DNA of 64,000 nt from Brachionus manjavacas (taxonomy: Eukaryota > Rotifera > Eurotatoria > Ploima > Brachionidae), in assembly GCA_019054805.1 (NCBI GenBank), contig JAHQIY010000003.1, positions 2,046,001 through 2,110,000 of the forward strand. Reading direction: 5' to 3'. This document shows, piece after piece, positions 1 to 64,000 of this stretch. The notes under the pieces were generated by a model that did no database searches, had not been told where the DNA came from, and saw nothing but the letters and a program-made list of their open reading frames with translations. Both the position numbers and the translations under genes were made by a program. The number at the start of each line of letters is the position of its first letter. Position 1 is the first letter of the stretch.

Positions 1-940
1 CTTTCTTCATCTACTTCTTGAAAAACTTCGTCTTCATTTTATTGCTCGTAAGGATAGAAGTTGAAATTCTGGAGTTTTCAAAATCTTTTTATGCTTGTCT
101 CTGTTTTGCATTCGGCTCTTGGAACAAATTTCTTGTTTTCAAGTCTTATGTGATACCTTAAAAAAGAAAATGACTCTTTTCATTAAAGCAAAATCAAAGT
201 CTAGCATTTTTTTTTTAAATGTGTACTTTAATTATCTAAAAAAAAACTTCAATTCTCTCCTTTTTTTCTTTTTTACAGTGAGGAATTGTTATATTATAAA
301 TTAAGATTTATAAAAATTTCACATTTTTACTTCCTGTTTTTCAAAATAAAAATTTTTTCTGTTTAATTATCGTTAAAATGAACATTATTGATTGAACATT
401 TGATTTTCAAGATTTAAAATTTTGTTGCGTTTATTTTCTTAATTTCTTTATTTTTTTTCGAAAATAGTTTCTGCTAAATAATTCAATAGAACATTTTGAG
501 ATTAAATTTCATACTTTTAAATTTGGAACATAAAAAAATTTAATTTAAAAATTTGATTTTTAACAATTTAAATAACGTCACAATAATAATAGTCTTTGTT
601 GAATTCATTTCTAATCGGACGAAAATATTTTCGTTCTTGAAAGATTAAAGATAACATAATCTAATGAATGTCTATGTAGTTCACTAAATAACTACAACAC
701 CAACTCTACCCAACTTTTAAGCCTATATTTTCTCATAGAAATACAATGATCTAACTATGATTTTTATATGTTTACGTTAGAAAATGCCATTTATTATTTT
801 ATATATTATTTAATTGTGTTATAACCGCGAGCCACCAGATCTAAACAGATCCGGACACACACTTCCAATTATTTAAGGTTTACAACAATAACCTTTTGAT
901 AAAAAATGAAAATATTCTAAAATACATTTTGTATCTTATT
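1..940. other. AT-rich intergenic, no gene seen
   Basis: Mostly homopolymer-rich AT sequence. The only open frame of note (95-304) is low-complexity Phe/Lys/Leu with no family resemblance. I see no RNA gene or clear element boundary. Confidence 0.6.
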
Positions 941-1345
941 AGTTTAATCTAAGAGACAGTAAAATACCGAATGCATGGAAATCTGCTAACATTACCATGA
1001 TACCTAAAAAGACAATTTTAACACAAGACCCAGCTTACTACCTAATCCGGCTAATTAGTATGACAAGTTGTCTACAAAAACTTTTAGAACGTATCGTCTA
1101 CTCAAGATCATATAGTTATGTATAACAAAACCCATTACTAATTTAGGAGCAATCAGATTTTAGAAAAAAATCCAGGAACCGCTGATTATCTCTTCTTCCT
1201 TATTCAAAAAATTGTAGAATCATTTTAATAGAAAGAAGAAAGTTTGTTGGCTATTTTTTGATATCTCAAAAGCGTTCGATAGGGTTTTGCATGATGATCT
1301 TATTTATAAACTAATAAAAATGAAACTTCCCTCTTATCTTATAAT
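941..1345 (+). pseudogene. Degenerate LINE reverse transcriptase fragment
   Basis: Conceptual translation in shifting frames shows the block between the nuclease and the RT palm of a jockey/CR1-like LINE, followed by the RT motif FFDISKAF near 1255-1280. The same words occur in the better preserved LINE at 50.6-52.4 kb on the other strand. Several stops and frameshifts make it a dead copy. It ends before the LTR at 1587; 1346-1586 holds nothing recognisable. Confidence 0.75.
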
Positions 1346-1586
1346 AATAAAAATAATTGTCCCTATTCTATCGTTGTCGATAATGGGAAGGCACTCATCT
1401 CCTTTTCATGTACCTTTTTGAGTAACGGCTCCGATCTGACACAGAGGCTACTGCATCGAGTTGATCATCTACACCGCAATTATTACCTGATCATCAAAAC
1501 CTCAATTATTACCTTTTTCTTCTTATCTAACACATTGAATTAATTCATTTTTTGACTCAAGTTTTTAATCAAGGCTTCGGCACTTG

Positions 1587-1928
1587 AGTATGGAATTATT
1601 ACAAATCTAAAAATTAGATTAAACAAGTAAGGTAAATTACACAGCGTAAATTTTCCAAAACGATTTTGTTGATGATATTTTTTGTCCTGAAATATAAGTT
1701 TTAAATAAATTGAATTCTTTTTCGATCTTTTAATTAAATACATCTGTCTCACTTTCAGAATTTAAGCTAGATCTCGTTATAAATTCTAAACCTTTGATCC
1801 CGCCAAAATCGTCATCTTAAATTTGATTTTGACAAGTAAACAATTAAGCACATTCTCATTATCCTCTAGGATAGAAAAGGGACAATTATTATATATCAGG
1901 TAGTGTTGAATACGGTAAAGACAAACCG
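1587..1928 (+). repeat. Left 342-bp terminal repeat (LTR) of gypsy element
   Basis: Matches 5940-6281 over the same length with about five substitutions by eye. It runs directly into gag-coding sequence without a primer-binding site, so a deletion has probably removed the leader and the gag N-terminus. The exact LTR ends are not fixed because no TG..CA termini with a target duplication are evident. Confidence 0.75.
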
Positions 1929-2429
1929 AGGCAAGAGGAGGGTGAAGCCATTGCATCTTTTGCATCAAGACTCCGTAACTTAGCCAAGTATTGTGGATTC
2001 CATGATATTGAGACCGAGATTATTAGCCAAATCGTAGAAGGGGGTAATAATAAAGACATTTTAAGTAGGGTTTTGGTGTCAAAGGAAGGTTTGAAACTGG
2101 ATAATCTGTTGGATTGGGGACGCACAAGAGAGGTGGCAAACAACCAAATTAAAGATTTGAAAAAAGACTTCAACAGTCTCACAGTTAACTTGGTCGAGAA
2201 TAAGTCAAATTTTTTACATAGAAATGATGGCTTCAGAAAGTGTTTTAAGTGTGGGTTTAAGTTTCCCCACACAGGCGACTGTCTGGCAAAATCCAAGACC
2301 TGCAACAAGTGTGGTACTATTGGTCATTTTGCAAAGAAGTGCCCAAATAATATGGGACGAGAGACGGGTGATGGTAAAGTTAACATTCTTATGCAAAATA
2401 TTAAAGAAGCGAGTAAGGATGAGTGGTAG
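1929..2429 (+). pseudogene. gag C-terminal part with two zinc knuckles
   Basis: Open from 1929 to the stop at 2427-2429. The N-terminal part resembles Ty3-type capsid (RLRNLAKYC near 1968-1995). It is followed by a Cys-rich pair: an atypical CX2CX5HX3C knuckle near 2248-2290 and a canonical CX2CX4HX4C knuckle (CNKCGTIGHFAKKC) near 2301-2342. Such knuckles bind genomic RNA in retrotransposon particles. The first part of gag is missing at the junction with the left LTR. Confidence 0.8.
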
Positions 2430-2607
2430 TTCACGGTTGATGGAGAGGGTTGCCTACCAACGACAGAGTTACTCTTAAAAAAGATTCCAGTTAAGCTTAT
2501 TGCTGATACAGGTTCTACAATAAACATATAGGATTAGAGACAGTTTGAAAAAATAAAAAATTTCGTTAAGATTAGGTCATCTAATAGAAAGATTTTTGCC
2601 TTTAAAT
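2430..2607 (+). pseudogene. Retroelement aspartic protease fragment, interrupted
   Basis: The active-site DTGST motif is visible near 2504-2518. It is followed by in-frame stops near 2530-2540, and then by the MITE at 2608. The frame that follows resumes at 2990 with protease-like sequence leading into RT. Confidence 0.7.
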
Positions 2608-2989
2608 CAGAGTTGTTTAAAAGTCCCAAAAAAAAGTCTAAGTCATCAAAAAAAAGGTCCAAGTCAGGACTTTTTTTTTTTTTTTTTTTCAAAGTCCAAG
2701 TCAGGACTTTTAAATTTTTTTTTTCAAAAAAAAAGTCTCACCAAAGAGTTTTTTTTTTTTTTTTTCTAAAATAAACGAGCTGCCAAAAAATAAATTAAAG
2801 AAAATAAAATTTATGATTTTTTATTTCAATTTTAAAATTGGATCAACAGAGATGTTCCGCTTTTTTTTGACTTGGACTTTTTTTTTGAAAAAAGAATTTT
2901 AAAGTCTTTGGTGGGACTTTTGAAAAAAAAAAAAAAAAAAAGTCTTGACTTTGACTTGACTTGAGACTTGTGACTTTTAAACAACTCTG
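2608..2989. mobile_element. Non-autonomous hAT-type MITE (382 bp) with 8-bp TSD
   Basis: Terminal inverted repeats of 18 bp (CAGAGTTGTTTAAAAGTC at 2608-2625 and its exact complement at 2972-2989) are flanked by the direct repeat CTTTAAAT at 2600-2607 and 2990-2997. An 8-bp duplication with CAGAG termini is the hAT signature. The interior has no ORF. It is a foldback built of repeated AAGTC/GACTT words and poly-A/T runs. It is inserted in the protease region of the gypsy element. Confidence 0.9.
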
Positions 2990-4115
2990 CTTTAAATCTA
3001 ATGATCCATTTCCATTGGTCTGTGGGTTTGATGTCACTGTCACAAGTGGTGCCAAGATAGTCGATGCAGAGTTTGTGGTCGTGAAAGGTGGTTCAAGTAG
3101 TCTTATTGGGTACAAAACAGCTGTGGATCTTTGTCTAGTTCATTTTGTAAACTCGATCGAAGATTATGACTCTTTGAAAACAAAATACAAGAGCCTTTTC
3201 AGTACAAAAATAGGAAAACTAAAAGATTATCAACTCAAGTTTCATGGTGATGAGAACGTCAAGCCTTCCAAGCAGTATCATAGCCGGATCCCGTTTCACC
3301 TCCGTGATCGAGTTGAAGAAGAGCTTAACTCATTGTTAGAACAGGGTATAATAGAGAGAGCTGAGGGTCCTACGACATGGATATCACCTATTCATGTGGT
3401 GCCAAAGAAACAGCCGGGAAAAAACCGAATTGTTGTGAATGCGAAGCAAGTCAACAAGGCAATTAGAAGAGAAAAGCATCCGTGTCCAACAATAGACGAT
3501 CTTGTTTTGATGCTTAATGGCTCATCGTATTTTTCCAAGTTAGGCTTTAACAATGGCTACAGGCAGATTGAACTGCATCCAGAGAGCAGGCACTTAGCCA
3601 CATTTCGCACTCACGTGGACTATTTAGAGACATTAGACTTAATTTTGGATACTGCGCTGCAGCAGAGATATTTCAGTTCTTGATAAATGACGTGTTGAAA
3701 GGTCTCGAAGTGGTCACTAATGTAAGTGACGATATAATTGTGTATGGCAAGGATAAAACAGAACACGATCAGCGTCTTAGACTAGTATTGGAGCGACTTG
3801 ATTCTAGTGGGCTAAGTGCAAATCCGGATAAGTGCCAGTTTGGTAAAAGGTCAATTGAATTCTTTGGTGTAATTTTTAGCGAGCAAGGTATTGCACCAAG
3901 CGAAGAAAGAGTAAGAGCATTAAAGAGTTTAAAACAGCCTAGAAATGTGAGGGAGCTTGTGAGTCTTCTTGGTATGGCAACGTATTCTTCTCGGTTATTA
4001 CGCTCACTGATCCTCTAAGAGAGCAGATGAGAGGCAGCAAAACGGGTAAATTGGACTGGACGGATAGGCAAGACGAAGCTTTAGATAGGTTGATAGTGTC
4101 ACTTTCTAATGAGGC
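2990..4115 (+). pseudogene. Ty3/gypsy reverse transcriptase, frameshifted
   Basis: Read from 2990 in one frame to about 3620, it shows the protease-RT linker and RT palm motifs (WISPIHVVPKK near 3379-3411, VVNAKQVNKAI, then FNNGYRQIELHPE near 3547-3585). A one-base deletion near 3615-3620 shifts the frame, which then continues through the SDDIIVYG active-site box near 3727-3750. Sequence downstream is gypsy thumb/connection. The piece ends at the solo LTR insertion. Confidence 0.9.
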
Positions 4116-4119
4116 AATA

Positions 4120-4393
4120 TGTTACCCTGAATAATCACTTATTCATCAGCTTGTCAACTGATGCACAAAGATAAGTAAGAATTATACTTGTCACGTATCT
4201 CAGAAGTTAGACGCTTCGAAATGCTGACATATACATTAAGCACTAAGCTCACATCTTGAGTTAATTATAAGCTCGTGTTCTTGACACGAGCATATAGGTA
4301 TAAATAAGAATTCCATTCTTAGAACTTCAGAACGTTCAATATCTTAAATAAAGCTTTTAAAGATTAAACATTGTTTATTATAAACCGGTTACA
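4120..4393 (+). mobile_element. Solo LTR (274 bp) inserted in the gypsy pol gene
   Basis: Begins TGTTACC and ends GGTTACA (TG..CA). It is flanked by the 4-bp direct repeat AATA (4116-4119 and 4394-4397). It carries a TATA-like ATAAAT near 4302 and an AATAAA near 4347, as an LTR promoter and poly-A site would. Removing it with one AATA copy rejoins the RT/RNase H frame. Its sequence does not resemble the 342-bp LTRs, so it comes from another family. Confidence 0.8.
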
Positions 4394-5057
4394 AATAGCT
4401 TATTTTAATCCAAACTGGGAAACAGAACTAATTGTTGACGCTAGTCCAGTTGGTCTTGGTGAAGTGCTTGTTCAAGTGAATCCAAAGGATCTCAAGGACA
4501 GAAGAGTGGTAGCTTATGCGAGTAGAACTTGTTCTGAGCTAGAAAGAAAGCACTCACAGGTTGAAAAAGAGGCTCTTGCTTGCGTGTTTGGTTGTGAGAG
4601 ATTTTATATCTACTTGTTTGGGAAAGAATTTCAACTAATCACAGATAATAAAGCAATTAAGTTCATCTACAATGGAACAAGGGGTAGATCACAGGCGAGA
4701 ATGGAACGCTGGGGTTTGAGGCTGTCGCCGTTCAAGTTCACAATTGTCCATAGGCCTGGAAAGGAGAACATCGCTGACTTAATATCAAGGAACCCTGACC
4801 AAACCATGGAAACTTCTGATGAACAGTTTAGCGAAGAATTTATCAACTTCGTCGTTGACTCCGCGACGCTGATAGCTTTCACTAGACTAGAAATTGTCCG
4901 TGAAACAGCGACAGACTCTGAGCTTTGTTTAGTAATTGATCTACTCAAAACCCAGTATATTAAAAACGAGGATCAAGCTAGGCTTGGAAATTTTTTAAAA
5001 TTAGAGACGCACTGTCAGTGTCGAGCGATGGTGTTGTTCTCAAAGGGCGGAAGATAG
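4394..5057 (+). pseudogene. Ty3/gypsy RNase H and linker
   Basis: Open to the stop at 5055-5057. RNase H begins just after the solo LTR with ELIVDASPVGLG near 4426-4461. EKEALACV follows near 4564-4587, then the TDNKAI catalytic box near 4639-4656. The tail HRPGKENIADLISRNP near 4750-4797 is the conserved gypsy motif before integrase. The extra codons at the start of the open frame come from the LTR and are not part of the original protein. Confidence 0.88.
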
Positions 5058-5445
5058 TACTACCTAAGTAAATGCACGTGAGAGCAGTTGCTCTGGCTCA
5101 TGAAGGACATTTAGGCATCGTTAAAACAAAGAGACTTCTCAGGTCTAAGGTATGGTTTCAGGACATTGATAAGATGGTGGAGGACGTAGTTGGTAAGTGT
5201 TTGAGATGTCAAGTTAGTACAACAGTCAATCATGTGAAGATCCCAGTACAATGGGCCGAAATGCCATCAAAAGCGTGGGATGAGGTGAGTGCTGACTTTT
5301 TCGGACCTCTTCCTGCAGGTGACTATGTCTTTACATTGATGGATGACTGTCCAAGGTTCGCTGCAATTAAGATAGTAAGGTCGACTTCAGGAGATGTAGT
5401 GATACCAAGGTTGGACAGTTTAAATGCATGTTTTGTAAAAAATTA
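5058..5445 (+). pseudogene. Ty3/gypsy integrase N-terminal part, truncated
   Basis: The HHCC zinc-binding region (H..H..CLRCQ) lies near 5095-5215. It is followed by the start of the rve core (VSADFFGPLP near 5287-5316, with the first catalytic Asp). The frame stops at 5443-5445, well before the remaining acidic residues. 5446-5720 looks like a remnant of the integrase tail, and 5721-5939 is non-coding. Confidence 0.85.
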
Positions 5446-5939
5446 AAGTTTTATTGTAGAGCAATGGGTATTTATCATAGGAAAATACCAAAGACAAGCA
5501 AAGTCCAAAGACCATCAAGAGCTTGTAAAGTCAAATCCAATTCCAAAGAGACGAGAGACTATAAAAAAAGGTCTGATAAAACTGATCTCAATTTTTCTTA
5601 ATTGAGCTTATGATTATTTTTTATTCGTCATTTTATTTGTATTTTATTGTATTTTATTTTTGTTTTCAAATTTGATATGTTAAGTTTAGGCTGATTGCAA
5701 AATATTAAGGCAAGGTGGATGTGGTTTAGTTGAATTTATTATTCAAACTGTAATGTTTGATGTTTGAAAAGGACGCTAAGCCTGTTCAAGCTCAAACACA
5801 GTCTTCTTCATATTTTTCACTCAGCAACTAAAGTCTCAGCTTTTTTTTTAAACAAATTATTTTTAACTATTTGAAGAAGCTTTTTAATAAATAAAAATTA
5901 CAAAAAAAAGAAAAGTTTTGTTTGAACTGTGATTTTACA

Positions 5940-6281
5940 AGTATGGAATTATTACAAATCTAAAAATTAGATTAAACAAGTAAGGTAAATTACACAGCGT
6001 AAATTTTCCAAAACGATTTAGTTGATGATATTTTTTGTCCTGAAATATAAGTTTTAAATAAATTGAACTCTTTTTCGATCTTTTTATTAAATACATCTGT
6101 CTCACTTTCTGAATTTAAGCTAGATCTCGTTATAAATTCTAAACCTTTGATCCCGCCAAACTCGTCATCTTAAATTTGATTTTGACAAGTAAACAATTAA
6201 GCACATTCTCATTATCCTCTAGGATAGAAAAGGGACAATTATTATATATCAGGTAGTGTTGAATACGGTAAAGACAAACCG
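5940..6281 (+). repeat. Right 342-bp terminal repeat (LTR) of gypsy element
   Basis: Near-identical partner of 1587-1928. An A-rich purine run (aaaaaaaagaaaag near 5903-5916) lies shortly before it, as a polypurine tract might. It abuts another repeat family starting at 6282. Confidence 0.75.
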
Positions 6282-6760
6282 GTCCAATACACGTACGGTT
6301 TTTTGCGGTCATTTGACCGGACAGCTAGGCGGTCTTTTTTTTAGATCGCCAAAATCAAAGGTCTTAAATATACAGGCGGCCAAATAAAACCGGGCAACTT
6401 TTTTGCGGGGGGTCATTTGACCGGTCAGCTAGGCGGTTTTTATTTAGATCGCCAATATAAATGGGCGGCTTATTTTTGGTGGTTAGCCACTTTAAAATTT
6501 TTTCGAAATAATGTTTTTAATTCTTTTTTAAAAAAAAAAACTAATTAAAAAGATAAAAAAAATAAAATTTTCTTTAGTTATTTTATAAATTTTTTTTTTT
6601 TTAAATTTTAAAAAAATTTTGTGACCGCCCCCCAAAAAGTTAGCCGGTTTTATAACCGGGCAATTATTTAAGACAGTTAATTTGGCAGTCCAAAAAAAAG
6701 ATCAGCTAGCGGACAGCCCGATTAAATGTTTCCGGCTAATTCGAACACGATCACGGTTTC
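6282..6760. mobile_element. Long-TIR element with GGTC/GACC words
   Basis: The first and last thirds are imperfect inverted copies. Shared blocks include a run of T after a C(G/T)ATCT/GGTCTTTT word, GTCTTAAATA, AAAACCGG.CAACTTTTT and the GGGGGGTCA/GGGGGGCGGTCA word. The GC-rich words stand out against poly-A/T filler. Related sequence starts at 15155 and at 54643. There is no ORF, so it is probably a non-autonomous DNA element. The target duplication could not be defined. Confidence 0.65.
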
Positions 6761-8147
6761 TGAAAATAAAGTAAAATTGATTTTATTGAAAATAAATATT
6801 TATTTTATTAGTTATTTATTAAACAATTAAAAATAAAAAAAATAAAATATTAAACGTAAAACATTAATTTAAAAAAAATACAAAAACAATTATCTCCGTT
6901 CAATAACCATTCGTGTTGAATAGTATATTGTTCGTTTGCATCCATTGCATCATACCATTCTTCGTTTATCGATTTGTAATATATCAAGGATAGACACCAA
7001 TCAAGTTAAACTCGAGCAAAATTTTTAAAACTATCAGCTTTTTAGTAAATTATCTCAATTATAAGCAGTCAAAAGGTTTGATAGAAATCAATCCTTCTAC
7101 GCTTTAACCCAATTTAGTGTCCATCCAAAAAAAATGAAAATTAAAAATTAAGAATTAAAGATTTTTTATGGCCGATAAATAACTCTAAAGATCATATCGT
7201 ATGCTTAAACTTGCATGCTCTCAGTTTGCCTTTCAGTTTCGCCTACTTGATCAACAGTCAGCTATAACATTGCGTTCTTGACTTAGGCATACAATGAGAG
7301 TTGGGTCGTTAAGTCAACCTCAAGGTAGTGATCAATTCGTCCGTTAAGCCTAATTTTATAAAGTAAATTTATAAATTAAAAAAAAAAATAATTTTTTTTT
7401 TTAAATAAAATAAAATTTTTAATTAATTTAATATTTAATTTATTTTTTGGAAAAGACATGAAAAATTTTTGGACAAAGAAAGAAAAATATCAGCCATCAG
7501 TCTAGAGGTAAAGAAAAAGAATTTTATAAGAAAAACATCCTACTAACTTATACTAACTTATACTACCTGATTAAAGAAACCCATCGATGTTGAGATATGA
7601 TTTGAATTTGTTATGAGTTAAATTTAAAAACCTAGATAAAAAATTCAAAATAATTCCTACTATTTAAAATTGAAATTAAATCAATATTTCTTGAATTAGG
7701 TTGTAAATGTGGCTCTGTAAGTATTCCTCTTCCCTTGGTGCTTTTATTTTTCCAAACTAAAAAATAAAACTGAAACTAAAACCAACTCAAGTTTTTATCA
7801 GGCTTTTTTTGCGAGGAACGAGCGGTGCGTGACGAGCATATTTAGCATAGACACACGTGAATAAAAACATTAAAAAAATTCTGGACGTAAATCATCAATA
7901 GACTATACACATTAATTGATAAATTACATGTTATTTTTTACTTTTTCGAAACTAATAAATTATAATAAACATGCAAATAAAACATAACATTAAAGCTGAA
8001 AGTTAACGCCTCGTTACTCGCAATTATAAAGCCGTGCTTCCCTATCTTAATAATAAGTGGAAAACTAATTTCTCTTCTCTCATTTAAGATATGAAATTGT
8101 TTTTCCATGTATTACTCAAAAGCCTGATTTAAATTGTGTTTAATATC
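6761..8147. other. Intergenic; one short coding-like scrap
   Basis: On the minus strand 7000-6885 translates without stops to a plausible protein scrap (NEEWYDAMDANEQY) that I cannot assign. It may be a worn transposase tail. Otherwise AT-rich filler, including a GC-richer block at 7190-7340 with no identifiable function. Confidence 0.4.
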
Positions 8148-9048
8148 GAGACTATTTTTAGTCAGTAGATATTTATTTTTTCCAGAAGATATTTTATTTT
8201 TTTTTAAAAGATAAAAAAATACAAAGAAAAAGATAAATGTTTTTTATCATATATAATAATTTTTTTATAATAGATAAAAAAAAATTGATTAAGAAAAAAA
8301 ATTTATTTTTTATAATAGATAAAAAAAAAATTGATTAAGAAAAAAAATTAATTAAGAAAAAAAAAAAAAAATTAATTCCGTTTATTACGGTTTTCTTCTC
8401 TTTGATAATCTAGCACTTTGATTTGAATTTTCATCATTTGTTTGATTTTCTGTAATTAAATTGGCATCATTTTTCTTGTTTTTTTTAGGTCTTCCACGTC
8501 CACGTTTTTAAGACTAAGAACTAAGAACCGGTCTTTGTAGATTTTCGTTATCAATCAAATTTGTAGCCGAACTTTGATTAATAAATTGATTGTTAATTGG
8601 AGCTATTGAATTTCTTTCTAGAGATGGATTAGCTTTCTTTTTACGTCCACGTTTAGCATTACCTTCAATTGCCAAATCTAACCCTGGAAATTCATTCAAT
8701 TTCAGAATAAATGATATGCCTATAACATGTTTACATTTGAGATGTTTTTTCCAGTATTCACAGGAACAAGTACTTAGTTGCCAATCGTCAATGTCAATTT
8801 TAATTGAACGAAACTTTTTAATTAATAAGAAACACTTATTAAGTGCTAATTAAGTATAATTAGTTAATCCAACACATAAAAAAAATTATCTACTTAACAA
8901 AACAATTATCTTCGTAACAAAATAATTATCTACCGAAAAAGGTGAAAATCTACTAACAAAAACATTTATCTTTTCATTAAATTATCTTTTTTTTAAAATA
9001 AAATTATCTTCTGAAAAAAACAATTATCTACTAACGAAAAACTATGCC
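8148..9048 (-). mobile_element. MULE derivative with iterated AGATA/TATCT TIRs and 10-bp TSD
   Basis: GTTTAATATC occurs at 8138-8147 and again at 9049-9058, directly bracketing a 901-bp segment. Its ends align as inverted repeats for roughly 100 bp, with the shared string AGTAGATA, then CAGAAGATA, then AAAAGATA reading inward from each side. The left arm holds about six AGATA words and the right arm about eight in complementary orientation. Between them the minus strand codes a MULE SWIM/AT-hook tail (8395-8853). A 9-11 bp target duplication with long TIRs is the Mutator-like signature. Confidence 0.88.
8395..8853 (-). pseudogene. MULE transposase C-terminus: SWIM zinc finger and AT-hooks
   Basis: Reading leftward from 8853, an open stretch contains the SWIM motif CSCEYWKKHLKCKH (CXCX8CXH, about 8775-8734). 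A basic RGRKKK word follows, then two in-frame stops near 8506-8514, and then KRGRGRPKK (AT-hook, near 8480-8505). SWIM domains close metazoan MULE transposases, and AT-hooks bind the minor groove of AT-rich DNA. The DDE catalytic domain is absent, so this is an internal-deletion derivative. Whether any peptide is made is unknown. Confidence 0.8.
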
Positions 9049-9058
9049 GTTTAATATC

Positions 9059-10670
9059 TTCTTTGAGCTGGTTAAAAATTGGCCTCGAGAATACCGTTTC
9101 ACATGGTTTTTGTAATTTTAATTTAATAAAAAATTTATAAAGCCATTTTTTTTACATTTTTAATCATATTGAACACATTTTAACAAATAATGATTAAATT
9201 GAAGCTTTTTTAATTTAATTATTTTTAATTTTTTTCATGATAAGAGCTTCAACGTTCGAAAATAACATAATTCAGGTCATATTTTACCAACTTATAAATG
9301 AACTTGGCTACACGAAGTTAATTTATTTATTTAGATTTTTAGTCAGATAGTATCCGTGGAGATTAAGTGTTAAAAGTATTCAATTTTCTCAATTAATTAG
9401 TTTAGATTACTGAAGGTTTGAGTTAAATATAAACCATATTTTTTAAAGCCTGTCTCTTGAAAATAAAGGAAAATTTTTATTTATTTTTTTTCTGTACCGA
9501 GCTAGGGCTCAATTGATTTTAAAAGTCTATTTAAATGTTTTTAGGACTTTGACAGCTAGTAAACACCTTTCGGTTGTTAGTTAAATGTCAAATTTTAGGA
9601 AAAAAGGATTAAATAATTTCCCTTTTTAAGAAAGGCATTATTTCCATAATGTTTAAAAAGCTTTTGATCAATCGAAATTTTTTTTAGAATATTTTTTCTT
9701 TTTGATTGATTATTCCTTGACAACAAAAAAATAAAAAACAAAAATAATTAAATTATATTAAGAGAGAATGGCTGTCCAAAGTTTAATCTGACTTTTCCTT
9801 TTTTAAAACCTAAAATATTTTTATCATCTTGATAAAACCAATTTAAAAACTTGAGATAATAATAATTATTTTTCTCACTCACCGGGCTCTTAACTTATAT
9901 TATATTTATAAACAATAATTGTTGGCGATATAAATTCCACGATTTATTTTACTATATCACCATTTTTTGGAGAGATTTTGTGTCAAAATGAATCATACGA
10001 TGCGGGTTGAGACATGGGTTCAAACTAAGTAAAAATTTTGTTAAAATTAATAAGAAAGCATTATGAAAGATCCGTAAAACGAGTTCTTTATTCAAAAATT
10101 TTTAAAAAATTGAATTCAAATATTGCTAATATCAGCTGATATCAAGTGATATCAAATGTTATGATATGACAGGTTAATTTCCGGCACTATTATATTAAAT
10201 GAAAAAGGTGAATGTTAATTTCAGAATTATTTTTAAGCAGTCAAATTTTATGAATTATTTAAATGGTTTTTAATTTTTTTAAAAACTCCTTTTTTTAAGC
10301 TTGTCTCTTGAAAATAAAGGTAAATTGATTTTAAAAGTCTATTTAAATGTTTTTTTCAATTTTGAATAATTTGCTTGATTTTTAGATTAAAAATATGTCG
10401 GTCGTAAGAAAAACCAAAGTTCAATTAAATAGAAATTTTACTTTTGAAAGAACATTTATTTTTATTTTCGTAATTATAGTGTATTTTCTTTATTAAAAAA
10501 AAAAAATTAAAAAAAAATAAATTGAAATTTTCAAAATGTTGCACAATTTTTACATACTGGAATTTTTTTTTCCTAGGGATGGGACACCGGTTTAAAATAA
10601 AACCGGTTAAATCTGTTGAATAAGAAGATTAAAAAAAAAACTTCTTTTACTTTATTAATTTTAAGGTATC
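9059..10670. other. Intergenic with a local duplication and LINE-tail scrap
   Basis: Two copies of the same unique sequence lie at about 9444-9540 and 10296-10350. The first carries a 35-bp LINE 3'-end insertion (9476-9510). An ACCGGTTTTA palindrome sits at about 10578-10600. No gene is evident. Confidence 0.55.
9476..9510 (-). mobile_element. Ultra-short LINE 3'-end insertion
   Basis: On the minus strand it reads GAGCCCTAGCTCGGTACAG followed by an A/T-rich tail. These are the last bases of the main LINE family here. The matching empty sequence at 10296-10350 lacks it, and AATT flanks both sides. This is an extreme 5' truncation. Confidence 0.75.
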
Positions 10671-10855
10671 CGATTATTTCGACAAACATGTTTTGACAAG
10701 TATTAATTGGACAAACATATTTCGACTAAATCAATTTCGACAAGTGTTTATTATGACAAGTATTATTTCAACATAAATTAATTAGACAAAAAAAAATAAA
10801 TTAGACAAGTTTTATTTCGACAAAAAAAAATTAGACAAGATTTAGTTAGACAAAA
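10671..10855. repeat. Array of about ten GACAA words next to a MULE fragment
   Basis: GACAAA/GACAAG recurs about every 12-20 bp, commonly preceded by TTTC or TTA. It lies just downstream of the minus-strand MULE transposase fragment at 10877-11281. Its form resembles the arms of the elements at 8.1 and 63.3 kb, but no clear inverted partner or target duplication was found here. Confidence 0.7.
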
Positions 10856-10876
10856 AATATTTTTAGTAAAAAAAAA

Positions 10877-11281
10877 TTAATATTCAATTAATAAAGATAA
10901 ATTGTATAAAAATTCCATTATTTTCTCACTATTGAAGTCGGTAATTATATTTGTAATATGTTCTTCCAATAAAACATATTTGGTTTTTCTTTTGTTAATC
11001 TCACCAGTGCTCAACTTAATATAAATATTTTCAGTATGAGACTGTTCAAGCTTTAAACTATCTATCAAAGATAACAAATGCGGATGTGATTTAATTGTTG
11101 ATTGCAACGCATTATGCCAACCTTCTAAATTATTGTTAGTTCTCGGAAGGCCTAATCTAGTTCTCTCAAAGCAATTCCACAGTTCCAAGCCAAATCTTGG
11201 AGTTTTACGACTAGGTACTTTGGTTCTTTTTTTGCCACCGATGTAATTATCTTCAAAATATGTAAAATATGTTTTTTACCG
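10877..11281 (-). pseudogene. MULE transposase fragment
   Basis: The minus strand reads YIGGKKRTKVPSRKTP and then the family hallmark RTNNNLEGWHNALQ (about 11130-11090), followed by a helical HPHLLSLIDSLKLEQSHTE segment, ending at a stop at 10877-10879. This is the C-terminal side of the MULE DDE domain. The catalytic acidic residues upstream and the SWIM finger downstream are missing. It is probably a truncated element. Confidence 0.8.
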
Positions 11282-12856
11282 GTTTCCAATTCCTAGTTTT
11301 AACAAAATTTTACAATTTTCTAATCTGTTACTTACTCAATTGTTTGTCTACTTCGAATATTTGACTCAATTTGGCAAAGTTGGGTCTAAATTCTAAGTTT
11401 TAAATGTAAAAAATTATACAAATAAAGCAAATAAAAAAACAAGTAAATAATTTTAATTATCATTTGTCAAAACCAAGCTAATGAACTGATGTTGATATCG
11501 TGTTTAAGCAAGTTTGATCAATTTAATGATACTTTTTTTTTTAATATTTTGATTTTTCATACTTTAGTTGTTCCTGGTATCCTAGAGGAGTTTTGAATAA
11601 ATTAAGAAAAAGGTCGTTTTTATTCTTGGCCTCCTAATAAATCTTAAAAAAAAAGAATTTTTTACCAAATAAAATAATTTAGAAAATTTGGCTCACAGTG
11701 CTAATAGGGGAAAAGTAGCTACAGCATTATTTGAATTGCCCTGATTGAGAGAATCCGAAATGGCAAATGGGGACTCTACCTTTTTTTCATAAACATGTGT
11801 TAAAATTGTTTTCAAAAAATCTTCATTCAGTTTGATTTAGTTTTTTGAAATATATTTTTTTTTCAATTAAATTTCTTAAAAAAAATTGAAATAGTATTAA
11901 TTAAAAAATTTTGTCTTCATAAATATTTTATTCAATTTTATCAAATATAATTTAAAAATTTTGTATTTAATCTTTCTATATAAAAGGCTGCAAATCAATT
12001 ATCAAGGCATCATGTAATAAGCCAACCCAAATGACGCTAATTTTTTCAATTTTTATCAACACTTGTTGGGAATCTTTGTGCAAAAAAGAAAACGTGGTAA
12101 AATGTTTTTTATTTTAAGTGAATGATAAAAAATTTAAAAAAAAATGAATTTAATTTCTAATTTTTTCCCAAATATTTAAGGTGCCCCAAGTCATAAACAC
12201 TAGTTTTGGATTTAAAATTTTTAGCTTTTCCAAAAATTTGAAATCTAATGTAATTTTGTGCGTAGAACTCGAATCTGAAATAATTTTTTCATATGTCATC
12301 TTATTTTTGCTGAATTGCATGAAATAAAAATACAAATTTAGTGCATAAGTTTGAACTGATTTTTTCGAAAAATTAAACTGACTTGGAAACTTAATTTTTT
12401 TTTCTTCAGATAGTAGAGGAAATGTACTTTCTAATCTTGTGTATTTTTTTTCACCCATTCAATAAAAATCCCTAACAATTTAAACGCAAAGTTTTGAAAA
12501 AATTCGATGATTTAGCGTTTTTGGCATTTTATTTCTCCTGTAAAATTATTTCAAAATAGATAATTTTTTTTTATTTAAGAGAACTAAGTCTCCTCTATAG
12601 AAATAGATGGGGGTTTGTTGATATCTTGTCTTAAAAGCATTCTATTTAGATTTAAAATCAGTAAAATATTAATATGTTATTTTGAATTTTATTTTATTCA
12701 TCTAGTTTAGTTAATCTTAATTTAATTTTGTTAATATGAGTTATTTAAAATGAAAATTAAACAAAAAGCAGGGAATTTATGAAAGCGCTCGATTAGGGAT
12801 TAATTTTTTTTCAAAGAACTTTCAATTTTTATATAGAAACTATAAGGAATAGTTAA
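11282..12856. other. AT-rich spacer, one doubtful ORF
   Basis: A 102-codon minus-strand frame at 12150-12458 (starts MGEKKYTRLEST) has no recognisable family and Lys/Phe-rich composition. It may be chance or a worn repeat. Nothing else is supported. Confidence 0.4.
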
Positions 12857-14092
12857 TTAATTAGAATACATCCATATTCTGATTGTTTTATCATCCGAGC
12901 AACTTGCCAAATCACCATTTTGAAGAATTGCTAGTGACCTTATTCCCCCTGTGTGACCAGTCAAAGTCATTTTTTCAGTTCCATCAATTGGATTCCATAT
13001 TTTAATTGTTTTATCGCTTGAACCACTAGCTAAATCACCGTTATTAAGAACTGCAAGTGACAAAACCCTATCCAAATGACCATTTAATGTCATTTTTTCT
13101 GATCTATCAAATAAATCCCATATTTTAATGGTATTATCCCATGATCCACTTGTCAAATCACCATTTTGAAGAACTGCAAGACAAACAACATTACTTGAAT
13201 GACCATTTAATGTCGTTTTTAAAGTTCCATCATTTGGATTCCATATTTTAACTGTTCGATCCCACGATCCACTGGCCAAATCACCATTTTGAAGGACAGC
13301 AAGACAAACAACATAGTTTGAATGTCCACTTAAAGTAATTATTTCACTTCCATCAATTGTATTCCATATTTTTATTTTATTATCATATGACCCACTAGCT
13401 AAATTCCCATTTTGAAGGACAGCAAGACAAACAACATAGTTTGAATGGCCACTTAATGTCATTTTCAAAGTTCCATCAATTGGATTCCAGATTTTTATTG
13501 TATCATCTCTTAATCCATAAGCCAAATCTCCATTTTGTAGAACTGCAAGTGAGGAATGCAAACTTGAATAACCACTTATAGTCATTTTTTCAGTTCCATC
13601 AATTGGATTCCATATTTTAATTGAGTTATCATATGATCCACTAGCTAAATCACCATTTTGAAGAATTGCAATTGAAACTACAGAATTTGAGTGACCATTT
13701 AAAGTATTTTTGACTTGAAATATTAATATTAAGCCTTTTTATTCAATTAAATGATAGTGTTTACTTGCTAGATTCGAATTTGTTTTTGAGCATTTTAATC
13801 TTTTCTCTAAAACAATTGAATTTTTTCTGTTTAGTCTGTTTTCACTTGTTATACAGCCCCTAAAAATAGTACATATTTTATCTCTTAGCATCACCATATT
13901 ACAATCGTTTATTTTCATGCATTCAGTGGCACATAAAAATTGATTTTTTGCTTTAAACTTTATTGATTCTTCATGATTTGTTTCAGTTACAAGAATTTCT
14001 TTTCCTTCAAATCTCTTAAAATACAGTTCAATTTTTTCACCCTTTAATCCGATTATCGTTATCAACAATATTTTATAAATAGCTTGACTCAT
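12857..14092 (-). CDS. PAN/apple-like plus seven-bladed WD40 protein
   Basis: Two predicted exons (14092-13765 and 13713-12857) are joined by a 51-bp intron with GTAAAC donor and CAAG acceptor, giving 394 residues. The intron removes the only in-frame stop, and both exons share a frame. Residues 1-25 include a short hydrophobic run (KILLITIIGLKG) that could be a weak signal or anchor. Residues 45-105 carry a Cys pattern (FLCATECMKINDCNMV..C) typical of PAN/apple modules. Seven WD40 blades of 41 residues follow, each with GH near the start and IKIW at the end. Blades are nearly identical in places (VVCLAVLQNGDLASGS), implying recent amplification. PAN modules act outside cells and WD40 propellers usually inside, so location and ligand are unknown. 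It stands alone on the minus strand, with no operon-like partner. Confidence 0.75.
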
Positions 14093-15154
14093 GTCTAAAA
14101 TACAGAAAAAAAGAAATGTTTACAAGGAATTTTATTTTTTAAAATTCACTTATTTTTTACTAAATTTTAAATAATCGCTTTTTTTCTTTCAAACAGGATA
14201 ACAATAAAATTCATTTCCTCAAATGCCTTTTTTTTATTTTCACTTTTACTTCTCTTTTTGATATTAAACTTTTAAACTTGGATTTCTAATGATGACTTCA
14301 AAATTAAAGCTAAATGAAATTCGAATTTAATTCTAGTTGTATTAGAATTTATGAATTTTTTAGTTGCGGAGAAACAAAAAAGACAAAATCTTTTCAGGTA
14401 ATATGAATTCGAAGCAATTATCTATTCAAATTCAAATAAAAATTTAAAAAATTTACTCTTATAATTTGTATTATTATTTTAGAGCTATTATAAAACCGAA
14501 AAAAAATTTTTTTTTCAACTTCAAGGTTAATCAACAGACAAGAGCCCATGCCTCATGAGACTGATTAACACTTCATTTATTAAATCATTATAAAAATATT
14601 TTGAAAAAATTCAAAATACACAAAATTATAAAGAAAAAAAATGAATAGAGTAATTGATATTTTAGTTATTTGAAAAAATTTAACAGCATCATATTAAAGT
14701 TAAATAATTTAAATTTTGAAATAAAATTTTTATAAATTATATTTATAATATTGAAAATTGAAAGATAAAACGTTTTTTAATTTCTAAGATTTTTTTCCGT
14801 TATTTAAAAACGGAAAAATTTTTAATTAAAATAAATAATTGATTTTAAATTTCATTTGATCAAAACTCAAAAAAGGTAAGCCAGGTTAATCGATAAGATT
14901 AATCAAAAAAAAACTTGATTTGATACTTGATTTTTTTATTTTAGAAATTAAATTTTTATCGATAAAAAATTGCTTTCCAAGTTTTAAAAATATATCCTGG
15001 AGATACCTGGAGTTATAATTAATATTAGTAATTTGAAATTACATTTAGAGAATAATCCTGTATTTTTACTACCTAAAAAAAGAATAACATTTTTAGGAAT
15101 CTTGAAGTTGAGGATCAATTCAAAATATCATTTCATTTCGAAGTAGTGTTGGGA
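14093..15154. other. AT-rich spacer upstream of the PAN-WD40 gene
   Basis: No coding or repeat structure recognised. It would contain the promoter of the minus-strand gene, but no element can be singled out. Confidence 0.4.
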
Positions 15155-15470
15155 TCCGTACAAGCGGACACCAGCCAAAAATTTTAAGAACTGAGACCGT
15201 GGCCGCATTAGCCCCGTCATTTTGCCGGTCAGCCAGGTGGTCTTATTTTTGTACCGCCAAAATAAACGCTCAAAAAATAAGTGCAGACAAAAATATGGCC
15301 AAATTCATGACAGTTGGTCACGTAAATTGAAAAAATCTTTTAAATTTAAAAAAAAAGTAAAAAAAAAATTTTTTTATTAAAATAGTTTTTTAAATAAATC
15401 TTCTTTTCTTAAATTTTCTGAAAGTTTAAGTGACCGCCTGCCTAAAAAATGAAGAACAAAAAAATCTTAA
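15155..15470. repeat. Second copy of the GGTC/GACC repeat family
   Basis: Shares the words GTCAT..TG.CCGGTCAGC.AGG.GGTCTT and CGCCAAAATAAA with the element at 6282-6760 and ends with GTGACCGCCTGCC. It is more diverged and without clean ends. Confidence 0.6.
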
Positions 15471-15559
15471 CGAGTATTAGAAATTTCAAATGCCTTAAAA
15501 AAACTAAAAGAACTAGCTGGTCCTTTATTTTCTTATTTAAAAATTTTTAGAGCCGTATT

Positions 15560-15835
15560 AAGTTTATAGCTCTTTATAAAGAAGGTTTTGAATCAAAATT
15601 TATCGAATATCCAACTCCTTTGTGTAATTGCTACCTAACAATTTCTTCTTTTTTACTTGAACTTTCAAATATTTAAACATGTCTTACCTCTAGCTATTTC
15701 AACTTAGAGTTTTTCATTTTTATTTATTTATTTTTTAATTTTATCTTTTTAATTTTGACATTATATTTATTTTTTTTTATTTTTTTATTCTGAAGGAGCA
15801 TTTGCTATGTATAGATTTACAAATAAATAAAATAA
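15560..15835 (+). mobile_element. 5'-truncated LINE 3' end
   Basis: Codes the last residues of the main LINE (EYPTPLCNCYLTISSF), then a 3' UTR ending TTATTCTGAAGGAGC and an AATAAATAAAATAAAA tail. It corresponds to the ends at 33.1 and 53.6 kb. Confidence 0.8.
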
Positions 15836-16522
15836 AAACATTTTTTGTTTGCCTTTGAAAAAATCATCAATTTTCTTTTAAAAGCCGTTCTCGGTGTCCA
15901 CAGAAATTATTCCAATTCTCTATTAATGTCTATTGGAACCTTTTGCTGCCTGAAAGTAGCCATTGCTTTACACTCTTTCTCATTTAAATTCATCAACCAA
16001 ACATTGACCATTCTACCACTCTATTCACATCATGTTGGAGACTTTTTAGGTCGAGTGAATTTCTTTAGCCGAAATAGCTTTTTAAAACTTGACAAAAATT
16101 TGTTCTAAATAAAAAATTCAACTTGAATTTCAACTAAAAAATTTTTATTGACATTTAAAAAAAAATAAAATAAATCTTAAATATTTTTTATTCAAAAAAA
16201 TTAAAAAAATAATCCTGCCAACTAAGTTCATCGTGTTGAAATTGATGCTAATTTTCAAAAAAAAACTTTCAAAACTAATTATAAAAAAATCGAGGTGTCT
16301 TTTTAAAAATAAGTTTATTGAAATTTATATATGCAGACTTTCACAAATAAGAAAGAAAACTAAAAAAAACTATCTAAGAACGCATGCAAGTTAATATAAT
16401 GCGCATTGAAAATTTCAATTTTTATGTGCATTGCAATTAAGTGTTTATTAAAAAATTTGAATTTTTCTAAAATTTTTACAATTTTTTGCTTTTTCGTCTA
16501 TGTAATCAGAAAGTCGTTTAGA

Positions 16523-16728
16523 ATGAACGAGTCGACCAACAAAGTATGCTGCGGCTTTTTCGTAGACACCCTTAACCGAGTGACCAGCTCGAAAAATATT
16601 CTCAATTTAAAGTCTTGCTTCAAAACGAGCGAAAACGAGCTAGTCGAACAAGACTTTGTCATCAATGACGACTTAAGTCAGTCCGATGTGGACAATTTTT
16701 TAACCTACTGCAATTCTTGGCAACAAAA
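16523..16728 (+). CDS. USP34: USP34 exon 1
   Basis: Starts MNESTNKVCCGFF and ends in NSWQQ, aligning with the N-terminus of vertebrate USP34 (a Cys-rich start and an I/NSW motif). Donor GTACTT. Frame joins exon 2 across a 75-bp intron to give Lys-Gln-Cys. Confidence 0.8.
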
Positions 16729-19700
16729 GTACTTTTTTGGTCAATTTTTCATTTTTTAAATAAATTTTCAAAAAAAAATTTTATTTTTTTTAAATTTTTA
16801 AAGGCAGTGTGTTTGTATATTCACCAAAGACGATTTAATCGAAAAGTTCCACCACTTTTTGCACCAAATAATATCTCTGTCAATAATAGCCATTAAAAAT
16901 GTGTGCAGTCCTCCGACCGAAAGCGACCAACCGAGTCCACAAGTGCTTAATAGCTCGGTGGACTTTAAAGAAAAGCTGCTGAGCGCGCTCGTCAAAGTGT
17001 TCTCGTTGAACATGCCCCTTTATTTGACTTACAAGCACTTGCTCTTTAACAACCACGGCCGATACTCGCCACTACCTGATTGCTCTTGCTCCAATCTGAG
17101 CCAAGACTCGCTGAACTTGATACAAATTTATTGTATCACTAGTCAAGCTTCGTCGCCTGCAAATAAATCACTAAATCAAGTACTTTTTAATAGAATAAAA
17201 TAAAATATTTGAGAAAAAGATAATGTTTTTTATTTTATTTTTTTCAGGATCTTGACAATTTACCAGTGGAATTTTTAAGAAATATATGTCATTTTGTCGA
17301 CTTGTACGGTCTTGTTTCTATTAAAGAGTGCTTTAATAGCGAACAGTCTATCAATTTACCTCTAAGTTTAGTTCATCTTTTATTCAATTTAATTGTAAAT
17401 GTAAGTTGTTTTTTATTTATTTATCTATATTGCTCATAGCTAGCAAAAAAATAAGTTTTATTAAAAATATTGTTTAATTGATTTATTGATATTAAAATTT
17501 TGTGCGTTTAGTTTTGAAGTAAATTATTATTTAGTTTTTTTTTCAATCAAATTAGAAAAAATTAAACAAATTTTATCTTTAGATATGTTCTTTTAGGCTT
17601 TTACCTTTTTCAATAATATTTTTATGAGTCATTTTTGCTTATAAAAAAAACTATATGTTCCTCGACGAGACTGTTCAAATTTAATTATGTAATCAATTGT
17701 TTGTAAATCATTTAATTGAGATTAGTAAATTTGGTGAAATAAAATTTCTTCATTATTTTTTTATCACCTAAAATTATTTCCTAATTATTATTTTGTATTA
17801 AGTTTTTTTTTTTAAATAAAATACAATTTCAAGAAAATTAACAGCTAAAAAAAATTTTTGATGCATTTAAATATATATTTTTTTTTGCAGAATAATTTAA
17901 CTTTTTTTATCGGCGAATTATGACTTTAAAGCCAACTTTATATAAAATATTCTCTTTTTTTTCTAAAAATTTTTCTTTAGAATAAACCTGTGCCAAGAAA
18001 TGATCTTTGTAAAGGAAAAAATATTTTGATTAAATTTTTTTAATAAAAATTTTGCAGTCTATTTCGATTTAAATCATATTTTCTACAAAGACAATTATTG
18101 GCAATATTTACTTACTGTAAAAAGTTTTTTTGGTACAAAATTTACTATTAGCAAAATTAATTCAAGTGCAATTAAGTGGAAAATTTCATGTAATTTTTCT
18201 AAATAAAGATTAAACAAGTCATTTTTAATAAATTTTAGTCATTTATTACTAAAAAAATTGATAAATAATACCTTTATTTAAACCAAAAATTAAAAATTTT
18301 TATTTGAAATTTTGATCATGAACTTCAATTTGCCTTTTTGTTGCAGTAAACCTAAAATTTCCACATTTTCTAAAAAAAAATGAAAAAAATTAATGAATAA
18401 TCCCGAAACTTTTTTTTATATTATTCATTTTCTTCAATTTGTAAAACTATTAGATAAAAAATTTTAACTTGTTAATTATGTGCATCTTTTTTTAAAATTG
18501 AAAACAATGTTCAATTTAAAAAAAGGTTTTATTATAAATTAAGGTTTAAAATGGCAAGGTAAATACATAAAATGAGCCCAAAGATTCTAATGAAATTGGG
18601 ATGGAAGAATCTTGAGATTTCAGCCAGTCTTAGGTACTTGGCTGATGGCAATTAAAACATCAAAATCCTGGGGGAGTATGCAAGAATTTAGGTAATTAAA
18701 AAATAAAAAGTAATTGTATTTTAAGGGAATTTTATTTATAATGACGAGAGAATTTTTTTTTTAATGGACAGAGATAGGTATTTTTTTCGGCTTTTCTTTT
18801 TTACCATTTCTTAATATTTCTTTAAGATAAAAGTGGCCATTTAATAAAAAAAAATTAAATAATAAAACTAAAAACTAAATGAAAATATTATTTGGTAGAT
18901 AAAGAAATTAATTTATGGAAAATAAATTCAAAATAAAGAAAAATTTTTCTTCTCCAATTGCTTCTAGCTTGAATATTGCCAACGTCAAAGTAATTTTTGA
19001 AATAGCTCTTTTATTTTTTGCTTCAATTAACCTGGTTTAATTTTCCTTTTCGTTTCCAAAGTTCATTTCGGTTATTTATTTGAAAATTTATTTGCTCATA
19101 CTTTTTGGATTATATGCACGTGAATATACAGTGTTGATTTGCTTCCTGGATTTTATCAAATTTTACGTAAAATTACGTAAATTAACTAAATTTGCGTAAA
19201 ATGACTTTTGTAAAAAATAGTAAATTTACGTAAAATTACGTAAAATATTGTAAATATTAGTTAAACCAGATTTTACGTAAAATTTGGTAAATTTCGAACA
19301 TTTTACGTAAATTTATGTATAAAAAAATCTCCAAAAAATTGAAATAATTTGGCATTTTTTTAAAAAAATAGAATTTTCTTTATCCTTTTATTTTCTAAAT
19401 TATCTAAAAAAAAATTACCATAATTAACGTAAATTTTGGTAAAATGTAATTAATTTAATAGTAGAAAATAGTAAAAATGGTGAAAAATGGTTAATTAAAA
19501 TTTAGACATTAAGACTTTTTTAGTTTTCTAGGTACAAGTTATAATATATCAACTAAACTCTACTTGATTTAATACAAAATTAACTTGATAAATTTTTTTT
19601 TTATTTTGAGGATGTGATTATTCTGGTTAATTTCAGTTAACTTTAAATTTAAAATCTCAAGAGATGTAGTTAAAAATTTTACCTTAAAAAATTTAAAAAT

Positions 19701-22700
19701 AAAATAATTTCTTTTTTTTAATTATAAAAAATAAGATCCGCGTTTGGTTAAATTCGACATTTGTAGAGCAGCAAATTTTATCCATCAGACCATTGGCCAT
19801 AAAATACATGTGCAGTTTGTGCGACAAGGATCTGCGTTTGGCGGGCACCCGGAACACAATCGACCTAATGTACGAGTCGTTTAAACTACCGAGTTTAAAT
19901 TCGTACATTAGCCAAACAAGTGAATCAAGCCAGAGCTCGTCATCTAGCGATCAAACAAATCAAGATAATTGTACATTTGAGTTCAAAATTGACTTGGACG
20001 GTCTTACACTGGCCAACAAGTACCTAACATCCAACACACTGACCATTCGATTGTGTGGTGTTGCCCAGATGAGCCTTCAAATAAACGCATGGAGTGAATT
20101 TAACTCTTTGAATGCGGCCAATTTACGTAGCAACACCGCCAAAAATGAACTCGCCGACTGGTTTGTACAGAATAATATTATTGAGTATTTGTACGGACCT
20201 AATCTACATCATGAAGTAAATAATTTTATATTGATTTCTGAAGAAAAAAAATTATCTATTTTTTAAGTTGATTAAAAGAAGTCAGGATATTGTAAACTTT
20301 TTGGCATTCACCAACCGTTTGACTGAAAAGCATCTGGATGTCATCTGGGCATCGGCTCAGGTAAGTCTACTCCCTTTTTGTCAGCATTGTCAAATAAAAG
20401 TCAATCTGAAGTAACTTGAAGTATTGAATTTTTTGAATACATTTCAATTTTGTAAATTTCAGAAAAAAAAACACAACAAAATGGCCCGGAACTTTACTTT
20501 TTTAAAAGGCGAAAATTGGCTCTTTAATGCGACATAACTCAAAAAAACTTATTTCACATAATTTGTAGCTCTATGAGGCAATTATTATCATTTTGTTCTG
20601 TTTGCAGATTAAATTCTAATTAATTATTTTAATTTTGAAAAATTAGTAAAGAAAAAATTTGTTATTTTCTATTAACTGATTCATCCATGAATTTAAACTA
20701 TAAATTTTTTAAAGGATACTTTTATTGAGTATTTGTTAGCAAGATATTTTTAAAAATACAACTTTTTTTTTAAATATAAAAAAATAAATTTATTTTTAAA
20801 AATTAGAATAGATTAATTTTGATAAAAAATTTTCACTGTTAAGATCAATGGTACTAAATCGAACTAAAAATCTTAAGGCCACTGTGACAATGATCGAATC
20901 AGTAAATAATTTAATTTTTTTCAATACGGACCACACCTTTGTTCTTTGGCATGCTTTCTTATTTTAAAAATGCTGAAAAATAAATTTTCCCAAAATATAT
21001 CCTAGGATGGTCACAATTCCTATAAATAAAGGCTCATAAATTTTGACTTGATATTATTTTAATAATATTTAGCCTTTAATTGCAGCATTCTTTAATTTCG
21101 TCTACCAGTACATTAAAATTTAACTTAGAATCAAATCTAATACCAAGAAACTTGATTTCTTTTTGGCTCACTATTCTGTTTCCATAAATTTTTAAGTTTA
21201 GATTATGAAAAGACTACTGAACACGACTTTTCAACTGTTTTCTTCGTTTTCGACTTAAAAAGCCATTGTTCTAGTTCGTTGGTGTATTTATTTATCTTAT
21301 TTTCTAGGTTCCCTTTCTTGTTATAAATGAAGAATGTAACTAGATCATCTGCGAAAAGCAGAGAGTATTCATTCATTCAATTTACTTTGTTTATTTTATT
21401 TTATTTATTTGTTTTCTGTACCGAGCTAAGGCTCCTTTAGAATAAATTAAAAAAATTAAAATAAAAATAAAAAATAAATTTAAAGTTAATAAAATTAGAT
21501 AAAAAAAAAAGAATCAAAATAAAGTAAATAAGATAAAAAAATTAAAGTTGAAAAGAAATAAATTGGAAAAGATTGTTACATGTGGCACATGTTTTAATAG
21601 TTCAAGTTTCAAGATAAAAAGAAGAAATAGTAAGGTAGCAATTACAGAATGAAATTGAGTGTTCAATATATCTTGATTCGAAACCTTCTTTGTATTCCTC
21701 CACCAGTCTGATAATCAATGGAATAGAATGGCTCAGTCCTGTCCCAACATATCTCTCACTCAACTCAAAAAGCCGTTTCGATACTGTTAGCAATTTAAGT
21801 TTATTAAAAGCTTCATGATGCACGATTTTGGAGGGAGTAAATTAAGAATAGATCTGATTGCTGTATTCTGAATTGCTTGTAGTTTTTTGATATTATTTTC
21901 TGAAAATGAATTCAAGCATAGAAAAGAATAGTCTAAAATTGATCCAACTAATGATTTATATAAATTTCCTAGTGTGTTTTGAGTGAGGCCCCATAGTATT
22001 CGTTATTTGTTTTGATTCTTTTTTTTTTTTTGATTTAATTATTTATTTTGTGTGGCCTCAGCGTTAGCTGTTTTAGCCAAGAATAAAAAGAATAGAATAA
22101 AGGTTATTGAAAATTAAAGTTAATAACAAAATATATAAATATAATTAAATATAATAAATAAAATTTTTTAGTCAAAAAATAATAATTCTTTTGAGGATGT
22201 CATTAATATATATACTAAATAAAAGAGGACTAATAACTGAGCCTTGAGGGATACCTGCAGTTATTTGGTATTCTTCGCTCAGATGGTCATTACCTTAAGT
22301 GTGCTAGAGTCTAAAAAGGATCTAATCCAATTAGTCAAGTAGTGAAGTGGATTCATTTTGTAAAATTTTGAATAGACTATTCGCTCCAGTAACTTTCCTA
22401 ACAACTCGTTATACTAATTGGTCTTTAATTGGAAGAATCTTGAGAAGTAGAGGCATTTTTTGAATCATAGTAATGTTCGCAGTTTTCCATGCTTTCGGAA
22501 CTCTACCTTCTCGAAGAGATTAAAAAAAATTAATTAATTTATCATTTATTTATTTGTTTTCTGTAACGAGCAAGAGCTCCTTCAGAATAAATTAATAAAA
22601 ATAAAAATAAAGTAAATTAGCTAAAAAAAAAAGTAAAGAAAGTAAAAAGACATATATTGAAATAAGTTGTTACACGTGACAAATGTTTACATAGTTGAAG

Positions 22701-25700
22701 CTTCAGGAAAAAAAGAGGAAATAGTAAGGTGGCAATTACACAACGGAGTTGGGTAGCAAAAAAGTTCAATACTGTAAAAAATATGTGTAATTACATACAT
22801 ACACATATTTTATACAGTGTATGATTTGTTTTAGTGAATTTCTAGGTATATTTCGAGGTATTACAAAATTTAGAATTCTCAAAATTAAAGTAGATAGTTA
22901 AATTTTCATGTAATGCCATTTTGTTCTGAAAAAAAGATGATTATTTGATTCTGCTAAAATTTACAAAAATTTGATCTAACAAAAAAATTAATTTAAAGTT
23001 AAAATACTGTTCAAAATCAGTGATGGAAACTCTGATCTCTTTGATAAAACATCTGGACATAAACTCTGTCAAATACTTATCCGAATTGATATCCAAATTA
23101 GACTTGGACAAACAGACCGATCAAACTTTGTTCCTGTCCGCCCTGTTAACCAAAACTCAATGGTCTCTAATGCTTGAATTCGGGGATCCGAGAAAAGTGC
23201 TCAACAAATCCGGTTCCGATACGTCACAGAACTCGGCCAATTTGTCGAGCAGTGATGAGGATGATGATAAAACAAGTGGCACACGATTGAGACAACGAAG
23301 ACAACCTGTAAATAGCCTTGTAAATAATGTTGATGAAAATGACGAGAGTGAAGATGAGGACTATGAAGAAAGTGAAGAGGAAGAAGAGTCAGAGGAGAGT
23401 GAACATGAATCGCAGGACACGGAAGATTTGGACATTGAGGTTGAGAGAGTCAGCTCTAGTTTTCGGCTAAGTCAGAGAAATGAAAACTGCGAGAGTAGTC
23501 AAGATGGCTTGGATGAAGAACTGATCAGGGTTAATCAAAAAAACGGGACGAACAAATTTCAAAAAGAGAATGGATCAAAAGACATCCAAGAAGAACTGGA
23601 GAGTCATTCGTCTAATGTGTCAAACGTTTCGTCCACAAAGAATTTCAATGATGTCGATAAGGAGTCAGAAGAGGAAGAGACAGCAGAAGAGGAAAGTGAT
23701 TCGGGTCAGATTTTGAGCCGGCCTTACATAAGGCCATTTATAGAAAACCTATTAATAAACAGATCTCGATTGTCAAACACACCTAGCAATCAAGGTATTT
23801 AGAATATTTTTTTGTTTGATTTGGATTAAGTCCTTTTTCTTTAACGAAATGGAATATTAAAAATTACTCAGTTTTATTCTGGAGTACAAATAATAATAAT
23901 AAACTATCATTTTATGTTGTTAGCTTGAAAATATTGAAGATTCCTATGCTAAATTTATTTATTCTGAAGAGCTTTTGCAGACATTGATGTTGTTTTAGGC
24001 AAACTTTTGGTCAGCATTCATATTAGAAAAAAAAACTTTGAATATTTGAGAGACAGTTTTATTTTTGAAATAATTTTAGAAAAATTTTCAAAGCATCAAA
24101 AATTAGTTTACCAAATTTTACGTAAAATTACGTAAAGAACTATTTATTGAGATAAAAAATCTTAAAGCAAAAAAAAAACTTAAAATAGGGAAAGTTTTCT
24201 TATTTGATATATTTCAAAACTAATTCTTTGAATTAAAAATTTTACGTAATCGTAACAATAGAGCAAGCGTAAATAAGAATAAAATAATCAAAATAGCAAG
24301 GTTAAATTAGCAAATTCAGAGAAAATTTATTTGATAATTTACAAAATAGTTAATCAATAAATCAATTAATCAAAATTTTATTAATAGTCAATAATTAAAG
24401 TTAAACTATCAAAAAAATCATCAAAACTATTCTTTCAAATTTTACATCCTAAATAGATGCATCAACTGACTAGTTCTTGACTCTTTAGATTTTTTGGGCT
24501 ATAGAGAATTACTTAAGCAGCACTTTTATAAAATTGGTGCTATGGTTTTGATCTGCTTTCAACTGTGCTACCTCTTATCCGTCGAATTAATAAAAAGTTG
24601 CGGTGATCCATGAAGAAAAAATTGGAAATAGATTCACTGATGAAAATAAGAATATTTCATCGAAAATAATCCATGAAAATTTTTTTAAATATGGTAACAC
24701 AGCCTAAATGTATTTAATGTAAATTCGGTGACGTAATTTGAAAAACCGAAATATATCAGTCGTTTTATTATTTTTGTTTAAACAACCCACTTATCTTGTA
24801 GATCTTGAAGAGAGGAATCCAAATATATATATGAAATATTTTTTAAAAATTTTTAAACCTTTTTTTTTTAATTCAAAGTTTTTTTTCGGCTTATTCGGTA
24901 GAATTTTTCAAATTAGTAATTATGTTTGACGTTTTTTGATCCGAAGACGGAACAAGTTTGAACTGACCTTATTTGCTTATCGTTTTCAGTGGGACTTAAT
25001 TAGTAGAAAATAATTTTACTAAAATTTTTAGATAGCCGATGGGTCTGTTGCCTAATGTTGTTATTTTTTATGGGTTAAGAGGTTAATGAGGTATCACCTC
25101 AATACCCAAAAATCCCACCCATTTACCCCTAAAAATAAAATATTTAACATAATTAGACTGAAAGGACAAAAATGATGACAATGACGTCATTTTTTATGAA
25201 AAATTTAAAATTTTGTTTCTCCTTTTTTTACAAAAATAATTTGATTTTATTTGATAAAATTATTCGTTCTGTATTATCAATAATCGTCAATAACGTAATG
25301 GTCCGATAAGTGAACCGATTGAGTGAACACTGATTTTTAAAATTGAAATATTCGCTTTTAGTGACATGCAACAAAAAGCGAATATGCATAAATATTGCTA
25401 TTTTTTATGAAAATATTGCTCTGGTTTAGTGACATGTTTTTAACTCATGTAATTGACACATTATTTATAATAAATAATTTGAGATAAAAGTTTTTTTACG
25501 AAAAATATATTTTATTTGAATTGAATTTTTTAATGCATTATAGTTTTAAAAACAAGTAAAAAATGTACAAAATTTCATAATATATTGGAATCTTATTAAG
25601 TTGGACCACATTTAAGTTGAATTTTAAAAGTTAAACTAACTACAATTTTTACAATAGAATGAGTCATAAAGCCGAAAGAGTTTATTTTTCAAAAAAAAAG

Positions 25701-28700
25701 AAGTTGATTTTTAAATTAACATGAGTTAAAAACATGTCACTAAACCAGAGCAATATTTTCATAAAAAATAGCAATATTTATGCATATTCGCTTTTTGTTG
25801 CATGTCACTAAAAGCGAATATTTCAATTTTAAAAATCAGTGTTCACTCAAATATTTATCGGACCATTACGTTATTTTATAAAAATGAATCATAACAAACA
25901 AAAAGAAGTTAAAAAAAAAAGTATTCGATGGAAGATCTTGAAAACGCAAAAAAAGATGTTTTTGAAAAAAAATTGAACACTACTCAAGCTTTAAATTTAT
26001 ACAACATTCCGAGACAGATCTTTTAAACTAATCTTTTTAACTAGAAAAAAATCAAACATAAAATTTATTTTGAATTCGTTAATAATTCGTTTCAATTTTT
26101 TTCTAAATAATTATGTTTTAGCGTATATTTAAAAGAATAAAAATAAATATTTTAAATTTTTATATTTTTAAAAATAATACTTAAAATCCTTTTTTTAATT
26201 ATTATCGGGCTAATTGGGTGAATTCGGTGAATATTCTGGAAAAGAGGTTAGTTTTGGGGAAAAATATATATGTTTTTCGGGGCATTTCGGTTAACCCAAT
26301 TATCCCTATTAGCCCTTACATAATTAACCGCAGGAGGTAAATGGGTGAGTCAAAAAAATAGGTCTAATTCGGTGACAACTTTTGGAGTTTTCGAGCAAAA
26401 TGGGATCGTTTTATGCAATAAAAAAAAAATAGGTCACCCGGTTAGGCTCATTTACCATACATTATAATTTATTTAATTATTAAATGATATTTTTTTTATT
26501 TTTCAAATAATTTTTAAGATAATAATAAGCAAAAATTTAATAAGTTTTTTTTCGACTGATTTTAATAATTAAAATAACAATTCAAAATTAATTAAGACGC
26601 TTGATTAAGGCGAACATTAATTCTCAATAGAAAGACTTTAATTTCTAATTCAATAAGTTGCTTATTAATTTGAAAATTACTTAATAGCCCTATGACCAGA
26701 CAAAAAGTAGCTTGAGTAAATTTAAAATCTAAGAAAATTGTAAGCAAACCAAATATTTATTTAATTATTTGAAAACTAACCTCCAAGAAGGAGAAGAATA
26801 AAATGAAAAAGTTTACAATTGTACAAATGATTTTAAAAAAAAAACTATATTAAAAATACAAGAATAAATTAGATAAGCTGAAGAAGAAAAATTACATTGT
26901 ATCATTCCGTTTCGAATGATTAACTCCAAAAGGAGATAATAATATCTTTTATCACCAATGTTAGAAAGACATAAGTTAATTGAATCTTTTAGGCCATCTT
27001 TAATATAAAACAGTGACTTTAGACTCTTTTTGAGTTCTCCAGTCTTTGTACTTATGTTAACAATATTCGATTTAAAGAAATCTTCTAGAATTGTTATGTC
27101 TTGGTCAAATGACTTTAGTCTTGATCCGTTAATCCTTGGGCTAATAGAAAGATCATGAAAAATCTGAGATGCCAAATAGTTGTATTTTAAAGTCTCAATA
27201 AATGAGAGTTTTGATTGTAAATAAAGTTGTCCAAAATTAAATATTTTTAGACATATTATATAAATTACGTCTTTTGTTAAAAGCTGATACAGTGGATGAA
27301 CAATTGAGCTTGAATTAACACTAAATATCGGCTTCCAGAATTATTGGATGTACCAGCTTCATTTGTTTCGGCTATTTGAGTTAGCAGTTCTTCTAATCTA
27401 GCTCATTTTATAATTTACGTTATTTCGGTAATTTACGAATTTTTAGGCAAAATCTAAATAAATAAAAAGTCAAATTATATAAATGGCTCTCAAAAAATAA
27501 GATAAATAAGCAACTTTTCCTCGAATCTTATCAAAGAAATTCTGAAATTTAATTTACAAATATATTTGATGTCAACTAACTAAGTTTGTTTCGTTTAATT
27601 TATGTATATGTTACCGAAAATTTCTAAAACACGTAAATTTGAAAACTTACTGGTCTAGCAGTAAAAATGTTAAACTTAAAAAATGAATAAATTTTTAGAT
27701 ATTTACTGATATTTCTTTTGTATAAGTAATTTACTGAAACGAGTTTAGTAAATTTCTGAAACGAAACTTATATTTTCAAAATAAAAAATAAGAAATATTT
27801 TTCTCTTTGAGTTTTAGGAATTTACTTAAATCTTTTAGTTAATTACTGAAATAGTGTAATCAAAAATTTATTTGTTTTTGCAGCTTGAATTCCTCCATGA
27901 CATCTTGAGTTATACAAATGGGATTTTTTGCAACCACATCGATTTGTCATACAGTGCAGTTGCATTTTACCATGCCTTGAACATCAAGCATGTTTCTGGA
28001 AAATATTTCTTACTTCCTGTCATCATTTTTTGTGCTCGTTTTTGTTGATTATCACTTACATTATTTCTTATAACCAACAAAGAATTGGCTTTATCGATAA
28101 TATCATAAATAGGAAGATCTTCGTTTGATGATAATTCTTCAAATTTTAGTATATTACTGAAACTTAAAAAAATGTTTTACATAATTACTAACTGAAAAGT
28201 AAATTTAAAAAATTACTAGTAAAAAAACAAAACATAATTTTATTCCTATTTGTTTTACATTTTTACTGGTAGAACAGTAAATTTACAAATTAACGTGTTA
28301 TATAAATTTACTGTTACATATAGATGAAACAATCATGAAGTCATCGATTTTATCTTGACTGGGTCCCTGTATTCATCTAGATGGAATGCATCCTTCCAAT
28401 TTAAATAGTTATGATAACAAAAGTCTCTATGATTTCTTAAATGTCTTAATTCAGAATCAAACCAAGAACTATGTTGGTTTTTTCTTTCAAAATTAGATTA
28501 TCTTTGATAAATTTTCATTTATCTCTAATTCCAGGAAGTTCATCAAGTAAGGTAAAGTTAATTTTGGCCCAAAACTCGCCTAAATGCCAACCTTATTAAT
28601 ATTCTTTACAGGCATTTTCTTTATGGAGATTAAGAAAATGCCTGTAATTACTTGATTCTTCGTTACTTGATAGAGAAATGAAACTTCGTTTGGCAGACAA

Positions 28701-31700
28701 TTGAAAACATTGGAACAAAAGATTAGTGTTGAATGCTTTACTCGAATTTATAAATGAACTGTTCACGTGCTTAAACAAAGGCTTAATTGACTCAGTTAAG
28801 TTTTTTATTCATAAAATTAGAATTTAATTAGATAGTAATTTAACAATTTTATATAAAAAATAATTATTTTTAAATAATAATTTTAAACAAAATTTCGCTA
28901 AATTTTTTACATTGCAAATAATTTAAAAAAAAATAAAAAAGAACCGGCCACAAATTAACAAGCCGGTTCTTAAGTCCAAACCGATCTACCAGGACTAGGA
29001 ATATGAATAAATAATATTGGGTGAATGGGTTAATGAAAGATGATTGAGCATTGAAAAAAAGGTTAGAGAGAAAAAAAAAATTCGGACACTGACCGAAAAT
29101 TTGTCTGCTATTGGTTTCCTCACGTGTAGCTTGGAAGCGTTTGCATTTCCCGCCAATTTAACAGCCCTAAAAACTACAACTTTTAAAAAAAAATTTACTT
29201 TTTGAAGATACGAATGCTAGTGAGTCAAATCGGTTGAATGTAAGCGATTTAAGTGAACCAGGCAACACATTTTTGTGGGATTTATTGATGAACCAAAGCA
29301 GTGAAGCGCAAGAAACACATTCGACAATTGTCAAAGAAGCCGAAAAACAATTCCAGATAATAATTTGTCTTCCGACCACAGACAGACGCATCAAGTTCAA
29401 ATTCATCGAGGCATGCATCAAAAACATTCACAATCCGGTCACATGTCCGATCGCCCTGCGCCTCCTCACCAAAATATTCAGCTCATTTCAGCAATACACT
29501 GCCAACACGTTCAGCTTTTTGTCCGAATTCAAAAGCGCCAATAAGCTCCAGCCCTCTAAGCCAGTCACAGACATGCACACAGCTCTGTTCACCTCGCATC
29601 AGTCATCGCACCCGGCCAGCGAAATTCACAAAGCGGTCGCCTTGGCCGACTTCAAGTTCAATTTGATCGGCGAGTTTTTCATCAGTCTTGGCAATTTAGA
29701 CCAGTGCAAAGACCAGCACGTGCAAATACAGGTGCGGCTTCAATTTTTGTCCTTTATCTACTCGACTATCGGCTCTGTGGCCGCCTTTGATCTAAGCGTT
29801 CAAAATGTCAACGATTTGTGGTCGTGTTTGGCCAAGTTCGAGCACAGCTCGCAAATAAAAGACGACATATTCAACTGGTTCCTCAACCAGGCCAAAAGCA
29901 AAGACCAACACGCTCTCAGTGTTGACAAGTTCAAATTGATTTTTGTGCAAAAGATGCCTGTGCTCGAGCCGAACAGTTTTAGTCTGTCGGCTCTGCATCT
30001 TTATCAGGAGTTGTTCAAAATATACAAGTCTAGCAGTGAGGAGAACGAGGAGCAGATGACACAAATAGAACAGTCAGCCATTGACTACATACTCAAACTG
30101 GCGTTTAAATCAACGCTCAATGAGGTAAGCTTGTCGGCAATTCAGTTTTTGAATTCGCACCATTGCGACAATGAGGGCGAGTTTGTGCAAAAGTGTCTCG
30201 AGTATTTGAAAAAGAGCCGGCACAGACTCCAAAGTGGGGACTGTGTCGAAACGAGTCTGGTCGAGATTCAGCGAGGTTTGTTACTGTTGAAAAATCACCT
30301 CGATTTGAGTCAGCGCAAAAACTCGTATCGCATTCGTTTGGTGCAGATAAAAGAGCCCGCCTACTTGAACCACTCGAAGTGTCTGATTGACTACGACAAA
30401 TGGGACGGACTGGTCCGCTTTGTGTGTCATGTGAACTCGACAAGGTTTAACTTTGAGCTGCTGATGACTCTGAGCGACTGTGTGGGCGACTTGAAAGCGG
30501 TGGTGCGCGAAATCTTGCTCAATTGCATCAAAAGCGGAAAAGAAATGGGCAGCGACCTAGTCGAGAACACTGACTGTGACAAGCTGGTATTTAATTCGAA
30601 CAATTTGAGTAATGCTGATCTATGCAAGCAAGCCTATTCCAATCTAGTCCAAGGTATGAATATTTGGTCAATTATAATTTTTCTCTTTTAGTTTTATTAT
30701 TAGCTGTATTGTTATTAAATGCTTAAAATTGTAGGGTTTTTTCCTGTTTTTCTTGTGTCACTGAGCCAAGAATACAAAACTTTTATTTATTTATTATTAA
30801 TTGAATTAACCTCCTTTTAAGGAGTAGTAAATTTAAAAGTTAAAAAAAAAGAAAATAAAGATAAAATTGAATTGGCAAGTTTTTTTTTCTTTTTTACATT
30901 TCTATAAATAATTGCGTAAATATATTTCAAATTTTAGCATGCTTAAGTATTGAGTTTTAATGAAACAACGTAATTTCACAATTTCAAAAAAGTTAAATAG
31001 AAGTGTGAAAAAAAAAAGAAATAAAGTTCACGAAATTCAAAACTTGAGTGCTATCTGAATTCCAAATTTTTGACTCAAAATTCGTAATCTACGCCTTCTA
31101 AAATCTCAAAGATAATTTTTTTTAGGTGGGTCCAATTTTTTTTTTAAATTGTTTATTTAAATTTGAAACGGCTCTGAGTAATAAAACTCCTTCTGCCATT
31201 AGATAAGTAAAAAATAGAATTTTTAAATGAATAAAGTATACATAAAAAAATTTTGAGAAATAAAGTACAAAAAAGAATGAATTAGTAAATTACTGGAAAA
31301 AGATAGCAAGCATTTTTTTTTAAATTTTAGTGTAAGATTGAAAATCAGAGAGATAATCCCTTATCATTTAACCATTCACTGAATTCATTCCTTATATTAG
31401 ATAGTTGTGTTTTTTTCTTACAAGATCTGGGGCTATTAACAAAAGCACTGACATAGTCTTTGATTAATTCAATAGTTAGTGTATTTTTGAAAAGAAAATA
31501 TATTAAAGTGTCATTTATTTATATTAATTAGTCAGCATAAAAATTAATCAATTGAATGTATGAATCGTAAATTAAAAGTAATAGTTGTCATTTTAAGTAA
31601 TTAGTTATCACATAATAAAATTAAATGTTATAAAGTAAAGAGTCACAAAAAAAAAATTTAATCATAAAAAAATTAAGAAAATATTTTCAATTATTTCATT

Positions 31701-34700
31701 ACTAATGATTTTAATTCTTTTTTTGGTCGTCCTACTCCTCTTTATTTTCCTAAAGGTATGTCGCAAGCTTCAGCTGGAAAGGACTCGAATAATCCTTGGC
31801 TTTAATCAACACCAATTATATGCTTCCACATTATTAAATGGGATAACAGCGCTATTGTAGGAATTTGCTGCTAGGGTAGTCTCATTATTACCTTCTTCTA
31901 CCTCAGTTTCAATTAAAGTGTTCCTCAAGTTGTCATGAGTTTCGATTTATTCGTCGAAAGCCTCATGAATATCTTCATAACCCCCCGATTCCCCATAAAA
32001 TTATTTATTGGGGTCGTAAGATTCGAGCCATGGTTCATTGAAATAAGTTACCATTTTGACTATGACAATTAATACATTAAAGTAACATTTAATCTTTTTA
32101 ATGACAATTAATACATTTAATTTACATTAATTTTATTGACGTTTAATCAAAATAAATGACGCTTTAATATGCGGCCTTTTGAAAATAACACTATTTTTAA
32201 GATATTTTATAAATAGTTTATTTAAACGAACTTCAATGTTATCTAAAAAGGGGAACCTAGAAAATAAGATAAATAAATACACCAACGAACTAGAACAATG
32301 GCTTATTAAATGGAAAATGAAGATATCAGTTGAAAAGTCATGTTCAGTAGTCTTTTCTAGGTACAAAAAAGAGGGTGATAATCTAAACTTAAAAATCAAT
32401 GGAAACAGAATAGTGAGCCAAAAAGAAATCAAGTTTCTTGGTATTAGATTTGATTCCAAGTTAAATTTTAATGTACTGGTAGACGAAATCAAAGAACGCT
32501 GTAATAAAAGGTTAAATATTATTAAGATATTGTCAAATAAAAAATGAGGTCTCAATCAAAACACACTAGGAAATTTATATAAATCATTAGTTGGATCAAT
32601 TTTAGACTATTCTTTTCCTTGCTTGAATTCATTTTCAGAAAATAATATCAAAAAACTACAAGCAATTCAGAATACAGCAGGAAATCTATTCTTAAGTTAA
32701 AATATGATACTCATTCCAACATGTTGCATCATGAGGCTTTTAATAAACTTAAATTACTAACAGTCTCAAATCGGCTTTTTGAGTTGAGTGAGAAATATGT
32801 TGGGACAGGACTGAGCCATTCTATTCCATTGATTGTCAGACTGGTGGAGGAATGCATAGAAAGTTTGGAATCGAGATATATTGAATACCCAACTCCATTG
32901 TGTAATTGCCACCTTACTATTTCTTCTTTTTATCTTGAAAATTGAACTATTTTAACATGTGCCACATGAAACAATCTTTTCCAATTTATGTCTTTTCAAC
33001 TTTCATTTTTTTAGCTAATTTACTCTATTTTGATTCTTTTTTTTTTATCTCATTTTATTAACTTTAATTTTATTTTTATTTTATTTTTTTATTTTATTTT
33101 TAACTTATTCTGAAGGAGCTCTAGCTCGGTACAGAAAACAAATAAATAAAATTAATAAATAATCTAGTTTTTGTTCTTCTAAGAAATTTATCAGGAGGTC
33201 CGATGGAGTATCTTGAGGAAAATTATAACTGTACTTAATTGAAATATTTTGGAGAAATTGTAGCCTAGAGTGGTTTGCTTTTGAGACTAAGGAATGAAGA
33301 ATAGGAATGAAGAAACTATAATCAAAAATAGAGCCAATTAATGATTTATATATATTAACCAAAGTATTGTGGTTAAGTTTCCAAGACTCTTGTTAATTTT
33401 TAAGACGTTTATACGATCAATGCAACTCAATCTTATAAAGCCTACATGCGAGTCGAAGCTTAGGTTATCATTTAAAGTGATGCCTAGAAATAAAGGCTTT
33501 TTTTCATACGGTAAATTTTTCTAAAAAGTTTTAAAGTAAGAGATTGGTTTTTACCTGGATTTCCGGAGAAAATGGTATGACTACACTTTTCAGGGTAAGG
33601 GGTAAGGATTCCAAAAATAGCAAACCCTTTAAAAAGCTGTTGTTCCTTAAGACTTAAAATCTCAAAGATAAAACTTAAATATACTAAAAAAGTATATATA
33701 TTCTGAAAGAGCATAAAATTCTCTACATGCAAATGTAATTTAAAAAAAAAGAGTGTGGCGGTTTCAATTGAATAAAACAGTAAAAAAATAAAAAAAATAA
33801 GAAAGACCTAGAGTCTCATTAATTATTTAGCAGTTCATTTAGGAGAGTTATGAAGTGATTAAGTTCGAGAATGCCCATACAAAGTCAGAAATCCAATCAA
33901 TGACTCAACAGTTCCATCTTTCTTATATTCTCGATTGCTAAATGAAATTTCTTTAATTTTATCGATCATTTTTTCTTCGAATTCTTCTAGGTTTTTTATG
34001 TTTTAATTTTCACTTTCTAGTATTTCGTTTAATTCACTAAAGGACAGATTTCTCACTAGATTTTTTCTTCACTTTGTCTTGATTCTTTTAATAGACATTC
34101 CAGAATTTCTCTTGTAAATTTATTGACCATCATTTTTTTTAAATGTAGTTTTTTTTGAGATTGAGTAAGATTGAATCTCAAAGCTTTATTTCTCATAGGT
34201 TTTATGAGAAAATATGAGAAATAAATGCGAGTCGAAATGATCTTGGGGAATGTTCTGTGTCTATTTAAAAAATTTACTAAACAATAATTACCATTTACTA
34301 AATTTAAATTTTTTTTATCACTTAGAACGTGAGCATAAGCAATAGAATTTAATTTAATAACCATTATTATTAAATGTTTTGTTGATTTTAAAAGAGGATC
34401 ACCACTTTTAATTTATATGATTAGGTTAATTTTGAAGATTTGTTTTGAATTGATAGTTTTCAAATTTTATTTGTACCGTATTTACTTCTATTTCTTATAT
34501 TCGAGTAAATACGGTAATTGATTTTAGGAATACCATGGAATGTTGGATTTTGATCGAGAAGAAAATGTGAGGTCCAGTCTTTATTCTCATTCTATATGTT
34601 TTCTCATTATTTTTTTGAATACCAGCTTTGTTTATTGTTGTGTATAGTGATGAAATCGAACAACTAAGAATTCGGAATAAAATGTTATTAAAATAAAATA

Positions 34701-37700
34701 TTTTAAAAAAAATCCAAAAAGGTTTTTTGAAAAACGACTTATTTGAATTAAATATTTAAAATGAACAATATTTAAAACAATAATTTACATAGAAAAAAAA
34801 TTGAATTAGATATTTGATTCACTAAAATTTTATTTTTATTTTCGACTTTTCTAAAAATCTAATCAAATATTCGAATTTTCTGATGAGCTTTTCTGGCTAA
34901 ACTAATTAATCTTTCAGCTTTAATTTCGGATTTACATTTTCAACCAGCTCAAACATCGTGATACATTTGGAACCATTTAGATTTCGGTGGTTATTGGCAA
35001 AAATATTATTGGATTTTCGAATACTTGGATGTATACGAGAATGGGCGGTGCTTCACATTTAATTTAAAAAAAGCATTGAAAAAGACTTACAAGAGTCTTA
35101 CAACAACAGTCTTATTCTTTGTATTTAAAATAGAGTGGCGCCTTTAATTCAATTGAATAAAGCGCTATTTTTTTAAGAGATATTTTCCATAGGATGAATT
35201 TATTACTAAATTTGAATATTGAAATGAAAGAATATAAAAATTTTGTTGAAAATGGTAAATAATTTAATTACCCAAAGAATCAATTAATAGAATTACTAGT
35301 AAATTTAAAGCAATCTTTGATTAGTAGTAGTAGTAGTTCTTGCTGCGATACCTAACATGTAGATTGTCTAAGCCCATCACCGCCAATTGGCCGTGTAGAG
35401 CTGTAGCAGCCGATTCCATTGAACTTATCTAAAGCCATTTTAAAATTAGCGGTTGACTTGGATTTCACCACATTTTCTGGCAACTAATTCCAATGCGGAA
35501 CTACTCTGTTTGAGAAAAATACATGTCTGGCATTTACTGCAGCCGCAAAATCGTTCCTAATTTGAGCAGGGAAACTTTCTACTCTGGACTCAATTTGTGC
35601 CAAAATTTCACATTACTAAATTCTATCATTTTGTATTCGATTTCAAAAATTAATTTATTGAAATTTAATTAAAATAAAAATATTTTCATTTACACAGTTA
35701 TAAATTTTTATTGAAATATTTCAAAAGTTTAACTCAAATTTTAATTTAAATGAGTCTTTGCTACATAAAAATTATGTCAATTGCTTTAAAGTTTAGTAAA
35801 AAATATTAATTAGTTAAAATATTATAAAAAAATAAAATTAAAATTTAATTTTTGATCAGCATTATTTATTAATAAAATATAAAATTATCTTTTTTTTTTT
35901 GGAAATAAAACGGATTCGGGAATGTTGAGCTTTATTGGCAAATTGAACATTAATTGGCCAAATATGACAAGAATGACCAACTTCTCATCTAAATTTTAAT
36001 TAGAAACAAAACAACAAAATAATAATTCTAGAAGAATCTAAGAAATAAAGATTCGTCATTCTAAGTTTTAGATAAAAATATTGTCTACCAAAATATTGCA
36101 TTTCATAAATGTAACATTTATTGTAACACAAATTCTTTAAATTGAAATCTTTTAATTTCAATACATTAAAATACGTGACAAACTTCACTAAAATTAGAAA
36201 TCAATTTTTATTAATAACTTTTAAATAGAAAATGAATAAAATTAAAAAAATACAATTTGATTTTTTTTACCTAAAAATAAAAATTATAAAATCAAAAATG
36301 TAAAAATTTTTTGAACAAGTCCAGCATTTTTGTTGATCCAATAGTTAGATAAAAATACTGGTTCAAAAAATGTGGTTAACAATTATTTTCATATTTTTCA
36401 AATTTTTATAAGATGAAAATAATAAAGGGTCAAAAAAAATACATTCTTACATTTGTACTCCTTTTCATTCTCCTGGGTCCTTTTAAAATTTGTTAAAATT
36501 TTTCTATTTTTTCGATGATTTCCAGGTAATCAAAACACAGAAATGTTCAAACTAATCCATACACTGATTGAAAAAGAGGATGCGCTGTACATAAAGCTTT
36601 TCTCAAACGGCCAAGAGTTGACCACCGAGTCCAAGCTGCTGAGCGAACTGGGCCTCAAAGACTGCCACACAATCCACGTGAGCCTCTTTTCCAAGTCTTT
36701 CCTCAACCAAACAAACAACCTGCCCGGCCGGCTAGAGCCCCAAACACTGCCCATTGTGATCCTGTCCCGCGAAGAAAACTTCAAAGCGCTGTTCAAGCTG
36801 CTCAACCTGCTGGCGCGAATGTCGGGCCACGACCTCGAGCCCATGGTGAGAAAAAAAATCTGCCACTTGAGCCAAAAATGCTGGAAAATAATCAACATGC
36901 TGCCCTCCAGTGCCACACTGCTCGCCTCAATCAAACAATCAAAAGACTTCAATCTGTGCGAACTGCACCAAGAGCTGCTCGATCGGACCGGTTCGCCCAA
37001 GACCGAGCCGTTCGATCTCACCAAATCGATCAGCTTCGACAGACCCTACCAACTGCTCTATTACATCCAGCTAATTCAAGTGACATTCGCGCACCCCGAC
37101 AACACTCGCCAAGACAAAAAAATGGCCACATGCACAAAGTACATCTACAAACTAGCCCTGTTGCTGGCCAACTTTTTGTCCGACAAAAGCTCCATCGAGC
37201 CTTCAAGCTTGCTCAGGTTCGACGTCAAGCTCGACTGCATGAACATCTTGTTCAGTTTGTTGAGCCGATGCTTGCTCGATGCCACTGCCACTGCCGCTGC
37301 CGCCACCACTCATCCAGACAACCGCGAGCAAACACCAAAAAAAAAGCAGAAAAAAAACTTCCACCTGTTGGACAAGCTAAACTATCGTCCCAGTCAAATT
37401 CGTTCAGATCTACTTTCTTCCATTCTCCAGCCTGATACTTTTCTGTTCATCGATTTCATACTCAACGTTCAGTGCCTAAGCTCTGCGAGTCGATCGGACT
37501 CGAGTCTGAATGTGCTCAATCAATCAATGAAGCTGCTGGTGGACTCTCTGACCAGCGAACATTTGGAGCCGAGGCTAAGAGACGGCCTGGTCGATGACAC
37601 AATGCGCCAAAGCCGCCGCGGCTGGTTCAAGGCGCTTCTAATGAGCTCAAAATGGGATGTGTATCGCACAGACGCGTCTACATGGATGCACAGGCTGTGT

Positions 37701-40700
37701 CTCGTTGACGACCTCATCCTGGCCGTTTTTCTGCCCGAGCTCGTCGAGCTGATGAGCTTGACCAGCCAGTACATGCCTTCGAGTGAGGCGATGGCCTGCA
37801 AGGAATATTTCGACTTGGTCGCTGGTCTCCTCTCGGCCGACACCAAGCTCGTCAACTCTTCCAAATTGATGCACTTCATAACCAGCAGTCTTGAGTCACG
37901 TGACACATACGAAATTTTGAGCGCCAACAATCCAGCGTTTGTAGAAGACAATTTTTTGGTCGGCATGCTGACACTAGGCAGCGCCGTGCTCAAAAACAGA
38001 CTGCTCGACCAGGACGTGGATGAGGCTCTGGCCGAAAAAATGATCGACTACTTGTTCGCGACCAGGGATGACATGTACCCGAGGGTGGTCCTGCCCAAGT
38101 TCAGATCAGTGCGCTGCAGGCAGCTAGGCTTTGATTTTCTGCTCGAGCTGTGCAAGTTCAGGCCCCAAAATTACACTCTAGTGGCCAACAGGCTGATGAG
38201 CTTGCACGACGTGAACCCCATGGTGCTGTGGGACTACTGGCCCAGAGACGACGCGCGCTCCATTTACGGCTACCTGGGCCTGGTAAATTTGGGCGCCACG
38301 TGCTACATGGCCACTTCATTGCAGCACTTGTTCATGATCAGCGAGGCCAGACGACTCATACTCGAATCGAAAATGGCGAGCGAGTCAGATGCCGGACAGT
38401 ACGACAAAATTTTGGTCGAGGTGAAAAAAATATTCGCCTTTTTGCAAGAGTCCGAGCGCAAGTCGTACACGCCAAAAGATTTGTGCAAAGTGTACACCAT
38501 GGATCAGCAAGTGTTGAACACTGGCGAGCAAAAGGACATGCAGGAGTTTTTCACGGATTTGATCTCCAAGCTGGAAGAGACCTCGGACCCCGAGATGAAA
38601 AGTGAAATAAAAAAGCTGTTCGGTGGAGTGATCACTAATGTGGTCATTTCGCTGGACTGCCCGCATGTCAGCTCTAGTCTCGAGGAGTTCTACACGGTGA
38701 GGTGTCAAGTGGCCGGCATGAAAGACCTGTACGAGTCGTTGAATGAAATAACTGTCAAGGACACCCTGGAAGGCGACAACATGTACACTTGTTCGACTTG
38801 TTCCAAAAAAGTCAGAGCTGAGAAACGAGCTTGCTTTAGCCAATTGCCTGAGGTGCTGTGTCTAAATACCATGAGGTACACTTTCAATATGGTCACAATG
38901 CTCAAGGAAAAAGTAAGTTCGGAATTTTTTATTTTTTCAGTTTTCACTTTCAGTTTTTTGAAGTAAAAGGTCCTAAGACAATATTTGTTTTAAAATGTTT
39001 AATCTTGAATTAGAAAATATTTAATAGGTAAAATAAAGACGTGACTAATTTTAAAAATTAAAAATAGTAAACTAAAAGTTGTATTTTTTTTGAAACTAAG
39101 AAAATTTTTGATATTTTTTAAATTAGATAATTTTTACTGAAAAAAATTTAGTCATTTTATAAAATTTTGAAAAATCGGACTCTTTTTTTTGAGTAACTAA
39201 GAAAATTTTTGATATTTTTTTTTCTTTTTTGAATTAGAGAATTTTTCAAAGCGAATAAAAAAGACGTGACTAATTTTAAAAATTAAATATTTTCTTAGTT
39301 TCTCATAATAAAGAGTCCGAATTTTCAAAAATTTTATAAACCTCTCTTCTGTCTTTTTGCATAGTTCAAATTTACTATCTAGATGCTATTTAAAGATATT
39401 CTTTTGGTGGTGGTACCTCATGTTAAATGCCTGATCTTTTACTATCATGATTAAACCTTCCATCTCTCGTTTAAAATCGAAACAGCGAAGCCACTGCATA
39501 GACGCCTGCTTTCGAACAAATGTTCTGTCATTTTTTTCAAAAAAAATATTTTTAATTATTTTTATTTAATTGACTACACACCATTTAATAATAATAATAA
39601 AAATACAAGTTACAACAAGCTAGCAAGCTAGACTTGCGAAGATGGGAAACAGTTGGATCCCATCTATGGGAACTGTGGTATGTACACCGTGTTTAGAGCA
39701 CAGTCACTTCCAACTCTGCCTCCATCACACTGAAGATTGTTATTCGTTAGGTCACCATTCCCTCGTATCGATTCTACCGAGCCTCATGACTTCTTCCATT
39801 GTAGGTTTCTCCTTAAGTCTGTACTTATCCAGGCTGTTCTTGAATTGGTCGACGGATATGGATTGAACGATCTCTTGGGGTACGGCGTTCCATGGCATAG
39901 TCACTCTATAAGTGAAAAAGTGCTCTCTCAGTTGACTGTTGGCTGGAAGTGGTCGAAAGCTGGGCTGGTTGGAGCTTCTTCTTATTCTACCGTTGACTTT
40001 GAAAGACAGGGCTTTGTGCCAGTTTACAATGTTAGTGCCTGTGTAACATTTAAAGAATTGAATAAGATCACCTCTAGTCCTCCAGGAAGGTCAGATTTAG
40101 TTTCACCAGTCTCTCACTGTAGTCAAGGTTTTTAAACTGTTTGACCAATTTGGTAGCTCTCTTTTGGACATTCTCTATGGAGGTGATGTCTCTTCTTAGA
40201 TGTTGGCGGACAAAGGTGGTGTAGAGGGTTCTGAAGATGGTCGGTGTCCAGCATTTGAATGTTTTTCTAAGAATACTTTGTGCAATTGTTGCTTTTGACA
40301 CCGCACTCGATATCTGATCCTCCAATTTCAAGTTCGAGTATAACATAATGCCAAGGTCACGTTCCACTTCAGTATATTTCAGGACGTGTCTGTTTGGGGA
40401 ATCTGTCTTTTCCATGGTGATTTGTGGTCTAGTACAGCTTCTCTTACTTATTTCCATGACATTTTAAAAATAGATAATATTTATAAATTAGTTAAGAAGA
40501 ATGAATCGAAACTAAGAAAAATAAAAAAAAATGATTTTTAAAAAATGATTAAAAAAAATAGAATAAAGAGAAATTAATAAAATAAAGTAATCAGCTTATC
40601 AACTGAAATCCATCGATATTCTATGTTTTAATAATATTCTATGTTTTGGCTTTCTACAATTTTTTCTATTCTAGTTGATTTTTTACATTTTCCTTTTAAC

Positions 40701-43700
40701 TTTTTTTTTTCCACTTTTTTTCAGGAAAGATGTTCACACATCCAAGTTAGGTAAAAAAAGTAATAAAATTAGATTTTAAAAATTCATAATATAATGTTGA
40801 TCTCACTGGCAATTGTAGAATATCATTTAGACATCTATTAGTAATCAGTTTCATGAGTCTTTTTTTAAACTAAATTGAATTTAAATGGAAAGGACAAAAT
40901 TTTAAAACTCTAATTTAAACCAAATTGACGTAAAAACTAAAAAATAGTAATCTATTTACTTGTACTTCTAAAATAACTTGAAATATTTTTGAAATTTAAA
41001 ATGATGGCTATGAGCTATAAGAGCAGGTAATAAATGAGCACATTTAAAAAAGCAAGAATAAAATAGCCAGGTCGAAATCTTAAAATCGAAATCGTACCTG
41101 TAAATATTAGGTATCAAAAAAAAATAGCACATCATGGGGTTGTCTAATGGTGATAAATTTTCCGATTTTCCACTTTTTGTATTTTGTATTGTCTTTTTGT
41201 ATTTTCCACTTTTTAAAAATAGTGAACGGACAATGATATAATAGTGAAATTTTGAGGGTTTACAGCTTTTTTTCTCTAGTTTCTGAAATTGATATTTTTA
41301 TAAAACTTTCTTTTCAAAATTAGTCCACTCTGGCCTACTAATTGACTGCTGCGACCTAGGTTGTCCTTATAAATCACCATATAAAAGTTATGAGTTTTAT
41401 ATATCATTTTGTAGAGAATTTTTTTATGATTAAAATGAGCTATAGATTGTTTTATTCCGTCTAGTTTTCGAGAAGATAAAATCAAGTAACACCAAAAAAT
41501 GACCATTGTTCTAAAATCTAAAAAACTTGGGTGTTTTATGTTTTTATCGAATACGTTTTGATTTATTTAAGGTATTATCCTAAAATTTGGAACACATATA
41601 TAATTGAATTTAAGCTTTTAAATAAATATCTTTATAAAATAAAATTTTTTTTTTGAGTCTTGATTTTCAGTATTTTTTAAACTTTTAAATCAGGTATTTT
41701 ATTCAGGAAATTTCCCTTGTTTTCTCGGAAATTTTCAACTTAATGATATATAGCACTAAAGTTTAAAAAATACTGAAAATCAAGACTCAAAAAAAAAAAT
41801 TTTATTTTATAAAGATATTTATTTAAAAGCTTAAATTCAATTACAATTCGTTCACTATTTTTTTTCTCAATGAATTTTAAGACAACCATTTTTGGCCACC
41901 CGTTATGCTTTTTTTGAAACAAGTTATTCGCATTTATTATATTGTTAGGTATACCAGTTGAGATTAAAGAAGTTAAAATTTTGTTTAATTAAGTCTCTAA
42001 TTAGTCAAATAATAACGACAACGATATGAAAATTCTAAAAATTTTAAGTATTTGCTCGTTAAGACATTTTAAAACTATTAAAAATTCAAAACAAAATTAT
42101 GAACTAAATAAAAATTAAATGTTAGTAGAAGTAGTAGTAGTTATTACTGCAACTTGGAGCTAGTCTAAGCAAAGCTCTAATGATCTATAGCAGTCGATTG
42201 ATTGTGATCCAAGCGTCAATCTTCTCTTTAAAGCTGTTTGGACTTATTTATCTTACAATTTCTTCTGGAAAATTATTCCAAACACCAACAACTCTGTATG
42301 TAAAATAATTAAATCTCTGACTATAATTTCCTACACTTTCTTGCACCAAATTTTTGGAGTTTCTTCTAAGATAATAAGTCGAATGCTTTCGCAAAATCTG
42401 TGCAAAGATCATTTTAATTTCTTTGACCAAAAAAATGTCTCATTTTGTAAACAAACAATAAATGTGGAAAAAAAATACGTATTGATACGTTAGATTACAG
42501 TCCTAAGACGTCACTTGTTGTAATTAATCATATTTTTAAGAACAATCGTGGTTTGGTTGATTCAATTGAATATGTTGTTTCACTTATTAGTTATAATTTG
42601 TCACAAAAACAAAAATTTTTCCATTATTTTAATATTTTAAATGACTTACTAAAAGTAGATTTTTCTAGATAATTCAATTTCATTTGTAATTTTTATGTTA
42701 TTATGTAATTAACTTAGATAGATATTTTGTTTTTATATAAACTTGCCTATGAGGCTTAATTAAATTAATAAATATATGAAAAACCTTATGCTATAGCTTT
42801 AGTAATTACGTCAATTATTATGTAAAAATGTTGAACTTTTTTAATTGAATTTTTTACAAACTAAGGTGAGTTTATCAAAAAAGCTTTGATCAAGAAAGCA
42901 TGAATCAAAATATCTAAAAAATTTTTAGATTGGTTAAATTAATTGAATAATCCAGCCAAAACAGTTAAGTATTAAATAGAAAAATGTTAAAATTTTTTTG
43001 CCATTTTGAAGTAAATGGTGATGCTAAAAATGACCAAATAAATTTTAAATTATTAAATATTAAATTATTAATTATTTAAAATAATAAATTCTAAAGAACA
43101 TTTAATGATTTAACATATTTGTTAAATCTTTATGCTCATTGCATAGTGCACAATCTAATGGTTCGATTTAAAGAAAGTTATTTTTTTGCAAACTTTTGCG
43201 GAGTTAACCTTCAGATTTAACAAAGTATGCTTAATCCAAAAATGTCCCTTTGCGCTTATTATTTTAAATAAAGACTAATAATAATAATAATAATAATAAA
43301 ATGAAAGCTTTAATGTGCCAAGCACGTGAAACGGTTAAATTAGCTTAAGTTAGAATAGCTCAATTAAAATAACCAGGTAAAAAAAATAGCAAGTCAAAAT
43401 AACTAGTTTAAATTAACCAGGTAATAATAAAAATAGCCGATAGGAAAAAATAACTTGTTCAAAATAACTAATTTTATTTAATAAAAAAATACATCTTTAA
43501 TTGTTTATCTTTAATCTAAAAATCTATTAATCAATATTTAACTATTAAAGCCAAATTATGATAGAAATCATCAATTTTCGATTTATCGTAATTAATCAAA
43601 AGCCCTCTAACACGTTTTTCTAGCAAAACTTGTTCACATTTACGACTTGGAACTAAACCATGATAGTGTCCACAGTTCTTTTTTGTTCTTTACGTAAACT

Positions 43701-46700
43701 TTCCACTAAGTCATTAAATTATCAACACCAATTGCTTGAGCCATCATTATAATTACTTGTAAAAAGAGTAAAAAAAGTGAGAGAAATTAGATATTTTTAT
43801 TTGCTATCATGATTATTTCAAAAAAATAAAAGAGCTATTTTGAAATAGCTATAATTAATTAATTTGTCTTGTTATTTTGTACATTTTTTTTTGATATAGC
43901 TATTTAATTAAGAACTATTTTAATGCAGAGTCCCAAGCACATAGAACGAATTTTTAACCTCATCATTATAGCTTGTTTAAATCATGTTTATCAATTTTGT
44001 TTTTAAAAACATAAACTGTGTCTGAATTAAAATCAACTCTATCAAGTCGATTCCAAACATTTACCACTCTGTTTCTAAAAAAATTAAACCTCTTTTTACT
44101 TTCCTTTACTAATTGTCTTTCTAACGTAAAATCTTGACGTCTAGAAGTTGCACGAAACGTATTTTCTGGATTGTTCTTGAAGACTAGCGGCACATGCCAA
44201 TTGATCTTGTCGTGTCCTTTGATAATTTTAAACATCTCGATCACATCCTCTCTTAATCTTTTGGTCTCTAGACTGGTTAAATTAAATGCAGCTAATCTAC
44301 CTGGATAGCTTGACTCTTTTAGCTCTGGAACCAATTTAGTAGCTCTTCTCTGGACTGATTCTAAGACCTTGAAATCCATTCTCTAAATACGGTTGAACAA
44401 AAGCTTTGTATAACCTATTTACAGTTTCTTTTTTCTGGAATTTGATAGTTCGCCTCACTGAACCTAAAAACGAATTAGCTTTATGTGCAGCGATGTTAAC
44501 TTGATTTGACCACTTCAAATGTAATTATTATCCCTAAATCTTTTTCTTTTTCTGTTTTCGAAATACTCGTTTGATTAATTGTGTAGTTGAAATTCGGGTT
44601 ATTCGTATCACAGTGCATTACTTTACATTTCTATTATTCAATAATTAAAAATTGCAGAACTTAGAATTTGTTCGTACAAAATTGTACTCTTTGCAGAACT
44701 ATTTTTGTACAACTAGAAAACAATTTTAACGTAATTCTATTATTTACTTTAATTTTTATAAAAAATTTAACAATTTCAAAAATAATCAAAGTCAAAAATG
44801 TCAAAGTTTTACTAGCAATTATTTAATAAGCGATAACGACTTCAATAGAAGATATGACTGAAGGAATTAGAAATACAAGAAATAAATAATGAATAAATGT
44901 ACCCCTATTTATTATTTTTTTATCTATTTTGACTGTAAAAATATATGCTATTTTGAATCAGCTATTTTAAAAGTTTCCATCATTTCATTTGATCTAATAT
45001 AATCGGAGGTTTTCAAGTGGAAAAACAAAATGTATAAAAAAAGGATTGACTGTAATCTACCACCAAACGAATTTAATACTATGAATTTAGTATCATATTC
45101 ATTTAGTGTGCAAGTGATTTTTATACAATTCGTAATTATTCTATATTTTTCTCTTAACAAGATATAAAGATAAAAAATTGCTTGACATTGAATTTTTAAG
45201 AATTCCATACTAAAATTGCTCTTGTTAAAGCTGGCTTTGACATTTTTAAATTTGATATATAATTAAAAATAAAAATTATAAACAATATTCTTAGTTTCAG
45301 AGACAGACAGTCCAATTTTTCAAAAATTTAATAATAATAATAATAATAATAAAAAGCTACAGCAAGCGAGCTTGCGGAGATGACTTACTCGGAAGCCATC
45401 TATGGTAGCTAATTGCGCAAAAATCGAGAGATTAATTAAGGAACTACAATGAAAGTAACAGAGACGAAACTGAGTTACAAGACGAATACGAGAGATTATA
45501 CAGATTAATGTGATTAAGTAGATTAAAAGTAATTCAAAAAATTAGTCATGAATAAGAAATAAATAAAAAATGAATTAAATAATGGTTCAATAGTATAAAA
45601 ACTAAGAGATGATTAATTACATAAATAGGTTAGTTACAATTGATTATTGATTATATGATTAAAAAAAAAAAAAAAAAAAAAATGAGTAACCTTTTTATTT
45701 TTTATTAAAAATTAAAAAAGTAAAAAACAAATTATAAAAAATATTCTTAGTTTCAGAGACAGAGAGTCCGATTTTTCTCAAATTTTAAAAGAAAAAAAAA
45801 TAATAAAAAAAAAAAAATTAAAAAATTAAAAAAAATAATAAAAAATTAAAAATTAAAAAAGAAAAAAATTATAAAAAATTCCAATTTTAGAAAAAAAACT
45901 TCTAAATAGCCTATTTTCTTTCTGTAGGTGAACACATACTTTTCGTTTCCACTTGAGCTGAACATGAGCGGCTACATGGAACAAAACTTGATAGAGAGCG
46001 GCAAAAAAGCCGGCAGTGAAAGCGGCGCCGATTTTGTGTACGATCTGATCGGCGTCACAGTTCACACAGGCACCGCAGACGGCGGCCACTACTACAGCTT
46101 CATCCAAGAGATGGGTCCTGCATCGCCCAAGTGGTTCTTTTTCAACGACGCCGAGGTCAAGCCGTTCGAGGTGGACAGCCAGCTGGCGGCCGAATGCTTC
46201 GGCGGCGAGACCACCAGCAAAAGCTACGACTGCCACAGCGACAAGTTCACCGACTTGTCCTACGAAAAGACCAACTCGGCCTACATGCTCTTCTACAAAA
46301 AGCGCAGCGGGGCCAGGCAGCCGCCCTCCTCCCGCTGCAACGACCACACTCTCCTCTCCCAGATTTGGCACGACAACCTCAAATTCATCACCGACCGCCT
46401 CCTCTTCGACACCTCCTACTTCAGCTTTGTTTTCGAGCTGTCCGACCTGGCTCTGCACAGCCCAGCGCTGAGCCTGTGCGGCGCCCAGCTCGCCATCACC
46501 TTCTTTCTCCAGACGTTCATTCACTCGCGCGAGAAACACCACATGCTCCAATGGATCGACCTGCTCGGCAAGCTCTTCGCCCACAAACACTCGTGCCAAT
46601 GGCTGCTCGAGCGGCTCGCCTCCAGCACCGAATGGATGCGCAAAATCCTCACCAAGTGTCCCCAAGTGTCCATCCGCTCCGCCTTTCAAAAATTCCTGCT

Positions 46701-49700
46701 CGCCATCGCCCAACGCTGCGAGCTGAGCGTGACGCGCCAATTTCTGTCCGCCTACATCTCTCTGCTGGACGAAAAGCAGCCCATCCGCCACATGTCCGAA
46801 TACTTCGTCTTTTTGACCGAGTACAGCCGTCTGGGCGAGCAGCACAACCTCGCTCTGCTAGAACTGGACCTGGTCAAGCACTTGTGCGCGTTCTATGCGC
46901 GCAATCGGCGCCGAGACGCGGCCAACTCGGCCCAGCTCGCCGACTCCGACAACTCGGACTTTTCTGTCGACAATTTGGACTCCGAGTCGGACTCGGACCA
47001 GGACATAGTGGCGCTCAGCGATCAGCGCTCCAAGCCAAAGGTGTTCGAAAAAATGCTGCTCCTGCTGGTCGAGCTGAGCGAGTCGCATCTTGCCTATGTG
47101 CACAGAAACTACCAGCTAAAGCAGATCAAATTGCTCATCAAGGTTCCCCTGTCGTTTTTCTACAAGACCATTCTGGACGGCCTGAGTCTGTCCGCTGTCA
47201 AACAGCTGCTCGTCAATGTGACTCGCCTGCGCACCGATCTCATGTGCCAGTTCAAGCCTGGCGTTTATGTGCGCAAGTTTGTCGACATGTGCGTGAAGTC
47301 GATTGGCGTGCTGGCCAAAAAGAGCTCGGATCCGGACAAGTACATGAACTTTTTTAATGCCATCGGATGCCTGCTGAGCCTAGTGCCGGACCGTGTGTGT
47401 CCGGACGAGATCGAGTGCGCTCTGTGCGAAAACGAGTCGGTGAGCACGGACTTTGGCGAGTTGGTGACTGAAAAATTGTCCGATTTGCTTATCTCGGCGC
47501 CGTACTACACGCTGCGCTGGCTGGCGGGCGTGGGCAACGCGCGCCTCGAGCTCTGGCTGCTAGACAACATGTCCGCGTGGGTCAAGCGGCTGCTCATAGA
47601 CGCCAAACAGACCCAGGTGCGCTTTTCGGCCGCGGTCCTGCTCGCCAACCTGGTGCCCGACCGCGACTTCCGCCACCAGTTCACCTCCAACCGCAACATG
47701 CTCACGCCGTACCGCGCCGAGCCCCACCAGCTCACCGACTCGTTCACTCGCACCGTCAACACAATCCTGCGCCATCTCCTCTCACTACTGAACATGCCAC
47801 TGGCCCACACCGACTCCCAGCAGTGCCACACCACCAACCTAATCCAATACTTCACTCTGCTCATCTACTTGATGCTCGGCAACGAACAAAAGCGCCTTGT
47901 GGTCCAGAACAGCGCGCTGCAGCTCTTCTGGGACAACATCTTTTTCAAGCACATGGCCAACAGTCACGTGAGCACAAATCTAAACAAACAAGTGATGATT
48001 CATTTTGTGTACCATTGTTTGAATGGGTGCACCGAAGTGCTCGACTATGTGACCAAGTACACGGACAAATTTGAGGAGAGGATGGCCCGAGAGCTGCCGC
48101 TGTGCACGGTCATAGTCGACCACGAGGACACCGAGCTGATCAGCTACAACAAACAGTGTTTGCATCCGTTCTACGGCGCCATCCGGCTCCTGTGCGAGCA
48201 CTCGCGCCTCTACTTGCGCCACATGTGCGAGCACTCGAATTTGCAGTGGGCTTTCAAGCACGTGTTGCCCTATTCGATGCACTACGGGATGGCGTGCACC
48301 GAGCTGGTCAAGCTGGTCGAGTTGATGAGCGGCGAGAGTGGCCAGCTCAAGGAGAGCGTGTGCGCTCAGTTTTTGATGGGCACGGCCGTCGAGGCCAAGC
48401 ACAGCTTTCAGTCGATTGTGTGGGTGGCGAAGGCGGTGATGCGCACAAGCGATGACGTCACAATGGTGCTGACCAGGCGCGGTCTGTCCACGCTCAGCGC
48501 TTGTCTCTTTCAGCTGGTGGTGGCGTACAACAGCAACAGCTCGGCGGAGGGCCACGACCTGGCCGATTGTCTGCTCTTGCTCAAGAGCCTGGTGCAGAGT
48601 GTGCGCCTGCATTTGGACGCGAACACGCACGCCATCCAGCAAATAGTGGCCAATTGGAAGGAAAAGTTCGAGCTGGTCAAGCGGCTGGTGGTGCTGGTGA
48701 ATTTTTCGGTGGCGGGGAGCACGCGCGCCACCGCTCTCGAGCTCCTGCGTCTCGTCCTCCAAATCAACCCGGTCGAGATGGCCGTCAACACCGTCGCCAT
48801 CCTCAAACAGTCCTATTCCGGCCTAAGCTACTACCAAAGTTGTCAGTCGTATCAGAAGGGCTCCATATTGAGCGCCAAGCCGACAGTGAACTCGCTGCAC
48901 AAGTGCTTCATGGGCAATCAGAGCATCAATCAAGCTGTTTGTTTGATGGGTCCTTATTTTCCTCTGCCCGGCAATTGTGTACTCGGCGCCAAGAAGCTAA
49001 AAGCAGCGTTCAATTTGTATCTTCCTCTTACTCTAGTCAATCACTGTCACTATGACGGCTCTGTGTACATGCTGTCCAAAATAGTGGGCCATCTGAGTGA
49101 ATACGAGAAAAGCCTGCGCGACTCCTTTCTGCCCTTGTTCAATTTCTACCATTTTCTTTTCAAACTGCTGTTCGATCAACTGACCAGTCTGAGTGAAGCG
49201 AACACCAAAAACCTGGTCGATCTCGTGTTAATAGTGAGCGCTCAGTCCATGTACTTCAACATTCATTTCATCGGCTATTTGAGCGAGAGGCTCGCCTGTC
49301 TCACCGAACACATCAGCGACTCAATTCACTTGAACCACTTTGTGCGCGTCCTAATCACCGACTACCGTCACTTGGTGTCACGTGACGAGTACGCCACTTT
49401 TCTGGCCGGCTTCCTGGGCCGCTTTGTGCGCAATCTGCTGCCGCGCAACCAGCTCAAAAGCGACACCTTTTCCCACCTGCTCAGTCAGACAATCAAGAAC
49501 ACAATCCGCTTGAGCCTGTCGACCATAAATGAAACGCGCTTCTACTTTGACTTTAGCGCAGACAAACTGAGCGACGAGTGCGCGCTCAATTTGGACACCA
49601 AGCTCTCGGCCATGCTGGGAAGCATCAAGTGTGTGCACATGATAACACGTGCTGTGTCCAGATGCAAAGTGGACAAGCAATTTGTGAAATTTGTGAAGCA

Positions 49701-50070
49701 GCTAAAGGACTTTTTTGTGTCCTATTGGGAGCATGTGAGCAAGCAGAGCGAAGAAATGGCCAAGTACTTGGACGACGAGGGACACAGGAGCAAAAAGGTG
49801 AAGCTGGACGAGGTGGAGGGCGGCGACTTGCGCGCTCGCCTCGAATCCAAGCGAAAGTGCGCTGGTGCTGTGCTCGAAGCGCTCAAGGAAAACATCGAAC
49901 TGATGAATGGCTTGATGCAGGGTCTAGAGGCCATGGACGACGAGTCCACGGATGAAACCACCGACAACGAAACCAGTTCGTCCAGCTCGTCCAGCCAAGA
50001 AGCGAGCACTGAGTCTGGCAGCAACAATGAACTCGAGAGCGCGTCCGAACACGAACAAACAAATGCCTAA
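16523..50070 (+). CDS. USP34: Ubiquitin carboxyl-terminal hydrolase 34 homologue (9 exons)
   Basis: Exons: 16523-16728, 16804-17179, 17248-17400, 19736-20215, 20268-20360, 22999-23794, 29208-30653, 36526-38912 and 45928-50070. All junctions are GT..AG and all phases agree, giving 3359 residues (human about 3546). USP34 removes ubiquitin from substrates and is known from Wnt/axin and DNA-damage signalling. Visible here: armadillo-like N-terminal helices; an acidic linker (exon 6); a ubiquitin-like fold across exons 7-8; the USP catalytic domain at about 1766-2096 with Cys-box NLGATCYM (Cys about 1776), His-box DGGHYYSF (His about 2033) and FNDAEV (Asp about 2053); then a long helical C-terminal region. 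The start is the ATG at 16523; an upstream in-frame Met at 16406 is followed by a non-conserved hydrophobic stretch and is less likely. Paralogues USP9X and USP24 match less well around the Cys box. No break was found. Confidence 0.95.
16804..17179 (+). CDS. USP34: USP34 exon 2
   Basis: Includes the motif FKEKLLSALVKVFSLNMPLY, conserved in USP34 N-terminal helices, and a Cys-rich CSCSNL stretch. It is followed by a 68-bp intron (17180-17247). Confidence 0.9.
17248..17400 (+). CDS. USP34: USP34 exon 3
   Basis: Fifty-one codons with no in-frame ATG. Reads LPVEFLRNICHFVDLYGL, matching the family helix just before the IRxWL block. Canonical GTAAGT donor. Confidence 0.92.
17401..19735. other. USP34 intron 3 with ACGT-rich array
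   Basis: A 2.3-kb AT-rich intron. The only structure is an array of TTTACGTAAAATT-like words at 19150-19450. 18541-18700 is somewhat GC-richer, without an assignable function. Confidence 0.6.
19736..20215 (+). CDS. USP34: USP34 exon 4
   Basis: Begins IRVWLNSTFV, runs through YMCSLCDKDLRLAGTRNT and ends ELADWFVQNNIIEYLYGPNL, all close to vertebrate USP34. An SQSSSSSDQ Ser-rich insert sits in the middle. It is followed by a 52-bp intron. Confidence 0.95.
20268..20360 (+). CDS. USP34: USP34 exon 5
   Basis: Thirty-one codons reading IKRSQDIVNFLAFTNRLTE and ending IWASAQ, exactly where the family has IWAAAQ. Donor GTAAGT. Confidence 0.93.
21040..22790 (-). mobile_element. LINE fragments in USP34 intron 5
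   Basis: At least four minus-strand pieces of the main LINE family: RT C-terminal side (FADDLVTFF near 21350-21330, down to 21060), a 3' end with C-terminal coding (21420-21990), an RT core piece with PQGSVISPLLFSIY (22180-22520), and another 3' end (22545-22790). The order is scrambled, with stops and frameshifts. They are likely separate truncated insertions. Confidence 0.8.
22999..23794 (+). CDS. USP34: USP34 exon 6 (acidic linker)
   Basis: The start is set by conservation: LKYCSKSVMETLISLIKHLD follows a TTTAAAG acceptor, upstream of the first ATG. After TDQTLFLSALLTKTQW the exon becomes strongly Glu/Asp/Ser-rich (EESEEEEESEESEHES), as in other USP34 proteins. Ends in phase 1. Confidence 0.93.
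24694..26459. mobile_element. Possible 1.8-kb TIR element TATGGTAA..AGCCTAA
   Basis: The left end TATGGTAACACAGCCTAA is a rough inverted match to the right end TTAGGCTCATTTACCATA. Similar TTAGGCCATCTTACCATA ends a related repeat at 61250-61390. Interior words such as TTCGGTGAC and AATGGGTGAGTCAA are shared. It contains the nested MITE 25290-25874. Confidence 0.45.
25290..25874. mobile_element. MITE with about 164-bp terminal inverted repeats
   Basis: 25290-25453 and 25711-25874 are near-perfect inverted copies (outer end ATAACGTAATGGTCCGATAA), with a short indel near the ends and a 257-bp loop of unrelated AT-rich sequence. No ORF. It lies in USP34 intron 6, so the pre-mRNA would form a long hairpin. 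Confidence 0.9.
26800..27400 (-). pseudogene. LINE ORF2 C-terminal fragment
   Basis: Minus strand reads LYLQSKLSFIETLKYN and then LASQIFHDLSISPRING. The same pattern occurs on the plus strand at 57125-57397 (QSKLSFLATLKFN). The family resembles the region after RT in jockey/CR1-like LINEs. Frameshifts are present. Confidence 0.65.
27603..28324 (-). mobile_element. KRBA2/Ginger-like integrase remnant with palindromic TIRs
   Basis: About 75-bp terminal inverted repeats, each containing an imperfect palindrome TTTACTG.TAGA.CAGTAAA (about 27647-27670 and 28260-28283). The minus-strand core (28140-27890) codes a scrap like the C-terminus of KRBA2/Ginger integrases (RAQKMMTGSKKYFPET), then in other frames a Cys-rich tail (VKCNC..., NRCGCKKSHLYNSRCHGG). 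The arms are studded with TTTACTGAAA words. It is dead: frameshifted and missing the DDE core. Confidence 0.65.
28340..28800 (-). pseudogene. LINE linker fragment between nuclease and RT
   Basis: Minus strand reads SSWFDSELRHLRNHRDFCYHN, a pattern typical of the segment between endonuclease and RT in jockey/CR1-like LINEs, with broken frames on both sides. Confidence 0.6.
29208..30653 (+). CDS. USP34: USP34 exon 7
   Basis: Starts in phase 1 (Asp codon split across intron 6) and reads NTFLWDLLMNQ, then SKDQHALSVDKFKLIF, both family hallmarks. Near its end a ubiquitin-like fold begins (VRFVCHVNSTRFNFELL). GC content is well above the surroundings. Ends CAAG|GTATGA. Confidence 0.95.
30654..31484. 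other. USP34 intron 7, unassigned AT-rich part
   Basis: No coding or repeat structure that I can name. Confidence 0.5.
31494..32176 (-). mobile_element. MULE derivative with 9-bp TSD and TGTCATTT-type arms
   Basis: TTTTGAAAA at 31485-31493 and 32177-32185 brackets 683 bp. Reading inward, both ends have ATATTAAAG(T/C)GTCATTTATTT at the same distance from the flank. Further in, TGTCATTT words on the left are complementary to AATGAC words on the right. The minus strand between them codes scraps ending in the MULE-like tail FPAEACDIPLGK, a stop, then RGVGRPKK (AT-hook, about 31735-31715). No DDE domain. Confidence 0.82.
32249..33165 (+). mobile_element. 5'-truncated LINE, RT C-terminus to 3' end
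   Basis: Starts inside RT just after the FADD box with ENKINKYTNELEQWL and continues through QKEIKFLGIRFDSKLNF. A frameshift follows, then the C-terminal LFELSEKYVGTGLSHSIPL, and the 3' UTR ends GGAGCTCTAGCTCGGTACAG with an AATAAATAAAAT tail. Closely related to the copy at 50.6 kb. Confidence 0.88.
33166..33490 (-). pseudogene. Second LINE subfamily, C-terminal fragment
   Basis: Minus strand reads NIYKSLIGSIFDYSFF and LQNISIKYSYNFPQDTPSDLL, the same domain as the main LINE but clearly diverged. It abuts the 3' end of the preceding LINE. Confidence 0.75.
33491..35320. other. USP34 intron 7 middle part; two unassigned scraps
   Basis: A 102-codon minus frame at 34056-34364 has no recognisable family. 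On the plus strand about 34962-35080 reads WIFEYLDVYENGRCFTFNL, which faintly recalls the extracellular region of DEG/ENaC channels. Neither is supported as a gene. Confidence 0.35.
35325..35620 (-). pseudogene. LINE C-terminal fragment with (TAG)n tail
   Basis: Minus strand reads NDFAAAVNARHVFFSNRVVPHWN and then ENVVKSKSTANFK, the last domain of another LINE family (compare 42.1 and 44.0 kb). The TAGTAGTAG repeat at 35325-35340 is its 3' tail. Confidence 0.7.
35621..36525. other. End of USP34 intron 7
   Basis: AT-rich, no recognisable element. The acceptor is TTTCCAG at 36519-36525. Confidence 0.5.
36526..38912 (+). CDS. USP34: USP34 exon 8 (USP domain, Cys box)
   Basis: Completes the ubiquitin-like fold (GQELTTESKLLSELGLKD), then helical repeats, and from about 38271 the USP domain: YLGLVNLGATCYM with the catalytic Cys codon at 38301-38303. 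TGEQKDMQEFFTDL, KKLFGGVITNVV and the zinc-finger CxxC (YTCSTCSKK) follow. Exon GC is roughly twice that of the flanking introns. Ends LKEK|GTAAGT in phase 0. Confidence 0.97.
39027..39345. repeat. Small foldback in USP34 intron 8
   Basis: A 28-bp direct repeat AAAGACGTGACTAATTTTAA (start of it) occurs at 39035 and 39260. Around it, 39155-39187 and 39309-39340 form a 30-bp inverted repeat containing TCGGACTCTTT. The word CTTAGTTTC..AGAGTCCGA recurs at 45.29 and 45.75 kb. Confidence 0.65.
39346..39530 (-). pseudogene. R2/NeSL-like LINE C-terminal scrap
   Basis: Minus strand reads MQWLRCFDFKREMEGLIMI and then DQAFNMRYHHQK, like the segment before the CCHC region of LINEs whose C-terminus has a W..G.LK.ETEG...A.QDQAL.TR pattern. 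A different family from the jockey/CR1-like copies. Confidence 0.55.
39585..40460 (-). mobile_element. LINE ORF2 C-terminal half with (AAT)n tail
   Basis: Minus strand from 40457 is open for 127 codons (VLKYTEVERDLGIMLYSNLK, ENVQKRATKLVKQFKNLDY). After one frameshift it continues with FFTYRVTMPWNAVPQEIV to about 39800. The 3' end has a GCAAG/CTTGC-rich segment and an AAT repeat at 39588-39602. It lies in USP34 intron 8. Confidence 0.82.
41602..41842. repeat. Near-perfect 82-bp inverted repeat with 76-bp loop
   Basis: 41602-41683 and 41760-41842 are complementary over their full length except for one extra A. Such low divergence implies recent origin or recent correction. No ORF. Probably a MITE or foldback element within USP34 intron 8. 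Confidence 0.92.
42120..42430 (-). pseudogene. LINE C-terminal fragment
   Basis: Minus strand reads YFTYRVVGVWNNFPEEIV, the terminal motif of the LINE family also seen at 44.0 and 61.0 kb. A TAGTAG tail lies at 42122-42140. Confidence 0.75.
43265..43302. repeat. (AAT)n microsatellite
   Basis: About eight AAT units in the plus strand. Probably the tail of a degraded LINE, since the same repeat ends the copies at 39.6 and 45.3 kb. Confidence 0.7.
43520..43760 (-). pseudogene. Unassigned coding-like scrap
   Basis: Minus strand from about 43750 reads MAQAIGVDN, ESLRKEQKRTVDTIM and PSRKCEQVLLEKRVRG in three frames. It looks like a frameshifted protein fragment, but I do not recognise the family. 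Confidence 0.4.
43960..44650 (-). mobile_element. LINE ORF2 C-terminal fragment
   Basis: Minus strand reads KEKDLGI, WSNQVNIAAHKANSFLGSV, then after a frameshift SVQRRATKLVPELKESSYP and FNFFRNRVVNVWN. This is the standard C-terminal domain of CR1/jockey-like LINE ORF2. It has one main frameshift near 44370. Confidence 0.85.
45278..45800. repeat. Direct repeat pair flanking a LINE tail and poly-A
   Basis: The word ATATTCTTAGTTTCAGAGAC with a following AGTCC.ATTTTTC occurs at 45286 and 45740. Between them lie an AAT repeat plus a GCAAGCGAGCTTGC hairpin (45331-45420, minus-strand LINE 3' end) and a 22-bp A run (45661-45682). Confidence 0.65.
45928..50070 (+). CDS. USP34: USP34 exon 9 (USP His box to C-terminus)
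   Basis: A single 4143-bp exon. It completes the catalytic domain (VNTYFSFPLEL, HTGTADGGHYYSF with His codon 46087-46089, WFFFNDAEVKPF with Asp codon 46147-46149, AYMLFYKK), then about 1280 residues of helical C-terminal region with conserved blocks such as MLQWIDLL, LNKQVMIHFVYHC and MGPYFPLPGNC. Ends in a Ser/Glu-rich tail and TAA. The exon is GC-rich against AT-rich flanks. Its many overlapping frames on both strands are by-products of that composition. Confidence 0.97.
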   Translation: MNTYFSFPLELNMSGYMEQNLIESGKKAGSESGADFVYDLIGVTVHTGTADGGHYYSFIQEMGPASPKWFFFNDAEVKPFEVDSQLAAECFGGETTSKSYDCHSDKFTDLSYEKTNSAYMLFYKKRSGARQPPSSRCNDHTLLSQIWHDNLKFITDRLLFDTSYFSFVFELSDLALHSPALSLCGAQLAITFFLQTFIHSREKHHMLQWIDLLGKLFAHKHSCQWLLERLASSTEWMRKILTKCPQVSIRSAFQKFLLAIAQRCELSVTRQFLSAYISLLDEKQPIRHMSEYFVFLTEYSRLGEQHNLALLELDLVKHLCAFYARNRRRDAANSAQLADSDNSDFSVDNLDSESDSDQDIVALSDQRSKPKVFEKMLLLLVELSESHLAYVHRNYQLKQIKLLIKVPLSFFYKTILDGLSLSAVKQLLVNVTRLRTDLMCQFKPGVYVRKFVDMCVKSIGVLAKKSSDPDKYMNFFNAIGCLLSLVPDRVCPDEIECALCENESVSTDFGELVTEKLSDLLISAPYYTLRWLAGVGNARLELWLLDNMSAWVKRLLIDAKQTQVRFSAAVLLANLVPDRDFRHQFTSNRNMLTPYRAEPHQLTDSFTRTVNTILRHLLSLLNMPLAHTDSQQCHTTNLIQYFTLLIYLMLGNEQKRLVVQNSALQLFWDNIFFKHMANSHVSTNLNKQVMIHFVYHCLNGCTEVLDYVTKYTDKFEERMARELPLCTVIVDHEDTELISYNKQCLHPFYGAIRLLCEHSRLYLRHMCEHSNLQWAFKHVLPYSMHYGMACTELVKLVELMSGESGQLKESVCAQFLMGTAVEAKHSFQSIVWVAKAVMRTSDDVTMVLTRRGLSTLSACLFQLVVAYNSNSSAEGHDLADCLLLLKSLVQSVRLHLDANTHAIQQIVANWKEKFELVKRLVVLVNFSVAGSTRATALELLRLVLQINPVEMAVNTVAILKQSYSGLSYYQSCQSYQKGSILSAKPTVNSLHKCFMGNQSINQAVCLMGPYFPLPGNCVLGAKKLKAAFNLYLPLTLVNHCHYDGSVYMLSKIVGHLSEYEKSLRDSFLPLFNFYHFLFKLLFDQLTSLSEANTKNLVDLVLIVSAQSMYFNIHFIGYLSERLACLTEHISDSIHLNHFVRVLITDYRHLVSRDEYATFLAGFLGRFVRNLLPRNQLKSDTFSHLLSQTIKNTIRLSLSTINETRFYFDFSADKLSDECALNLDTKLSAMLGSIKCVHMITRAVSRCKVDKQFVKFVKQLKDFFVSYWEHVSKQSEEMAKYLDDEGHRSKKVKLDEVEGGDLRARLESKRKCAGAVLEALKENIELMNGLMQGLEAMDDESTDETTDNETSSSSSSSQEASTESGSNNELESASEHEQTNA

Positions 50071-50071
50071 T

Positions 50072-50106
<35 letters not shown>

Positions 50107-50185
50107 GTCCATTCAATTTTATACATTAATTTCTTCATTATTCTCTTTTCTTTTTAATTTAATATTTTTTTAAATTAATAAAATA
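50071..50185 (+). other. USP34 3' UTR: (TC)n(AC)n and poly-A signal
   Basis: A TC repeat then an AC repeat at 50072-50106 directly after the stop, and AATAAA near 50176. A plausible short 3' UTR. Confidence 0.6.
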
Positions 50186-50577
50186 ATCAAAAATTAGTTT
50201 GTACAATTTTTAGGAGAAAAAGAAAGCAAAAAAAGAAAAAAATTTGTTGCAAGGAGTTGTCACCTTGACCAAAATGCTCTGTTTCCAAATTGAAATTATT
50301 TTTTGCTTTTCACTCGCTAGGCTCATAACAAGAGCTTAGATCCAGAGTTCTTCAAGTTAAGGTAAAAAAAAAAAAATTTTTTTGATTATTATTATTTATT
50401 ATTTATTAGTTTAAAGCCCCATAGGCAAAATTACAAAAAATTACATTAAATTCGAGATAAATTAAAAAAAAAAAAAAATATAATATTCTTAAATAGCAAT
50501 AAAATACAATTTAAAAACTAAAATACTGAATTAGGAACAAAAAAGATAAAATTTAGTTTTTTTTTGGAATTTATTTT

Positions 50578-52390
50578 TATTTTATTTATTTGTTTTCTGT
50601 ACCGAGCTAAAGCTCCTTCAAAATAAGTTAAAAATAAAAAAAATAAAATAAAAATTAAATTAAAGTTAATAAAATTAGATAAAAAAAAAAGAATCAAAAT
50701 AGAGTAAATAAGCTAAAAAAATGAAAGTTGAAAAGACATAAATTGGAAAAGATTGTTTCATGTGGCACATGTTTAAATAGTTCAAGTTTCAGGAAAAAAA
50801 GAAGAAATAGTAAGGTAGCAATTACACAATGGAGTTGGGTATTCAATATATCTTGATTCGAAACCTTCTTTGTATTCCTTCACCAGTCTTTTAACCAATG
50901 GAATAGAATTACTCAGTCCTGTCCCAACATATTTCTCGCTCAACTCAAAAAGACGATTCGAGACTGTTAGTAATTTTAGTTTATTAAAAGCTTCATGTTG
51001 CACGATGTTGGAGGGAGTATCATATTTTAATCTGAGGATAGATCTGACTGCTGTATTCTGAATTGCTTGTAACTTTTTGATATTATTTTCTGCAAATGAA
51101 TTCAAGCAAGGAAACGAATAGTCTAGAATTGAACCAACTAAAGATTTATAAAGATTTCCCAACGTTTTTTGATTAAGACCCCATTTTTTGTTTGACAGAA
51201 TCTTAATTAGATTTAGCCTTGTATTGCAACGTTCTTTTATTTCGTCAACCAGTGTATTAAAATTTAATTTAGAATAAAATTTAATACTTAGAAACTTAAT
51301 TTCTTTTTGGCTTTTAATTCACTCCATAAATTTTTAAGTTAAGATTATCACTTTCTTTCTTGTACTTAGAGAATACTACTGAACACGACTTTTCAACTGA
51401 CATCTTCATTTTCCACTTAATTAGCCATTGTTCTAGCTCGTTGGTGTATTTATTTATCTTATTTTCAAGATGCCCCTTTTTGTTGTAAATAAAAAAAGTA
51501 ACTAGATCATCTGCAAAAAGAAGAGAGTATTCATTATTTGTTTTGTTTCTTTTAGGGATATCATTAATATAAATGCTAAATAAAAGAGGACTAATAACTG
51601 AGCCTTGAGGAACATCTGCAGTTATTTGATATTCGTCGCTCAAGTAGTCATTCACATTCACCCTAAATGTCCTTGAGTCTAAGAAGCATCTAATCCAGTT
51701 AATTAAGTATTGTGGTGGATTTATTTTTATTAATTTATAAATTAAACCTTCGTGCCAGACCCTATCAAAGGCTTTAGAAATATCAAAGAAAAGGGAACAA
51801 ACTCTTTTCTTTCTATTAAATGACTCTACAATTTTTTGAATCAAAAAGTTAAGATTATCGGAGGTTCTCCGATGTTTCCTAAATCCTGATTGTTCCTGGA
51901 TAAGTAATAAATTTTTTTCTAAAAAATTGTAGAGTCTTGTGTAGATTATACGCTCAAGTAACTTTCCTAGGCAACTTGTTATACTGATTGGTCTATAGTT
52001 TGAAGGATTTTGTGGAGAAGATGCATTTTTTTGAATGATAGTTATGGTCGCAGTTTTCCATGATTTTGGAATAATACCATGTCGCAGAGATAATTTAAAA
52101 AGTTTTGCGATTTCTATTAAAGAATTTCTTGGTAAATTTTTAAGCATTAGATTATGTATTTGGTCAGGTCCTGAGACCGCTTCAGTCTTCAGTCTTTTTA
52201 AAGCCAGTATAAGTTCGTTTGGGCAAATAGGATCATTGAAATTACACTGATTGTAATTTTTGAGGTATTCAAAATTAAAGCTAATTATTTCATTATCTTT
52301 TTCAGTATCTATTAAATCAGAGTGAGGACTAAATGTTGAAGATAATATATCTCCGAAGCATTTTCCTTTTTCATTTAAATTGATCACTAT
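50578..52390 (-). mobile_element. LINE (jockey/CR1-like), 5'-truncated, near-intact RT
   Basis: Best copy of the main LINE. The minus-strand frame 52387-51314 holds the RT domain: SGPDQIHNLMLKNLP, NYRPISITSCLGKLLE, QSGFRKHRRT, FFDISKAFDRVWH, PQGSVISPLLFSIYIND and the active-site FADD. After a small deletion and frameshift near 51315 the C-terminal domain continues, with its last 126 codons at 51162-50782. The 3' end at 50578-50630 has the GAGC-UUUA-GCUC hairpin. The endonuclease is missing. No target duplication was defined. Confidence 0.92.
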
Positions 52391-52891
52391 TTTAATTTAT
52401 TATTACATTATTGATTGAAATGAAACTCTTATACAATCAAAAAAACCTAAATTATTTATTAATTAATCCTGTAATGTTCAAAAAAATTTCGACTTAAATT
52501 TTGTTTATCTTTCTTGTCTTGTTTACAAAATTAACACTTTTGATTTTACTTTTATTTAAACCAATGTAGCCTTTAATGGTTTAATTTTTTGTGTTTGAAT
52601 TACAAGATGTATCCAATGTTGAAATGAAATTGAAAAAGTGCCATGTTTCAAATATTTTTTTCAGTCTCAAATAAAAAAATAATTTTAAGTTAATATTGCA
52701 AGCATGAAAAACTTTTTTCTTTTTTCTATAAATTTTGAATATGAGTTTGTGATATGATGATTAAAGATAATATTTGTTTATAAACTATCTACGCTCTGTT
52801 TTGCATATTTTATAAATTGAGTTTTTGTTAAAATGCATCAAACAAACTTCAATTATCACTTAAGTCAAAATAAAGTTTTTCGGTTCTAGTC

Positions 52892-53485
52892 GGTTAGGTG
52901 AATCATGGTTCACCTGTTACTGGGACAATTCCTGTTCTCAGTTTTTATGAAATATTAGTTCACCTAACTTAAAAAAGCTAATGTAATGATAAAAAATAAG
53001 ACAGAAAAAATAATTACATAGAAAATTTAAAGTTGGGCGGAGTAGGTTAATTTTGCGAAATAGATGAATCTATGTTTCCCAATGTCAAAAACTTGAAGGG
53101 TGAAAAATTAATTTTAATTGTCTTTAATTTTTATCATTTATGCTGAAAAGCAAAGATTTAAGAAGAGAGCGCATTTGGGTATTTGGGATTATGGAAAGAG
53201 CAATACCAAGAGCAAATAAGTCAATACAAAAAGTCAATCAAGAGCAAATGCTATTTCTAAAGCTCCTTCAAAAATAAAAAAAACAAAATAATTATTAATT
53301 AATTTTTATATCAGTTTCGAGAATTAGGCATTCATCTATTTAATAGTTTTATTCAATTTGTTCACATATTTTGAAATTTGTTCACCAAATTCTATTTTGA
53401 ACAAAAAAATTGGGTGAACCAATAGTTCACAAAACCTGATAACAAGAATTGTTCGGATAATAAGTGAACTTTGGTTCACCTAACC
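52892..53485. mobile_element. Nested MITE, TIR GGTTAGGTGAA
   Basis: About 80-bp imperfect terminal inverted repeats with repeated GTTCACC/GGTGAAC words, 594 bp in all, no ORF. Lies wholly within the larger foldback. Confidence 0.8.
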
Positions 53486-53539
53486 AGTTTTTCAGCGATT
53501 TAATATAAACTTTAATCTAATGAATTATTAATCTATTTT

Positions 53540-53660
53540 TTTATTTTTGTTCATTATTTTATTTTATTTTATTTTATATTTTTCAACCTTTTTTTATTTT
53601 TTTCATATGTTTCTATTCTGAAGGAGCATTTGCTCGGTAAAAAATAAAGAAATGAATTAT
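53540..53660 (+). mobile_element. LINE 3' UTR only
   Basis: Ends CTGAAGGAGCATTTGCTCGG with an A-rich tail, matching the 3' ends at 15.8 and 33.1 kb. No coding sequence retained. Confidence 0.75.
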
Positions 53661-53889
53661 TTTAAAAAATTAAAAAAGAATTTTCAATATTTTTTCAAAT
53701 TTCCAAATAAAAATTAAACTCATTCTATGTCACTAAAAAGTTTAATTTTAAAAATGAAAATGCTTGCAATATTAACTTGAAATTATTTTTTTATTTGAGA
53801 CTGAAAAAAATATTTGAAACATCGCACTTTTTCAATGTTATTTCAACATTGGATACATTTTGTAATTCAAACACAAAAAATTAAACCAT

Positions 53890-55344
53890 ATAGTTAATCA
53901 AATAAATAAATGAATTTCTAAAATAACTCGGAAATTAATAAAAAATGCCTGTAATTAAAGAAATTCCTAATAACAAATCTCATTTGAAGCATATACTAAA
54001 GGAAAAACTAGAGGAAAAGGTAATAGTTATTTTCCTTTCTGTAGTTTTCGCTCCTTGGAGGATGCTAAAAAATGCCTCGATAGAGAATTTAATTTTTTGT
54101 CCTTAAAAAATATATTCTATTTTTATTTTTATTTTTTTTGTACTATTTAGATAATAAGTACTATATTTTCTAATAAAAAGTAATGAATAAAAAATTTTGT
54201 TTAAAATTCAGTATTTTAGTTTTTTTTTCATAATATAAACACAGGGAATAATAATATGCCAAAAAAAAATTCTAGTCCGGACTTGGACTCGAGTTAAGAC
54301 TTGTGACATGCTGAGTGGCCCCAAGACTACCTCTAATTAGGCATATTAAAGTTTCAGATCAAATTTTAAAATTAAAACTTAATTGATATAATGATTTTGA
54401 TAATTCTTAAAAAATGAATACTAAACAGTAATAATTAAATGGATTATTATTAAATGGTTATTTGGATGCTAAAATAAATTTCTTTTGGATATTTATTTAT
54501 TGTCAAAATTATTTTAAAAGAATAAAAATGAGGACATAAAAATTACCATTGTGTATTACAAAAGTTATTAATGAGTATCAAAATAATCAATGAAAAAATT
54601 AGCAAAAAATTGTCATTTAAAATTTATGATGGAACCAACTGGTCCAATACATGAACGGTTTTTTGTCCGATCAGTCGGGCAGTTAATTTTTTGGACCTCC
54701 AAAAAATGGCGGCTGGCAACATAAATTTATTGATTTTTTTCAAAAATTTTTCAAATTAAAAAAAAATAATTTTAAAAAAATTTATTTTTTATTTTTCAAA
54801 AAAAAAAAATCAGTTAATACATTTGAAAATAAAAATCGATTTTATCAATGGATTGAGAAAAGCTTTTCCAAAAATTTTTTATTTTTTAAATCTACTTAAT
54901 CTGTTACATTAAAATTAACTTAAAGATAAACTCTTTGAATTGATCATCAACTTCAAGATGCCGAAAGGATGGCGACAAATATTATTGTTCAAAAAATGTG
55001 CAGAGTCTTCTGAATAATACAAATGAAAAGCTTAGTTTTCTATTTTTTGTTCGACATATTTTTGATCTTATTTCCTATGCCCAATTTGTTTTACCCCTAG
55101 TGTCGGGGTCTAAGATTAAATAAAAAAAATCTTAAAAAGCTAAAAAAAATTTTTCTCAATCCATTGATAAAATTGATTTATATGTTTAAATGTGTAAACT
55201 GATTTTTTTAAAATTTAATTAATTTTTTTTTTGTTGTGTAAGAAAAACGTTAAAAAAGGTCTTCTTTTTCTTGAAGATAAATACCATTTTTGAATTTTTA
55301 TTTAATTTTTTTGAATAAATTTAGATTTAAAAAAAAATTGAAAA
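53890..55344. repeat. Intergenic repeats upstream of THADA
   Basis: Contains a scrap resembling the hAT MITE interior (GGACTTGGACTCGAGTTAAG near 54278), a partial GGTC-family copy starting GGTCCAATACATGAACGG at 54643, and an inverted repeat 54803-54892 / 55115-55209 (core CTCAATCCATTGATAAAAT). The last ends about 135 bp before the THADA start codon, so it occupies promoter-proximal DNA. No gene. Confidence 0.7.
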
Positions 55345-55440
55345 ATGTCTAATATTTTGCCTCTAGTCGAAAAATTCCAATTCCTAAACACCAATAGCCA
55401 GGATTTGAACTGTCCAAAAAAATTAGACACCCTTAAAAAA
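55345..55440 (+). CDS. THADA: THADA exon 1
   Basis: Thirty-two codons starting MSNILPLVEKF. An A-rich leader (AAAA before ATG) and a 48-bp intron follow the usual small-intron pattern here. Conservation at the N-terminus is weak, so the start is chosen by frame continuity. Confidence 0.7.
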
Positions 55441-58400
55441 GTAACAAAAAATTAAAAAAAAATTTTAAAAATTGAATTAAATTAAAAGCTAAATGACAGT
55501 CTGAAACAAACCAAGACGGAAAGCCAGCATGAAGCTGACACTACTGCCCAATTTTTGTTAAATGAGCTTCATCGCACATCAAGCAAGGACGTGATTAGAA
55601 AATTAATAATCCGTTCTTTGACCACCTTGACAGCCTCAAATCAAATTGATCTGATCAAAGTCAGAGTAGCTTTAAAAAACTTTATCCAAGAACCCAACAC
55701 ATCAATCGGACAGAAACTTTTCATTCTCAACATTTATCTGGACAATTTGGACCAGTTTGGTCTCGATTGCATTGACAAGAATAAAGATGAAATTTTGCAT
55801 TTTCTATCATTTACCTGCGCACAGCAAATTAATGAGCTCAAAGCTTCCACTGCTCCCATTGCTATTTCAAAACTGGTGCAAAATTTACAGCTTCTGTTCA
55901 AAACAATGATAATTTATTTACAAAAATGCTACCACTCGATCTCGCACCAGAAAGAACAATTGTCAACCATTTACTCTTCTGTCATGGATCTGCTAGAACT
56001 GAAGATAATTTTTAATCTTGAGCTTGGCTACGCAGCATGTATGGTGCAAGTGCTGCTGAAAAACTATGAATCAAAGTCGATCAGACTAGTGATCGAACAA
56101 GCGTTCAAAGAACAAATTTTTATTGAGGATTTGTGCTTCTTACAGGCTGTTTTGACCATGCTTAAGGCCGAGCAAATATTGGCCGAAAATTTACTCGATT
56201 TATTTGAGAAAATTTTAGTCCATGTCCTGAACGCTTCGAGCGATTCGACCGATGTCGGCTACTCCATTGCTGTGTCCAGGACGGTCAATTTTTGGCAAGT
56301 AAAACTAATGGATCTGATTGATCTTAAGCATTCCTCTATTGAGCAGATTTTTCGCACAGACAACCTCTGGTTTACCAAGTTGCTGAATTTTATTTGGTCT
56401 CATTTCGACCACAGTATTGATGTGATTCGAAATACAGCTCTAAACAACTACAGGATTTTACTTCAAGCAGTTAAAATTGTCCAAAAAGGTAAAAAAATTA
56501 TTTTATTTAATTTGTGAGTCTCTTTAAATTAAAATGATGATTTTTTTTTTTAAAAATTTTTTAATTTTTTTATTTAATTGAGTCCAGTTAATCTTCTATT
56601 AAAAAATTTTTCCGTATATCAATTTCCTTTATATTCTCTTCATTAATGGAGATGTTATCTAAATGATATCTAAAGCCAAGATAAATCAAACTTTATACTT
56701 GTGGTATCATTGAGGCTTAAAGATAAAATATCTTTCCGTAATCATTCTCTTTTTATTAAATGGGTCTATGATGGCTTATGCTAAAACACGGACCACCTGT
56801 TTTTTACTAAAACACGGACCGTGGTCGAATGGGATTAGGAATAATCCAAAAACTTCCGACCACCAAACATTATGTAGAGAATTTGATGAACTTTTACGCA
56901 AAAGAATCAGTTGGATCATAAATGATTCAACTGATTTATGATCAGTTTGCTAAAATTCTTTAATTTTAAAAAAATTGAACAACTTATTGCATACCTTTTT
57001 AAAGATAATTTAAATCTCTACATTCTCATATAAAAAAATAATATTTTTTTTGGAGCTCTGTCAAAATTTGTCCAAAAGGAAACTTATTTTGTTTTTTTAA
57101 GTTCTAGAATTAAGTAACTTTATTATGGTTTTTTTAAACATAATAAAGTTACTTAATTTAAAAGAGGCCCTAAATACCTCACAGAATATAGGATTAAAAG
57201 GTAGATGCCATATGAAAGACGTGTTAAGATGTTTACAAATTTTTAACATTGATGAACTTTACATTCAATCTAAACTCTCTTTTCTAGCAACCTTGAAATT
57301 TAATAAGCTTTCATACGATATATTTCACGATTTAACTAAAACATCTAGAGACATCGGATCTAGATTAAAGACATTTGATCATGATATAGTAACATGATCA
57401 AATAAGTATAGTAAATTTACGTAAAATATGGTGAATTCAAGGTATCGTAGTAGCACTGTAATATTTACAAGTAAAAGAAATAAAATAAGAAAATTTTTTT
57501 TTTTTTTTTTATGAGATTAAACGAGTCTATTGAGTAATTCTAGAGAAGTATTTCTTTTGGTTGTTACAGTTTGATTTTCGATGAGTCCTAAAATTAGAGG
57601 GTTACTATTTAATATACTTTTTTCAAAATACTTTTCACTAAGTGAGTAAATGAGATCATGCATAGTTTCAATTTGACTAAGCTGGTGTATGAAAAAAAGT
57701 AAAAAAGATTTGAACATCTAGGACTCTCTTTTAGTAATATTTGTAATGCTTTGTATTGTACTCCATGTAGTCTTTCAATATTTTTGCCGTTCACTAGGAG
57801 TAATTGTGGAACATACTCCATGGTCGAACGGATTAGTACTCTATAGACGTTTATTAGTCTTTCTGTACTCAACGACCATTTTTTAAACGTAAGACGCTTA
57901 ATAATATTTTTATCTAATTCATACTTTTCATTTTATATCTCTTGGTAAATAACATTTAATTTAAAAAAATTCTATCTCTATTAATTGTAATAACAAAAAA
58001 CCAAGTAATTGATTAAGTCGTCATTTTTTAAAAAAATTGAAAAGTCAAATAGCTAAATTGTTGAATTTGCTAAAAAAAAATAAAAATTGTAAATTTGAGT
58101 AATTGAATAATTGAAAATTTGATTTGAAAAAATATAAGTTGTATAAAATAAATTATTGTCCATGCATAAAAAATAAAGAAAATATATTTTTTTCAAGATC
58201 AAGCCGAGTCATTTTACGAGAGTGAAATTGAAAAATCATTTAAAATAAACTGGCAAAGTAATTCAAAGCTGAATGCTCTGATCCTTCTTGTAGAGAATGG
58301 CTGCAATATTGAAACAATAAGCAAACACAACAAAAATCTAGCTGCCGATCTAATCGACTCTATTACGGAACGATCTTCGGCTTGCCTTGTAGCCGATTTG

Positions 58401-61400
58401 TATTCAAAATTGTTCAAAGCATACAGAGAAAATAGCTGTGATCTAGACCACTGGGCTTCGCAATGGTGGAAACCAGTATTTAATTGCCTGGAATCGGATA
58501 ACAAAACCCGTAGATCGTACATTTATGAGTATTTGCTGCCGCGAGTCATGAAGCTGTATCCAGACGGAATTCATCACTGTCAAAAGCTTTCAAAAAATTT
58601 CTCCACCATCATCTCTTGTACCAAAGTCACGCGGACCCTCGGTCATCTAAGCAAGGACACAAATGGCAAGAACTTATTCGGAAATTTGGACGCAGCCATT
58701 TTAGAGAAAGCTTTGGTCCATAATGACCAACAAGTGAAAGACTAGTAAAAAAGAAGTTTTTCTTTAATTTTTTTGTTTTTGTTTTAGACCAGATTGGATT
58801 CTCTGGCTTTGCTGTGCGAAAATCCGAAAACAACTGAGCCAATTCAAGAAATTGAGTTTGAGCTGGTCAAAAAGTTTCTCTGCTTTAATTCAGATGTTCA
58901 GTCGGCCTCCTATCGGCAAACAGTGAACACTTCTATGAAAAAATTATTTTTTAGATTTAAAGACAGCTGGCTGAGTGTGTGCAGACTTGACCAAAGGTCG
59001 AAAAATAATTCTGCTCAGCCAAATGGCCCATTTCCAAAGCTCAATGAACTGTACAAAAGTTTCATGCAGTGGCTAATTGCTTTTATTTTTGACTCGATTC
59101 ACTTGGACTCCACCTTTGCCAAACGAAACCAAAATTTACTTTTATTCAGCTTGTTTGTTGAAATAATTGGCACTCGGCTTGCTGATGCAAACAATAATCA
59201 ATCAGGTGGGCTTTATCTTTTTTAATTTAAATAATTATTCAACATTTGAAAAGAATTTAATTATTTTTCCCTGATAAAAGGTTTTTTTTTATTTTTTTTT
59301 TAGAAATAGCTTCATCAAACTCTAAATTAAATATTTTCAAAAATTATTTTTTATTCAGGAGCACCAGAGAGTGATCATTTTTAAATGCTGAATATTTTAA
59401 AAGAAAAAAAATATAAGAAAATTAAATTAAGAAATATCTAAATAAAATTTTAGTAAAATAAAATTTTTTTAAGTAAATAATGGTAATAAAATGTTCAATT
59501 AGTTTAAAGATAATTAAAATAAAATTTTCAAATTGTTTTAGTGTTTTGTTAAAAATGATCTCTTTTCTTCGTTTTCAATTTCTTCATTTCTTTATCTGAA
59601 ATTCAATTATTGTAAGATGGGGATATTATTTAATGTGTAAACCGGGTGACAACTTTGATAAGTGTTATTTTTTCATCATTAACATTAGATGACTTAAATT
59701 TTTTTAAAATAATTATTTAAGAGAGAGTACGTAGAAAAAAAAGATTTTTTTGTTTTATATGTGCTTATCTTTTTGAGGCTGAAAAATGACTTCAAAAAAA
59801 ATCCAGTTGCAAATTGATTAAGTTTGCCTCAATATTAATAATTTTGTTAAATCTGGGATTTAAGTAAATTTTATTTTTGAGAAATTATTTCCTGCAATTG
59901 AAAAAAGAATTTTCAATATTTTTTTCAAATCTTCATAATTGAAATTAAAATCGTAAGTAAATTTTGAATGAGTTTAATTTTTATTTTGAAATTTGAAAAA
60001 AATACTGAAAATTCTTTTTTTAGCTTTTAAAAATTAATTTTAAAGTAGTAGCAGTAGTATAAATGGGCGTAAATTTTTTTGCGGTGACAAATTAAATTTT
60101 TTCAAGATGACAAAAATAACTAAAAGTGATGACTAATTTAATCTGTTTTACCTTACTATAAAAACTAATTTTTCTGACAAAAAACAAAACGACTGACAAA
60201 TTTTTATATATAGACTTTTTAATAACTTTTCACTGACACAATAAAACCTTATTTGTAGACAAAAAAAACTAATTTCAGGAACGAAAATATTTAAATGACA
60301 AAATGAATTAATTGATTTACAAAAAAATAAATTTAGATAAAACATAAAAAAATAAAAACGATTAATTTTTTCTTGGTTTTTTTACCTGAGTTATTGATTT
60401 CTTTGGCCTTCCTTGTTTTCTTGGTAAATCCACTGTAGCTTCGACTGTAGCTTCAACTCTAGCTTTAGAAAAATATGTTTTCTCAACGACTATTGATTCA
60501 CTAGGAGGCTCTTGTTCGACAACTGCTCGCTCGAGATCAGATTCATTTTCTGAACTGTTCAAATCACAATCATTTTGGTAAAACAAAGCTGTTTTTTGTT
60601 TTTTTGGTCTTCCTCTTTTGCGTTTCTTACCAATTGAAATAGTTTTAGCTTCTTCTGGGATAATGTAAAGCTTGTAACGGAATGCAAGGCCAAGAAAATG
60701 AATGTAGATGTAGTGTTTAGCAATAAACGCTGTGGGAGACTTGAGTCTCCAAGTAGTGGCGCACGTAGACACTCACTATAACAGCCAATTGCCAATTTTT
60801 TTAAATAAGCATCTTTTTAGATTTCTTTTTTTTACATATTTTAAATAACTTTCATTTAACATGGTTTTAAATAATTCAATAATTCATTTTAAATAATAAA
60901 TAAACTATTTTTAGATGCAAGAAAAATATTTAAACTTTAATCGCATCAAAATATTTTTATTAAATTTTTCATCTGAGTAACTTGTCGATTCTTTTTTTAA
61001 AAATTTTCGTATTGCTGACACTCTTTGTCACCGCATCTAGCGTGTTCCAGTTTCCTGCTGTTCGGTTTGTAAAAAAATTGAAATTATAAATAAAAAAATT
61101 TTTTCTCACTTCACAATTGCGGATTAGCTGTCGCAATTAATTGTAAAGTAGTTAAATCCATATCGACTATAAAAAACTTATTGATGAAATTAATTTTTTT
61201 ATTCCTTTAGAATTTTAAAAGAGCAATCTTAATAAATAGCCTCTCACGCGGTTAACCGATTGATCTATGTGGGTGAGTCAAAATCTTGGGTCAAATTAAG
61301 TGATCAGATTTCGAATTTTCTCACCTTAGTTTGCTTAAATTTGAATTATTTTAAAATTAGGTCTCCTGGTTAGGCCATCTTACCATATAAATTTTACATT

Positions 61401-63047
61401 ACAGAATAAAATTTTAAAATAATTTTTTCTTCATACTGGAGGCTTTCGGTCGTGACGCATTTAAGAATAAATTTCTTGATGTTTTTTTTTCCTGAATTTT
61501 TTACCATTTTTTTCTCTAAAAAAATTAATTTGGGTAAATTTTAGAAAAATTGATTTTTTTATAAAAGCGCTAAAATTTTTTAATATTTTGGACATTTAAT
61601 ATTTTTTTTAAAGCAATTTACCTAAAATATGGTAAAATTCAAACCTGGAACACCATTGTAGTTGAAAAAAAGGCAAAATTAAAACAAAATAACTTCTAAA
61701 CTCTTAATAAATTGGGATTTTTGGTACAAAAAGTCAGATCTTAATTAAAAAAAATTTCGTTACACAAATTTCAGAAAAAAAAAAGATTTACAGTTTTATT
61801 TTTTTAATTTATTTTACATTTTTTCTCTAAAATAAAGGATATGGGGCAATTTGGATTGAAATTCAATATCAAAACTGAGTATTTTCTTGTCGATCTCGAC
61901 GAGGTGATTCAGATATATAATTTATTAAAATAAAATTTTCAAAGATAAATGACATCAAAATTCTCATATTTAAAAAATCAGATTTCGCAAAGAATCATTT
62001 CTTTCATTAAAAATTATTAACGAAAAATATAAAAAAAATTTAAAACTTTTATGAAATTTTCTTGACTTTTATTTACATTAAAAAAAAAAATATATCATTC
62101 AGTATTAAACAGTTAATATTGCTGTATTATATCCGTCCACCCGTATCCATCTTTCCGGCTCCGTCTTTAGGAATAAACTTAAAAATTTGGTTTAATTTAT
62201 TTAAACTCTTGAGATAATAAATTTTATATTTAATAACAGCGTTATTTTGTTAAAAGTTTAGATTTAAAAAAAATTAACTTATTAAATTTTGAAAAAAATG
62301 TTTTGATTATTTTCTAAGGCAGCATAGTCCTATTGAATTTTTATATTGATTCCAGAGAATTGAAATAAATGATTTAAAAATTATCAAGTAATAAAACTAG
62401 TTTATATTTTATTTAGATATTTGAAAAAAATAGTTTATATGTAAAAGTTGCAATAGACAGATAATTTATTAAAAATACTTTTTATTGAAATTAAATTTTA
62501 ATCATTTATTTTTGTTTAAATTTTTTTTTCGGTTTAGAGATTTGTTTTGATTTTCAAAGTATATTTGACAGAAAACGACTTCTGACTTTGATCGAGTGCT
62601 TATGGGACACCTATACAACAAATAAAAACTTGGTCTTGGACCTATTGATCAAAATTGAAAGCCAAATATTTGACCTATATGTAAAAAATTAGTTTATTTC
62701 TTCTTAAAATAAACTTTATAATTTTAGGGCTTCTCTATGCAAGATTATTTTAAAATAGCTATTCGCCTTTTGTCGAGCAGAAAACCTATTGATTCCATGA
62801 CTTCAGTTTATTTAATGCTTTTTGTTCAAAGCAAAACAAATGCATCCTCAATTGACTCATTGAGCAAAATTTCGCCTAAAGCATACTACTCAAAAACAGT
62901 AAATATGTTTTTGGCACGATCAGTACTTGACGAGTTTAAAATTCACTGCGAAACTGCCAGCCGAAATTTGCTTTTGGCCGCGCTTCAGAAACCAGTGTAT
63001 GGACCCCTTGCAGCCATTCGGAATCTTTTGACACAATCGATTAAAGA
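55345..63047 (+). CDS. THADA: THADA homologue, first six exons (gene continues past window)
   Basis: Exons: 55345-55440, 55489-56488, 58198-58733, 58798-59215, 62538-62680 and 62728-63047. GT..AG junctions and phases agree, giving 837 residues so far (human 1953). THADA is a cytoplasmic ARM/HEAT-type helical protein. Its yeast relative Trm732 is the partner of the Trm7 methyltransferase for tRNA position 32. Diagnostic matches: LALLCENPKTTE with spacing RLDSL before it, FRFKDSW, YEYLLPRVMKLYP, and VYGPLAAIRNLLTQS. Exon 3 must end at the GTGAAA donor (58734): the next possible donor would create a stop. The DUF2428 core lies further downstream, outside the window. Confidence 0.92.
55489..56488 (+). 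CDS. THADA: THADA exon 2
   Basis: All-helical sequence, 333 codons, ending WSHFDHSIDVIRNTALNNY, which aligns with the THADA helix THWEHPLDALRHQ. Ends in phase 1 with GTAAAA. Confidence 0.88.
57125..57960. mobile_element. LINE fragments in THADA intron 2
   Basis: Plus strand 57125-57397 is the QSKLSFLATLKFN C-terminal piece also seen at 27 kb. Minus strand 57960-57510 reads INVYRVLIRSTMEYVPQLL and IERLHGVQYKALQ, the post-RT domain of another LINE, with one frameshift. 56520-57120 holds a tandem CTAAAACACGGACC word near 56790 and otherwise nothing clear. Confidence 0.7.
58198..58733 (+). CDS. THADA: THADA exon 3
   Basis: Begins in phase 1 and reads KLNALILLVENG, then DHWASQWWKPVFNCLE and RSYIYEYLLPRV, close to the human segment with KGKYTCLGCLVE and SYVIDYYLPKLL. 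A 64-bp intron follows. Confidence 0.93.
58798..59215 (+). CDS. THADA: THADA exon 4
   Basis: Reads TRLDSLALLCENPKTTE and KKLFFRFKDSWLSV, the most diagnostic THADA block in the window. Ends CAATCAG|GTGGGC in phase 1. Confidence 0.95.
59216..60084. other. THADA intron 4, unassigned first part
   Basis: AT-rich with no recognisable coding or element boundary. Confidence 0.5.
60085..60790 (-). mobile_element. MULE remnant: TGACAAA array plus SWIM/AT-hook tail
   Basis: 60085-60340 has about eight TGAC/AGAC words, many as (T/A)GACAAA. Beside it, minus strand 60790-60362 codes a MULE tail. The SWIM finger is scrambled, but FRYKLYIIPEEAKTIS and the AT-hook KKRKRGRPKKQ are intact, followed by a Glu-rich stretch, a second AT-hook KQGRPKK and a stop. 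No inverted partner array is seen on the right, so the element is probably truncated. Confidence 0.72.
60975..61130 (-). pseudogene. LINE C-terminal scrap
   Basis: Minus strand reads NFFTNRTAGNWNTLDAV and TKIFKKRIDKLL, the terminal motif of the LINE family at 42.1 and 44.0 kb. Confidence 0.65.
61250..61390. repeat. Copy of the GTGAGTCAA/TTACCATA repeat
   Basis: Shares GTTAACCG, GGGTGAGTCAA, AGGTC.CC.GGTTAGGC and TTACCATA, in order, with 26320-26465. A dispersed non-coding family. Confidence 0.6.
61391..62537. other. Remainder of THADA intron 4
   Basis: AT-rich. A TTTACC/GGTAAA-rich segment with AACACCATTGTA near 61610-61665 resembles the ACGT-array ends near 19.1 and 57.4 kb. No gene. Confidence 0.45.
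62538..62680 (+). CDS. THADA: THADA exon 5
   Basis: Forty-seven codons plus the split Glu codon, reading ECLWDTYTTNKNLVLDLLIK, aligned with the human ECFTSTFEDVKILAFDLLMK region. Donor GTAAAA, 47-bp intron. Confidence 0.9.
62728..63047 (+). CDS. THADA: THADA exon 6
   Basis: Begins at Gly (GFSMQDYFKIAIRLL) before the first ATG and ends in phase 2 at AAAGA|GTAAGT. RNLLLAALQKPVYGPLAAIR matches the THADA block with SLLQAAAAFPMYG. The next exon is beyond the window or hidden after 63.7 kb. Confidence 0.92.
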
Positions 63048-63267
63048 GTAAGTTACATAACTACATAACGTTAAGATTAAACCCCAACTCGTTACAAACC
63101 ATTTCGGTGGGATTTAGATCTGGGGATCTAGAAAATTTAAAATTATGAAATTTTTTTACAAATTCTTTCAGGAACTAATAAATTTTTTAATATTACCAAA
63201 AATTACAACAAATATTGTAATTAATTAAAAGGTTTTGTATGAACAAATATTTTTTGTTTAAAAAAAA

Positions 63268-64000
63268 GGCAGGGAGAGTTAATTAATTTATTGGAAATTA
63301 AAGCTGTTAATAAGGAATATGTCAATTATAAAAAATATTTGTCAATTAAAATAGAATAAATGAAAATTAACTATTTAATAATTGTCAATTATATCTGTTA
63401 ATTTTGAGTCCTAAAAGTAAATGTCTCATTACGACCTCCAAAAAAAATGTTAAGGAAGTAGAAATGAAGTAGATTCATTCAAGCCAATAGATAAAGAACG
63501 CTGTAAGAATTATATTCAGATGCTAAATCAATGTGAGTGCAACAGCTTTCAACATTTCGTCGATACTTTCCAAGAATTACGCATTATTCGCCTAAATGAA
63601 GACAATTGGCGTTTGAGCACATGTACTTGTCCATCGTGGTTTAAACATTATATGTGCAAGCACATATTAGGAATTGCCTTTCGAGATAGATTATTTACAG
63701 AATTTCCAAAGAAGCCTGGACAATAGGACTTGGTCAAGTTGCGAGTGTTGGACGATTTTTGTTATATTTTCTTTCATTTTATTTTTTTTACTTGACAAAT
63801 AATTTTATATTTCACAGAAAAAAATTTTTTTCATTGAAAAATTTGTTTATATTATATTGACAAATATTTTTTTTATTGACAAATATAAAAACTAATTGAC
63901 AAAACATTTATTTAAATGACATTTATTTCTTCAGATTGACACTAGTATAACTGACGAATTATCTAGTTTTAATTGACAAATATTTGTTTTTTAATTGACA
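63268..64000 (+). mobile_element. MULE derivative with TGTCAA/TTGACA arms, cut by window end
   Basis: The left arm (63310-63425) carries TGTCAATTA words and the right arm (from 63785) at least eight TTGACA/TGACA words, complementary in orientation. Between them a SWIM-coding segment is on the plus strand. The left boundary is a guess, and the right boundary and any target duplication lie outside. Confidence 0.75.
63466..63726 (+). pseudogene. MULE transposase C-terminus with intact SWIM finger
   Basis: Open from about 63466 to the stop at 63724-63726. It reads FQELRIIRLNEDNWRLSTC and then the SWIM motif CTCPSWFKHYMCKH (CXCX8CXH) and ILGIAFRDRLF, followed by a stop without an AT-hook. The DDE domain is absent. 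Lies within THADA intron 6 in the sense orientation. Confidence 0.8.

Follow-up and report, generated by a model that had tools for sequence, protein, structure and literature searches.

Phased, inverted arrays of family-specific words at the ends of internally deleted and truncated Mutator-like elements in Brachionus manjavacas

The foldback elements of the Drosophila FB/NOF type have foldback ends made of short repeats and a MULE-type transposase. In Aedes aegypti, the TIR of the Mutator-like element (MULE) Muta1 is described as a tip followed by a 12-bp repeat in 9 copies, set 3–4 bp apart and hence at a 15–16 bp period; Muta1 and other MULE families of this mosquito are reported with 8–9 bp duplications and many derivatives, 10 of 12 long-TIR families with short subterminal repeats of 9–15 bp, and 13 of 14 families with a FLYWCH finger (PMC5225508). 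The Tm1 Mutator/Foldback family of root-knot nematodes is likewise described with composite TIRs that contain a redundant motif of ~14 bp, with 9-bp duplications and with MITE-like derivatives (PMC3169594). The elements studied here are probably foldback/Muta1-like MULEs, and the suggestion of the earlier note on this DNA, that they may form an undescribed MULE lineage, is not supported as stated, since end-internal repeats have already been published for MULEs (PMC5225508, PMC3169594). Like Muta1, they are associated with a MULE transposase, and the 15–16 bp period given for Muta1 recurs in SWIM-less families found here, 8 of 11 of which have 13–16 bp. In contrast, the SWIM families, including the islands that the earlier note described, have a period of 19–23 bp, and neither a SWIM-linked class at 20–22 bp nor a spacing order shared between families with changed words is part of what is reported for Muta1 and Aedes aegypti. 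With Tm1 they share composite, repeat-bearing ends, a 9-bp duplication and non-autonomous derivatives; Tm1 is presented as one family, with no word comparison across transposase lineages in its published description (PMC3169594). As reported for the VANDAL elements of Arabidopsis and their VANC proteins, short, family-specific arrayed motifs change together between related elements; those motifs are described from non-coding regions and as read by a separate anti-silencing protein, whereas the words here are terminal and inverted (PMC5735166). Several sites along an end are also described for Galileo (PMC3688188) and Hermes (PMC10368747), where they are bound by transposase zinc fingers, while such a role is putative here; a higher-order multimer has been proposed for Galileo and shown for Hermes in these accounts. 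These two belong to the P and hAT superfamilies, unlike the MULEs at hand.

The window, i.e. the whole 64,000-nucleotide stretch analysed, contains the four islands of the earlier note, at 8.1, 31.5, 60.1 and 63.3 kb, and a fifth at 10.7 kb that it had overlooked. Two of these, at 8.1 and 31.5 kb, are non-autonomous elements that are complete and have their word arrays in inverted orientation. The former is a 901-bp MULE (8148..9048, no strand assigned) enclosed by a 10-bp target-site duplication, GTTTAATATC (8138..8147 and 9049..9058), and is an internal-deletion derivative that retains positions 1–362, 497–785 and 2504–2751 of the 2751-bp, full-length copy L080. Its left arm (8148..8370, plus strand), the gene's 3′ side, carries AGATA words and its right arm (8873..9048, plus strand), the gene's 5′ side, TTATCT words, so that AGATA on the left faces its inverse, TATCT, on the right; in L080, right-arm words follow each other from the terminus at 20, 22, 16, 40, 20 and 20 bp. 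On the minus strand, a 111-codon open frame without a Met (8514..8849) encodes a SWIM finger (E 7.9e-5), and an AT-hook remnant, KRGRGRP (8488..8507), lies in a separate open frame. The 31.5 kb island (31494..32176) is a 683-bp member of a homogeneous family with 40 scored places in the genome; it has ATGACA-type words in both arms and a 9-bp target-site duplication, TTTTGAAAA (31485..31493 and 32177..32185). No open reading frame of at least 30 aa in the window copy holds its AT-hook, which is therefore a mere trace, and no DDE-bearing relative of this island was identified.

The islands at 60.1 and 63.3 kb each represent the 3′ part of a SWIM-type MULE. At 60.1 kb, on the minus strand, a 3′ arm (approximately 60063..60340) of TTTGTCA words on the gene strand (TGACAAA on the other) adjoins a tail frame without a Met (60365..60772), which has two GRPKK motifs and a degenerate SWIM with no match in the profile search; homology to SWIM/DDE-bearing relatives stops at 60723, and no target-site duplication was seen by eye. 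At 63.3 kb, on the plus strand, 5′-side words TGTCAATT (approximately 63281..63430) precede an open frame (63454..63726) with a Met upstream of its SWIM finger (E 2.1e-6) and a 3′ arm of ATTGACAAAT words (63780..64000), whose TTGACA words extend past the window end (locus L061); the sole matches for a target-site duplication fall inside the array. The 10.7 kb island, on the minus strand, joins the 3′ arm of a SWIM-less MULE (10676..10860), with TTGTC[TG]AA words on the gene strand spaced by 14–16 (once 19) bp, to an open reading frame (10877..11275) that encodes the C-terminal portion of a transposase, likewise of the SWIM-less MULE type. Its segment 10664–11275 shares 98.9% identity with L026, a locus that bears the DDE domain. 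A MULE-type DDE domain (PF10551) is absent from all the islands themselves and present in relatives of those at 8.1, 10.7, 60.1 and 63.3 kb, so that the lack of this domain, which the earlier note had taken as part of a shared plan, is true of the islands as deleted or truncated copies and not of the families of these four. The retention of SWIM or AT-hook that it had also proposed stands for the SWIM at 8.1 and 63.3 kb; at 60.1 kb the SWIM is degenerate, and at 31.5 kb the hook is a trace.

The 8.1 kb family, for which we scored 40 of 99 candidates, shows a deletion series. All 20 places with long matches have both ends, which may partly reflect the search; four are full length (~2.75 kb), one 2.2-kb copy retains the DDE domain with half of the SWIM gone, and 15 are without the catalytic domain. 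Among these 15, SWIM is retained in eight, while seven lack an intact one, five of them with the AT-hook alone and two with neither. The duplication is an exact 10 bp in 18 of the 20 copies, 9 bp in one and 9 bp by eye in another, and 9 of 14 distinct deletion junctions show an overlap of 1–7 bp. At most breakpoints, the part of the gene that survives is larger on the 3′ side than on the 5′ side. In none of the 20 copies is SWIM or hook in frame with the assumed start codon, and the start region is missing from seven; all four full-length copies have broken frames and may now be inactive, with assembly errors as another possible source of the breaks. On the gene strand, transposase frames were the sole long ones observed.

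Across the genome, at least 150 places match the MULE domain (150 of 394 candidates were scored, and all matched). Each array-bearing family has arms at both ends with ~4–20 copies of a family-specific word of ~8–10 bp. The words of one arm all run head to tail, and those of the opposite arm point the other way; as inverted repeats the arms are imperfect and alike mostly in their words. In a scan of the window against an order-2 background, the arrays at 8.7–9.0, 10.5–10.8, 60.0 and 63.6 kb reached 10^-6.4 to 10^-8.6, and the 31.5 kb island fell below the 10^-6 cut, so that the association of word arrays with transposase tails noted earlier is borne out with this one array below the threshold. 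Coding repeats, a TACGTA array at 19 kb and other stretches of the window also passed this cut. The inverted-word score was at least 8 in 17 of 60 MULE/SWIM loci, a set that includes many copies of the same families, and the direct-word score in 3 of 60. Among 87 control windows, the corresponding numbers are 1 (a score of 9.2, in the window that contains the 8.1 kb island itself) and 2. At many loci, no array was found within the 1.5 kb examined on each side.

Word pairs are likewise more frequent genome-wide than those of reversed-pattern controls, with 147 against 14 for AATTTGAC, 193 against 10 for TTTCTATG and 251 against 130 for AATTATCT. Among 100 listed pairs each, TTTCTATG words lie 14–16 bp apart in 80 and 20–23 bp apart in none, and AATTTGAC words 20–23 bp apart in 47, 14–16 bp in 20 and 35 bp in 11. 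In 19 families preselected for arrays on both arms, the word profile of the 3′ arm identified the correct family for the 5′ arm in 15 and ranked that family among the top two in 18, with two of the four misassigned arms going to a sister family, in agreement with the earlier view that words are family-specific. Word similarities and spacings given below come from a stricter EM run, as an earlier one had counted half-words in low-complexity arms. The locus L005, considered as a counter-example with an L001-like transposase and another word, turned out to be an element flanked by TTCTCTAA, inside which lies a 5′-truncated piece of the L001 type.

The period of the arrays follows the class of the transposase. 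It is 19–23 bp in 11 of 12 SWIM families and, among 11 families without SWIM, 13–16 bp in 8 (Fisher p 1e-4, with related families treated as independent); exceptions are F013 (14 bp), the 5′ arm of L026 (22 bp), the 3′ arm of L006 (26 bp) and L015 (17 bp). Apart from L018, the SWIM-less rows all fall in a single clade (100/100). This confounds class with period and leaves effectively one or two independent events, so that the association rests on one deep split. L018, SWIM-less and with a one-sided, irregular array, sits on a long branch on the SWIM side of the tree, which lacks the 8.1 kb family. FLYWCH was found in L006 (1.4e-13), and L011 matched neither Pfam model (FLYWCH, SWIM). Of eight further 3′ pieces analysed after the prediction, all four with readable class and array agree with it (L094, 20 bp; L095, 21 bp; L096, 20 bp; L098, 16 bp), L097 has a period of 20 bp with no SWIM seen in the piece read, L099 has a SWIM and no array found, and L100 and L101 have weak arrays and no class seen. 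By our own choice, the count omits copies in which SWIM was not seen (L003, L097 and L019, with periods of 20, 20 and 25 bp), F052 (whose strong windows are a nested or host array or lie outside the arms), the arrays of L005, L054 and L057 (whose word belongs to other elements), the coding repeat of L059, and families below the cut of n of at least 10 (F094, F095, L023, L024 and L004 among them).

The same order of spacings recurs with different words in four SWIM lineages: F8.1 (TTATCT), F040 (TTRCTAC), F043 (TTAATGC) and F058/W63.3 (ATTTGACA/ATTGACA) have the common order 20–23, 22, 14–16, 20, 20 and 20 bp. None of 5000 shuffles was as low for five arms chosen post hoc from 15 usable ones, after outlying tip matches had been excluded and a 40-bp gap counted as 20 + 20; over all 15 arms, unmerged, 52 of 2000 shuffles were as low, a modest excess. 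The layouts of F001 and F011 also match (333 of 20000 shuffles), which is weak alone. In four of five between-family pairs examined, spacers agree no better than chance while the phase is kept, a comparison drawn from the spacer figures alone because word registers differ and between-family word identity is not meaningful. The co-diversification of tail and word that the earlier note had suggested is not seen over SWIM tails overall (r=0.14, p=0.12, 15 families; dropping F013, whose profile is empty, left r at 0.14 and moved p from 0.15 to 0.12). Only the closest SWIM tails have more word sharing than the others (at cut-offs of 0.5–0.6, p 0.006 to 0.012; after removal of two weak rows, 0.03 and 0.10). 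In the SWIM-less clade, word similarity tracks DDE distance (r=0.65, p=0.002, 9 families). Tentatively, a single end architecture might serve more than 15 co-resident MULE families as an addressable scaffold, in which spacing is kept and most sites of both arms exchange their word jointly, to give a largely private key per family, and in which the presence of the SWIM tail might set a two-turn rather than a one-and-a-half-turn phase.

We consider it likely, at roughly 80%, that the islands derive from MULEs by internal deletion or truncation and that their arms carry phased family words as putative transposase sites, the short word probably being an address read by the transposase. Several transposase subunits would bind words along each arm, at a phase of ~20–22 bp (two helical turns) with a C-terminal SWIM finger and of ~14–16 bp (about one and a half turns) without it, and the phase would serve the assembly of such a multimer. 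The two arms would then be brought together and the element excised and reinserted, leaving the 9–10-bp duplication. Internal deletions take out the middle and spare both arms, and since both arms remain, deleted copies could still be mobilised in trans by the enzyme of a full copy. The survival of the tail in many copies would follow from its position next to the 3′ arm, and not from a function.

The earlier note had raised a different idea, tail-only competitors of full transposases. In the manner of KP-type P-element repressors, a SWIM/AT-hook protein of the deleted copies would occupy the words of full elements and repress them. The eight of 15 DDE-less 8.1 kb copies that retain SWIM, the breakpoints that mostly favour the 3′ side and the Met before SWIM in the 63.3 kb frame would be in line with such tail-only competitors; yet the tail is not always kept (seven of the 15 have no intact SWIM and two of these no hook either), translation from the assumed start codon reaches SWIM or hook in none of the 20 copies and seven have no start region, the tail frames of the window's 8.1 kb copy and of the 60.1 kb island have no Met, and the window copy of the 31.5 kb family has no frame of at least 30 aa with the hook, which together make this reading very improbable.

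The words could also be minisatellites, by-products of replication slippage with no role in recognition. Near-perfect tandem arms (TTGTCGGA at 14 bp in L027/L028, with up to 19–20 copies), spacer positions that are in part alike within F8.1 and within F001, and the abundance of other kinds of arrays, e.g. TTACGTAA, speak for this, but word orientation inverts between arms, spacers are at chance in most between-family pairs while the phase is held, and a spacing order is common to families with different words (0/5000 shuffles for the five chosen arms, 52/2000 for all 15), so that we regard slippage as unlikely. Quite unlikely, too, is that the words are read not by the transposase but by an anti-silencing or regulatory factor that the element encodes: VANC is reported to bind just such short, arrayed motifs that change between related transposable elements (PMC5735166), but the arrays here lie at both tips and inverted, as transposase sites would, and the long gene-strand frames of the 8.1 kb family, the one examined for this, are all transposase.

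With the words taken as putative transposase sites, these elements bear on the open question of how related transposases avoid moving each other's copies. One genome with many related families, a similar end layout and different words would make recognition mappable by swaps of domains and words. Should the order of spacings persist as one word replaces another, phase and word would be separable parts of a recognition code, and, if this is true, the families would provide a natural series for the joint change of a protein and dozens of its putative binding sites.

The assembly comprises 114 Mb in 61 contigs, and the islands in the window are ordinary remnants, left by deletion or truncation, of Mutator-like transposons (MULEs) whose ends carry arrays of short words. 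The 8.1 kb element (8148-9048) lies between two copies of GTTTAATATC, with AGATA in its left arm, the inverted form TATCT in its right arm, and between them a minus-strand frame with the SWIM finger, the C-terminal zinc finger of the transposase. The 31.5 kb element (31494-32176) lies between two copies of TTTTGAAAA; the main matches of its family are 88-98% identical, and 24 of 40 scored places (from 107 candidates), the window included, cover nearly the whole query end to end. The AT-hook there survives only as a trace, outside any open frame of at least 30 codons. The 60.1 kb island has a 3' arm and tail (60060-60723) that recur at 30 other places at 75-89% identity among the 40 scored from 428 candidates; one of these places, C15:1949453-1950056, overlaps a SWIM match and adjoins a match to the catalytic DDE domain; from 60724 on, the matches fall in a different set of places. 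Among the 40 places scored from 299 candidates, 23 others match the 63.3 kb piece at 70-95% identity, and two of these adjoin DDE matches on the same strand. The fifth island lies at 10.7 kb and represents the 3' end of a SWIM-less MULE, with 98.9% identity to locus L026 over 612 bp.

Several other features are found in the same stretch. The palindrome TTACGTAA forms arrays at 19163-19310 and 24118-24249 and occurs genome-wide in 1392 pairs (start-to-start 10-38 bp), against 12 for a reversed-pattern control; in the 50 distinct places listed, the spacing is exactly 10 in 15, 20 in 12 and 30 in 13, with 19 or 29 in 5 and other values in 5 (hand count). A repeat spanning 19162-19501 shares 80% identity with one in locus L057. 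A WD40-repeat frame at 12857-13738 contains a 123-bp tandem repeat, and large ubiquitin hydrolase frames, with the UCH domain divided between two open frames, occupy 36519-38966 and 45928-50070, in 2-kb bins of 40-57% GC within a window that is otherwise mostly 23-36%.

The origin of the retained tails is clearest in the 8.1 family, for which we collected 20 copies, namely the places with long matches from 40 scored of 99 candidates. Both ends are present in all 20, although the search may have missed one-ended copies. Four copies (L078, L080, L081, L085) measure about 2.75 kb, and L076, of 2.2 kb, retains the DDE domain and has lost half of SWIM. The other 15 have no DDE domain: eight keep SWIM (the window copy L093, and L074, L075, L079, L083, L084, L091 and L092), five only the AT-hook (L077, L082, L087, L088, L090) and two neither (L086, L089). 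Target-site duplications are of 10 bp in 18 of the 20 copies and of 9 bp in L086 and, by eye, L075; as L087 and L088 have one duplication in common, they represent one insertion. Overlaps of 1-7 bp are found at 9 of the 14 distinct deletion junctions. None of the 20 copies has a frame that connects the assumed start codon to SWIM or to the hook, and the start region is absent from seven; the retained tails are therefore deletion leftovers adjoining the 3' arm, and the functional retention proposed in the earlier note gives way, for this family, to the keeping of 3' ends by internal deletion.

Inverted word arrays extend well beyond the window. They were found in 17 of 60 fetched loci and, at the same score, in 1 of 87 control windows, which itself holds the 8.1 island; direct arrays were found in 3 of 60 and 2 of 87. 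Read on the gene strand, the words include TTATCT, TTRCTAC, TTAATGCT, TTATAGCA, TTATCTAGT, AATTTGACA, TGACTTT, GCTTGACTT, TTTGTTTA, TTGTCGGA, TTGTCTAA, TTTCTATG, TATCGAAA, GTGGGGA and TGACAATT. A profile of the 3'-arm word assigns the 5' arm to the correct family in 15 of 19 families, which, as these were preselected for two-sided arrays, shows that the words are distinct and not that arrays exist. Genome-wide, word pairs number 147 against 14 in the reversed-pattern control for one word, 193 against 10 for another and 251 against 130 for the AT-rich AATTATCT, many of the listed pairs being near-identical copies and thus not independent. A local MULE cluster was also observed at C18:1098172-1129517, with eight like-scoring domain matches in about 31 kb on both strands.

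The array period follows the transposase class. A first pass of 6-mer autocorrelation in 260-bp windows beside genes suggested about 20-22 bp in SWIM families and about 14-16 bp in SWIM-less ones. After collapse to families, keeping n of at least 10 (the 99th percentile of control windows), the period is 19-23 bp in 11 of 12 SWIM families and 13-16 bp in 8 of 11 SWIM-less families (Fisher p 1e-4, with each family counted as an independent case and some loci excluded). The period prediction was fixed once eight more 3' pieces had been retrieved, ahead of their analysis. L094, L095 and L096, with SWIM (judged by eye in the latter two, which the regular expression overlooked), gave 20, 21 and 20, and L098, without SWIM, gave 16; L097, a piece with an AT-hook and no SWIM, gave 20, L099 has SWIM and no array was found in it, and L100 and L101, in which the class is not visible, gave weak periods of 16 and 14. 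L094, L095, L100 and L101 fall below the n of 10 used for family collapse. In the DDE tree, all SWIM-less rows except L018 form one clade (support 100/100) and the SWIM label requires two changes, so that class and period are here inseparable by independent events.

Among SWIM-less MULEs, L025, L014 and L020 carry extra stretches downstream of the MULE domains, which by motif we take to resemble Ulp1 protease in the first two and OTU in the third. L005 (C4:2272213-2275506), a TTCTCTAA-armed element, holds a 5'-truncated, 98% identical piece of L001-type transposase, either a nested insertion or a captured piece.

In the SWIM-less clade, word similarity tracks DDE distance (r=0.65, p=0.002), against r=0.17 in the reverse-complement control. 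The earlier note had the tail differing with the word, which is true of families, but the data do not show a proportional relation in SWIM families (r=0.14, p=0.12, against 0.09 in the control). There, the four pairs with less than 0.5 tail difference have a mean word similarity of 0.57 against 0.35 (p=0.006), an excess that weakens once weak rows are left out; words therefore seem quicker to turn over than tails.

Different words may sit on one spacing order. Read from the terminus inward, the 5' arms of the 8.1 family (20 22 16 40 20 20), F040 (21 22 14 20 20 20) and F043 (21 22 16 20 20 20, after one outer match) resemble the 3' arms of the 63.3 kb island (22 22 15 20 20 20, after one outer match) and F058 (20 23 22 15 20 20 20). 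These five arms, picked from 15, agree in their order far beyond what shuffling gives (0 of 5000 shuffles, with 40 counted as two 20s), and all 15, unmerged, show a modest excess (52 of 2000 shuffles). In four of the five family pairs tested, the spacers agree at 0.30-0.36, where composition would give 0.31-0.35; between the 8.1 family and F043 they agree at 0.47. Tails differ by 0.33-0.58 in six pairs among the shared-order families, the remaining pairs lying outside the 16 closest listed, and the order is absent from some equally close families (F050, F052, F095, F096). Convergence on a geometry set by a protein multimer is a possible source of the shared order. We read it as an inherited scaffold in which letters of the word were replaced in concert at most sites, a change that a moving transposase specificity would explain. 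That the ends of more than 15 MULE families form an addressable scaffold, with spacing kept, words exchanged and phase set by SWIM, is a tentative proposal to which we give a probability of roughly 0.4.

Arrays in MULE ends are already known (PMC5225508, PMC3169594); the literature comparison also drew on PMC5735166, PMC6446971, PMC4079207, PMC3688188 and PMC10368747. Muta1, with FLYWCH and 12-bp units separated by 3-4 bp spacers (PMC5225508), and Tm1, with motifs of ~14 bp (PMC3169594), are consistent with the SWIM-less period class, and binding to the repeats of Foldback and Phantom elements is described as untested in PMC3688188. Neither a SWIM-linked 20-22 bp class nor a single spacing order kept through an exchange of words turned up in the open-access literature searched, largely at listing level, and a term search of the available text of PMC13359780 gave no matches. 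With the genome-wide regularity behind the islands, these families are well suited to the study of how transposon ends are recognised.
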